This document shows, in pieces, positions 1-64,000 of a stretch of DNA of 64,000 bases; within the stretch, counting starts at the first letter, position 1; each line of letters opens with the position of its first letter. The position numbers were made by a program, and so were the translations under genes. The notes under the pieces were generated by a model that saw only the letters and a list, made by a program, of their open reading frames with translations, was not told the origin of the DNA and did no database searches. The DNA comes from Sarcocystis neurona (Eukaryota; Apicomplexa; Conoidasida; Eucoccidiorida; Sarcocystidae): positions 124,001 to 188,000 of the forward strand of contig KL647324.1 of NCBI GenBank assembly GCA_000727475.1. Direction: 5' to 3'.

Positions 1-1595
1 AAACAGCAGAGGCGGAAAAGAGAGGTGCAGAACCCAGCGGGCAGAACAAGGCACACTTGCAATATAGACCTTATACGTGTGTATTTATGGCGATGTATCT
101 TCACATGTGCACGAGTGTATCTGCGTGCACAGGTGAATGCTCACATCTGCACCTATTCGTATTCGCTTATACACAAGTGAATGCCAGGAACGAATCTACA
201 TCTCCCCTGGATGTAGGATCTTCAGAAGGCGGGGGAGATGGGTTTGCACGGGAGCAGTGTTCACTACCGCAGTCCACCAGGCATACAGAACTACTAAATA
301 TTGTTGTCAGCGTGTGGAATAAATGACGAACTAGTGCACGAGCCAGCGCCGTTGCATTTATATGCTGCAGTGCTGGACGACTGCGTGTAGTTACTTCACG
401 TCTAGTTTCACACAGAGTCTCCAATCTTTCCACGGATTTCGGATGCCGCAAAATTTTGAGTTTTTATCTTGCTCGCTCACAAGGACAGCCTGTACATTCA
501 TGTAACAGAAGTCCTGGCAGATGAGCTGATTGCCATTCTCCCATGCAACACCATTAACTCATTTGTACTCCAGCCTTCAGGCTTTTTTGAGGGGCTTTGC
601 ACATTTGTATGTCAAATATAATGTGGGCCAAGTAAACTTTGACACAGGATCGATTGTCTTTTACGAAAGCGGCTCACGCAGTCCTGCATGGAGTCTGTAG
701 ACCAGCGCTGCAAAACAACTGCCGACAACGTTATAGTATATATGGTTACACAGAAAAATCTACTGGAGCGGCTTTCTTCCCATGGGGTACCACCTTATAG
801 TGAGATGATAAAAAAGAACAGGTGTTCAGCTCTTTTATGTTAAATAGCGAGACATTCCTTCCTGAACCGCAGGAGGTTTTCAGAACTTGGACGCATCATA
901 GCTTCACGCCTGAGGTGTTGACCGCCTCCTAAAGAACGGCCTAGTCGGCCAGTAACACCCATATGCAAGTACCTGGATTTTTACAGCAGGTTATATACAT
1001 GCAGGCACACATGTGCAAAAATATCTGCATCTATCCATATATGCATAATGAGCTACGAGGATGTATACGTGTTTGTAAAGCCATTGCAGTCAAGTTTGGG
1101 TGCGCCGGCATTACAGGCATACATGTTCGAACAATCGAGCTACGTGCACATACACACGCGATGCAGCTTGCAATGGTTGTTAGTATGCGTCAGCATTTAG
1201 AAGCCATTTTCACTGCTACTAAAGTGGTTCACACACACACACACACATATACAGGGTCGCTGCCTTCAGAAAGCCACAAGCTGCTTTGTTTTGCTCCGTT
1301 TTTCTTCGAGGAAATCACAGCAGCAGCTCAGACAGTTGTCACAGTCCTGGGTACACATATACGTATTTATATATGTACATATACTAGGACGTGCAACCTG
1401 CGCCGGCCATGTTACGAGCACGCATTTATATGTGCGGTCCGTCGTGAAGACTTGTAACGCTTTCGCTGACAGCGTCTCGTGTGGACCGTGGGTGTGGTGC
1501 GGTAAAGATGCTGACTGGGATATTGAGTCAACATTAAGTTGCTGACTACCAATGACAGCACCAACTCTCACACAGCTGGAATCAGTCGCCAGGTA
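1..1595. other. No supported gene
   Basis: I see no convincing coding region here. Open frames are short and rich in Cys, His and Tyr, as expected from TA/CA/GT-biased DNA. A short (CA)n run lies near 1231-1250. Confidence 0.5.
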
Positions 1596-1768
1596 TCATT
1601 CCATATGAATCGGCACAATGGTGGCGGCTACAGCACTGCACAGCAAACACAGAAGAGTACTCAAGCGGATGAACTTGAGAATTTCCCGCTTGGCGCCAAC
1701 CTTGAAGAGGTTCCAAGGATGCGGCAAAAAGTACAAGATGATACTAATCAAACCGCCGTAAATCCGTT
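1596..1768 (-). CDS. Candidate terminal exon of a small membrane protein
   Basis: Minus-strand frame ending in a stop at 1596. A possible acceptor (CACCTGTAG) lies just upstream of 1768. The translation has two hydrophobic stretches, GGLISIILYFLP and STLLCLLCSAVAATIVPI, separated by a basic segment (KVGAKREILKFIR). This looks like a short two-pass membrane protein. I do not recognise the family and could not place upstream exons. The opposite strand is also open here (a charged, non-hydrophobic frame), so the strand choice is uncertain. Confidence 0.3.
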
Positions 1769-2938
1769 CTACAGGTGTGCAGTGTAAATTAAGATGATCG
1801 TACTCACTGTGGAAGTACGAGTGATATATGTCTCGTAAGAATGTGGATGCAGTCCGCCGCTTCCGCTGTGTAATGGAATGAACGAGTAACAGTGCGAAGG
1901 CGCAGATGCTCAGCTTCCGCTTTTTATTACACAAAATCACTCCATTAGGGCACCCAACCCCGCTTAGGTATACGGAGTTGATCGTCACCAGACCGGCAAT
2001 TCCGTGCCGGACGATGGTCCGATCTCTAGATCCACGTTCTGCTGAATCGCGGACTGCCCTGACTACGTTACAGTCACTACACGTTTCCCTACACAAGCAT
2101 ACGTACGGACGTTACGCAGAAAGGTTGCAAACAGAAAGTCTGCAATTTTGCAGGGAGGTGGCATCAACAACGACAGTATCTCAGCACTGCTCGGTAGCTT
2201 GTGCCTACGTATGTATATAGATGTTCGGGATGTTCGCGTGTCTTGACTGAAATTTCAGTTAAAAACATGCCACGCGCAAGCAAGGGGAGAGAGGCACACA
2301 GGATGCTTACAAAAAAGATGTCACGTTATTGTTATATCCTGTCGCTTCAACCGGAACGCTTTTTTGACCGTTATAGACGTATCTTAAACCTAAGCACTTT
2401 TTAACGAAACCCCTCTTGTGATGCTTTCGAAAAAACTTCCTACCATCTTCAGTGGGAGCAAAATCTGCTGATCACTGCTACACTGCGTGACGGTTGAACA
2501 GGATTTAGACGGATGAGAGGGCGCATATTTTGTGTGTGCTTTAAAGCGCTTGTGTTTATACGTTCTTGCGACGGCGTCTCAGTGCTGCAGCGGCACCCGC
2601 TTCGTGAGGCGGATGCCGACGGAGTGGATGGGCAATCGACAACAAACAGTGGCGTCTAACATCCCCTTTTCTTCAGTAACTTCTACGCATGATTGTAATC
2701 GCGATTTGAAGGCCAAAATCACAGAACAAGTCCATGCATGCGGTGAGGGCTCGTCCACATTCCAGTAAGGATATATGCCGTGGATTCCTCTCATTTGGTG
2801 AAGTTGTGTCTTCGTGCCTCGCGAATTCGTGTGAACTCCGACGCAACTAGCCATATGCACGCTTATGTAATTTACTTTTGTCAACTTGGACCGAGGCGTG
2901 CGGACAAATATAGATAGACTTACAGCTGAGTCTACCAG
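1769..2938. other. No supported gene
   Basis: Nothing recognised. Upstream exons of the 1596-1768 candidate would be expected here on the minus strand, but none could be picked with confidence. Confidence 0.4.
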
Positions 2939-3625
2939 ATGCAGGCTGTTGGTGGCGTAACTCGCATACAGCCGAGCTTCCTTGTCCCCGTAGTCGTCGG
3001 CAGCTTGGGTGTTGCTTTTGCAAATTTTGCCACAGGAAGGACTTCGTTTCATTCGCAAATTGTGACACGTGCACCAGTCACAATTCGCCATGCTTCCAAC
3101 ACTCCGGTTGCAGATATCCACGAAGGTGCAGCTGAACGTCAATTAGCAGGCACTGCGTCCAGGCACGTTGTGGACCGTGTTTTGAGACGACTTCCACGTT
3201 TCAGACAACCAAGATGTGGAAACGACAAAGACGAAGGTGACGACAGAGGTGATATTGGCGAGAGTGGTACAGGGACGGCGAAGAGTAGGGACGAGCTTCC
3301 GTTTCACCAGATTGTACACAGAACAGCACTCGGGGCTTTGGGATTACAACTAAGAAATGTTTTGAGAAGTGCTGCAGCGTCAGGGGAGCCCAGAGAAAGA
3401 AAAGATCTGGGAGGAAAGGACGACGAAGGGCAGGCTGGTGTGAATGCTTCGCAGCAGCCGGCTTCTCTGGGACGCCTTTCTGGTAACGAGCTCGAGAGGA
3501 CATTGGAAAAGTATCGTGAGCCCAGACAGTATTACTACAACTTTGAAGGCCGTACGCCAGAAGTGCGCACATTTTTAGAATCGATGAGGGAGGTTGAAAA
3601 ACAAAACAAACAGCCAAGTGACTGA
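2939..3625 (+). CDS. Hypothetical protein with hydrophobic N-terminus
   Basis: An uninterrupted 228-residue frame from ATG 2939 to TGA 3625. Residues 13-32 (SFLVPVVVGSLGVAFANFAT) form a hydrophobic segment that could be a signal peptide, signal anchor or mitochondrial targeting region. The middle (about residues 80-110) is hydrophilic and Asp/Gly-rich. The last 45 residues are charged and probably helical, with an ELERTLEKYREPRQYYYNFEG motif region and a C-terminal SMREVEKQNKQPSD tail. Composition is unlike the Cys/His/Tyr-rich chance frames around it, which is the main reason to call it a gene. No family is recognised. It may be a secreted or organellar lineage-specific protein, but that is inference. 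Extra 5' exons cannot be excluded. Confidence 0.55.
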   Translation: MQAVGGVTRIQPSFLVPVVVGSLGVAFANFATGRTSFHSQIVTRAPVTIRHASNTPVADIHEGAAERQLAGTASRHVVDRVLRRLPRFRQPRCGNDKDEGDDRGDIGESGTGTAKSRDELPFHQIVHRTALGALGLQLRNVLRSAAASGEPRERKDLGGKDDEGQAGVNASQQPASLGRLSGNELERTLEKYREPRQYYYNFEGRTPEVRTFLESMREVEKQNKQPSD

Positions 3626-5796
3626 AGCTTTCAGGATGTTACGCGTCCGGAATAAAGCGAGAGAACAGCGGCTGACGCAAACGTAAAGAGTACGTTTCTG
3701 TACAGTAAAGCTATGATGACTACTTTTTTGTGAATACAGTAGCATTATGTCTGTGCTGTTGATGGCATAGTGTTTCACTGTAAGACATTTCGGTTTGAAG
3801 AGGAAAGCATTTGAATAAAACAGGCGTAGACTCGTGGTTTTCCACTCGCTGAGAGGAGAGCTCTCGATGAGTATTATCTTGCGACGAAAGACATATGTGA
3901 AGTCAAGCGTTGAATTTTTTACCAAAGATGCGCTGCCGCGACAAACAGGCATTATTTGAATCAGTACGAAATTGTTCCTTATGCAGCAATTCCTTCGGCT
4001 ATGGGTGACGCGTAAATTTATACGAGTGATGCGGAAGTAGACTCAACACACGAACAAGACATTAAGACACGCGCGGAACTAATTATCAGTAAAGATGTGG
4101 AAGGGCCAACACAACGAGGTGAAGAACTCGGAAATCCCTTGTACATACGGTGCAGCTACGCAAGTTTGAGACACAAAATATCTTCCGTGAGGGGACACCT
4201 TTGATAAACATATCGCTAAACGCCCGCTCTCAGTCTGCATCTCTCAACATAGAAGCTTCCAGCTTACAACGTTTGTTGCAGGGAGTAGAGTAATAGTTGC
4301 AGAAACTGTCTTTGCTGCCTCGCGCCCGCCGAGGTGGCACCTGCTGAAGCGTCTGCTGCGCGACTGCGGTCCAAAGTACTTTTTCTAACCTTGCGCTGCT
4401 ACTGCTTGTACACTGCGGTTAAGTATATGTATTTTTTGTGTAGAACGCGCTGTTCACCTTCCAGGTGCATCCTTAGTATTCTCCCGCCATCACCTTTACA
4501 GCGCGATCACTACCTTCGGTATGAGCGCCATCGGGGCTCCATCGTGATCATCAATCTCGTTACACTGTCCATACGTGGACTGGTGGGGACTATGCCATTT
4601 TAACTGTTTTTATGCGGTTCCTTTGTTTCATCGCTGCGTATACAGTTCACGACAAAGCGCGTTTCATTATTCTGTACCCCGCAAAGTACCTACTCACAAA
4701 ATTTGCAGTTTTTACGGCCTACGCCGTTGTGCGGTACCGTACTGCAGCGTGCAAGTGGTTTTTGATATTTGTGTTACATGCTGGGATATGCGTGAGTAGA
4801 TGAGCAAGGGTGAGAAGACCGTGAGTGAATGCATATAAAAAGCGGATCCATCCGTTCCAAGAGGAGTCCTCTGAATGTGAATGCTTTTAATTACGAGGAC
4901 GAACTGGAGACGTGGGTCAGCACCAGCGGTGCAGCGGGATTCCCTTCCAATACAGGCTGCAGGTCTGTCTTTCTCTCCATTCAAAACGAAGAATTTTAGG
5001 TTAGCAAGCGGAAGTCGTTGTTGGTCACCGAACATTGTACTGTCTGGCGTCTGTGTGGTAGTGGGACCACGAGGACCGCTGACACGATCTCGAAAGAAAA
5101 TACGGCACGGAGACGCAGTGACGTCATGAGCATCGTATGTCACATCACACACGTCGTCAAAACCGGTAAGGACCACAACCTGGCTGGCTGGATACTGGAG
5201 GGAGAATACCATCGATACAATGTTTCAGTGCAATCACTGCCGCACGCCGTTTGTATGCACTTCCAGTCGTAGGATAGAAGGCTAAGTTTTGCTCACTGCA
5301 AAAAACGCACACATATGCTGTATATACCATAGCAACATAGATTTAGGCTTGGACGGGTTTACTTATCTTCCTCAAGAGGGGCTCCCTGTACACTAATTCG
5401 CATGTAAACATCGAAACGTAACGCAGCACTGCGGTCAAAAACATAAAATGGGAAAGTCGCCGGAGTCATGTCAATGGGCGCTGCATCTGGCTGTCAAGTG
5501 CCACTGGTGACGCGTTGAGCTGTGCTTTCAAGCAGCATGGTCGTTGCTGGGGGTACAGCTGGTTCTGCAGGAGACCTGAAATGTGACGGTGGAGTGAGAA
5601 ACCACCTATTTTCACTGCAGACCTAGGAGTCGTTATCAGCAGCCGCCGTACGCAGTCGTGATATATACCCACGTATTATGCAGATATGTTTACAAACACG
5701 TATACACGCATGCTTTCAACCGATGACTACCACGTTTACTGACAAAATAGAAGAGCAAGAATCAGCATGTAGGGTGAGTATTTCCGGTGACTTGCA
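3626..5796. other. No supported gene
   Basis: Presumed 3' flank of the 2939 ORF followed by unassigned DNA. The open frames, including a 166-codon minus frame at 4712-5212, lack recognisable motifs and I do not support them as genes. Confidence 0.45.
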
Positions 5797-6189
5797 CTAG
5801 TTGAAGCGTTTAGCTGGCAGGATGAAAACACTGTGTGAAAACGCGAGTGACTGCTCAGAACCTTTTGTAGCCAACACGTTTACCGTTGGTTGTATTGTAG
5901 AGTCTGACTTGTCAGCGAGTACAGGCCTGGAGAACTGCTTTTCCCATGTGTCGTGCAGGTTCCACCACGACCAGATTTTTACGGAAACAGCGCCGTAGAA
6001 GAGCACCATAACACATGTGACGTAAAAAACATGGGTTATGCCATCCCGTAACTGTGAAGTTAGCAGGGAACTGTGCGTTGTCCGCGCTTCCTTGCCCGCG
6101 TAAATTTGAACAGATTGCTGCCCGCCCGCGAGAGAGCATGCTGTCGTAGAGAAGGTGAAGGCCACAGCGAAGGTACTGACATCACACAT
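5797..6189 (-). CDS. Candidate small single-pass membrane protein
   Basis: A 130-residue minus-strand frame from ATG at 6189. The central part has one clear membrane segment (THVFYVTCVMVLFYGAVSV) followed by an aromatic, charged stretch (KIWSWWNLHDTWEKQF). This arrangement is common in small mitochondrial inner-membrane subunits. No family is recognised. A GT at the ACG|GTAAAC site inside the frame could be a donor, so the gene may be spliced and the C-terminus may differ. Confidence is low because the length is near the chance limit. Confidence 0.33.
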   Translation of the reverse strand: MCDVSTFAVAFTFSTTACSLAGGQQSVQIYAGKEARTTHSSLLTSQLRDGITHVFYVTCVMVLFYGAVSVKIWSWWNLHDTWEKQFSRPVLADKSDSTIQPTVNVLATKGSEQSLAFSHSVFILPAKRFN

Positions 6190-7121
6190 TTGAGAAGTAC
6201 AGTCTTAAGCCATCCATGTGCCTACACTCGCTTCGCAGCGTGCCCAAAATAGGTAGTTGGGATCTATGGTTTCCCAAGAGTATACACATTGAGCACATAT
6301 GCGGTCTTTTGCAAATTCCACGTGTTCTTCATGACACGGCCTCTTCATTCCGCTGCCAAGGGGGCGACCTCCGTACACCTACGCGCTTGAATTTGTCAGA
6401 AAACATCAAAAACCTAGTTAACTTTCGCGCGTTTGTTCCGCCTACGGTGGACGTTGGGAGGGAATAAATCACCAGCAGAACAGAAGCTCGTCTGTTTAAT
6501 GCAGTGCCGCTCGTGTGCCCACATCAGTAGCTAGCCCAGCAGTCACTGCGAGAATGTCGTTAACCTCCATACTGCTCATCTACTTCATACAGCGATCTTT
6601 CACACATAGAATGCGCGTACCCCTCAAGCAAATTGCTCTGCCTTTTCACACTAATATTGTTGCATCAAATACTTCCACGTGAATTGGTGAAGTTGGGATA
6701 GTTTACACAAAGCTAAACTCGTACAAACGTGTCCACCTTGAATGCGTTACAGTGCGCCTAGGTGGGCAAACCACCCGCAAGTGCGGCGCACATAACGTTC
6801 CGATCAGTTACGCACATGTTTATACATAACACGCGCTGTATGTAAAAGTACGCGTATAGTCATACGGTGTTAAATGAGTACCTAAGTGAACACGTATTAT
6901 TGAAACACGCCAGTACACACTGCAATGTGCGGAGGTGTTGAAGCAACCGTCAACTTCACTACGATCATGCGTTCGAGTTCAAGACACAGATACCGGTTAC
7001 GCTGTTTGTAATCGTTTTGACTGCTCGCGTGCGTCTCCACTGTGTGCACACAGACACGCGCATCCGCTTGTGAAGTGCTGTGCTTCACGTTTCGGCGCTT
7101 TGTTCGATCTTAAAGTTTTCT
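6190..7121. other. Intergenic, 3' flank of SNU23-like gene
   Basis: No supported gene. The right end should hold the 3' UTR of the minus-strand SNU23-like gene that stops at 7122. Confidence 0.4.
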
Positions 7122-7639
7122 TCAGCTGCCGACAAATCCGGAAGGCAGTCCCATGGATTTGAGCATTTTTTGTTCTTCGGTTTCTTCCTGTTCTTCCTCT
7201 TTAACTCTCCCCTCCTCTCTTGGGCCCTGAGGGTTTTCATCGTCTTCTCCCGTCGCCGAACCTGCCTTTTTCCTCCTTTTCTTCAACTTCCTCCTCAACT
7301 TTTTCTCTTCCTCCTGCTTCTGGAGTTCCTCCAGTCGCCGCTTGATTCTGTCAATATCGTCGTAGTTTTCCTCCAGCACCGGTCGCCTCACTTTCCCTGC
7401 TGCCGCCGATGCACCTGTCGCCGCTGCCGCTGACACCCCTTCGGTCTTTGCGTGCAAAGACAAAGATGCACCGCCAGTTCCTCCTTCTCCTGCAGCTCCT
7501 CCTCCAGCTGTCACACTTCCTCCCCCTGTATTATCCACTGGGTCCTCTCCTTCTAATTCCAACTGCGCCTGTCTCTCGAGTTCTCGCAGCTTGCCAATCA
7601 CTCGCTCAGGAGGTGCGCGTTCCACACGCATGGTCATGC
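7122..7639 (-). CDS. SNU23-like terminal exon
   Basis: The acceptor ATTGCTTCAG precedes GCATGACCATGCGTG. The exon starts with the conserved GMTMRVER and ends with [11 protein letters not shown] and a stop at 7122. It holds the low-complexity Gly/Ala insert and the C-terminal coiled coil. Confidence 0.85.
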
Positions 7640-9614
7640 CTGAAGCAATGTTGCCAACAGCAACCCAGTGCACAGGCTCTACCAATCCCACACACACACG
7701 GTCTATATGTCTTTATGTCTGCGCACGCATGTATAGTAGGAGGCTGCACCCACAGCAGTTCTTCTACAGCTCGCCGCTCACGTTGGTAACGATAGCGCAC
7801 CAGTGCACCCTAGCGGAAAAAAATGACTGCAGACAACGCCAAAAAACTGACACGCACAGATACACCTATGCACTACATAGGTGGAAAGATTTGTCTGCAC
7901 CAACAAAGTGCCTGCAGGTCGGAGTAGGAAACCAGCAGCTCTTCAGTGAACAAAAGCACCCAAAAAATAATACTCACCCCCACGTGGAGACAACGAATGC
8001 CGAATCCATGCAATGTAAAGCAACACACGTAGATACCTAAACATGCTCCTGCAGGCGAACTGATAGGCACACGTCGACGGCTGTGATCCGTCGAAAAGTG
8101 GGAAAATCCCCTCGTTCCTTACCGAGCATTCTGTTGTGGTTCCGGCCATTGACGTGGTCGAGGTACGCAGCGGAATCTTTAATGAGACACTCGCAGACAT
8201 CGCACCAAAACCTGCGCAGAAACCGAGGGCAATGTCACACCAGCACACAGCGCTTGACGACGGGCGCATCCTGCGCCCTCGCGCGGACCGCGTCACCAGA
8301 AAACGCACCCACACAGATACGAGAAGAAATCAAAGAACTACGGAAATTGAGAGGAAAAAGACGAGGGACTTTAGCACGTTGACACGGAGACGCATGCACA
8401 CAGACACACAGGGATTAGAGCAAACGAGAAATCTGCCGCGTACTAACGCCTCTTCAGGGACAGTGTTTAAGACAAAGTCCAACTGCAGTGCAGCGTCTCA
8501 CACAGAAGTAACACTCACACAGGCGTACAAGCGTATGCACCAAAAGGTGACAGCCGCACGCATGCGAATGTATACACCTATACCTACGCGCACGCGCACC
8601 CGTTCTTACACGTGCGGGTGCAAGCTGCCGCTGCTCGTTCGCAGCTCAGTAACCGTAATAGCAAGTCTACATAACGAAGCGTCCATATAAATTTATGGAG
8701 ACAACTTCGACGTAAACCCGACATAGGTATATATCATCATGTGCGCGCACACGTCATTGCAAGTATGTCGTCCCTGTGGCTGAACTATCAGTTGGATTAG
8801 CCCCTGGTGGTCACCAATGCCTTCGCGTGGTTGTTATCTGTAACAAGAGACCCTCTGTGATAACTGTGAAATATCAAGACACAGAAGAAAGAGAGTTCTC
8901 CAGCAAGACAATGCACCGACGCACATCCCGAGAACATTCGCTTAATTTCCGCGGCAACGGATGCCATACGCGCTTGCACGCGGAAGTGGACAACCGTTAC
9001 GTATATAAGCATATATATATACACATATATATATGCAGATAAATCTACACACCTGTATAAGCATATGAGTCACCTATCGATAGAACCACATTCAGAGGGA
9101 GAGACATGCATATATGTATATATATATATATATGAACACGTATCTGTGCGCCTTACTGAGCTCTGAGGTAGCACTTGCAGCGTATAAACACTTGTCTTCC
9201 CGCTTTGTTGCACGAATGCATGTGACAGATTGTACCTTCCTGTTCTGTGGTCCAGCTGTATTCTTAGCTGACGCCGCCACTCTCCTACGCATATACTTCA
9301 ATAACCGTACAAACCGAGCTTTATGTGAGCACCTACTTGCCGGCGCGTACACACACACACATGCACACGCACAGTGGCCTGGTCTGTCCAACTGCTCACC
9401 CTCCCTGCTGCATGCGCGGTGTCTGCAGGGTGACGATTTTGCTGCGGCCAAGCTCTTTTGTCAGATCTATCGAAAAGTCTCTCCGCTGCAGGGGTCTTCG
9501 ATGTTCCACAGGGGGTGCTACTTTCTTCTGTCGAGGTGCAGGAAGGAAACTCAGGTAGTCGTCTTCTTCGTCTTTGCTCTGCGCGCGAGCCTCGTAGTAG
9601 CTCTTATCCCACAC
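7122..9614 (-). CDS. SNU23/ZMAT2-like U4/U6.U5 tri-snRNP zinc-finger protein
   Basis: Three exons in reading order: 9614-9400, 8211-8123, 7639-7122. They join in phase (ends at phase 2, then 1) with GT donors (GTGAGC, GTAAGG) and AG acceptors (ACACAG, GCGCAG, TTCAG). The N-terminal part has [11 protein letters not shown] and the [18 protein letters not shown] segment, matching the WDK...HRDYKVDLESKLGKT region of ZMAT2. The middle exon encodes a U1-type zinc finger, C-x2-C-x12-H-x5-H (FWCDVC...HVNGRNH). The last exon opens with MTMRVER, as in ZMAT2 and Snu23, then has a Gly/Ala-rich insert of about 75 residues, a Lys/Glu coiled coil ([19 protein letters not shown]) and a basic tail. The visible part is 273 residues. 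The exon with the initiator Met, upstream of 9614 and ending at phase 0, was not found. Known role of the family: a B-complex splicing factor in the tri-snRNP, nuclear. Confidence 0.85.
7640..9399 (-). other. SNU23-like introns
   Basis: Two introns, 8212-9399 (1188 nt, with a TA run at about 9110-9133 and CA repeats) and 7640-8122 (483 nt), flank the zinc-finger exon at 8123-8211. I see no other gene in them. Confidence 0.6.
8123..8211 (-). CDS. SNU23-like zinc-finger exon
   Basis: An 89-nt exon between CTGCGCAG and GTAAGG. It encodes [13 protein letters not shown]...[14 protein letters not shown], a complete U1-type C2H2 finger. It is found only by shifting frame relative to the long open frame that overlaps it, and it joins both neighbours in phase. 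Confidence 0.85.
9400..9614 (-). CDS. SNU23-like exon (first one located)
   Basis: The acceptor is ACACAG before GTGTGGGATAAG (V-W-D-K). The donor is GG|GTGAGC, leaving two bases of a Gly codon. It encodes the conserved N-terminal helix region ahead of the zinc finger. Confidence 0.8.
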
Positions 9615-10600
9615 CTGTGTATACACACCCCACGCTCGCAGACCAGCGCTGCCTGTCTCAACTAAATCCCAGCGGCCAGTATAGACGCAGTAGCAGCAGC
9701 AACAGCTGCAGCGCCAGCACCAGTAGCAGCAGCGGCATACGGGCGGCGGCAACAGCAGCTGCTGCATCAAGAGAAGCAGTCTCGAACGGGAGCTACCGGC
9801 ACCGGCAAGAGCCCGAAAGCGACAACCACAGGAGCGATAGCATTTGCCGTCAGACTAGCAGCGAAGCCTGCTAAAGAAACAGCAATAGCAGCGGAGATAC
9901 ACAGAGTAGAGTACCGCCACTTCCGCAGCAAGACTAGAAGCGCAGTTCACGCGTACTGACTTCTGTTCACGTTGTGTGATGAAAAGCAGCGGCCAGGCCT
10001 GCGGCGTCCGCGAGCCTGCGCTCACATGTATGCGAATATCTTCATACACAAATCTAGCGACATGGACAGATACGTATCTATATACGTAGAAACGTCGGGA
10101 ACTAGAACGGACAGCCTGCAGGTGCGAGACATATTTGACACACTACAACGACCCCTGCATGCGTCAATGACGTGCGCGCTGCTCTTCTCGCTAGTTTATT
10201 CCACGCGATGAACTGGAGAGAGGTGCTGCATGCCCGCATTCGCAGGAGGCGGTGTAGGTCTACGGACTGACACTCGGCTGCCCTTCGTGCGGGCACAGCT
10301 CTACACACGTATTCAGGCGTCAAACCTCTCTGTACCCATACTTGTGTAGCCACACACGCAAATCTATGCATGCAGTTACTTTTGCTTGAATGACGGAGAA
10401 GCAAACATGCCGCCGATACCGCCTCTCCACGTATACACACAGACGCGCGCTTGCACGGAGTGAGCAGTCCTGTGTCTCTCTCTCTTTGCGGTGATGCGCA
10501 CGCGCTATGTACGTGCGTACGTGTGGCAGGACTTTCTGCGTCGCATATCTTCGGCAGGCACTCACCTACTTCGCACAACCAGCGGCTAGCTTTTATGTGT
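9615..10600. other. Unassigned; should contain 5' end of the SNU23-like gene
   Basis: The first coding exon of the SNU23-like gene should lie here or further right on the minus strand. A frame from ATG 10049 with a possible GTACGC donor at phase 0 is one option but shows no conserved residues, so I do not call it. Confidence 0.35.
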
Positions 10601-10990
10601 GTGTACATACATTTACATATGCATCGATATATACGTACTTTTTCATTGGCTCTCCTTCATAAATACATATATATATATCTACATATGCGTCCACACACAC
10701 ATACACACACACACACACACGCTTACGTGTTTTATATATATATATATACACACACACACAGTAGTATGTACATGTGTGTGCACGCACACGCACATATACA
10801 TATATATATATACATATGAGTACACACACACGTGTATCATCCCACTTTTATGGGTGTTCATATATATATATATATATATGTATACTTTTCCTCTGGCTCT
10901 CCCCCACGCATATATATATATATATATGCGTGTGCGTGCACACAGACGTGCAGACTACCACACAGAGATATACATACATTCTGCATAAAC
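10601..10990. repeat. TA/CA microsatellite cluster
   Basis: Alternating (TA)n, (CA)n and CATATA runs, broken twice by a similar segment (TTTTCATTGGCTCTCC near 10638 and TTTTCCTCTGGCTCTCC near 10887). The long Tyr/Ile/His frames here are translations of this repeat. Confidence 0.85.
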
Positions 10991-11039
10991 GACAGACACA
11001 GTCAGATGTGTAGACGAACACAGAAGAAACCATTTGCAG

Positions 11040-12650
11040 CATTGAAGAAGAAATTATGCTGCTGCTTCGTCCCTACGAATGCGCAGCACCTCTCGCTACT
11101 ACGATGCAGCTTTGCTCCTGCCGCTGGGCGTGACTACGGCGCTGCTGCTCGCCCTGCCGGTCCTGCTGCTGCTCCTCGTACAAACGCTGCAGAGCTGCTG
11201 CGGCCACTTCTCTCCCTGCAGTTCGCGTCCTGCTTTTTGCTTCGCAGGTGCGTTTCTTCCCTGTGTCAAGCAAGCGACCCACTGCGCCACGTCGGTGCCT
11301 TTCTCTTACTTTCCTCCCAAGGACGTCAACTGTATTAACGGGTTCAGCTTTTCCACCTTTGCTGGCCGTGCCGCCGCCTCTGCCTGCCACAGCGCCAGTA
11401 TGCGCAACTGGAGCAGCCGCGGCAGCAGAAACGGAGGAGGGCGCGGCGAGATAGCCAGCAGCAGCAACAGCAGGTGGCGCCGCTGCTGCTGCTGAGGTTG
11501 CATCAGACAACGGGGCTGCATATGTCGGAAGGCCTGTTGCAGTAGCGGAGCTCCGCGAGGGCACATTCCCGGTGCTGTTGCTAACCGACGCTTTACTCAA
11601 AACTGCTTTCCCTTCGAAGGTAACTGCTGCAGGCCTGCCTTCCATGCCTCCTCCTCCTCCAGCCGAAGCAGCAGGCAGCGCGGCAGCAGGTGGCGCAGTC
11701 GCAGCGTGAGCACGGGGAGCAGCAGCGGCATCACTCCCGCGCCCAGCGGCGCGAGCAGCAGCACTCGACAAAGAAGTATCAGATGCACTCGTACTCGTCG
11801 CCCCTCGTCTGGACAGAGACGCGTGGCCAATTGCAGCAGCAACAGCTGCAGCAGCATTCGCCGATAGTGGAACAACTGCCCCACGGCCCTCCGTCCCTCT
11901 GCCGCTGCCCTTTCCTGCGGCATCTCTGTAGGAAAACCTCTCCATCGCGTTTCTCCTGTCCTTTTGCCGTTGGTGCTGCTGTTGCAGCGCGGTGGCTCTG
12001 CTAGTGCTGCTGCGTGGAAGGGGCTAGTGGTGCTGCTCTTGCGACCCCACGTGACAGCTGATGTTCCTGCTGCTGCGCTCAGAGAATCTGTGACCCCTGC
12101 TTCTCTGTCTGCCGCACAGGGCCGATGCTGCTGTTCCCACAGGACGTGGTATTGAATCCTCTCTGGGTTGCTGCTGTGAAGGTGCTACTGCGACTGCTGC
12201 TGCTGCTGCAACAGTCACTCGACTGACGGCGGCGGCGCTGCATGCCCTCACCGCAGCAGCGCAAGGTCCTAGGGCCTCCCTTAAGGCAGGCCTCCTTGGT
12301 TCTACTATGTCGCTGCTGCAGGTGCTGCGCGGCAACGTTTTGGCCGCTTCCGACCCTCTCTGCTACCGTCGCTGCTGACTTGACTGCTGCTGTAGTTCTT
12401 TCCGGGTACGCGCTAGTACTGCGGCTGACGTCTCCCCATGTGTGGCTGGGGTTGAAGGCGGAGTGCTGCTCTTGCTGTTGGCGAGTGGCCGCCTGGTGCC
12501 GCCACGTCTTTTCCGCTAGCAAACTCTATCTTCGCTGCGCCGCAGGAAAGGCCCTCACGATTGCACTCCTGCTACACCCAGCAGCGCGGCGATGCTGCTG
12601 CTAGTGCTGCTGCCGGTGTCTCGCTTTTCTTGACCCTAAGCTGAAGCAGA
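11040..12650. repeat. Triplet-rich block, CTG/TGC on plus strand
   Basis: Degenerate CTG/TGC/GCT triplets dominate the plus strand (CAG/GCA on the minus strand), interrupted by non-repeat DNA. Several frames on both strands are open only because of the triplet content. Confidence 0.75.
11073..11945 (-). CDS. Candidate Ala-rich protein
   Basis: A 290-residue minus frame inside the triplet block. Residues 25-210 are rich in Ala, Ser, Gly and Pro with short poly-Ala runs, as in coccidian proteins with homopolymeric tracts. The last 85 residues are not simple repeat: NTVDVLGRKVRERHRRGAV, then GRLLDTGKKRT, then a helix-like REVAAAALQRLYEEQQQ. The AAxALxRL pattern recalls linker helices seen before UBX/PUB-type domains, but this is only a resemblance and no domain is complete. 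It could be one exon of a longer gene, or a chance Ala frame in CAG DNA. Confidence 0.35.
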   Translation of the reverse strand: MERFSYRDAAGKGSGRGTEGRGAVVPLSANAAAAVAAAIGHASLSRRGATSTSASDTSLSSAAARAAGRGSDAAAAPRAHAATAPPAAALPAASAGGGGGMEGRPAAVTFEGKAVLSKASVSNSTGNVPSRSSATATGLPTYAAPLSDATSAAAAAPPAVAAAGYLAAPSSVSAAAAAPVAHTGAVAGRGGGTASKGGKAEPVNTVDVLGRKVRERHRRGAVGRLLDTGKKRTCEAKSRTRTAGREVAAAALQRLYEEQQQDRQGEQQRRSHAQRQEQSCIVVARGAAHS

Positions 12651-12779
12651 CAGTATAGCTGCGCTACTTGTCTCTGTCACTGTCTTTACAGCGCTGCTAC
12701 TGTGGGACGAGTCATTACAGAGAAAAGTCGAGAGGGAGGTAGGTAGCCATGCAGCTGCAGGGACGGGGACCAGCAGCGC

Positions 12780-13990
12780 GGGCGTCTTGGCAGCCGCGTG
12801 TGCGTTACGAGCAGCTGCAACGGCAAACATACCAGCCAGCAGGGGCTCCGAGTACAGCAGCACGAGCCGCTGCTTGAGGTGCGGAAGAAGAAGCTGCTGC
12901 AACATACCCCACCAGCAGCGGCCCATCCTCTCCGGAGCCGCGAAGCTAGTGAACGAAGCACGTGGCGGAAGCGCGGGCATGCCAACGCAGCAGTAAGTAG
13001 GCGTTCTCAGTTCGAACAACGCAAACTAAGAATGTAACTGCTGTAGTAGCAGACAGAGCCGGGAGCCTCCGTATTGCCTGGAACTCCGCAGATATCGAAG
13101 ACGGATGCAGCAGGCCGTGAAACAGCAACACCCCACACAGAGCACACAAGAGGCGCAAGTCCTGTCGCTTTCTGCTTCGCGAAGGACAACGAGGTCCCTA
13201 GCTTACCCTGCCGTCGCAAACGGCAGTACCAGCGGAGGGCAGCAGAACGGGCGGCAGAAGCACCAGACAGCAGCAGCACCGAAAGACAGCCGCAGCGCGA
13301 CCCCCCGTACAACGGCAGCTGCAGATGTCGCAGCAGCAGTAGCAGCGGGAAGAGGCTGCAGGTCGAAGAATCGGCAGCTGCTTATCAGAGCGGGAGGGAG
13401 GGAACTGCGACAACGGCAGCCGACCGGCGCAGCACCATATCCGACAAGTGCAAGAAGCTGCTGCAGCGGAACGAGGACAGGCGACGTGCCGCAGAAAAAG
13501 TCTTATTAAAGACAGTGACACCGGCAGTGAACTACCTCCACGACTCCAGGTGAAAGTGTACAAGGTTGCTGCTGCGTGGACCTGCAGCAGCATTAGTGGA
13601 GCATGGAAAAAGGCGCTGGAGTGAATCACGTCACCTACGCAGTGAGCAGCCAGGAGCAGTGCGAAGAGCATGCGGAGCCGCTACACTTGCAGCAGCAATA
13701 CGGACGGAGGCTGTGTCGCACGCGTGCCAGGAAAGGAGCTGCTGCAGCGAGAGTCAGCTGGGACAGCACAGAACCGGCTGCGGACGCAGAAAACGAGAAG
13801 GAGTGTAGGACTGACGGGGCGAAGAAAATGGGTAGCCGCGCGTGCAACAGGAGCAACAGTCAGTAGCGGCAACGGCTGACCGCGTGTTTGAGCAGCAGTG
13901 CCAAAGACACGAAGTTCTTTCAACCTTTCTCGCAGCTGTGTGCAAGAACACCCGAAACCGTCTCTTCGAATGTGTGACTTTACTTACATT
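12780..13990. repeat. Triplet-rich block, CAG/GCA on plus strand
   Basis: Here the plus strand carries CAG/GCA/AGC triplets, the opposite strand sense to the blocks on either side. The 159-codon plus frame at 13074-13553 (Gln/Arg/Ala-rich) has no recognisable domain. Confidence 0.7.
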
Positions 13991-14690
13991 CGGTGCATGC
14001 GTAGATAAGGCATACGGGCGCAGCGCGAGCCCCTAGAAAGACGGGCCGCGGCGCGTGCTTTTACCCGCGACTCCCTGTCAACGCGCAGTGCATGCGCGCG
14101 AATCAACCTAATTGGTGCTGCGTGGCCGAAGGAGAATTCAGAGTAAAAGGAACGGACCATCGTGCCTACGCAGAACACGTCGGTATACGGAAGAAAGGAT
14201 ACTCTGGTATCCTACACGGACAGACTTTGTTAGAAACACAGAAGCAGCTGTCTCGGGGGTAAAGCGCACTTCACTCTCGAAAATGTGCAATGTATAAAAA
14301 GGTCGTCCACCAAAAGACCGGAGTTAGAGCGGAGGACCCGGACTACTCTGACGGCCGCGACGTCTGCAATGTTTGCGCGGCGGGTGCAAGTGCCGCCACG
14401 CAGAGCAGGATTTCCACCCAGAAAGCATCACAAAGAGAGCACCAGACACCTCCGTTGCAGTTGAAGCGCTAAGCAGCACGATCTTTCTGAGCACAAGTGG
14501 ATACAGAGTAGTGAAGTCTGTGCAAGGCTCGGCGGGCAGGGCGTGAAGCCCAGAAGGGACGCATGGCGAACGAAACGGCGGCAGACACAACCGATACAGC
14601 TTCGTCTCTCCCGCGCAGCATCCTTCTAGCCATAGATGTATGTAAAGGACAAAAAGTACGTTTTCCATGAAGGCGCTGTGCACGACTCAA
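13991..14690. other. No supported gene
   Basis: Mixed-composition DNA between two triplet blocks. No coding signal recognised. Confidence 0.4.
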
Positions 14691-14699
14691 TTTTTTTCT

Positions 14700-15800
14700 T
14701 CGCTACTCGTGGTGGTGCTGCAACACCTCCTTGTTGCAGCTGCTGCTGCTCCAGTAGCAATGGCCCCCAGGTCTCCGCATGTATGCATGCGTACCCTTGG
14801 CACACGACCACTAACGCTGCGCAGCGGAGCCAGCAGCAGGAGTGACACCGGTAATGTTGCAACGCGCGCCATCGCAGTGCAGCTGGAAGGATTGTGGCAG
14901 CAGTAACAACAGTAGCGCGGCCAGTACTGGCGAGAGCTGCAGCAGCGCCGTGGGAGCTCCAGGAACAGACCAGTCCAACTCAGGTACAGGGGGTGTGCTG
15001 GGTGAGAGTATTAGCTGTTGAACGGCAGAAGCCGCTGCTGAGGTGGCAGAAACCCGCGTCTGCTGCCAGTAGTCGAGACCCAGTTCAATTTTTTTTGTCG
15101 GTGCCCGCACGCTGTCCTTGCAGCTTGCTGGTGCGCACGCACCTGTGTCCTACACGTCGCGTCAGGCAACAAGGGCCAGTGCTGACCGCGATTGCTGTTC
15201 CTGCTGCTGCTTGTCTCGCTGCTTCTGCTTCTGCTGCTGACAAGACGACAGAGACACCTACAGTGTCTGCTGCTGGCACACTGTCTATAGCTACTGTACC
15301 CAACGCTGCTGCAGCCACTGTTACGCCGGGCCGGGTACGCTCGGATGCCTGCTGCTTGTGCTACTGCATCGCCATGGAGAGCTGTAGCTACTGCGTTGTT
15401 TACAGCGATGCTGTGGAAAAGCACTGCTAACAAGTAACGATTCTGGATGCTCCTACTGCCTCCAGGACTGCTGTAGAACCATTATAGACTGCTCGGCGTG
15501 TTGTACAGTCGCAGCAGTTGACTTTAATGGCCGAAGCAACTGCTGCTGCCGTAGAGGCTGGCTGTGTCTGCTGCTGCCGTAGGTGTTGGTACTGCTGTTC
15601 CCGCTCCCACAGAGGCTACGATGCTGTGGCATTCGAAACCCGTGACGGAGTTGTACCTGCTGCTTGTGTTACTCCCCGGAGTGGTGCGCCCGCTGCTGCT
15701 GCGGGTCTGCTCCGGCTGCCCCCGCTGCGCAGCAGTTGCAGCTGATGTGCTGAATGTCGGTCGAAAGCTCTGCTGCCGATATCTCTGATATGACACGTAC
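14700..15800. repeat. Triplet-rich block, CTG on plus strand
   Basis: CTG/TGC triplets on the plus strand with poly-Cys/Ala/Leu chance frames. No gene supported. Confidence 0.7.
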
Positions 15801-18104
15801 TCGCTTTTTTAGCTGGCTGCTGAGACGCTAAGATTGCTTGCCACCACAACGGATCTCTGCACGGGGTGGGGCTATGCAGCGTATTACCGGTCCTGCAACA
15901 GCTACTGCCGCTCTTATTGGTGTGTGCAGGTGGTCCATCACCTTTTCCAGTCGTTACTGGTGATGAATTCATGTGACTGTTGTCGTTGGTCTCCTGCCGT
16001 TTACACATTGTCTAGCGAGGCGTTTTACGAGGTACCGATCTGGAGTCTGTGGGGAGTCGCTACGTGTGCTGCTAATAGTGTGCCCCATACAACTAAGCGT
16101 AGCAAGGTACGTGACCGAAGTTGTATGTCCACATACGTATAGGTGTGTAATTTGGTTGATACAGTGTATTGTTCAACACGTGAAGATTCGTGCATGTGGA
16201 CAATTTTTCAGCACTGCGGCACACGCACAGATACCAGTAAGTACGGATGCTTTTGTTTCTTAGTAACCCCCAGATGTAATTGAGTGCTCGTGCGTGTGGT
16301 TTATGTTCTATCACCTTGTACGTGGACACGTGTCTATCAACCTCACCCTGGAAGTACATGAAATTATGCAACTATCTCTGTGCATCTGAATGCTCTCAAC
16401 CGTGTCGACGACCTCATCACATATTCCACGCGACACAGGTTCAGGTGCCTGAATCTGTGTCTTAAAGCGGCGATTCTGTGTCATTTTCCATTTCTGTCGC
16501 TCTCTCTGTATATAGCTGAAATCCTCCGCGGGCCACAATTTTAACGATTTCACTCCTGAGAGGAATTAGAGAAGGAAACAGCTGAGACAATAAAATTTGC
16601 CGAGGTACTTAGAGGAACTCCACGATATGTCTATGTTAGTCAACGAGGTGCCCCTTATAACCGTGAAAGGACACGTGAGCCGCTCACTAACGGACGAGGG
16701 TCTTTAAGGAAATGCTATATACGTCAGGTATGCTCGGAGAAGCTCCGTTAACGTGATCAGGTAACACGAACATGCAGAGTTCCCGCCGAAATAGCAGCGG
16801 TCTCCTCACTGCGTTTCCGTGCTGAGGTCAGGCCTACTACTATTGTTTAAGCAGAAACCGCATCATGAAAACTGTTTATCTTGTGCCTGAGTGCTGCGGC
16901 GGATCTTCTACATGGCGTGGACGTGTACGTCCTTGAGTGAAGACGCACTTCAGGGGGTACGAATACGTAATGTGGATTGTAATGATGTGCAAATTTAAAA
17001 AACTCGCACAGCTCGACTGGATGAGCTGTCTACACCCGAACCAGACCCTCATAAAGAGACTTTATCGACATGTCTGCGCACCTCTATACGTCTCAGACCT
17101 CCACGTATACACTCTATGTGGAGGATCGCCCAAAGGGCACCTCCTTTCACACGTGGACGTCCTTAACTTTTAATGCAGGGGTATCCGTACATATCTGGAT
17201 ATACGCAAATACTCTTGTATTACGATTCCTCTATCTATATACCTATCTACCTACATGTGTACACATTTCTCTTTTTCTGTTTGTGTGTGTCTCTCTCTCG
17301 CTCTGTCCCTCTTGTATACGCACGTGCACGGGGTCTTCTCGCCCAGCCATTTGTGTTGCGTTCTCGATAAGGGCTAACCTTCTGCTCACTTCCTCAAAGG
17401 CGAAAACATGATAATATAGTCCCGTCCGAATTTTAAAAATGTGACCTGTGAAATGACATGAAACAGTACGTACGTGTACTTATCCGCAGATATGCGGCTT
17501 GCTGAATGCCTGTGTGCACGAGTGGATGCCTGGCTGCTGTGGCGCAGACTGGCAGTGCCTGTGTCGTGTTTAATGGGTGACTGTCTGTGTCTGCATATTA
17601 TCTGTCTTGATTGTTGCATGTTGTCTCCGTCGGTTCCTTTTTGGACGTCCGAATACAGCGCACACCTATACTACTACTGCGGCGGGTGACGCATAGTCAG
17701 TCTTGGAATGGGCTATCCAAAATATAACAAAGATAAAAGTAGCTGGTGCCGATGAGTGCTTTGTAGCCCGTGTCCCCGTTTACCTACGTCTTCTTATCCA
17801 CGAAGAATCTTCGCTTGTTACACCGTGTTTGCACACTGCTTCTCTGTACTCAAGTCATCTTTTCTTCTACAACTGATGAGGTCTTTCCGGTTTCAAGCAT
17901 AAAATTTTACGAATGCCGGTGGTTGGAACTCGAGATTTCCTGCACATCTGGTGGACGCGGCTGCTAACATTTTAAGCAGTCCAGGTGGTCGCAACCTGCT
18001 GTTAGGATCGCTGGACGCATAATGACCTGACTGAAAAGAGCGACGTCGCCCGTCCGTATGTGTCTTCCCGCCTAATTTCCACTTGTTTACCATTTTTCCA
18101 CACT
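15801..18104. other. Upstream region of the penicillin amidase gene
   Basis: No gene recognised. The right end should hold the promoter and 5' UTR of the gene whose proposed start is at 18105. No core promoter motif was identified. Confidence 0.4.
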
Positions 18105-18444
18105 ATGGGTTCCCTGTCGCTAGCCGCCAAAGCGGCTGCGACCATTGCCACAGCCGCTGTCCTGAGCGGCGCTTGGATGTACTCACGCTACTCCAAGTCG
18201 CAGTTTCCTCGCTACCGTGACACTAAACGCCCACTGGACTTCTCCTCGTTTCTGCTCTCCTACGCAACCCGCCCCCTTGTTCGTCGTTTTTTCACCATTC
18301 CAGAGTCCGACTGGGACCGCGATCGCACAGTTGATGGCCTGGTTCACGTTGTGGACGTCTACAGAGATGATAGGGGGGTTCCGTATATTTTCGCACACAC
18401 TGATGATGATGCTCACTACGCCCACCTCTACGTGGAATACACCG
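18105..18444 (+). CDS. Penicillin amidase exon 1
   Basis: ATG 18105 is chosen over the in-frame ATG at 18060 because it is followed at once by the hydrophobic segment SLAAKAAATIATAAVLSGAW; both remain possible. The exon encodes VDVYRDDRGVPYIFAHTDDD, the conserved family entry motif, and ends ACCG|GTGAGT at phase 1. Confidence 0.85.
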
Positions 18445-21400
18445 GTGAGTTATGCACAAATGAAGTAGGTCCCGGCGTCGTACAACTAGCGTGGATCTAT
18501 TCTTGCCACTGTAGTCTTGGCATGCCCTCGGAGAAGTGAAGGTTGCGCTGCGCTTCCTTCGGTCCTGTGTTGCCGCAGAGTGGGTCCGCAGAAATAGGAT
18601 GTGATCCAGTAATACTCAGTGATAAAAGCGATACCTCATGCCCAGATCCCCTCTGACAGGAGCACCTAGAGGACCACGGATCCAAAGAAGAGTGTAATAG
18701 TTAAAATTGATGTGGCGGCAGATCATGAGAACGCGCAGACAGTACGCAAAAGCGGCGCCACGACTCCGACGAACGAAAAAAAGACTTCATGTTACCATAA
18801 AAGGAACTTGCACAGAAATGTATAGCTTCTGCGGAGAAGTGTGGTCACACGTGTGAATTACGAGTGCAACTCGTACAGAGACAGTAGACCTATAAAAGGA
18901 GGCAAAACCTAGGTGGAAAGTGAAGGCCTCTACAGCGTCTATGGCGAGGTAGACGTTGTCTACTATCTGCAGTATCTTTCAGTCTACTCCCCTGCTCGGC
19001 ACCCCCACGCTTCCCTTATCCTTGTTGCAACGAAAATTTCCTTCGCGGACTCTAACGAGTGTCTCACTCATTGTAACGGAGGTTCATTCTACAGTGCGAG
19101 ACCTCTTGAAAGGCTACACCATCTTAAAAGACTCAAGTTGGAGAACGCTACGTGGTGACTCGCAAGACTTATTGGTGCTTCTTAAGGAAGAGACCGCTTC
19201 CATTACTGTGCAAGAAAATTGTGCTTCTCTATCGGCGGACCGCCGGTGAGCGTTCATGCCTCCAGAGCAAGAGACATGCATAGTCGGACACCCGAATGAC
19301 ACACAGTCCACACATTCGATTCTTGCAGTTCTGCCTCTGCTGCTCTTCTGCGTCAGTTGCCAGCGCAACACCTTAATCGCCTGAATGCGTTTTCCGGGAA
19401 GCTCCCGGAGGAGGTTGAAAGGGGAACTGGCCGCTTTGCGGTATAACGCAGCCACCTGACTTTATTTCGCTTACGTTGTGTCAGCTGTATCAGCGATACG
19501 GCAGGAGGGTTGAAACTAACAATCCACTCAGTAGAACTCTCGGCCACACTGTTACCTCATTAAATCCACCGTGAAGAGGTCTCCACTGACGCAAATCAAA
19601 CACTCAAACAGATCCATTGCTATACCTCAACAAGTGATACTTTTTGGCGTGCACGCATGTAACTGTAAAGTTGTGCTATTCTTTTGGTTCTCTGCTTATT
19701 GCGTAGTGGTAATTCGTAGGGGCGTCGGTGTACTATGCAGCACACTATTTAGATGCATATCTGTTGGGCTGGTGCTCGACAGAGATAGAATGTAAGCCCA
19801 CAGGCTTCAGTTCCACAGTGCTGGTGAAAACCCGTCATACGCTGATTTTCTTCGCTACTCGTTTGCGTTTGTGCAGCAGAGCGCGCTTCCTACGAATTTG
19901 CTTCTTCGTTCTCTCACCTGTACATACCCAGCCTGCGCGAGTGCCGCGCAGAAAACCGTCAACATAAAAAAAGCGACGCCTGTCCAACATGCTGGAACTC
20001 TGATTTTTCTTCTTACTCCGTGCTGAGTCAACGTATTTTGAACATGGATTTATACGCGTATATTCAGAAACCCTGCGTCCCTTTAATGTGCCTTGCATCA
20101 TTCCCTGTCTCTTCTTCAGTGTGTCCACTTCCGTTTTACGTAGCATAAAATCGCTGTATACCGTTACGTTATGCCCTGCTCTCCGTCCGTGACCGTACAC
20201 CTTCGTTCGACTCCCTGAATTTTCGGCTACTCCTTCGATGATAGTATTCACTTTTTCCCCGAGTGCTTACTCTATTATTTTGTCCTCTTGCTTCAACGTT
20301 GTGCACACAGGAGGACCACTATTTCTCTCACCCCACGCTTCCGTTTATATTCCTGACTTGTCAATTTCCTGTCTTCATTTGAAATTACAGTTTGTAATGC
20401 TCTGCTTGTGTGCACATCCGTACCCATGAACAGAGCGGTATGCGTGAAGCGACAACGCATTTGGCGTCAGCAGATGGCGCACTCGTCTCCATTTTGACGA
20501 ATCCATCCTTACACTGCTCTCTCTGACTAGTGTGTCGGCCGTCCTACATAATCGCCCCTCTGTCCGTGCATGTTTCTCTTTCGTTTCGCCGTAGGCCTGC
20601 GTCTTTGAATCCTGCACCACCTAACCACTTGACTGCACACCTACCCGTACCTGTTTTTGTTTTTCCGTCTATCCATAATCCCACTACGCCGCCGTACTGT
20701 TCTGCTTCTTGCTCCCTCGAGGTCTTGTTCGCTGCATTTCTGTTGATTTGCGACATCGTCTGAGGGGATGCCGGCTGCTGTGGTTGCATGCATCTCTCAT
20801 TCAGAACGTCCCTTTCAATACGAACTTCTACGTCGAGTCGCTGCGGGGCGGCTAAGCGAGACTTTCGGCAAAAGTGCGCTTCCTACTGATATGCGGTCAC
20901 GTGCGATAATGGACAGGGATTATATGCAACACAGGCTGGATACCATGGCTCCAGAAATTAGAGCTATGATCGATAATGCCGTATCAGGTCGGTCTTCCAT
21001 ATATGCTGCAGATACGTGATTATGGTACATGCTAGATTGGCACGCCTGTTCTGTAGGCACGCGCGACTTTGTACAGGCGCTGGTGTGCACCTGCGGAGTC
21101 ACGCAGAACAGGGGTGTGTGCACCTTTTCGGTATGCGTCGCACATGAAGAAATGGTAAGTATCTTTCGGTAGACACATCCATGAATGACGCTGCATACGA
21201 ACATATGCATGTATGTATATATGGACGTCGGTATGTACCCAAGCGTATTGTACGCGCTCATTGACGCGCTCGTGGTTGTGTCCTACTTCGAGGTACACGC
21301 ACATACATTGTAAGCGCGTATGTGTACATATCTCTCCCTAAAAAGATCGTATGCGCTTCTGAAGACACGGATACGTAGGCTTTCAAATAATTCCACAAAT

Positions 21401-24400
21401 AAAGCGGGCACCACCCATGCATGCGTGGAGCTTCGTATGATGCGCAAGCGTGCGAGTGGCATCGTACAATCTCCTGATGGTTTTACATGCTATCGAGCGG
21501 GTTTCTCAGGCGTCGGCATCCATCAACTTTGCATGCGAGAACTGCAACACCTACACCCAGACGCTGCGCAGCAGCAGCAGTCCTGGGTGGACATTCGCAT
21601 GTTGTACACAGCATATATATATATAACACGTGTAGCCTACTGACGCTACAGACATCTTATGTACCGCATATTTCGTTTGTTCACATGCCTCAACCCTGAG
21701 GTTGGGGGTGTGTGAGAGGAAGAGTAGAGGGAGAGAAAGACAGAGGGAGAGGGAGAGAGAGAGGAAGCGAAAGAAGGAGATTTGTGCACGTGGAAGACAA
21801 CTACTCATTGAGGGCATTGACGGAAAGTGTGAAGACAAGTGTGACAGATTTGTGACGCCAAATGCCGTGCGGGGGATGCCACACGCATAAGGAGGAGTAC
21901 ACATTTATCCCTGTCTGCTCATCAGGCGGACGTAGAGAGCCTGCGTAACGTATGTATCCGTGCGTGTGTGAATGTGCGTTTGTACTCTATTGACAGCAGA
22001 TGCAGCTTGCGGCGTCGTACGTCAACACGTAGGCTAATACAGACTGTAAACAAGTCATACGTGTTTTGTCCCGTGCCAGGTGATGACTACGAATCCAACG
22101 TACACACGCTTGCACAGTGGATAGACGGGAAACTTCAGTAATACGCAGTTTTTCGAGAAGGTCAACCACGCCCAGGTGCGAAAACGTGTACCCTCTATCT
22201 TACTGCAGAGCGTACATGCGCAAACAGGGTAGTGGACCATGAAAAGAGTATGACTACTCACAAAAGTGGAAGACTCACGCAACGGAAAAGAGTCGTACGC
22301 GAATCTGTTAACTAAAGAAGCTACGAAGAATGCACTTAGGAGGTATGGAGAAGTCGAGCATTTTAATGCATACACCGTGCCAGCTATCGTCGTGTTACTG
22401 TCTTTAGGAAATACAAGTAGCAGACATCAAAACGGTACAAACCATGGGTACTGAAGATATGAATTACGCAAAAGATAAGTCACGTGTCTGCTGTACGTAC
22501 GTAATCGCTACACTAGAGCACACTTACACACAGAACACATGGGCTGGTATGTGTTTTAGCGTGTTCGTCCGCATGATTTTGGCATTCTTGAGGGTGCCAG
22601 AATACACGCAATCGTAGAACAGAAAAGTAGCATCCATGTAGACGCGTCAGGGTACAGAACAAGTGGAGTACGTGAGGTGTAGAAATGCAGGCAGCCCAGA
22701 GCAAGCAACTTGTGAGACTTTTTAAAGGAAATCGGAGTGAAGGGTGCGTAGAGGGTGGATGTGGTTGCACAGTAAGATGTGTACGTGTGGATGTTAATGA
22801 TCCGGTCGTTGCCTAACACGTAAAATATGTGCTGCATGTGCATCACACGTACTAGTATGTGCGAACGTTACATTTGCGTACCTCTCTGGCGGTCTATCTA
22901 TCTTTCTGTATGCCGGTCTGACTATCTTTCCACCTATACATATATATATATATCTATCTCTATGACGCAGAAGTACTGTCCAGGCAGTGACAGTGCGTGC
23001 TGTAGATATAAAAGAACCATTACGTTGCATGCAGCCGTCTGCGCGGAGATGCACTGCAGACCTGTATACCTATTTACGGAGGCATGTCTGCCCACGCATC
23101 AAAATTCGTCACACCACAACCTTACAGATACATATATATGACCTCTTCACTCATCAGCGCGAAAACGGTTTCACCTCTTCATCCACAGACTGGCCTCGAC
23201 GGGGGCGCACGCTGTTTTTCAACCAACCGACAACACGTAGCTCTACCCCCACACACACGCACACTGTGCATAGCTATTTGCGTGCATATCACACACCTGC
23301 AGACTATGCCTTTTTGTGTATGCAACAACTCGCTAAAACACGTCCTCGACACATGCGTTAAGTCACAAGTTGACACGTGACTGATCTATTGAAATAACTT
23401 ACGCAGCGTCGATCCACACAACTCTTCGAACCTGCCTAAGGCGTTGGATGGCCTGGTGCGCGTGACGTGTTGACCAGCGTTTGTCTCCCCTAGTTTGGCT
23501 GTCGGGCCTCTGCGTGTAGTGCTCTTGCTTTTACGCTGCTTGTCGCAGCCATAAATGAAGCGGGGTCGGCGTTACCAGCCACCCCTGTCGAATTCTATTG
23601 GTTGAACTGGAAGTTCGAGCCATGGACAGCGCTAGAATATTTCATGGTGGTGCAACTGCTGGCGTCGCACCTGGCCAGAGGCTTCAGCGCTGACTACACG
23701 AGATCGGCGCTGCAGCAGAGGATGGGCGACTATTGGACGGTAATTCACCAGATGTCCTGTCCTTCTTCCTGCTTGCCCTTTGTCTATGTTTGCATGTGCT
23801 TACCTTTGTCTTCCTCCCTTTTCTCCTCACCCTTTCTCTGTATACTGTGCGCAGGATTAGAAAGCGAGCTTTTCGCCTGCTCTTCTCCAACGAATGCATA
23901 GATATATGTAGATCCAGCTGTGCACCTAGCTCCCTCGCTGTTTTTTTTCCTCAACCGTCGCTGTCTTCCTCTCCTGCTCTTAACACGCGCTTGCAAAGCT
24001 ACCATCCCTCTGTCTTTCTCTCTCTCCTTCCATGTACGAAGGGACACTTCTAGCGCCCTCTCATTCTCATGTCTTTTTTGTTGTCTCCATTGTTTCTCTC
24101 CACTTGTGCCTCTCTCTTCCGTTCATCACCTCCATATTTCTATACGTGAATGTCTCCTGCGTCCCTCTCTCCCTCCCTCTCTCTTCATGTTTCCTTTGTT
24201 CTCTTTTCATGTTCAAGTCTCTATTCTTTACCTGTTCGTACGGACACCTCTCTCGCCATGTAGATTTCTCTCTCGCTTCGCCTGTCTCTCCCCTGCGCCG
24301 TTCTGCCCTCATCCTTCCCCCACCTGCACTCATACTTCATTCCTTTCGCCCCGTTTCTCTACCTCTGTTTTTCTTCTCCTTTTTAGTCTGTACGTATCCG

Positions 24401-27400
24401 AGACTCCCTCTTCCTCCTTTAGTTGCTTCTGTCTCTCCCGGTCATCATCTCCTCTATGCGTATGTCTCCATGACGCCGACTCTATGCGCGTCTGTCTTTT
24501 CGCGTCTCTCTCTTCGTGTGTCTCCCTCCCTTTCCTCTCTCACATCGCCTGTCCGTCCCGTGGCCCTTTTCTATGGCTGCTGGTTGACCTTCTTGGCCCG
24601 TTTGTGTGTGTGTGTCTCTCTTTATGCGCACACACATATATATTAATATATCTTTACGTTAGTGGCAAAGACGACTTTCGGTCGCCGATGATGGAGCTTG
24701 CAGGCGTTTGACATGGGAAGCGCAAAAGACGTACCTCCTCTGAATCCTTACGGAGAAAGACCCGAGCTGCTCACCCAGCATGGGCTCCGCATGCAGTCCC
24801 CAATAATAGGTCCTGCGGAGAGTGATTGGGCGAAACAGCGACCAGAAGACGTTCGAACGGTAATTGAGAGCCTTCGCCGAAGGGGCAGGTCTAGACGACA
24901 AGTCACCGATGAAGACGAAGAATACATAGAAGAGACTGTGATCCAGGATGAGAGCGGAACGACCTCGATAAACGAAGAGGAGACGACAGCTGGTTTCCCC
25001 AACTTCGGTCCTCCTCGCTGGGTGAGTCCCACGTCTGCCTCAGCCGCGCATGCTCTAGAAGCGTTTTCTAGGTAGGTTGCCTCGATTCGACAACACCTGC
25101 ACCGCACACGTAGAAGCGTGTGAGCACACGCATACGTACACACACACATATACACACATACAAAAGCATATAAGTACACGCTGATGTAGCCACAGGAAGA
25201 CCTTGACGCAGTGAAATCTCTTGAACCTCCAACGCGGACGCCGGCACGGGGAGAAAAGTACAACAGCAAACACGGATCCATGCCCAGGTTTATCACAGTC
25301 TGTCCAAATATGGCCGCCGACGAAAACGGCGTAAACGTAGGGCAGACATGCTGCGGCGCGTTTGCTGGGAGTTGTACGTACGTGAATACCCAATTATTCG
25401 TCCTCACTGTTTACCAACGACTAGAGCAAGGGGCGTCGACGGGAGCGCCCTGCATACGGGCGACCGTGCCCGGCCTTTGACCTGAGAGTCTTCTCTTGTC
25501 CTCAGGTGACAGAGCGCAGGCCTGGGTGATGCACCCGGTCATCCATTTCACGTGCTGAAGCGTCTCCTGGTGCTGTTGTGTTTGCTCTTCTTCTTGCGCC
25601 CTCCGATGAAAAAGAGCAAAACTACTTGTGTACAGCGATACGTGTACATATACGCGTGTTGATGTCCAGGGCCACAGAAAAGGGGCAGTCGACCTCAGGC
25701 GTCTCAGAGCGTCCGTGTGTCCCTGAGCGCGACCAGAAGAGGGCCACTGACACCGTAATGACTGCAGACAAGAGGGGGCCTACCTGTCCCACGTAAACTT
25801 GAGATAGGAATGCCACGCGTGCGTTTGCGCCTCTTTTTCTGGACGTGTACATGTGCGTATGCATACAAGTGTGTGCATCAATAGATGGATAGCCACCGAT
25901 GTATTTGACTCCATGCAACAAAAGGAGACCCAGCAGTTCCTGAGTGTGAAAAAGGTCTTTCCTTCCACAAACTGCTTTCTATTTCAAACAAAACGTCGAC
26001 CCCAATGGAATATTGGTCCCTCTCCGCTGCACTGTAGTGCACTTTCCTGCTCTAATACAGGGGGTACATGTATGCTTGGAAGCCGCAGTCATTCAAAAAT
26101 AACCAATATTCACGGTACTATAGACTACAGCCAAACTTGTGATAATGTACCACACAGTGCGTTCTCGGCTGGGACATCTTTACGTCTCTCGCCTGCCCGC
26201 TTGACCCGCCTTTTCCGCTGAAGTGTGTGTATGCCGCACTGTGGTGCCCCGGGACCTGCAGGCAGGAAGCAACGCTTGGGCGGTTTCAGGCCGCTACACG
26301 AACACAGGCTCTCCCATCTTAGCAGCGGATACGCATCTGCCGGCAGTCCTTCCAGGTGGGCTACTTCTACGTGTAGACGACACTCACGTGTATCTGTCCT
26401 TGTGTGCCCATAGCTCCCCTCGCCCTCAGCACTACGTGCATAGGGATTTGTCTGCGAGAAGCTGTTGAAGGTCTTTCTCTCTCCCTCTCTCGCTTGCTCT
26501 GTATTTTGTGTGCTGCGGTGTTTTCAGGGGCCTATGTTCTCCTCTTGCAGTCCACTTTTTATAGATAATTAAACTTGCTTAGACCAGGTTGAACTTGTTC
26601 GCACGTCTGTGTATGCCGACGTTGTTCTACTAGTGTGTCTGTGGAGCTAGGTACACATACGCAGACATCCATACACGAAGAAAAACTATCCCTGGCATTT
26701 CCCGCCATGCTTCCCTTGCGTGTGTAGACCAAGATGCCCAGCTACCTCTCTGTGTAAGAGAACCGGTCTCTACAAATGTCTGGGCAGGTGGACGCGCCTT
26801 CTTGTCCTTGTCTCCCTTCCTTCTTCGCTGCCCAACGTGAGGGTCGATTTATGTAGACTTCTACTTCTCTCAACCGTCTGCCTGCTGGTGGACGTCGACC
26901 TATTTCTCCCTCTCTGCACACACCATTCACGAATTTTCTTCTCAACGTTCGTCTGTGTCTGTCTTCTTCCGACTTCGGCAGCGGGGCTCTCTGCTCGTGT
27001 TAGAAAAGCGCGAGTGAACACGTTTCGTGCGGATGTGCTCTTCCCTTCTTGTTTCTCCTGGTTCCTTCTTCTTCGTTGTTTTGTGCTTTTTCCCCTCTTT
27101 CTCGACAATACCTTCTGCCTGCGCCCCGCGTATCTCTTTCTGCTCTTTGTGCCTTCGTGCGCCGCTGGTCTACATCCACTTCTTCAAAGCTGGCGCCTGC
27201 CTTCTGATTGTGTGCTCCACTTCTTCCTTCTCTTTTTTGGGACTTATTTCTTTTCGCTTATTCGAATAAGCCGGAATTCACTTGTGGTCAAGACACGTGC
27301 TTCTGATTTTCGCCTCCTGTCTCGTCTTTTTCACTGACGGTCGCAAATTTCCTCCCTCTCCCTCTCTATCCCTTTCTTGTTCTTCACTTCTCTTGTCTCG

Positions 27401-30400
27401 TCGCAGCTGCTCTAAGTTTCCTTCTGTAACCCCTGCATCCCCTCCTCTCCTTTCTTCTCTTGACGCCTTCTTCGTTTCTTCCGTTCTCCCCTTTCCTCCC
27501 TTGCATGGGCTTTAAACGGGGATTCTTTTTTTCCGGCTGCAGGATTTTGGATGCCAGTGTTCGTTTCTGTGGGGCCATCGCGCCTCCTGAGTCCTTCCGC
27601 AACTTCTTCCCGCGGCCACGGTGGCTTCAGACGGCAGCCGGCCCAACTCAGGCGGCGACGCCGCGTCACAGGGATCTCTGCGGTCGGACTAGCGCGAATC
27701 TGTGCCGGACATAACGACCACACGGCGTGGGGTCACACTCTTTCGTACATGAAAACTGTCGATTTATTCCTCGTCAAGCTGGACAGCGCCCGAAGGCGCT
27801 ACTTCTACGACAACAACTGGCATATACTGCGAGTGCGCCACGAGGTCTTCACAGTAAAGGTATGCAAGACACGCGCCTTCGTGCGCGTGCAGGCGCCGGA
27901 GACGAGACGAGACACGCACGTGTGTGACGACGAGACAGGCGGCCCAAGAGAAACCCCAGGGCAAGCAACTGCACAGAGAGGAATGGTGTGCTCAGCGAAA
28001 TGTCGCGCGGACAGGACAGCTGTATAGATGTTGTGGTGACCGCTGAATCACATACCCGGATAAAAGAACCCGCTCTTTACGCCTCGTTCACCGTCTCCCT
28101 ACAAGAGTTGCGTGCGCACACACCTGAGGAGAGAACGCTGTACTTTTTTCTCCTGTAACAAGAAAAATAAAGGCAGACCGCTTGTTTGTACGTGTACAGA
28201 CGTGCTGCGCGTGGTCGTCGTGCTGCAGCCGTACGCAGACGAACATTTGTTGCCGTGCGAAAAAGAGAATCAATGGGCCTATAACAGCACTCTCTTTGAA
28301 AGAGTAGTGGTAGTTGTCTGATTTTGTGGACGTGTGAAAACGTACACTCAGAAACGTAGTACTCACGCTCCGAGGTTTTCTCGAGGATATTTTTCTTCGG
28401 GCCCGCCGCGTCCGCAGATAAAAGCAGGGATTCTGCACTCCAGATGTTCGTGTGCATATCCGCTCTCGCACGTATCTTGAGAACTGGTCGTGTCGGTTTT
28501 CGTGTTCTGGCCAACATACCGACTTGTACACGTACGTGTGAAGATACTCTCGACGTAGACGCCGTCTGTGTAGCAGCACAGACACACATACGCACACACA
28601 CACACACACACACACACACTTACACGTGTGTTCACATGTGTATCTGCCCGTTTTGGTGTAAGCATCTGGGAAGCATAAGCATTTCCCCTCTGCGTCCGTT
28701 CCGCGCAGGGGTGAATACATACTCGAAGACGTGTCGCTGTCGACCAAGAACACCCACACATAAATACATATCTCTGTATATTTTGAATTGCCGTTGTCGA
28801 AGAAGAACTCTGAAAGAGCCGGGGTGTACTTGTCAGCCGCCCTCACATAAACCTTTCACACGTATCTGTAGAGTTTTGAAGATAGTGCATATGATGTCCG
28901 TTGTCTGAGCTTGTTCGAGTGTCTTCTGCGCGTAGGGGCAAACCAGGAAAGCCGCTGCAACCATGCGTTATACGCATCACGGCCCGATTATAAGCGACTT
29001 CTTCCCTGCCTTCGATGAACTTCTGGAACCGGATGAAGCTGTTGTCCTGGCCATCTCTGCAGGTTACACGTGCACCTTCCTCTCGCCTGAATTCTTAATT
29101 CTGCGCACTTCCTATGAATAAGATTGATCACGCCGTTTCTTCGAGTGACACACGAACGCTTACAGACGTGTCAGCACATCTCTGTGACGGGTGCACACAG
29201 CCAAGTAGATGAGTGCATCAAGAAGCACAAGCGAGTTGTGCGGCTAGACTTTCTACCGAAGATATCCCAGGTCGACGTTCCTCCCTTCTGGGTCACTGTC
29301 GTGCGGCGGCGAGTCCAGGAGCTGTTTTCTCGTCGTCACCTGTAGGAACACATGTGCGCGTCTTGTATACAGTCGGCATACGCTTCTAGGTATACGTGCA
29401 GGTATGTACACAGGTTTTACACGATTTCACAACTCGAGTCAAAAAAACGTGTTTGCGGCTACTTTCCCCATGTGCAGACGCATGCATACGTGGGCATCCC
29501 TCTGGCGTTTTACAGCGACTTTGTGAAGAATTACGACCAGTCGCAGGCAGGCGTATATACGCTTGCTTGTGACCCTCTCGCTGTGTATCTGCCTTTGTCT
29601 TGTATATAACTGTGGTCTGAAAGGCGTGAGTTCGGCGCGTCGCCGTCCGGTCTACTGTCGCTGCAAAACGGCGTACACTTTGGCTTGCCAGAGTGTGCCT
29701 ATGTGTACGGATATTCTCAGTCGCATGCAGAAGTACAGAGGGCGAGGCGACGGGGCGACGCATACGTTTATATGCAAGCGTATGTATGTTTGTCGGGTGT
29801 ATCTCTGCATGTCACTTCGTGGACAAGTATGAGTCAACCTATATATAAATCCATAACTTTGTGTGGACATGTATACGAAAAAGGTTCTCGCGGCAGAGAA
29901 ACGTCTACGGATGAGTTTATACGCGTGGATGGTGTAGAAGTACCGAAGTAAGAATTTAGACACACACAGGCGCATATATCTATATATATGTATATGTGTG
30001 TATACACTTCTACACAAGTGTACAAGGCGTCCACATGCATGAGCGTTTCTGGATACCACACACGGCTGTGTACACATACATTTGTATACATGGACTAAGA
30101 AGATGTAGAACATGGGCGTTGCACACATGGGTACGCACTTGTGGATATTCATCTGATCCGTGACGGTCGTCAACTAGTGAACACATGCACATATATGTAC
30201 ATATGTGAACAGGCGTACTTGTGTGGACTATCCATATACGTATCTATATATATATATATATACATATCTGCACACCACCGTATGCACGTATACATATGTA
30301 TAGACAAATCCAGGTATTGATATACGAGCCGCAACAAATTTCTCTGCAGAGGGATGGATGTCGATATGCGTGTGCATACGTATTTATAAGATTTAACATA

Positions 30401-30822
30401 AGGGAAGGAGTGCATATACAAACACGACAGTAGTGTACGTTTGTGTGCGGGGAAGGGATTGCTAGTGTTGCTACATATGTTTTTGCCTGCATGTGGATAA
30501 TCGCAGGCAAATACGTGGATGTCGAAAACTCTCTTCACAAGACAAACAGATGTATTTGTGTACAGACACGACTATGTACGAATGCGTGCGCAAATATATA
30601 GATGTAAACACCTAACTACGTTTCCACAAACGTAAACCTACAGTCAAAGCTATCTCCCTCTCTCTCTTCCCCTACGTATATATGCATATGTGCAGACACA
30701 GCTGCCTCTCTCTCTTCCACACATGCACACACTTTCTCTCTCTATATATATCTATATATACATATATATTCAGACGCAGCCACCTCTCTCTCCTTCACAC
30801 ATACACACACTGTCTCTCTCTC

Positions 30823-30854
<32 letters not shown>

Positions 30855-33800
30855 CATATATATTCAGACACAGCCATCTCTCTCTCCTTCACACATACAC
30901 ACACTATCTCTCTCTCTATATATATATACATATATATTCAGACACAGCCACCTCTCTCTCCTTCACACATACACACACTTTCTCTCTCTCTCTCTCTCTA
31001 TATATGTATATATACGTGTATATTCAGACACAGCCATCTCTCTCTCCTTCACACATACACACACTGTCTATCTCTGTCTCTCTCCCTATATATGTATATA
31101 CCCATATATGCGCAGGCACAGCTAACTCTCTCTCCTTCACGTATACCTTCTCTCTCCATAGGTTTAGAGCTGTACAGCTATACAGGCACACACACATTTC
31201 TTGTGTATGTGTATAGGTGTATGGTCCTCCATACGAACAGGCGCGTGCAGAGGTCATATGTGTAATGTTGTATACGATGTATATCTTGCTGCACACGTGT
31301 GGCCCCAGAAAACGTTCCTATCTATGTGTCTACACACACACATATACATATCTGGGGGCACGTGAACACTCAGTAAATCTTACCAGGTTCGTCTCTCAGG
31401 ACTTCCTTACGTCTGTACTTCTACTTATGTACTTTGAGATGAATATGTATGTACGAATCTACATGTATATATGTATAAGGAGAGAGATACGCGCGTGTGG
31501 GACATGCAAGCATATACAGATATATATACATGTGTATACACGCTTCGGTTTCTATACTTATGGACACGTGTGAACATTACATGCGTCTACACATACAGTT
31601 ATCTGCATTTGCCACGCATACACGTGTGTACGTATGGATATACATAGGTACTGGCGTCTTTGATGCATGAGGGAGAAATGCAGGTCCCACATATATATAT
31701 ATATATATGTGAGTGTACGTATTGGCGCCTCTGATGAATGGAGGAGAAATGCAGGTCCCACATATATATATATCTATATATATGTGAATGTATGTATTGG
31801 TGTCTCTGATGAATGGAGGAGAAATGCAGGCCCCACACATATATATATATATATGTGAGTGTAGGTATTGACGTCTCTGATGCATGAAGGAGAGATGCAG
31901 GTCCCACATATATATATACACATATGTAAGTGTATGTATTGGTGTCTCTGCTGAATGAAGGAGAAATGCAGGTCCCACATATCTATCTATCTATATATAT
32001 ATATCTATGTATCTAAATGTATGTACTGGTGTCTCTGATGAACGAAGGAAAGGCAATGATTCAATTTTCTCCAAATTACCCTTCTGACATCTTAAGCTCC
32101 GTATGCACACCTCGCTAGAGAAGTGCCGTCGCGTGGCACTTCTCTGTACAATCTTCTAGACGCTGACGTGTCCTACACACCCGTTCGTAGATCCACAGAA
32201 AGGAAAAGTGTAGAGGATTCTTTATGACCGTGAAGGCCGCTGAAACGACTTTGGCTGAGCAGTGTGCCGCCTCTCCCGCGAGGGCGTGCACACCTGTGTA
32301 TTTCTCATCAACACATTCGGTATGAACATGTACACCCGTGCCTAGAAGTGTGGATCTGTTCATCCGAGTAGATCTTCTGCCTTGATGTAGACACCTATAA
32401 ATGCATCTGTACGCATCTACACGTAGATGACTATAGCTTCGCGCACGGGGACACGTATCTGTATAGACGCCAATGTACGTCCATATACACATACATATGT
32501 ATGTGTACAGATATACATGTGTGTCTCTGGTGGAGTTGAGGTGTGCGGCTCTGTAGGTGTGTCTATTCCTTCTCTGCATATGCCTGCGTGTGTGTGTGTC
32601 TGTGACACGTGGACAGTCTTTGCTGTCGTCTGTACACAACTTCATATACAGCCGTCCAACTAGCCGTTCCTCTCCACGCACCCCCCGTACGACAACATGG
32701 AGATCCTCACGTCTCGCAGTATCCGCCCTGTGTGTGTACGTACTATCGGCCCGTTTTTCTCTCTCTTTCTCTACCTGCTTGAATCTCTCTTCCTCTTTCT
32801 CTCTGTCTGTATGCTACCAACCTGCTTCTCCGTGTCTCTGTGTCTCGTTCTACCTGCTGGAGCTTCTCTTTCTCTCCTTCTCTTCCTTTCTGTCTGTATG
32901 TATGACTTCAGATCTGTCCACTTGCATGTGACATGTACCTATGCAAAGACAGAATGTTTTTCTTTGTGTGGCATGTACGTCCCTGTGTACCAGTCCACAT
33001 ATCTCTCTCCTACACGGAGTTGCAACCCCGCACACACACACAGAGAGGTACACAGAACCGCATGTAGGACTGTTCTAAGAGCCTGTTTCTTTCTTGTACG
33101 GCAATTTTCCTTCACACACACATTACATATGCATCTACGCGCAGACGTGCATATATATATATATATGTATATCAACATGCACACACGTGTGTTATACTAC
33201 ATATATACATATGTATATGTATGTATGCATATGTATGTATATCTTAATCAAGGTATGTGTTCGTGTTTGTTTGGTGCATACAACAATAAACGCAGTTTGC
33301 GCGAACAGCCACGCCTCTGCATTCGGCCCCTCTTTGCTGTAAATTGATTCAGTTCTATGGATGCCGGCTACATATTAACATACTTACACAAACGTACACG
33401 TATACGCAGGCATACGTATATATATATATAGGTATATATGTATATATGTATATGTATATATATGTATGCGCATATGTGTACACACATATCCACACATATA
33501 CTCATGTGTTTCTTTCTTAGCTCGCATTCTGTTTGGATTTATATTTTGTGGACGCGGCCATTGCTTATAAACGCGGGTGTCACCTGTCTCTTCTTCACTT
33601 ATCAATACGTAAGTCTACCTGTGTAAACACATGCAGACGTCGGTACGCAGATCAGTGCTTCAGCATATATATAGATATATATGCGCATCTGTATATCTTC
33701 ATATTTATTTGAGTATCCACCTATCTATCTATCTGCCTATCTACCTATCTACCTATCCGTCTATCTGCCTATCTGTGTATCTATATATACATGTAAGTAC

Positions 33801-33865
33801 ATACATATATATATACATATATATATGTATATATGTATGTATATTTATATATATACGTATTTATA

Positions 33866-33899
<34 letters not shown>

Positions 33900-36800
33900 T
33901 GTAGCCACGGCAAAACGCTCTGTTGATGCGTCCAAGTGTGTACGCGTAAAGTTGGATACAAGAAGACTGAGTTCGCCTGCCTGTCGGTGTTGGTGCGCCG
34001 CTGCCGCTGCTCCAGTTCCGGTGCGTCGCTTGTGTTGCTGCCTGTCGGCTGCTGCTGCTGCGTTTGTGCTGCTTTTGCTACGCATCTCGCATTGGTGCTG
34101 CTGCCGCTCCTGCTGCCGCTGCGTCTCAGCCCCTGCTGCTGTTGCTACGTTGCCCCTGCTGGTGCCACGGCTTTGCCGCTCCTGAATTGTCGATACTGCT
34201 GCTGCATTCCTGCCGTTGTTACGGTGTTCTTCCTGCTGCTCCGGCGTTTTTCTTCCTGCTGCCACTGCTTCCGCTACAGTTCGTGCGCCCATATCGTTGC
34301 CGTCGTTCGAGTTTCTCGAAAACGCAAGAAGCTGGGAAGACTTCATCCTTCTGGTGAGAGCGGCACGTTCTCTTCTCTTTTTCGCCCAGAAGCCTACACG
34401 AATGCATATAGTATAAATGACGTAGGTAAACATATATATATATACATATATATATACATATATATATACATATATATACGTACATATATATATCTGCACT
34501 CACACGTACGCATACACACAGACAGGGAGATGCTGTGCGTATCTGTGTGCCGTTGTTTGCGGATACATGAGTCTGTTTTTATCCTTCTCGTTCCTTCTGC
34601 TGTCGTCTCTGGTTCCGCGTGGTTTTTCTGTTCTCCCGCCTCTCCATGAAGCATGTACGTGTATGTCCTGCCCGCAGCGCTACGCAGCCATGTACCACGT
34701 ACATATATACACCTCTCCCCGCATGCGCAGGGGTATCTGCACACAGATATCCCTTCGCGTACACACACGTACACATGTACAGAGAGACTGTAAAGGGGAC
34801 AGTAGCAGGTGAGCGAAGTCGAAGGCGACTGGAAGTCCTGTCCTGGATATATATATATATATATATATGTATACGTATACGTACGTGTGGAACATGTAAA
34901 GCTGTTAACCCAGTTGCATAGCAGTAGAAGGACCCTGTGCGCTGCATATATATATATATATATGTCATGGTTGTAAACCCTGGGACCTGTGTGTGAAGCA
35001 GATAGGCGTTATGAAGAGACTGGTCTTCTTCGCTTCTCGTCGACCTTTTTCCGTTTTTCTCTCTTCGCCCCGGGGACACGCAACAACGTCAGGACCTGCG
35101 GCGTCCGTTGTAGCGGCCTCTGCCTACTCACGTGGGCACTTCTTATTCTGCAGCAGATTCAGTGTCGCGTCTTCCCTGTGAATCCTGCATGAGCCAGGCA
35201 GCCGCCTCAGCAGCTTCGAACGGCGCACAGATCCTCCGCGTGCGCCCAAACGCATGTGTGCCTGTGTTTGTATGAAGGCGGTCCTCCTTATGCGTCCCCT
35301 ACAAGCGTATGCGTAGGACTTTTTCGTGGCGGGGCCTGGGTGACGCCGCTGCGAGACACAGCAGGTGCCGCCACGCAGCAGCTGCTGGTGCTTTTCTTTT
35401 CCCAGAGACACTGCAGCGGGGCTGTCCTCCCTAGAAAGATTTTCGAAGCCGCCGAATGTTCTGCATTGAGATAGGCGTACAGGCGAAACATTGTGTGACT
35501 GTCTTTCGCCTCCCTCGACCTTATATGTGTACTCGTGCAGCGCCGCTGGTGGATAGGGAGAAGTGGTGGGCGATGTTTTGTTCGACATTCGCCTGACATG
35601 CCCGCAAGGCAGTGTCCCCTCCTCTCCGCGCTCTTTCGTAAACAGTAATAAGGTGTTACCTCTCTCAGCCGTTTTGTCCAGGTAGCAACGAGCTTCCTGC
35701 CGCCGCAACTGCAACACCGACGCCTACGCGCGTCTGTGAAACTGCTGCCGCCGCTGCTCCTGCTCTCACACCGTGCACCTGTGAGGTGGCTGCTGCTGCT
35801 GCTGTTGCAGCATGCAGGAGATGTGTGTGGTCTCCCCTTCCTGGCGGCTGCCTCTGCAGCTGTTAACTTCCGCAGAACGAAGGAGCCAGACGACCTTGTT
35901 CGTACTTCCTGCCGCTAGAATATTTCTGCCTCCCTTCCGGACAAGTCGCTCTTTTCTCCTTGTAGTTGTGGCTGTCTTGCATTTGGGGGAGCATACACGC
36001 CGACACACGGTAGAGAACTTCACTCGAGAAATATTACTTTCGTACCTACGCCTGTTGCTGCTGCGCCACATCCGTATAAAGGAAAGCAGCGGCGTCTCCA
36101 GCCGTGATGTGTCTATCTAGAGCCGGCTTGCTACTTTCTCCTGAAGCAACAGCACAGATGCATGAGAATTCTGTAGCGTCTGTGCGGAGGCTTTATTTGC
36201 TTCCTGCTGGAGCAGCACAGATGTACAAATACTCGGTAGAAGTGCCTCCCTATGTGCTCCTGTTCTGCTTCCTCTTGAAGCAACCCCTACACGAGGTTTG
36301 GCGCGGTGCAACGCGATGACTCGTGGTGCGTTTCACGTGTCGTCTGCTGCTGCTGCTGCGACAGGGAACGTTGAATCAGCAGGTGGGCCTAACCGTCGTC
36401 TGGGCCACTTCCGAAGGGGACATCGGGGGAACGGTCGTAGGCGCGATCCCACGGCGTAATCCTTCTTTTATCAAGCACGGCTTTCAGGACGGAACTTCGT
36501 CAGACGCAGACTGGCAGGTAACACGCACAGAACTCGCACCCCTATTTTATATGCACACGTACATATATACATACATATGTGTAGATATACTTATGTACAG
36601 ATATACATATGTGTGGGCCTTTGTCGGACCCGCACCTGCTACTGCTCCTGTACTCCTGCCGTTAAAGTTTTAGCTGCTCCCGCTGATGAAGCTGAAACTA
36701 CCAGTACCCTTCCCAGCAGCTGCGCCTGCTGCTGCTGCTGTGGCTGACAAGACTGCTCCCGCTTGACGCCTCCTGCTGCTGCTGCGGCTGCTCAGGCGAC

Positions 36801-39800
36801 GAAGGTCCGGGCGGGACTTCTCCTTTGAAGCCTCTGATGCTGCTGCTGCTGCTGCCCGCCTTGAAGCTGCTGCCGCTGGGTGGGGGAGCATCGATCGTGC
36901 TGCTGCTGCTTCTACACGTAACGCCGCGATGCGTTGCCTACGACTCCTGCTGTTAGTGCCGGTGCTGGAACGGGGGCTGCTGCTGGTCGGGCTGCTGCTG
37001 CAGCCGGCACGAATGTCTGTGGCGGCGCCCCTGTTGCTGTTGGCACAGTACTTCAGCAGCTCCAAGAAGTGCGCGCGGCTGCGAGTATTGACGCTGGAGA
37101 AGTCCGGTCACCGTCTTCAACCGGCAATCTTTGCTGCCTGTATTGATGCTAGATAGGCCTGTTTACAGGCATCAACCGGCAAATGCATGTGTGCGCGACA
37201 CCACTGTAGAGACGCGTATCTAGACACACACACACACACGTACACACACGTGCACAAGCATATGTCAATATATGTATATAAAAACGCCTTTGAAGCGAAT
37301 GTTTAACCAGAAAGGTGTTGCAAGGCCAGTACTTCAGTCGCTCTGTATCTTACTTTGTAGGGCTTGCCCGCCTGCAGTAACGGGAGAGGGGACAGGACGG
37401 TTTGCGTGGGCTATGTTTTGCTGCTGCTGATCATGTGGGAGTGGATGCTGTGAATCTCGCTGCTTGTGTCGAGGAGGAGCGGGCTACTGCTGCCAACACC
37501 AACGCACTCTGGGCTGCCGTGTCCTTGCTACCACTTGGACGACCGCAGTCCTATACGAGGAACTGACGCAGCTGCTGCTCTCGGGCGTGACTGCTGCTAC
37601 TTCACTGCGGAACAGCTTGGCTGGGATGCCGTCGAGTCAAGCAGGGTTTCCGTCTTCTTCATTTGCCCTGCTGGTGCTGCTTTAACTGCGGAAGCTGCTG
37701 CTGTTGCCGCTGCTGCTGCTGCTAGCTGCCTGGCTGGCCTTTGCGCCTGTTGTGCTCCTCCTGACGTTGACGACGGCGTAGCTGCTGTTACAGCCGCTGT
37801 CGAAGAAACAGAAGCGCAGAAACGATTGATCTCTCTCATGGCACGTTGCACGGCGACAGCTGCGGCACGGCGCGAGCACGTCGGGTTTGCTTCTGCCATT
37901 GCCTGCGAAGCTTTCACTGCTGTTGCGGCTGTGTAAGACTGCAGTTCTCTGCTGCTGGTTCCTTGGCCCTCCAGCTCTTCCTGTGCCTGTCTCGATGATT
38001 CTGCGTACTCTTGGGGCGGCCACGAACGACCGATTTGCTCCGTCGGCGTGTACACGCGGATTTCTACGCACGTCGGACTGCACGCGAGTGGGACGGCTTG
38101 CATGCGAAACTGCAAGGCAGTGGTGTGCGGCATGCATGCCCAATTGCACATACGCCTGTAAAGGTGGTAGACGCATGCACGTTGTGAAAAGGCTTGTGGC
38201 TGCTCTGCTTCGCCAGAACGTTTATGTGACGAGACAGCATTTCTCGAAGAAAAACTACCTGCAGACTTCATGTTGATGACAAATGCATGCACGTGGCCCT
38301 GCTGCTGTTCAGTGGGGCAGCCGGTGTCTCCTCCTCGTTCTCCTTCTTTCACTTCCTGCATGCACGCGCTTATATTTCTCTCTTCTCCTCCCGCGGTGCA
38401 CGCGGCATTCTCTGTCTCCCCTCAGTTTCCTAAAGACCCTATATCTTCCTTCTATCCGTTCTCTGCATGCGCCGTAGTAGCCTTTGATTTATCCTCTCCT
38501 GAACCGCGCGGGTGGGTCGCTGTCCAGCATGCTGCACTACCATCGTTCTGCGGAACTTTCGCCTTTATTCTCCAGCACGCTCCTGTTCTCTTCCGTTTAG
38601 TCGAGAAGTCTGCGTTTCTGCAGAAGCGCTCTTCCCTCTGGCTCTCTCCCCGTCTGTTTTACGCCGGTGGCGTCTCTCCGGTGCTTGCGTGAGCGCGTGT
38701 ACGCCCTCCATCCCCCCAACGGGCCTGTCCCCGCAGCCGCCGTGTTTTTCTGCTGCGACTGGCTCGCTGTCGGAAGCAACACGTCGTTGGCCACCGGCCC
38801 ACCTTCACGCAAGGAGTTCTACACAGATACGCGGTCGCCCACGTCTGACAACCACAACAAATTCCCGACAAAATATTGATCGCAGACACGCCCAGGCGTG
38901 TGAATTGACTCTCCTACAAACGGGTCGAGCAGCCACCGTCCCTGTCTCTAATTCCTGCTTTATGTCTGCGTTATGTACGTGTCTCCGCGGTCCACATTTC
39001 CGGCAGCGCGGGAGGTCGAACGTGCGATCGACAGTCTTTCCATGTCGTCCAGCTGCAGTGGTTGACGCGTCGTTCACGCCTTGAAGAGGCCCTTCCCACA
39101 CACCCGTCTCTCTCAAGCAGACCCTGTTGTGTGCAAACTTGTGCCCCCCCCGGTTTGTCACGCACTCTCACAGCAACTGCGTCTCTCCCTGCATGCCTGC
39201 GGTTCCCGAGAGCTCTCAACTTCCGCTTGCATTTTCTCTCCGTTTCACGCGACCTTGCTTCCCTGTTGACCGGTGCATGCGTAAAGCCTCCACTCCCTAC
39301 TTGCCTCGTCTGGGGGAATCTTTGTAGAAAAGCAGGACGAGAACCACGCGTCGGTCTCGGCCCGAGTCCGTGGGTCTTTCGCACGTCCTCTCATGTGTGA
39401 CGCATGCACGCCTCTATATTCCTGGGGAAATAGCTGGCGCCGTTGTACACAGCCTTGTCCTGTGTGCGACCTCCTCGTTCCCGTGTTCTGCGTTTTTCGT
39501 TCCGGTTTGCCTCTGCGTCTCAACGCGCCATTCAACGTCCTTCTACTTCGTCTCTACTCATTTGTTCTCCTTTTCCTGGCCTCCTCTGCACTTTTCTACT
39601 TCGGCCGCCTGCCTGTGTGCCCTGTCTCCTCTTCTTCCCCGTGTTGTGGTCCTTTCTGATGAGCTGCTTCCCAAAAGGAAAAGCAACCCTGCTCCACGTA
39701 AACACTTCTGATTATGGTTCACGCAGTGCGCCGGGTTTCTTGCATGTGCGTGCCTTGACCGCGCAGGTAATGGCGTGTCTGTGTTTTTCAGTGTCTTCCC

Positions 39801-42640
39801 CTCCTCTCCTGCTTCTCTCTTTTCTATCTCTTGCTCTTACATATATGTATATATCTTTGTGTGTTCCTAGGCCAGCGTCCCTACTGGTGCACACAGCAGC
39901 TCTTTCAGCATTGTTGCCGTCATTTCCTAAATTTTGTCGTCCCCCGGCAAGTACTTCTCCACGCAAGTCCACACGCGTTTCTTTTCTCTCCTTTTCGACT
40001 GCAATTTCCCCCTCTTCTCCTAGCCGCTCTGCTTGCGTAGGCTTTTTTGCTTGCTGTGCGCACCTCGGCTGCCTCGCCCTTTTCCGCCGCATGCACAGGC
40101 TGTGTCTGACGCGAGCACTTGTTGCATGTGTTCTGCATGCGCATGGAAACTCTCGGGCATACATTTGACAACCTCTGCACCTGCTAGAGAGTGCTGGCTG
40201 TACGTAGAGCGACTCTTTGCATTTTCCGCCGTTCGTCGCATGCGGCTCGACAAGCTACACGCAGATGAAAAAGAATGCCTCGGCCCCTGTGGCTTTTTGC
40301 TGGCTTTGTCTTCCCAGGGCGCGCTGTCACAGAACGAGATGCCGCACGTCGCTAACCCTCTCAGTGGTTTTGTCGGCGCGGCAAACGGCAGAGTGTCGAA
40401 CGACCCGAAGGAGCTATACGGATCTGCGTTTCTGCCCGGGTGAACCTCGCTGCCGCAGCGCTGCAGCAGCAGCAGCACAGAATACAGGCACCGCACAGAG
40501 GAGCATACGGCAGCGAAGAGGTGACTACTGCGGCAGCGGAAGAAGAAGCAGCGCACTCGCACAGGCGTAGAAGGGTGATAGGGGCAGGAAGGAACTCCGG
40601 GCGGCGACAAGAGCACCCCACGCGTAGCGGCAGCGATGGAAACGCAGCGCTAGTGGGGGCAGCAGCGGCAGTAGGCAGGCGACACAGCAGTCGCGGCAGC
40701 AGCAGGAGCAGCAGGGGGAGAGCAGAAGCAGACTGTCAGGTAGAAGACTCCAGGGTGCAGGCGGGAAACATGCCGCAAGCGGGGGACCGACGTGAAGAAA
40801 ATACCTGACTGCAAGTCGCAGCACTTCACTCAACTTCCGCAGGCTGAAACCGCCGGCATTCCTCCGAGGCAACAGTGCTGCAGCTAATCAGCACGGGCAG
40901 CAGCTGCAACAGCCGCGGAGGGCAGCGTCAAAGTGGCAGGGGAAGAAAACGAGGAGGATAGCTCACTAGCCGCGGCACAGCAACAGAGACGCAACATAAG
41001 ACCAGAGGTCGCAGCAGAATCAGAACGCTCTGACGTTTCAAGCCGTAGCCGATGCAAGCAGCAGCAGCAGCAATATCGAGACGTGGCAATGGCAACCGGG
41101 ACGCAACAGCAGCAGCAGTAGTAATAGCAGCTCTGAGAGGTTAGCTGAGAAACAGAAGCATCGCAAGGCGAGCAGAGGAACAGCATTTCCGTATCAGCAG
41201 ACAAGAGCTATCCATCAGTCTGCTTGTTTAAGAAGAACGCGTACGCGTGTGCATGCACACCTGCATGCATATATGTATATATACATATGTAAATGGATTT
41301 GTAGACATGCATGTGTGCACTTGTTCATTGATTCACATGATTGGAGACGGGCACATACATATCTGTCTGCACGTGAAAAAAATATATACACATGTGTGCG
41401 TACGTAGACCTAGAGACACGTAGTGCGTATGTGTGCGTGCATCCGTCTGTCCCCGTCTATCTCTCCACGTGTATATATACATATATATATTTATATGCGG
41501 AGCTGGGCGCAGCTGTGTATACCTGTGGAGCATAGACTTCTGCATACGCGCACGCAAGACTTTTGCTTGTGGGCCCAAATCTTAACAGACGCCTTCATCT
41601 GCCTCTATGCTTCTGTGCCTGTACACACAGACACGAAAATATCCGCGCGTATGTTTGTGTGTGCGTGTGCGTGTGTCTCCTAGAATACGCATTCCAAACT
41701 CTATGCGCATATATATGTTCGCGTACATATGAATGTATATACACTAGCGCGTGTGTGCATTTGCATCTATCTCTCCTGTATAGGCACATATTCGTATACA
41801 CATATAGACATGTATGTCACGGTAGTATGTATGTGTGTGTGTGTCTGTCTTTATATGTCTATCTATCTGTCTAAATCTACTTGTCTATATCTATCTGTCT
41901 ATCAATCTACCTTTCTCTCTCTCTCTACACACATATAAATATATATATATATATATATGTAGTCGTACGTCCAGGATACATGCGTCCATGATACCATGCA
42001 GGTATCGGCAGCAACGTGTGCATGAGCTACTGAGAAATTTAACGGCGAGAGGAAGAATCGGTGTCGACGATATGATTGAAATGCAGGTAATGTCTCTCTA
42101 CATGCATGACAAGGCTATATATATGCAGGGGTTTAGATGTATCTGCGCATTAATATATATATGCGTATATAAAGATGTGTATACATGCACAGATGGAAAA
42201 CTGAAACGCAAGAGATGCGCCTACACACACGTGAACGCTGTAACATGTATATGTATATATATATATATATGAATAAATACATACATATGCCTGCAGGTGT
42301 GTATCGGACCGTATATATGTATGCATATTCATATATATATATATAAGCAAGTGTATACTCGTACGGACATATGGGACCGAGTGCAGATACGTGTCGAACT
42401 CTCGTAAGTCAAAGAGACGTGGGGAAAGACACGCTGGTGAACCGAGTGCCTTCGCAGGAATACATGCCTATATAGGTTCACGTGAGCCTCTACACCTACA
42501 TATATATATATGCGTACTTGTCTCTTCGCATCAATACCTCCACTTCTGAATAAATATAAATACATATATACATACGCGGGCCTACGTACATACTTATACA
42601 TGCGTGCGTACAGGTGTGCTGCACTTGATTCCACATATAC

Positions 42641-42671
<31 letters not shown>

Positions 42672-43096
42672 AATGTGTATACAAAGATAGAGACGGACAG
42701 ACAGAGAGACACACACATGTATATAGTTCAGGATGGATACGTTTGTACAAATGTACGGACAAATCCATGTAAATCCACAGCGGAACCGCTATGGATATTT
42801 ACTGTGGTACACAGACAGAAGAGTTAATGCGTGAGGGGGTCCGAAGTTTCATTCTTCGTGAGTGTCAAAAGGCAGGCGCTTGCTATCACGGGGACACACA
42901 CTGCCAAAATACGAACATCAATACCCTTACGATATTCACACGTATATACATGTCTGTACATTTACGTACATGTCTCTTCACTTCTTCTATATAAACATAA
43001 ATACGTTTTTCCCTCTGCCGCCTCCGCGATGTATATGTGTGCCTATGCATGTATGCGTCTGTGTTTGCCTCTCTGGTGCCTCTGCTACGTATGTAC

Positions 43097-43127
<31 letters not shown>

Positions 43128-46100
43128 AATTACTGAGATTTGTAGCGGTTGTGTTGGCTTGTCGGGGACTAAGTTATTGAACAGATGCCCGGGTGTGCAT
43201 CCACCTACGACTCTCTTTGATGTGTGTTCTGGTAAAACTCCACTTCTTGCTGTTCCCTGACCCACAGGCAACGAGTCAAACGGAATAGCGAAAACAGTGC
43301 GTCCCTGTACGTATAATAGGAATACACAGGTGCTGCTATACACACTTCCACGTACACATATATATGTATACAAATATATATTTTGTAGAGGGGCAGAGAA
43401 AGAAGCATGTCTCACTGGCCCGAGAGCGCGTCGGTCATCAAGCAGGTCAAGGCCTCCCGTGTGTGTCGACTCCGGCACGCCGTACGTACACTGCACGAGC
43501 CCCAGGTGACCGAAGGCCCCGACTCCTTGCACCAGCATATATATGCATATAGTACATATTGATATACATGTATATTGTTGCGCGTGTTTGTCTGTGTGCT
43601 TGAAAAGTAGTGCAAAGACGCGTGTTCGTGTTCGCTCCTGCCGGTGAAAGAGGAGAAGGAGGATACGCAGAACCATAGATGCCGGGAAGGTACCTCCACG
43701 CGGACAGGGATATACATATATATATATATATATGCAAAGAGAGACAGAAATGGAGAGAAGATGGACCTACAGCGATGCATATATCCATATCTACATGCGT
43801 GGCGTGTACACACAGATAATAAAGGAAAAGGGCTGGCTTCTCTCTGTCTCTCACTACGCAGGCGTTTATACGTGCGTGTTTCTCCTGATATCGACTTTTC
43901 CACCTTTGAACTGCATGCACCCACACGCACCAGGTCGCTGCCCCCGCCACGGTGTTCTGCTCCCCTGCAAGTCTCCAAGTTTGCTCCTCCTCTTCTTCTT
44001 TTTCTTCCTCTTCCTCTTTGTCTCCCTTTCTATGTGGGGATGAAAATATCACGGATACCCGACAACTGGGTTTCCCTTACTTCGACTGCCTGCTGCACTG
44101 TGGCTCTCTCTGAACGGATGCGCATTTGTGTCTTTCCCTCGCATTTGTTTTCTTTTCTGGCCTCTTCTTCTGCGGTCGTTCCCTCTTCCCCTCTCTGATC
44201 TCTCTCTCCGTAGGTCTTTCACTCAGAAGAGTTCTTGTGCTGGGCAGTTCTGCTCTTATCTTATTATCTGCTGTCGCTCGGAAGTAGCTGCAACTCCTGT
44301 GTCCCTCCCTTCTTCTACGTACGTCTCTCACGCAGACAAGTTCCTGTACTGGCAGTTCTGCTCTTGTGCTATTCCGCTGTCGTTTGCGAGTATCTTACCT
44401 GCAACTCCCATGTCCGTCCCTTCTTCTTCCCCCGGATCTTCTTGGTTCTGCTTCTCGTTCCTTTTCCACTGCTGCTCTTGCCTGGTATGTCTACGCCGTA
44501 TACAGCCGCCACAGGCTGACGACGCGCTTTCTCACCTTGCAGCGGCACTACATTTCACACCAAAGGACGACCCTGTCTCACTGCCGTCCCCTGCATGCGC
44601 GTGTTTTGTGAGTGCCTCTTTGTTGTGGGGTTGTCTCGTTTCTTTTTCTCCCTCCTTCTGTATTCCTGTGTGTTGGAGCGCGCTGCTTCTCTTTTACAGC
44701 ATGACGTCGTCAGTATACATGCGCGGGAGTGGCGGGCTTTTGCTGTCGCCACCGTCCTGTGGGCGTATAATCCACAGCGAACTGCAAGGCGGGGAGCGGC
44801 GAGAAGTACTCGCAAGAGGTGCCAAGACGAAGGTCTGACGGAAGAGGACGGAGCGTGGTAGGTGTCCTTGTTCAAAGCTTGCGTGTACGCGTAGACTCGC
44901 CTATATTTCTGCTTGAGTTGATGTGCGCCGCTGCTCTCCTGCTCTAGCTTCCTCGTGCTGCGGCTATCTTGCTGCATCATATGCCCTGCTACGGCTCTCG
45001 TGCTCCTCTCCACCTGCCCTGCACTGCGGGCACTGCGGCTCCTCTGTAGTTTCGTCGTAGCAGTTCTCTCAAGAGGTGCTGTTGCTCCTGCACACGCAGA
45101 TATTGTTGCTGCTGCTGCTTTTCCTCCTCTTCACGTGCTGCTGCTAGCGCTACAGATCCCGCTGCTGCTGCCGGCGACTTCGTGCTGCTGCTGCTCCTCG
45201 AGTGCTTAGTGGGATCCTCTGCTGCTCCTCTTCTGCTGCCAAAGCTGGGCGGGTGCTTCTATTTCCCTTCTCTCTCCCTGCGTCGTGCAACTTTTCTCTT
45301 CTGTTGCTGCTTCTCGTAGACATCTCTTCGGCTGCTGCTGCTGCTGCTGCTCAGACGTTTCCCCGCTGCCCCAGACGTGACGTTGTTATTGCCACTGTTC
45401 CTGTTGCTCATATGGGCGGCTGCTCCTGAAGCTACGTGGTCGCTGCCCCACAGGCTGCTGCTGCTGCTGGAGGTGCTCCCTGCCAGTCGTCAAATCTGAT
45501 GCTGCTGTTGCTGTGCTGTTTTTGCGAAGGTCAGAGCGAGGATGGCAGCAGCTGCTGCTCGCTTGTTTTGGCGCAACAGCACATGTACGGATTGTCTTCT
45601 AGGTGCTGCTGCTGCTGTTCCTCAAGTAGCTTTCTCTGCTGCTGCTAGTGGTGACAGCGTCTGCCGAACGGCTGCAGACGGTGCTGTCCCATATGTGCCC
45701 CTGCTGTTTCACTTGGTGCTGCTTCATACAACTGCTGACCCCGCTCTATCTGCTGGGACAGCTCTTCCCTGCTGCGGCAGCCGCTTCCTGCATCTGCTCC
45801 CACTTCGACTTACTGGCGTTCTTCCACGAAAATACTACACGCTTGTTGCTTTTTTCGTGCTGACCCTGTCTAGAGCTGGCGCTCCACAACGTTCGAAGAC
45901 ACGTGTGAACCGCCTTCTATGTGAATATATATATATATATACATATATGTATGGGGCCGTACAAGAATGGCGGGGAGTGTCAACCCCTACTACAACCTAC
46001 AGCTGAGATACGTATGGATAGACAGAGAGACAGGAGAGAGAAAGAGACATGCACACCGTCTTCTACGCATGCGTACGCGTGAATCTATGTATGTATACAT

Positions 46101-49100
46101 GTAGGGGGCCGTAGAAGGACGGAGGGGAGTGCGAGCGCCTATTACAGCGTACAGCTGAGATACGTCTATATATATAGGAGACAGAGAAAAGGAGAGAATG
46201 GCGCCGGACTTTCTTGAACTGCAGAGTCCTATCTGCGTTGCGACGTCGGCGCTACATGAAGTGCCACGCATATTCTTTGCACGTGCTTTACGCCCAAGCA
46301 ACAAATACAGCTGTACAAGGAGACCCGTCCGACGGGTGGGTGTGTCTCGATAGATAAGAGAAGATTGGCAGGAGACATAGGGCGTGTGAAAAGAAGGTAG
46401 CCAGATCGCCGGAGCACACGAAGAGCAGTTCAGGGAGCCAAGATGGCGAGTGGTCTACCCTTGCACAAAAATGTGCCAGCCTACGTGTGTGCGTGCATCA
46501 ATGGATCTTCCGCTATCTCCGTGTAAAAAGTAGCGCGTCATTTCTCTCTTGTTCTCTCTTTTTCTCTGGATAAATATATAGGTTCAGACGGAAGAGACAT
46601 ATAAATCGACGTAAAGAGGAGTGTATGAGGAGAAAAAGAGAGACAAATAGAATGCGGGTGACAGGAGCTACTCTTTCGTGTCAACGAACAACGGTCGAAC
46701 GAACAAGAGGTAGTACACATATGTATATACCTGCAAACGCATGGCCGACTCCCTCCTGCTTCTTACCTAGACGTATAGGTCCATCTGACCAGCTCCTATA
46801 TATGTTCGTCTGTCTTGGCACGCTTGGCTGCAAGCAGCTACGTCGCGCTGGACGTGTGGATGGCTCGCGCGTGGATTCGTCTAGACACGCGCACATGTGT
46901 GTGGGTGTACGATAGTATGGAGAGGGATATTTGTGTCTAGTTTCCGTGTGAACAAGATAGCCAGACAGATTATCCTTCCTTGCACAAATGCCTGCATCTG
47001 TGTAGACGTGTGTATGTGAACAAAAAGAAACGTGTATTTCCGGATACAGAGGGCGACGGAGAACAAAGAAGATAGAAGGAGACGCAAAGGGTGCGACAAG
47101 AATGAGGAACAGAAAGTCTTGTTACCACGGAGACATGTGCCCACACATCCACTGCACAGGGGCCCAATTTTCGTTTTCAGCGGCGTGTGTGCGTAAACAC
47201 GTCTTCTAGGATAGCTGTCTCATACGCACACGCGTAAACACACACACCTATATAGCAATATGTGATAATATATGCATATATATGCATGTAGTGGAGGGCA
47301 TACGTAGATGCCTGCAGTACAAATCCAGAAGCAATTTTTGTCTAACACACACACACGGCCGTATCCATCTGCGTTCAAGGGTGTGCCTGCCTCACAGACG
47401 TAATATGAAAGAAACGTTTCCTTTTTCATCCATGCCTTGAGAGAGTCCTTTTCGTCGCCTCACTTCAAAGCTCCATTACGCTCTGTCTACGGCCATGTGA
47501 AAAGCGAAAGAGACACCTACTTACCTGGACACATACATATATGTATATATACATTTGTGTGTGCGTAGCTCTATCCATGCGTCTCTATGTGTGCGTGTGT
47601 GTATGTGCGTGCGTACAAAGATACACAAATGCGCACACACATGTCACACACATGTATAAACAGGTGTACATATGTATAGACGCAGCTTCGTAAGTTCGTC
47701 GTCTCGTGCAACCTCGCCAACCAATACGCCTATAAGTGTACAGAAACGTGTGTTACATACACATAAATATATATGACCATGTTGAGACGCAGCGCCGGAA
47801 CTCCGTCGTCCGCCCCGTTCAACCCAGCAGAGCAACACGCCTGGCTTTGACATGCGTTACGCGTGTGCGTACATGTGTATATGTGTATTCCTCTGTGGAT
47901 CTATGTGTGTCTGTCTCTCAAAGGAAAAAATCCTAGTGTTGAAGGTGTGTGGACGTGTCCTCAGGCCTGCACGTGCCTGTTTTTCTCCGTGGCTGCTTGT
48001 GTGTGCGTGTGTACGGTTCTTCATGGGTGAGACGTCTACAACTGCGTACGCGTTTGCGTATGTGTCTATGTATATTCATCTACACCTTTCTTTCCCTCTC
48101 TCTGTCTCTCTGGCTTCCTCTGGCTTCTTCCTCGCTCTACACGAAATATGTTTATATATCTGCACACACGTGTAGGGCTTGTCTTTTTTTGCATGTGTGC
48201 CAAAGGCTGTACAAATTAATGGTCCGTTGGGACGGGTCTTTGCATGGAGAGTCTGTCGCCGCAACGGTGTATGAGGTCTGGCAGCAATGGACGTTGCAGC
48301 TCCTTTTTGAGATGCATGGATTCCCCGACGAGACGCTCGAAATATTGCAGGGTAAGCTTTCACGCTGCCAACGCTGAAGTCCTTCCACAAGGCAGCTGCA
48401 AGAGCCGAAGCGCGTCTGCAGAACTCCCCGTATATAACTCTCTGCGACCCGTGCACGTATGGAGGATCCTCCTACACACCCCGCCTACTCAGTTATAACC
48501 TACAAAAAGGCGTAGATGTAGTCGGCATATATATATATATATATGGGTATACAGGACACATAGATACCAGGATAACATCTGCACATGCAGATATCGCATA
48601 CTAGAGAAGATAGACTTAGCCTGCACGTTCATATACATATATCTATACCAGAACGAGAGCTACGCTTGCGCGTGTGCTTGAGTATGTAGAGAATTCTAAT
48701 GTGAGAAGTGGTGACGGCGGTCCCTGTTGAAGCGTCACTCCATTTGCGGTAATAGTAAGATGCTTCGTCGGGCGCACACCTTTATATGTAAATACTTCTT
48801 TTACCGTCGGGTAGACCGCGCGGAAGTAGCGATAATAGATGTGTTACGCGCATATATGTCTGTCTGTGTATGTGTACATCGATCAAAGTGACCAGCTCAT
48901 GTGAGTGGCTCTACCCCACCGTACATACACGCATGTGTACCTGCCTATGGATGTGCGTGTGATATACATATATATATATATATATACAGATATATATGCG
49001 TCTGTATGTTTATATGCGTGTATCGATTTACATTCGTGCGAGGAGTAGACGGATGCAACGGCAGTGAACACAGACATTTCTTCATACAACAGGTGAATTT

Positions 49101-52100
49101 TCTTGAAACACCTGTGCAACAGAGAGCAACGGGACCTACCAGTTATTACCGTACGACCACACACTTTACACACATATATATATATATATATGTAGGTGCA
49201 TACGCTTCTGCAGCGGTAGAATGTTTCCCTAGGACGCTTGGGGGCTCGCGGGCCACGTTCCCTGTAGTAACGATAATATTACGTGTACCCACATTTGAAT
49301 ATTTCCGCAGACCCACGCAGCAGTTTTACAACTCACAGATAGTAGACAAAAATGCGTTGACACTGCCTCTTCTGCCGGCGGGACATATATATGTATATAT
49401 GTGGAGAGGAAGAGGGAGAGATTTCTATATGTCTGTAAATGTACACATATGTGTATATATACGTATATACTAGGTGAGCACGTAGATGCCATGTAATTTT
49501 ATATCCCTGTATCCAGGTGAGTGACACTGGCATTTAGTCTCCTTATATATATCAATTTATATGTGGATAGGAAGAGAGAGAGATTTTTATATGTGTGTAA
49601 ATATATCTACGTATATATATGTATAAATATATTAGTCGAGCACGTAGGTGCCAAGTAATTTATATTCCAGTATCAAGGTGAGTGATATTGGCATTTGCAT
49701 TCCTTTCTGTCGTGTCTCGGGAAGAGAGACGTCTCTGACCGTCTGTTTTCAGGACATTTCTGGATGAGAGAGACATGTTTTTGCTGCTGCTCGGTTTGTC
49801 TCTCTCTCTCTCTGCACTGGTACGTATGTATGTGTCTCAGGAAACGCAAAGGTAAAAAAAGTATGGCGTCGAGACTCGTTCTACTCGGACAATGTGCTAC
49901 ATGGTTTTCTCTTTTTCTTCCTCTCGTTCTCTTCCTCTCTTTTCCTCTCTTTCTCTTTTCCCATGTATGCATATATGCATGTCTGTGTCCACCGCTGCTC
50001 TCGTCCTATTATTCTCTTGCTCTCACTCGTCCGCGTAGTACCAGTAGGAGACGCATCTCGTCTCGAAATCTTCTTCCTCTTTGCGTGTGTCTACTTGGTA
50101 GAGGTGTACGTGTCTCTACGCGTCTCACGCGCGTTGCTGCCTGGCTCTGTCTCGCCCTCTCTCTGTCTCCGTCTCTCTCGGCCCACTCTGTTCCCCCCTT
50201 CGTCTCGGGCTCTGTCCTTCCTCGCACTGTCTTTGTTGGTCTGTTCTCGCCCGTTGGCTTTCTTCCCCAAGTTTTCAGGTGCACGCGTTTGCTACGGCGC
50301 TGCTGCTGCAGGGGTTGAACTGGATACGGTGTGGGTGGGCGGGCTTAGCGTCAGAAGCCACTGGAGCCACAATCTTCTACGTGCGATGCAGGACGAGGGT
50401 ATGCGGCCCAAGCTGCTTCAGCGTTGATTCTCTCCTCGTTACCGCTACCTTTCTGAGTTTCCCGTACGGGTCTGGCTTTTGTTCCCTCATCCTTGCGGTG
50501 AACAATGACGTACACGCCTGTGGTCCTCTTCTCTGTTTGTCTTTCTTCCCACTTTCTTCCTCTCTCCATCCGGCAACCACGTACACGCCTGTGGTCCCCT
50601 TCTCTGACGGCCTTTTTTTTCACTTTATTCCTCTGTCTTCTTCCCATCTCCACACTGCTACTCTTTCTCTCTCTGTTGTATTAATCCGTTTCTATCTGCC
50701 CGTTTCCCTCCCTCTTCGTCTCTACCTACGCGGACATATGTATACGACGTGGGTGATCTGCGATGTGGACGCCGGCGGTTGGAACAAGACAACACGTACA
50801 TCTCTGGGGAGCCACAGTCGCAGCAGTAAACAGCCGTGCAGCTCTCTCTCTCCTTGCAGAGAGCCCTGCCACCCGTTTTACTCTCTACCCCGCCGCGGGA
50901 CGATGCACGTTTGCTGCGCTTGTCTGTTTTTGACAGGGGTTTGCGACTGCTGCGCTGGCGTGCAACTGCTCCAAGTGCTTTGTGCTGTGCTGGTGTTGCT
51001 GCGGGGTGCTACTGCTCTTCTTATGCCCGTTGCCGTCGCTGCTGCCTGGTGTCGCTGCGTGTTGCCCTGCTTGCTGCGGCTGCAGTCATTCCTCTGTGCT
51101 GCTGCTGCTGCCTTAGCTGCTTTTCTGCCTTTGCTGCTTTTCTGCCGCTTGTGTGTTTGGTAGTTGTTGCCACCGTTTCTCAGCAGGAACGGCGAGTGAC
51201 TACGTCTGCTGTGCTTCTGTACTGTCACCGCTGCTGCTGCTGCCCTGGTTCAAATCGTGCTGCTTCCCTCTCTTTCTCCTACTGACACTGCTGCAGCTTC
51301 TCGAATGTTTTCCTGGGCTGTTTTGCCGCGGCTCTCCACTCACTTCCGGTGGTAGTCTGCCTTCTCGTCGAAGCTGACGTTCCCCGCTACCCTTGCGGGT
51401 CTGTTGCTCCCCGAGGCCCCTTCTACTGTTTTTTCAGAGTTGCTGCCCTGACCCTGTTCTTCCGCTTCCTGCTGTTGCTCTCCTCGTGCTGTTCAGCGTC
51501 TACTTCTCAACTGTTTCTACTGCGCCTTTCCACCTGTCAGATTGCTACCCTTTGCTGCTTCTGCAGCTGACTCCTTCTCATGATGTGCCCTTCACGCAAC
51601 CAGCGTGCCGCTGGTGCCGCCTCTCCGCTGCGCGCTGCAGCAGTCCTTTGCCGCTAGGACGTACACCGACACATAACACTGTTTACGACTTCGAACCGAT
51701 GCTTTGCCGCGGCGCTGCTCCTGTGCCTGCGCTGCTGCCGCTTCACTGTTGAAGGAGTGGTGCTGTTCTGCCGACCTTGCCCTCTGCTCTGCCGCCGCTC
51801 GTCCTCGTGCGAACTGCTCTGTGTGGTTCACCGCGTCACTCGTTTCCACATAGGCTCGTGTGCCCGTCGCGTCAGTCTTATGAAGTTCCACATGTATGCA
51901 TGCCTCTCCGTCTTCTATTTGTAAATGTTTCTCCTGCGGAGGCTACAGCAGCTGCAAAGTGACAATGTCTTTGGGCAAAAGAGACGGACGGTGCACTGCT
52001 GTAGTAGGTGACGTGCTGCTGGTAGGGGTTCTGCGCCCGCGGGGGTTACAGCTCCTGCGCCCTTTTAGTCCCCCCACACACTTTTCTACCCCGCTGTGCT

Positions 52101-55100
52101 GTTCGTTTTTGCTTTTCCGGTTCTGGGTCTTTCTTGCTGCTGGTTTGCTACTTTCTTCTTCCCATTGTTGCTGCCGCCTGCTGCACCAAGTGGGTGGTGC
52201 TGCCACGCTCCCACGAGGCCTCTGTGTTTTTCCTTTTCACGGCGGCCTGGCGATTGCTGTAGCTGTTTCCTCTGTGCTGCAGGCCGCTGTGTGAGGCTCC
52301 TGCGTCTTCCTGCTGTGCCTTGCTTTGCCGCTGCTGGTGTCCTCATCGGCGTGGCTCGTAATGCTTGTGGCGGTGTTGCAGCGCCAGTCGTCGACGACGT
52401 CACGACGCCCAAAGCTCTGCTGTGCGGGGGGGCCGCCGCTGCTTTGAAGTGGCTGCGGTTGCGCTACGGCAAGGACGCTAACGATTGGTCGTGGGGAAAG
52501 GTCCGCGCCGCCTTCATCGATCACCCAATAGCAAGCAATATGCCACTGCTACGGCACTCTACGTCGGTCGGCCCCCACCAAGTTGAAGGCGACAGCGCAA
52601 CTATCAACAGCCACCACTTTATGCCGACAAGTGAGTCGTCAAGGTTTGGGAAAGAAGAATAGAAAGAGAAAGAGACGCTTTGCCACAGGAGCGGAAAAGT
52701 CGGCACGTGGTGTTTTCGTTTGCCGTCTCCACCAAGAAGGGGAAGAGAAAGAAGCAACGACGACAGTACAAACACGTTTGCAAAAGAGGAGGGAAACGAA
52801 GATTCGCAGGCGCACACGTGCCGTTGGTTAAGCAGCAGAGATGGTGATGCACACGGATACACAAACGCCGACAACTCTGAGTAGACGTGGTAAAGGATCC
52901 GTCCCCGCTTCACAGACAGTCTGCAATCTGTTAAAACGGAGCTCGCGCGTTCCTCTATGTGTGCACACAGGGCGCAAACAAGCAGAGGCTCTTCTATTTT
53001 TAAAGTGACGACCTGCCAGGCGACAAAACAAGGTTACGTCTCTGTGCTGCTATCTCTTTCCACCCACACGCACATATACGTATGTCTTCCCTCTTTTGTT
53101 GACTACGTACAAAGTACACGTATAACAGGCTCCACACAGGCAGAAACGGAGGAGGAGGACAAGGAGGAGGAGGAAACGCAGGCAGGCTCTTTTCCGTGTG
53201 GGATGCACACGTGCTGCGCGGCGGGGTGCAAATAGCGAAGACACACAACGGAGGTCGAGAAGAGAGCAGACCCTCTCCTTGACGGGTAGCTATTTTTGAG
53301 GAGCAGCTCTGTGCTGAAGAAAACGTGGCGCATGCACCCGTGTGTACACGTGCCTCTGGGTCGACGCGTACAGCGTTTCTACACCGTATATATACAGACT
53401 TGCGCTCACGTAGTCGAAGTCTGTGGAGCGTACGCACAAGAGGAGAAGGTCGCTGTAGCTTGGTTACCTCGATTCTTTCGTAAGAATCTGCAGCGATCTC
53501 GGCCGACGTCGTCTCAGGGCTGTATCCACACGTGCGGATGCCTGTAGACGTCTACGTCGCTAACTTCCCTCACGAAACCCCCGGTGACAACGGGAGATGG
53601 GCACTTACACACATGTAGAGACCGACGTTTTCTTCCTTTCTCACTTTTTTTATACCTACGACTGCGCACACGGAACTATTAATGAAGTTCGTGTCCCTAG
53701 AAAACAGGATACCTGGACATTCACCCAGACGTGTGTGTGCCAAAGACCTTCTCCCTCTAGCGCGATGATCTGTGTCACTGTGTCTCCCTCTCGTTGACTC
53801 TTCGGATGCCTATTCTTGTCCACGTCAACCAGGCGTCTCTTCGTGTAGTGGCCAATGGAAGAATTGAAGGACACAAAGGTGGACACCCGCAGGTGACGAA
53901 AGCAGTGAAGCCGCTCGTAGTTCCGAATTAAGTGGAACAACGACCTGACGGTGCTTTGTACTGTCACGTTTTGCACGACCTGTTGGAGGCGCTGTTCCCA
54001 CGCGTCTGTCTGTGCAACTCTGTGCGACTCTGTCTAATTTTTTGTTTCCCCTTCAGTACAGGAGAACTCCGCACGCTTCCGTTCTGTCGTACGTTGTGGT
54101 GGGATTGGCTGGAAGCGCAGGTGTATCGCATGGACTTTATTGTGTTCCTCCTGGAAGTTCACCAAGCGTAGTGCGTCCTCTCGTAGTGGTCGATCTCTTG
54201 GCAAGAAGAGCACGGTGTGCCTGTGTACGAGTCTGTACACATGTGGTTTTCTTGGTGGTGGGCGCACAGGCAACCAAGCTGCAATAGAACCAGCAGCAGC
54301 ATAGAAAGAGACAGGCCATTCAGTTACCCAACAGCGTTGACGAGTTTCTGTCCAGTTGCAGCTGCCGGGGGGAAGTGCGAATCCGTGAGGGATGCCTGCG
54401 ACGTGGTGCGTCGGCCTCTGCTGGGGCTGGACGTGCATGCGTGCATGGATTCAGTTGGATGTCCACAAGCTGATCGCGTCCGCGTGTATATGCATATACT
54501 CAGTTACACGCACACACGTGCGGAGGCAAGAAAGTGCATATTGTTTCTTTACGTGCATATAGACAAGTGTAGGGTCATCTAGAGTAGTATGTCTGAGCAC
54601 CCAGGGACGTATGTCTACATTTGTCTGGGCGCACACACATAGGTACATGTGCATGTATGTGTGTGAACTGTGTGCGGATGTGTGGATGTGAATGCGTATA
54701 TGCCTCTGTGCACGCGTAACTCAAGTTTTGAAAATGGACAATCCACGAAACGGCGCCTTCTCAGCTCGGACGCACGCTCCGGTGTTTCGAATGGTGAGTG
54801 CTGTGGTGTACGTACGTCGCATGGACGATCTGCAGAAGACATAGAGTTCTGGAGAGCAGCACCGGAGTACATAATTTCTCGTCCAACGACTGAATTCGCA
54901 CTTCCTCTTGTGTCTTTTTGCTGGTTCTGCAGTGGCTCCCGCAATTCAGTCAGACTCTACGTAGGTGCAGCGCGTTCACACATATGCCTACATACTTCAC
55001 CAGGAGTTGAGTTCCACGTGTCTTCGCATTTGGAGTTTCCTTCTTTTTCATGCAGCTTTGCGTAAGCGTGTACATTTGGACACACGCGCCGTTAGATGCG

Positions 55101-56292
55101 GTGGTTCAAAATTTGACATCACGTCTTTAGCACCTACACTGCACATACTTCAGTGCTCGTCTACCCGTCTCTTCCCTGTGCTTGTAACGTATAAACATGT
55201 TTACCGGTGTGTGTGTGCGCATCTCTCTCTCTCACACTCTCTATATAGAAATGTATATATATATATATGTATATATATGCATATGTGTAACGTATACACA
55301 CTTGTATCTGTGTAAGTGCATATATATATATATATATATGTGGGGATACCACATGTGTCCACACGTACTACTTCTTACAAAGGATATTCCTCGTGTCCTG
55401 TTCTGTTTTTGAGATTCAGCAGAAGCTGGCAATTTGCTTTCAAGCCCGTGCATCAGAACCTCCGTGCGTAAAACTTTGCACGACAAGAGACGCTAAGTAG
55501 TTGCCATCTTGTTCCTCTCTGGTGCGTGCGTGCGGTCATACGCGGCACTACACTGCAGTCGCCTGCTGCCTGGTGGCAGTCACCCTATATTTATATATAT
55601 ATATATATAAATGTATATATATGCATGTTTCTCGAGTGACTGTGTGTCCTTCGTGAGAGGATGGACGCTACCCAGCACATGTGTTATTTTCTCTGGGTGA
55701 CGAGTTGCTGCTACTCTGTAGAAAGGGTCGAGTGCCACATATTGATATGCGTATCTCCTGACTCTTGGCTGTGTAAACTGTCATCCCCTAAATAGTATAC
55801 CTCTGCACGTGTACGTGGGAAACTTCTCTACATATGTATATATATATACACATACGTTGACGCTTTCGTATCCCTCTTTAAACCTATACAGGTGTACGTT
55901 GGTGCACATATTTCGCCTCTTTTCTCTATTGACACACGTTGTTGACAATATATATATATATATGTATAGATATATATAGATGTACACGTATAGATATATA
56001 GAGAGAGATAGACACGAATATGAGGAAGATGATTCGCATATATATATATATATATATATGTACATGTATAGATATATATAGAGAGAGATTGACACGAATA
56101 TGAGGAAGATGATTCGCATATATATGTATATATATACTTATATATTTCTGGTTCCCTGTCTTTCCTTGGTGGTGCAGGTTGTGGATTTGAGTGATATGAG
56201 GAACAGCTTCTGGACAATGATGTCAGGAGTTTCAGGGTGGGTGGGGAGTAAGAACTACGACAACTTTGCTTCCAGCCTTGAAACGACTGCAG
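18105..56292 (+). CDS. Penicillin amidase (penicillin acylase) family Ntn hydrolase
   Basis: I assembled 18 exons (340, 183, 191, 318, 186, 94, 317, 127, 74, 153, 122, 85, 158, 146, 120, 249, 29 and 115 nt), about 1002 codons, all joins in phase. In order: N-terminal hydrophobic segment (residues 2-28, possible signal anchor); VYRDDRGVPYIFAH (about 87-100); ERPFQYELLRRVAAGRLSE (114-132); PWTALEY; a charged 168-residue stretch before the nucleophile; AGSNAWAVSG with Ser409 as expected beta-chain residue 1; ADTHL with His431 (beta-23); GHNDHTAWG (493-501); YTHHGP; ATSEGDIG; ANPLSGFVGAANGRV; YRQQRVHELL; VRWDGSLHGES; WLRLRYG and WSWG; GDSATIN; VFRMVVDLSD; SGVSG. Known family role: self-cleaving amidases that hydrolyse acyl amides (beta-lactam side chains, acyl-homoserine lactones, lipopeptides). 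The substrate here is unknown. The C-terminal end is missing. Confidence 0.9.
18445..20804 (+). other. Intron 1
   Basis: GTGAGT to CATTCAG. It contains a 138-codon basic minus frame at 19835-20251 that I do not accept as a gene. No repeats of note. Confidence 0.75.
20805..20987 (+). CDS. Penicillin amidase exon 2
   Basis: Starts after CTCATTCAG. It completes a Glu codon and reads ERPFQYELLRRVAAGRLSE, the family motif with the paired Arg, followed by LDTMAPEIRAMIDNAVS. The donor GTCGGT is weak, so the 3' end may be a few bases off, but its phase fits exon 3. Confidence 0.85.
20988..23548 (+). other. Intron 2
   Basis: Holds purine-rich GAGA (about 21715-21780) and TA/CA stretches (about 22925-22965). 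No gene seen. Confidence 0.7.
23549..23739 (+). CDS. Penicillin amidase exon 3
   Basis: Starts after TGTCGCAG and ends ACG|GTAATT at phase 0. It encodes NEAGSALPATPVEFYWL and the family PW motif (FEPWTALEYFMVVQLL), then SALQQRMGDYWT. Confidence 0.85.
23740..24703 (+). other. Intron 3, pyrimidine-rich
   Basis: From about 23760 to 24650 the sense strand is almost entirely C/T with few purines. The Leu/Ser/Pro/Phe frames here are translations of this tract. It ends CTTGCAG. Confidence 0.8.
24704..25021 (+). CDS. Penicillin amidase exon 4
   Basis: Phase 0 at both ends, GCTTGCAG to TGG|GTGAGT. It encodes the end of the alpha-chain region and a linker: a basic RRRGRSRR cluster directly followed by an acidic run (TDEDEEYIEETVIQDE). 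Most of this is not conserved in bacterial relatives and may be spacer peptide. Confidence 0.8.
25196..25381 (+). CDS. Penicillin amidase exon 5
   Basis: Starts after GCCACAG, phase 0, and reads EDLDAVKSLEPPTRTP. It encodes the segment just before the catalytic Ser (FITVCPNMAADENGVNVGQ, then CCGAFAGS). The 3' end at TAC|GTGAAT is chosen because it alone keeps phase 0 with exon 6; nearby GTACGT sites are alternatives. Confidence 0.65.
25382..26261 (+). other. Intron 5
   Basis: No gene or long repeat seen. Ends GACCTGCAG. Confidence 0.65.
26262..26355 (+). CDS. Penicillin amidase exon 6, catalytic nucleophile
   Basis: Starts after ACCTGCAG with A-G-S-N-A-W-A-V-S-G. The Ser is the expected autoproteolytic and catalytic residue at the start of the beta-chain. 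Twenty-two residues later comes ADTHL, whose His occupies beta-23, the position of the active-site His in cephalosporin and acyl-homoserine lactone acylases. Ends CCAG|GTGGGC at phase 1. Confidence 0.9.
26356..27542 (+). other. Intron 6, pyrimidine-rich 3' half
   Basis: From about 26780 to 27535 the sense strand is C/T-rich, running into the acceptor GGCTGCAG. Confidence 0.75.
27543..27859 (+). CDS. Penicillin amidase exon 7
   Basis: Completes the split Gly codon and reads FWMPVFVSVGP, then an Arg-rich stretch, then VTGISAVGLARICAGHNDHT-AWGHT and VDLFLVKLD. These match the family P-x-W, slPG and GHN-iaWG-DVDlF motifs. Ends AAG|GTATGC at phase 0. Confidence 0.9.
27860..28935 (+). other. Intron 7
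   Basis: Contains a (CA)n run at about 28587-28620. The long minus frames across it are Cys/His-rich and not supported as genes. Confidence 0.65.
28936..29062 (+). CDS. Penicillin amidase exon 8
   Basis: The acceptor GCGCGTAG (a TAG rather than CAG site) is chosen because it gives phase 0 and the family reading VK-GQTRKAAATMRYTHHGPII. The alternative CAG 14-17 nt downstream breaks the frame. Ends GCAG|GTTACA at phase 1. Confidence 0.8.
30693..31135. repeat. Minisatellite A, six copies
   Basis: Units start at about 30693, 30771, 30865, 30939, 31025 and 31113 (74-94 nt). Each begins CAGACACAGC or a close variant, then CTCTCTCTCCTTCACACATA, then CACACACT and a TA run of variable length. The length differences come mainly from the TA part. 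Confidence 0.9.
31650..32050. repeat. Minisatellite B, six copies
   Basis: Units start at about 31650, 31721, 31796, 31867, 31938 and 32025 (71-87 nt; the last is partial). The core is TGGTGTCTCTGATGAATG followed by GAGGAGAAATGCAGGTCCCA and a TA run. It is unrelated to array A except for the TA spacer. Confidence 0.9.
33411..33905. repeat. TA / CTAT microsatellites
   Basis: A run of TATA(G/C) near 33415-33475, CTAT/CTAC tetranucleotides at about 33720-33785, and a long TA run to 33900. All lie within intron 8. Confidence 0.8.
34280..34353 (+). CDS. Penicillin amidase exon 9
   Basis: A 74-nt exon after GCTACAG, ending CTG|GTGAGA at phase 0. It encodes LPSFEFLENARSWEDFILL, matching the family segment A-x-x-W-x-x-F that precedes the oxyanion region. 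It joins exon 8 (phase 1) directly. Confidence 0.75.
34354..36364 (+). other. Intron 9
   Basis: TA runs at about 34430-34495, 34848-34870 and 34945-34963. CTG-rich DNA (about 35735-36360) runs up to the acceptor GCGACAG. Minus frames here (for example 35124-35717) are not supported. Confidence 0.7.
36365..36517 (+). CDS. Penicillin amidase exon 10
   Basis: Phase 0 to phase 0, CAG|GTAACA donor. It encodes LNQQVGLTVVWATSEGDIGG, then GAIPRRN, matching the family (I-N-W/V-Y-Y-A-D-x-x-G-N-I-G ... G-x-x-P-x-R) region. The Asn that supplies the oxyanion hole in bacterial enzymes aligns with Thr620 here. Confidence 0.85.
36518..40317 (+). other. Intron 10, 3.8 kb
   Basis: Triplet-rich CTG DNA at about 36640-37935, then sense-strand pyrimidine-rich DNA at about 38330-40080, ending TTCCCAG. 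The 254-codon minus frame at 37597-38361 is Ala/Gln-rich and lies on CAG triplets, so I do not call it. Confidence 0.7.
40318..40439 (+). CDS. Penicillin amidase exon 11
   Basis: Starts after CTTCCCAG with GALSQNEMPHVANPLSGF, then VGAANGRVSNDP, the family NP-x-x-G-x-i-x-x-aN-x-x motif. Ends CCCGG|GTGAAC at phase 2. Confidence 0.85.
40440..42001 (+). other. Intron 11
   Basis: CAG-rich on the sense strand (about 40445-41130), unlike the CTG sense of the other introns. TA/CA runs follow, with TA at about 41938-41958. Ends CCATGCAG. Confidence 0.7.
42002..42086 (+). CDS. Penicillin amidase exon 12
   Basis: An 85-nt exon, CATGCAG to CAG|GTAATG. It completes a Gly codon and reads YRQQRVHELLRNLTARGRI, then GVDDMIEMQ, the family R-i-x-x-l-L ... 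t-x-d-x-x-x-Q segment. Confidence 0.85.
42087..44699 (+). other. Intron 12
   Basis: Many TA runs (about 42240-42275, 42640-42672, 43095-43130, 43708-43733), then a pyrimidine-rich sense strand from about 43970 to the acceptor CTTTTACAG. It contains a 108-nt direct duplication at 44221-44435. Confidence 0.7.
44221..44435. repeat. Direct duplication, period about 108
   Basis: Two imperfect copies sharing GGCAGTTCTGCTCTT (near 44243 and 44351), a CTGTCG core and CCTTCTTCT. Intronic. Confidence 0.75.
44700..44857 (+). CDS. Penicillin amidase exon 13
   Basis: Starts after TTTTACAG with HDVVSIHAREWRAFAVATVL, the equivalent of the family Q-x-D-x-x-S-x-x-A segment; exon 12 supplies the preceding Gln. 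It ends with a charged stretch (QDEGLTEEDGAW) at GCGTG|GTAGGT, phase 2. Confidence 0.75.
44858..48205 (+). other. Intron 13
   Basis: CTG-rich from about 44930 to 45830, a 152-nt direct duplication at 45940-46190, then mixed TA/CA DNA. No other gene seen. Confidence 0.65.
45940..46190. repeat. Direct duplication, period about 152
   Basis: Two imperfect copies beginning GGGGCCGTA (45953 and 46105), sharing ACAGCTGAGATACGT and a GAGACAG-AGGAGAG stretch. Confidence 0.75.
48206..48351 (+). CDS. Penicillin amidase exon 14
   Basis: The acceptor CCAAAG (AAG rather than CAG, after a T-rich tract) is set by phase 2 and by the reading LYKLMVRWDGSLHGES, then AATVYEVWQQW. This matches the family L-x-x-WDG-x-x-x-x-dS-x-A-a-x-x-y-x-x-w motif. 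Ends CAGG|GTAAGC at phase 1. Confidence 0.85.
48352..50278 (+). other. Intron 14
   Basis: TA runs (about 48525-48545, 48965-48990, 49172-49192), a 163-nt direct duplication at 49395-49700, and a pyrimidine-rich sense strand from about 49890 to the acceptor TTTTCAG. Confidence 0.7.
49395..49700. repeat. Direct duplication, period about 163
   Basis: Two imperfect copies. GTGGA(G/T)AGGAAGAG near 49401 and 49562, and GAGCACGTAG near 49475 and 49638, each followed by an AGGTGAGTGA(C/T)A stretch. Confidence 0.75.
50279..50398 (+). CDS. Penicillin amidase exon 15
   Basis: Starts after GTTTTCAG at phase 1, ends GAGG|GTATGC at phase 1. It encodes ARVCYGAAAAGVELDTVWV, then SVRSHWSHNLLRAMQDE. Conservation is weak in this part of the family, so the call rests on phase, splice sites and position. 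Confidence 0.65.
50399..52381 (+). other. Intron 15
   Basis: Pyrimidine-rich, with a short duplication (ACGTACACGCCTGTGGTCC at about 50509 and 50579). CTG-rich DNA from about 50930 to 52380 runs into the acceptor GTTGCAG. Confidence 0.7.
52382..52630 (+). CDS. Penicillin amidase exon 16
   Basis: Encodes AAAALKWLRLRYGKDANDWS, then WGKVRAAFIDHPIASNMPLL, then GDSATINSHHFMPT: the family A-L-x-x-L-x-x-x-x-G, W-x-W-G and GD-x-x-T-V/I-N motifs in order. Starts after GTTGCAG, ends ACAA|GTGAGT at phase 1. Confidence 0.9.
52631..54764 (+). other. Intron 16
   Basis: Mixed DNA with no long repeat. A possible exon near 54058 (after CCCTTCAG) was considered and set aside because its reading does not fit the family. 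Confidence 0.6.
54765..54793 (+). CDS. Penicillin amidase exon 17, 29-nt microexon
   Basis: Lies between CTTCTCAG and ATG|GTGAGT. It reads RTHAPVFRM, which joins exon 18 to give VFRMVVDLSD, the family (S-x-R-m-v-v-D-l) motif. Both junction phases fit. An alternative small exon at about 54927-54954 (reading SVRLY) would also fit exon 18 but not exon 16. Confidence 0.65.
54794..56177 (+). other. Intron 17
   Basis: TA runs (about 55250-55340, 55590-55625, 55948-56062) and an 80-nt tandem repeat just before exon 18. Ends GGTGCAG. Confidence 0.7.
55955..56135. repeat. 80-nt tandem repeat
   Basis: Two copies with GACACGAATATGAGGAAGAT at 56011 and 56091, flanked by GATATATA-GAGAGAGAT and TA runs, plus a partial third copy upstream. 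It ends about 45 nt before exon 18. Confidence 0.8.
56178..56292 (+). CDS. Penicillin amidase exon 18
   Basis: Reads VVDLSDMRNSFWTMMSGVSG, then WVGSKNYDNFASSLETTA. This is the C-terminal family motif (vvDl ... GqSG ... S-x-h-Y-x-d). Donor GCAG|GTGAGA at phase 1. The frame also stays open past this donor to 56516, so read-through cannot be excluded. Confidence 0.85.
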
Positions 56293-57117
56293 GTGAGAAC
56301 GCTTACGAGTATCTTTTCCGCGTGCACCTGCTGCTCTTCAGAGAACAAGACGCATCCCGCCCTCACCTGCAAATATCCGGATCTGTAGTGGATCTCACTC
56401 GCTTCCCAAGGAAATCGTACTTGCATCTACTACATATTTCGTTGTCTGCAGAGAGCGTGTGCGTAGACAGGTATCTGCACACATATGAGGCGAGAAACTT
56501 ACAAACGATCCGGTGAGAGGGCAATCTCAAGTTACACGTTTCTTTCTTTATCTGACTCCTACTTCACTCCCTATATACAAATATACACGTGCATGCCGAC
56601 ACAACTGTATGGGCAAACTTTACGCACGTATGTACCAGAGCGTAGAACTTACGTAGAGATGGACATGGCACGTACATACATAGGCTACATATATTCTTAA
56701 TGTGCACCACTAGGAAAATGGGGAGATGCGCCTATACGCAGTAAGAGGTAGACGATAAGCATAAATAAATAGATAGTCGGTATCTGTCCGTATACATGTA
56801 CGCTCAGCTGCACATACATCTTGCGAAGTTTGTTGTTGCTGCTGGTGGTGTCCTGCTTGTTCCGTTTGCCTTCAGAAGACAAACGCAGGTAGGTCTTCAA
56901 CGGACGCAACAAGACAAAGGGTCCGCTACCGAGGCGTGCAGATCAATTTTTGCTCCCGGGAGTGCCTGTGTCAAGCATTGTGAAGCCTGCAGTTGAATAG
57001 CCGGACGCAATAGATACATGTAGATCGTTGGCGCACAGTGATGCCTACGTAAGAAAGATGACGCTAGGAGCAAGACCGAGGAGAAATACTCAAACCGGCA
57101 TTGAGTTCTTCTCACAG

Positions 57118-57161
57118 CTGCTGGTGTTCCTGTCAGACGCAGCCTGCTGGGAAATTTATAG
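57118..57161 (+). CDS. Possible last exon of the penicillin amidase gene
   Basis: After CTTCTCACAG a phase-compatible frame reads AAGVPVRRSLLGNL and stops at 57161. Bacterial relatives end 20-40 residues after the matching point, so the length is reasonable, but there is no diagnostic residue. Other acceptors nearby (56346, 56451, 57141) also give short tails. Confidence 0.2.
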
Positions 57162-57199
57162 CTGTTGCCGATGCCTCCGTCGGTGGCGGGGGCTCGTAC

Positions 57200-58760
57200 A
57201 TAGCCCAGTCGCAGTCGCAGCGTAACAACGACGGCAATGGGAGCTGTACGAGTAGTTCGGTTCCGCTATAGTAGTAGCAGGACTCCTGCTACTGTAGTTA
57301 CTAATGCTGGAAGTAGTCCTTGTTCCACTTTAATATACGTGTCTTCTAATTATGGAGGTAAGAGTAGTAGCAGGCGTTGCAGAGCGCCGACTTTGGTAAC
57401 ACTGGAAGTGGTACCGGTAGCACGACAAACTCCACCGGCAGCAGTGGCCGCACTTTTCCTTGAGGCAGCGCTGGTTGCCTTCGTATTATGGGCAGTAGAC
57501 GGCGACAGCTAAGCGCACGAGCCTCCCCCGGCTCGGCAGTGCCTCCCACTCATACAGGCAGAAGTAGCAGTAACAGCTGTACAGGTATAGCTGCGGGGAT
57601 AAAAGCCGGAATAGCCGCAGAAGACAGCGTACCGCAGAAGCAGTCACCGCAGCAGTGTGACAGATGGAAGTATTTGTGATAGAAGCTGTGACGTGGCACA
57701 AGTAGGGCAACGTGAAGCAACTTTATTGATATTCGCAGTACTTAGATGAGCAGTACCAGCAATAACAGTTTTGTGTTTCCAGGGTGGCATCAATCCTGGG
57801 AAAAATACTCGGGCCGGTAACTGTATTACCAGGAGCAGTAGCAACGGCAGCAGCGGGAGTAAAACAGTAGTGCTGGCAACATAAAGAAAGAGGGAAGTAG
57901 TAGGGGTACCAAGAGAAGCAGTACCAGCTGTTGATTAGTAGGAACACTTCGATTAGTAGCCGTAGAAAAAGTAGCACTGGTTATTGTAGCAATCACCTCA
58001 GCCCTAGGAGTAGTAGTGGAGTGCAAATAGTAGTGCTCGCATTAATCCTTGAGGGTGTACAACTGGGGGTGGCTGCTGGGACTAGGTGTACCAGTCAGCC
58101 GTAATAGTGGCACTGCAGGGGGGACTATAATAGTATTCCTGACTGCAGTGCTACTAGAACCAGTTGGCGTCTTCGGTGCTGGAGTGTCCTCAGAAGTGTA
58201 AAATTGTCCTATATGAGTACTAGGAGGGATACCTTCATGAGTGTCACAGACGTGACAGCAGTGCTGAGAGCAGTCTCAGAAGTATATTCTGTATACAAGG
58301 GTTCGTCGAGATGAAAGAGCCAGCTCTCCTAGTAGCACCGAGCAGCCGCTGAGTCTTGTTACTGGGTGTAGTCGGCTGCCCCCTGCTGCTGCTGCTGCAG
58401 GGCGGCGGCGGGCACGCAACTGCCCCGTCTGTGGCAGCAGCCGATGCTGAATGTAAGTAGCAGTCTTCCGTGCCGCTGGAGTCGCATATGATAGTGCTGC
58501 CGGTCATACGGCCGATGCTGAGGTAATCAACAGGCTCCTCGCTGTTGGTGTAGCTGACGCATGCAGGAAAATGAGGCGGATGCTCTGGACAGACGAACAA
58601 ATCAAAAAAGCAGCCGTTACGCACATGAAACTGCTGCCAAGAACGTCCACTAGGACAAGTCGTAGAGATGAAAGGAGCTCCGAAAATGAGTAGTTACGCT
58701 CTGAAGTGCAGGGCCGGAATGCTTGCAGCAACGGTACTTAGGTTGTTGACAGGTGAGGGG
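57200..58760. repeat. Degenerate AGT/AGC triplet region
   Basis: The plus strand is rich in AGTAGTAGC, GTAGCAG and similar triplets, strongly decayed. No gene supported. Confidence 0.65.
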
Positions 58761-61700
58761 CACGCCTGGCTCTGCATACAAAAATGCGTGTCGTCATGTG
58801 TCTGTGTCATCCTTTCTCATCGGTCACTTCCATAAAGGAGTTTCACCCTCACGTCATGTTTCCCTCCATTGAGTATATACAAATATCTACAGGGTGTCAT
58901 GCGACTGAACATGCTGCACAAATCTTGCATACGGGCATTCCCTTGTCTTCTGCATCTACGGCCCCGTCGCCAGGCGTTTGCGATACACGTACACTTTCAG
59001 CGGAGGAAAAAAACGCATTAAACTGTGTTCGGCGGGCTCAGCCGCTGAAGGGGCATCCCTTTACAGCTGCTGCAGCGTGCCACGACTGCCGTTCTAGAAG
59101 TACATATACAGCTGTACAAGTATGTAGCTGCCTACGTGTGTGTGTATCTGTAAGTGTATTCGATTACAATCCAGAGACATCAGGTTAGATTCCGTTGCGA
59201 AGTAAAGGCGAGGAGAGCTACTGCGTCTCCCAGGTTGAAAGATGTGGTACGACCGCTTGCAGCGGAGCAGCACCACGGCACCATCAGGCACCGAATTTGT
59301 CGGTTGAAGCAGCAGCAGCGGGTGCGGTTGAAGCAGCAGCAGACGCGGCAGCAACACGTCCCGCAGACGCACATGCCGCAGAAGCACCAGGAAAGCGGGA
59401 ACACCTGCCTGAAATTTATAGAGCTACAAAAAGGACAGAATCGGTTCGCCATTCGGAGCAGCGAAAACGTGCAGTGGACACACAGCCGTAAAGACAAGAA
59501 CAGAACCCTCGGCTTGCTCAGGGGTACTCGCCCGTATTCAGCACCCCTGTAGAACACCAGCTGCTTTGTCCATGTGCATACCACTCCGTATGCACATATG
59601 TTTGTGTAGGCAGCTGCGTATGCAGCAGCTACTCAACACTATCATCATTTCCTATGATTTTCGTTCCTCTGCAACTCATTCTTGTCCACGCCTGCTTAGT
59701 ATCAAGCACGCGTGCCGAGGGAGCTTGCATGCACATCTGCATAATTTGCAAAATCAGAAGTTTCGTGTAAAGCACACAACAGCAGGCGTTCTGGAACACA
59801 GCTGATATGTCCTGCAGACTTCAGGGACAGTTGCACACAGTATATGTATGTGTAGGCAGGTGAACACAAATGTAGCGGCCATTCGAAACAACAGACTCCG
59901 GTGACTGCATCAGAGAGCACCAGTAACCGTGTATGGCAGCAATAGCAACTGTAGCAGCAGCAGGAATAGTATCACGCGCAAGCACCCCTTACTGAAAAAT
60001 AACAGCTGCCACGAATTACGCGCAGCAGCAGCAGAGCCGACCATGTACAGCAGCTCTGAATGTGCAGGTCACGCGGCAGCAGTGAGGGACCAGAGGAAGA
60101 TTGGGACGTAATACCGGAGACAGAGCGGGCATGCAAGAACAGCAGGTGCTGCCGCCGGGCCACTATACTACACACAACAGCAGTAAGTGTAGAGATGAAA
60201 GGAGCCAAAGCGCCGAAGCGACAGCCCATCCCGTAGGGAGCATCAACAGCACGAAACAGCTACACCACACTGACCGGGCTCGAGCTGGAGTAATAGGGCT
60301 ACACGGGTAGAATTGGTTTTGTACGTATGCATCGTAATTCGCACGCAGTTATGTATCTAAAACTGTAGCTACAACGACTGATAGCTTGCAGGAGCTAAAG
60401 CACACTTGACAGTAACTAAAAAGAGACCTGCTGTACAAACGACGCGTAATTTCCGCACGAGCACCTATAGCCGCAAATTAGAGCGCGAGGGAGGAACGGG
60501 AAGGTACACACTTCGGGAACCAGGAAAGATATGCCGATATATATTTAACAGATACTGTAACTATGTAAAGAAAAAATTCCACAAGCTGGATTCAATAGTA
60601 AACTGATATAAACAATTTGAAGATGAATGGAAGAGTGATTACAAGACGGTGGAAGAATGTAGCAGCATTCATATATATATATATATACATATATATAGCG
60701 AATGTTCTGTTGAGCACGGAGAGCGTGTCAGGACGCAGCGAGAAGAGAGCAGTAGTGAAGGTGCTAAACTGCCGTGGTTCTGTCGAGATAATACCGGTAT
60801 AATTTCGAGGTGCACGAATGTTTACGCACCCGATGAAGGCGCTGTCGGCAGACAGAGTACTAAAGAACAACCACGCTAGAGACGAGAAGGGTGAAGACTA
60901 AAGGAGAGCAAACGCTTCAAAGTCAGTGGCGCCGCTAAGCAGTATATATATATATTTATATATATATATATATGGTGTGTCGCAGTTCTTCGTGTGAGTA
61001 GGTAACGAGCGGCACTCATTGTGCTGGACTCCTATCATATTGCTGCCGCCGCGACAGGACCTCGCTGTTGCAGTACCTGCTACTCTTCGTTTCAGCAGCA
61101 GGAAGACTCGGTCACATCTGACTTCCGCATAGAGAACCATCAGCAACAGCTACAGCAGAGAAAAGGAAGCAGCAACAGTAGACATGGCAGCGGCAACACT
61201 AGCCAGCAAAAGCGACGAAGGCCCTTAGAGCCGCAGCAAATACAGAAGCCGTCACAACTGCCGACGAATGCAGCACGTGTGCTGCCCCACTTGCATGTAA
61301 GAACCAGATGAATAGGTGCAGGAGCACAGAAGAAGTGTCGGGGATGCGGTTCCGTAGAGTCACTTTCATAAATCTCCCTGTCCACATGCTCGTTCTGTAG
61401 TGTTTTATGGTGGTCAGGCATGTCTGCACTGACGTTTGTCGCTCCTTCGTCTGGACAGTCGTCTCCGTATTGTAATTTGTAGATGATTTTGAAGGAAGAC
61501 GCTTTACGGGAGTCACATGAGTGCAGCTACTTCTTTAGCCACAGCTGCTGCAAATATTGCTGTTGGTGTTGCTGCGCGAGATGTTGTTACTGTTGCTGTT
61601 GCCGAGTTGCTGCACCTGCGTTGACACTCTGACCGAACATCCTATCCACTGCAGCAATTGTCGCCTTTTTCAATGATCCGTTTCAGCTACCAGTCGCTCC

Positions 61701-62891
61701 TGGGTTCTCTGCAGCGTTGTCGTTTACAAGTGCTGCTTTAAGTGTCATAGCAGCAGCAGTCGCTACTGCTGCCGTGCGTATAATAGCTACAGCAGTTAAT
61801 GCTGTAGCAGCTGCTGTTGTCACGGGTGGGGCGAATCATGCAGCCGAGCTTGGTGTCCATCACTACTGCTGCTACCGCCGCAAGAATGTTATAGACCCTG
61901 CTGCTGCCATGTTGCTGTCACAGACAAGGTCTACCTGTACACGGTGCGGACGCTTTCCTCTGAAGCGTCCTCTTTCGAAAAGCAAACAGTGACACTGGTG
62001 TGCTCACTAGCGTTGCTTCTGTCTAAGAAATTGCCGCGGGCTAGCGGATAATTGTGTTCTGGGAGGTACCCTCATCGCACATTGCTGTGAGGCCTCAGTG
62101 ATACGTGTACTTTACGTATGAAGTCCGGGGGGCTGTACTCACCGGGATTGCAAGAACAAACTAAAAAAAGAATGTATGGCTAAACACTTCACCCACGGAT
62201 GCGTGTCCGTATCTGTATTCCTAAAGGGTAAAAGGGGCGTTTTTAACCCTATCTAAACGCCGACTCCCTTTTACGTGCACTTTTGTACTGTGGATAAGTG
62301 ATTCTAAGACGCAGGCGATTGGTAGAACTGCGATTTGCAAAGTGCTGTTTGCGCCTCAACTGTCAAACACTCCTTTTAAAAAAATTGATTTGAAGAAGTG
62401 TAGCTCCCCAACCGGATACTATTGTCCCTCTGTACTGAGCTCACGTGGTTTTCTCCGGTCAACGTGTTTTATAACAGCGAATAATCTTGCGGAGGTGCTC
62501 TTGTCATGTGTATGCATGTGGAATGAGGACATCAGATACATGCACATGGGCACATAGAAGTCGTCCGTCCATCGATACAGTGTATTTGTTTATTTACGAG
62601 TCTATACGTGTATGTAACTGCGCATACGTACAGAAAGCTCTCGCCTGAACATCTTACGTGATGTCTGCTACATAGGTCTACACATTAATGGACGTAGGTC
62701 GCATTAGGGCACATCTTGCTGACATTCGGAATAAATGCTGCACTGTGTAGTTATACGGCTGTCGTCCCAGTCTGTACAACGTGTACACCCTACAGATACC
62801 GCTACACGTATCTACGAAGGAAGAGCTCTTACCACACAGTTGTGTCGCGTGTGAACGTGTACATTTATCACCTGTGTCGTGGGCCTTGCAG
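58761..62891. other. No supported gene; triplet and TA repeats
   Basis: CAG-rich plus strand at about 59280-59400, 59930-60290 and 61040-61240, and CTG at about 61540-61920. TA runs at about 60666-60700 and 60940-60975. A Cys-containing plus frame at 62342-62557 (SSPTGYYC) could belong to the gene at the right edge but has no splice support. Confidence 0.45.
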
Positions 62892-63141
62892 CTCGTGTTT
62901 ATGGCACTTACAATTCTTTAAAAGCACTCTTTGACCCACGTCGCGGCTTTTTCTCTTGGCCGCTTCAGAACACCAATCCCAGATGCACAGGCTCTCATAC
63001 ATTCACAAACCTCGCGCCACGTCTTCCAGATTCTACGCTACTTCGCATTTTTGACATCAGTTACTCCGCAGATCAACAGTGTCACTGGAACACATCTGGC
63101 AAGTATCCGCTAGACATGGCTCTAAACATGGGCGAGCAACA
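62892..63141 (+). CDS. Candidate exon of right-edge gene
   Basis: Starts after GGCCTTGCAG. The frame reads RVYGTYNSLKALFDPRRG, later LLRIFDISYSADQQCHWN. Composition looks coding, but I could not find a donor whose phase fits the next exon, so its end and membership are uncertain. Confidence 0.35.
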
Positions 63142-63150
63142 GTGAAGTGC

Positions 63151-63912
63151 AACCTGCACTGTATATCTTTTCACGCTTTGGTCGACGGGGCAGACACCCT
63201 CTCAAACATTTACATAGATGGCGGCGTTGTAAATGCCACTGAAAACTCTGGCAAGAAGTTTGTGGACTGGGTCTTCGTCGCTTCGTCAAGGCACTACAGC
63301 CAAATTTATTTGCCTGTCAGTGAACAAGGTGGTTCGATGACTCCGCGTGTGCACTGCGCGAGTCGTCCGTGTCTACTCATTGCAAAACAGCACTCTTGCT
63401 CGTATTTGTTGGCCACCGCGGAAGCGCTACAGAATCAGTGGGCCGATAGACGTGTGATTAGCTGCGTATCTACTAAGACGACCAGCGACAGCGCCAGCCC
63501 CCACGCAGCAGAAGGGGTAAGTGTCATCAATGGGATGTACGCACGGTGTATAACTGTGTAGTTTCGAACAAACTATGAGATTTATCTCGCACAGAAAACG
63601 CAGCGACCAAAAATGTGAGCGGTCTCCAGCGCGCAGACGTCCATACACAATATCGTGTGCCAACATTGCGGGAAGGAGATGCACAGCTCGCACAAGAAAG
63701 GCCTGCGGCACTATTAAACCCCATTGGTAAGTGCACACAGTCTATCCTTTGAAAACAGGAGCACACCCTGAATTGCAAGGAGAAGTCAGAAGGCGTAACG
63801 AATTAGATTGTGGACAGTATAAATTGCGTGTACCGCAGGTACGCTCTAGATGCCTGCGAGTCTGGGTACGCACTCTACGAGAGCAGTGGGGATGAGACCG
63901 CCCCCGTCCTTC
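63151..63912 (+). CDS. Unrecognised gene, partial at right edge
   Basis: Three phase-compatible exons. The first, about 63151-63516, has the start not fixed and donor GGG|GTAAGT; it reads VKCNLHCISFHALVDGADTL and later KKFVDWVFVASSRHYSQIYL. The second, 63630-63726, follows CTCCAG and ends ATTG|GTAAGT (RADVHTQYRVPTLREGDAQL). The third, 63850-63912, follows CGCTCTAG and ends CTTC|GTATGT (DACESGYALYESSGDETAPV). The protein has scattered Cys and an NAT glycosylation-type sequon and could be extracellular, but no family is recognised. The gene continues beyond the window. Confidence 0.5.
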
Positions 63913-64000
63913 GTATGTGCACTGTGTGCACGTGTCTATCTAGTTTCTAGCCGTTGTATGCATTCTCCCTTCTGTGTGCTCCTCCATTTCTGACATATCC

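Follow-up and report, generated by a model that had tools for sequence, protein, structure and literature searches.

The penicillin amidase gene and its surroundings

The window analysed here, a 64,000-nucleotide stretch of Sarcocystis neurona DNA (positions 124001-188000 of contig C37), carries on its forward strand an 18-exon penicillin amidase gene, hereafter copy A, which extends from 18105 to 58693 of the window (142105-182693 on the contig) and spans 40,589 bp with 17 introns. The initial annotation had placed an 18-exon gene of about 38 kb at 18105-56292; the gene is real, and the order, strand and phase of its exons held, whereas position 56292 proved to be the end of exon 17, leaving 17 exons in that range and the eighteenth at 58554-58693. 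With exon 14 taken from 50279, the coding sequence measures 2961 nt including the stop and encodes 986 amino acids, with a predicted mass of about 111 kDa; depending on the model, the protein is 975-986 amino acids long. The frame contains no internal stop. The introns measure 964-5217 bp, all 17 are GT-AG and all phases match, an agreement that is not independent evidence for the model because the exon ends were picked using splice sites and phases.

The draft model consisted of 14 exons, recognised from translations resembling penicillin amidase blocks, and its protein matched the Pfam family PF01804 at an E-value of 6.3e-97. Exon 10 was recovered by a splice-blind scan of open reading frames (ORFs). 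Exons 8 and 12 were chosen among 589 and 623 in-phase candidates, respectively, on profile score and splice sites combined, and the chosen forms are not the top ones by profile score alone. For exon 18, open 3' exons were scored; the top profile score was tied over five starts, among which the best acceptor was picked.

Exon 1 (18105-18444) begins with an ATG start and a moderately hydrophobic N-terminus that may act as a signal anchor or signal peptide, and it opens the alpha part of the protein. The alpha part continues through exon 2 (20805-20987; RPFQYELLRR...GRLSETFG) and exon 3 (23549-23739), which are 183 and 191 nt long in all three tandem copies of the gene (A, B and C, the latter two described below). 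Exon 4 (24704-25021) encodes the linker or spacer ahead of the nucleophile, with inserts, and is 318, 288 and 315 nt long in A, B and C. The presumed processing site, Gly346/Ser347, lies in exon 5 (26262-26355), with the codon of Ser-B1 at 26268-26270 and that of His-B23 (H369) at 26334-26336. The beta part follows with the GHN..AWG block in exon 6 (27543-27859) and the THHGPIISD block in exon 7 (28936-29062).

Exon 8 (34280-34353) ranked second of the 589 candidates, its score of 15.5 lying just below the 15.7 of a longer form with the same acceptor and a weaker donor; it was chosen by its donor, and its counterparts in B and C are 74 nt long. Exon 9 (36365-36517) was matched in the splice-blind test and has counterparts in B and C. 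Exon 10 (40318-40439) carries the conserved Asn622 (40384-40386), and exon 11 (42002-42086), with a splice-blind E-value of only 1.4 and a length of 85 nt in all three copies, carries the conserved Arg642. Exon 12 (44700-44857) was among the best of its 623 candidates; it was chosen by its splice sites with a profile score of 13.8 against 18.4 for longer forms extending upstream, and homologous exons are found in B and C.

The WDG block lies in exon 13 (48206-48351). Exon 14 is preferred as an 87-nt exon at 50312-50398; an alternative acceptor upstream would start it at 50279, and the start at 50312 is probably the correct one because its counterparts in B and C share the length of 87 nt. Exon 15 (52382-52630) encodes the WSWG...DHP block, exon 16 (54765-54793) is a micro-exon of 29 nt with hand-set counterparts of 68 nt in B and 23 nt in C, and exon 17 (56178-56292) encodes the VVDLSD...GVSG block. 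The terminal exon 18 (58554-58693) ends in the stop codon TAG at 58691-58693, and its motif MLWTDEQIxxAAVTHMxLLP likewise closes copies B and C.

Elsewhere in the window, a splicing-factor gene resembling SNU23/ZMAT2 lies in pieces on the reverse strand at 7125-9617. A zinc-finger piece (28 residues) near 8204 and an end reading MRVER...GLPSGF at 7125-7667, both on the reverse strand, are presumably SNU23/ZMAT2-like, and the end gave no ZMAT2 match in its own PDB search. An exon at about 9399-9617, on the same strand, matches human Zinc finger matrin-type protein 2 (PDB 5o9z; E 2.4e-4). An open frame rich in alanine and glycine at 11313-12017 on the reverse strand has the top coding score outside the amidase gene, and its enclosing frame showed no Pfam family. 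On the forward strand, an open frame of 231 codons at 2930-3622 had no Pfam or PDB match. A Pfam search of five other ORFs of the window found no family.

The genome comprises 123.0 Mb in 74 contigs, of which C37 accounts for 873 kb. The earlier impression of a coccidian genome is supported by 20 matches to the SRS domain (PF04092), which we take to be a marker of Sarcocystidae, compared with none in 14 controls, all of them prokaryotes. PF11054, presumably an Eimeria surface-antigen family, had no match in the genome and none in any control, and its absence says little because the controls are likewise without a match.

Family membership and the active site

The protein joined from the exons of copy A (986-residue model) matched PF01804, the family named in the initial annotation, almost from end to end (E 3.6e-129; 433.2 bits against a cut-off of 21.3; profile positions 2-657 of 675). 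A second profile, built from 89 prokaryotic homologues, was matched at positions 35-800 of 801 with an E-value of 1.4e-141. This homologue set is biased: a single peptide pattern and tblastn rank selected 80 of 576 loci, and the other nine are plasmid loci picked from the 30 matches listed (55 records in all). Among these homologues, the best identity to copy A over the kept columns is 29%, and all 55 plasmid records fell below 60% identity to the draft protein.

The match is also found where splicing is disregarded. When 2292 six-frame ORFs of the window (at least 15 amino acids each) were compared with the profile of 89 prokaryotic homologues, 11 matched with E<0.01; all of them lie on the forward strand, between 18306 and 56276, and follow the order of the profile. 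No further ORF of the window matched at E<1. In 20 dinucleotide-preserving shuffles of the window, there were no matches at E<0.01 and none at E<1, the lowest E-value being 1.5.

The PF01804 penicillin amidase family is mostly bacterial, and its members cleave themselves before a serine. In copy A, this nucleophile lies in the sequence G346-S347-N348. Ser347 (Ser-B1) and Asn348 are found in 89 of 89 homologues, as are His369 (B23), Asp449 and Arg642, while Asn622, presumably the oxyanion-hole residue, is found in 88 of 89; none of these residues differs among the three copies. The residue before the serine is glycine in 79 homologues and alanine in 10, and Gly346 is kept in all three copies. 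Position B23 is glutamine in penicillin G acylase and histidine in copy A. Overall, each copy keeps 38 of the 44 near-invariant columns (at least 95% conserved); those altered in copy A are G108L, D114E, G175A, Y379M, P426A and D446K. Additionally, the family motif GQSG, with glutamine in 66 of 89 homologues, reads GVSG in A, B and C, and inserts are present in the spacer and the beta part of copy A.

Phylogenetic analysis with bacterial members, which had been proposed for this gene, gave a partial answer: the three copies group together (SH-aLRT 100), and their position among the prokaryotes is unstable. In the tree with all 89 homologues, copy A joins six Acidobacteriota and two Methylocystis rows, a placement that carried a long-branch flag; once four long rows were dropped and a mixture model was used, it falls within a mixed set of 32 rows. 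The placement shifts between trees and points to no one prokaryotic donor. A viral origin was also considered and rejected: among viral contigs there were 15 pattern matches, none of which encodes a relative.

An old tandem array

A search of the whole genome with PF01804 gave, among the best-scored candidates, 11 exon-level matches, all on the forward strand of C37 and belonging to three genes. Copy B (C37:188552-226839, forward strand, 18 exons) starts 552 bp beyond the right edge of the window, and copy C (C37:231330-265409, forward strand, 18 exons) lies to the right of copy B. The flanks at 104001-124000 and 188001-308000 of C37 were examined by tblastn with the copy A protein, leaving phase and splice sites unconstrained. 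Of the 18 exons in each copy, 16 of copy B and 17 of copy C were recovered in order at E<1, and there was no match at 104-142 or 266-308 kb of the contig.

Copies B and C were modelled under the phases of copy A, with exons 7, 13 and 16 of copy C and exon 16 of copy B set by hand from the sequence. Equality of phase among the copies is therefore partly by construction, and the test of a shared layout is given by the open frames, the exon lengths and the unconstrained tblastn matches. With A's phases imposed, each of the two copies has one open frame (975 amino acids in B, 985 in C). Exon lengths equal those of copy A at 12 of 18 exons in B and 11 of 18 in C (with exon 14 of A at 87 nt). Copy A thus has the features of a spliceosomal gene, GT-AG at each intron and a layout conserved between paralogues; across the three copies, 50 of 51 introns are GT-AG, the sole GC-AG intron being intron 13 of copy C (C37:253319). 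Both B and C match the profile of 89 prokaryotic homologues (E 7e-140 and 1.8e-142, respectively).

The copies have diverged considerably, with protein identities of 51% (A-B), 49% (A-C) and 57% (B-C). Between copies, Nei-Gojobori (NG86) estimates gave dN of 0.34-0.47 and dS of 1.5-1.9, with dN below dS in all three pairs, which indicates that the copies are under purifying selection, that dS is near saturation and that the duplication is old. Outside the exons, likeness between copies is restricted to short scattered matches (six for A-B, three for A-C and three for B-C). On the simplest reading of these sequences, the introns would be older than the duplications.

In the literature searched, no report of a tandem array of coccidian penicillin amidases was found. 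The array therefore appears to be unreported; the kind of gene is already known, because coccidian members have been named in print. In Toxoplasma gondii, TGME49_275320, annotated as a penicillin amidase, is listed with a 5-fold increase in chronic infection (PMC4177681, Table 4). For Eimeria tenella, ETH_00029250 is listed with 27 unique peptides and ranks in the top 50 proteins by abundance in unsporulated oocysts (PMC12784848, Table 2), and the text of an oocyst-wall paper names penicillin amidase among the most abundant proteins (PMC10707475). In the accessible text of the latter paper, the word penicillin occurs once and ETH_00029250 nowhere, so its Table 1 is taken to be without the name. 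NCLIV_052780 of N. caninum, annotated as a penicillin amidase, is described as differing between isolates, and a Naegleria homologue is given as a fragment, Q25548 (PMC6803445, PMC9312180).

Proposed function and comparison with known systems

Combined, these results suggest, with a probability of about 0.88, that copy A is one member of an old three-gene tandem array, probably sarcocystid, encoding PF01804 Ntn hydrolases that act on an N-acyl amide. Comparison of sequences establishes the gene structure, the intact frames in three copies and the conservation of Ser347, His369, Asn622, Arg642 and the surroundings of the presumed processing site. In the proposed mechanism, the N-terminal hydrophobic segment would take the protein into the secretory route, where the folded protein would cut itself between Gly346 and Ser347 and the spacer would be lost to give an alpha/beta heterodimer. 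Once free, Ser347 would use its alpha-amino group as the base and hydrolyse an amide bond in the N-acyl substrate.

Of these steps, the secretory route is weakly supported by copy A itself. The hydropathy maximum over 19-residue windows lies at residues 2-22 with a mean of 1.43, a window near residue 517 reaches 1.40, and none in the protein exceeds 1.6, the usual level of a membrane span. Because the N-terminal hydropathy is moderate and the window near residue 517 is almost equal to it, the route is drawn more from the family than from the sequence of copy A.

No substrate of the coccidian members is given in the portions of the literature that were available. The simplest guess would be that the enzyme handles an acylated metabolite or lipid of the cyst or oocyst stages, given the abundance of the E. 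tenella protein in oocysts and the higher level of the T. gondii gene during chronic infection. A more specific and unlikely version is that the array comprises deacylases dedicated to the cyst or oocyst programme, which would trim or recycle an N-acylated product of the large polyketide synthases encoded in this genome, the triplication marking a split of substrate ranges or stages. The grounds for this version are threefold. Of the nine plasmid loci, four have a PF01804 gene adjoining an ABC transporter for cyclic-peptide export, and in two of these it also adjoins a condensation-domain gene. The ketoacyl-synthase family PF00109 has 17 matches in the genome, 16 of them on contigs C14, C19 and C23; 11 matches, on these same contigs, lie in frames of at least 834 codons, which are probably large type I polyketide or fatty-acid synthases. 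Finally, penicillin amidase and equisetin synthetase are listed as co-abundant in E. tenella oocysts (PMC10707475, PMC12784848).

An unlikely alternative role is that of a quorum-quenching or antibacterial acylase that would act in the host gut by cleaving N-acyl signals or lipopeptides from bacteria. Acylases of acyl-homoserine lactones (AHL) and of lipopeptides do belong to the family, histidine occupies B23 as in the aligned glutaryl-7-ACA acylase, and the PvdQ model gives a weak local match; however, that match reaches 20 bits against a cut-off of 950, and the coccidian members, in the published tables and text available, are noted in oocysts and chronic infection and not in gut stages only. 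Slightly more improbable is a relative that has lost catalytic activity and would be retained for a structural or binding role, for instance in the cyst or oocyst wall. Arrays often hold diverged copies, and the six altered near-invariant columns of copy A and the change of Q to V in the GQSG motif would agree with such a loss, as would the abundance in oocyst walls stated for the E. tenella protein (PMC10707475). Against this, Ser-B1, Asn-B2, His-B23, the conserved asparagine and arginine and the glycine before the serine are kept in all three copies, and dN is well under dS in each pair.

Bacterial contamination, recent transfer or a pseudogene would fit a mostly bacterial family and is highly improbable given 17 introns of spliceosomal type, open frames, two paralogues of the same layout and a best prokaryotic identity of 29%; the introns, the paralogues and the 873-kb contig likewise reject a contaminating bacterial scaffold, and a pseudogene is not supported for any copy, with no internal stop over 975-986 codons each and dN below dS. 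The view of an old, retained enzyme, put forward in the initial annotation, is thereby upheld.

The array is a case of a bacterial-type acylase family that was retained, cut by 17 introns and tripled in a coccidian lineage. Given the exon map and the active-site residues, autoprocessing can be tested and substrates screened directly, and the stages concerned matter for transmission and persistence.

Compared with known systems, copy A shares a full-length domain match and the key residues with prokaryotic PF01804 proteins (Acidobacteriota, Chloroflexota and others) and differs from them in its identity of at most 29% and in having no stable nearest group. Among solved structures, the best relatives by sequence are D-succinylase (PDB 7eby, 7ea4) for the whole protein and glutaryl-7-ACA acylase (4hst, 4hsr) for the beta part, and penicillin G acylases are also among the best. 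In the alignment with 4hst_B, Ser1 and His23 correspond one-to-one (E 0.64 for this stretch alone, 1.1e-18 for the whole sequence), and Asn622 aligns with the first asparagine of the ANN motif; unlike D-succinylase and glutaryl-7-ACA acylase, the coccidian protein has inserts in the spacer and the beta part. The AHL acylase PvdQ (NCBIfam NF051460) belongs to the same superfamily and gave a weak local match (E 1.3e-4), the sole NCBIfam match of copy A and one below the equivalog threshold. TGME49_275320, NCLIV_052780 and ETH_00029250 share the family name with copy A and are likened to it by annotation only. ETH_00029250, listed at 102.6 kDa (PMC12784848), is similar in size to copy A, and each of the three species is represented in the published passages by a single gene identifier, in contrast to the three tandem copies described here.
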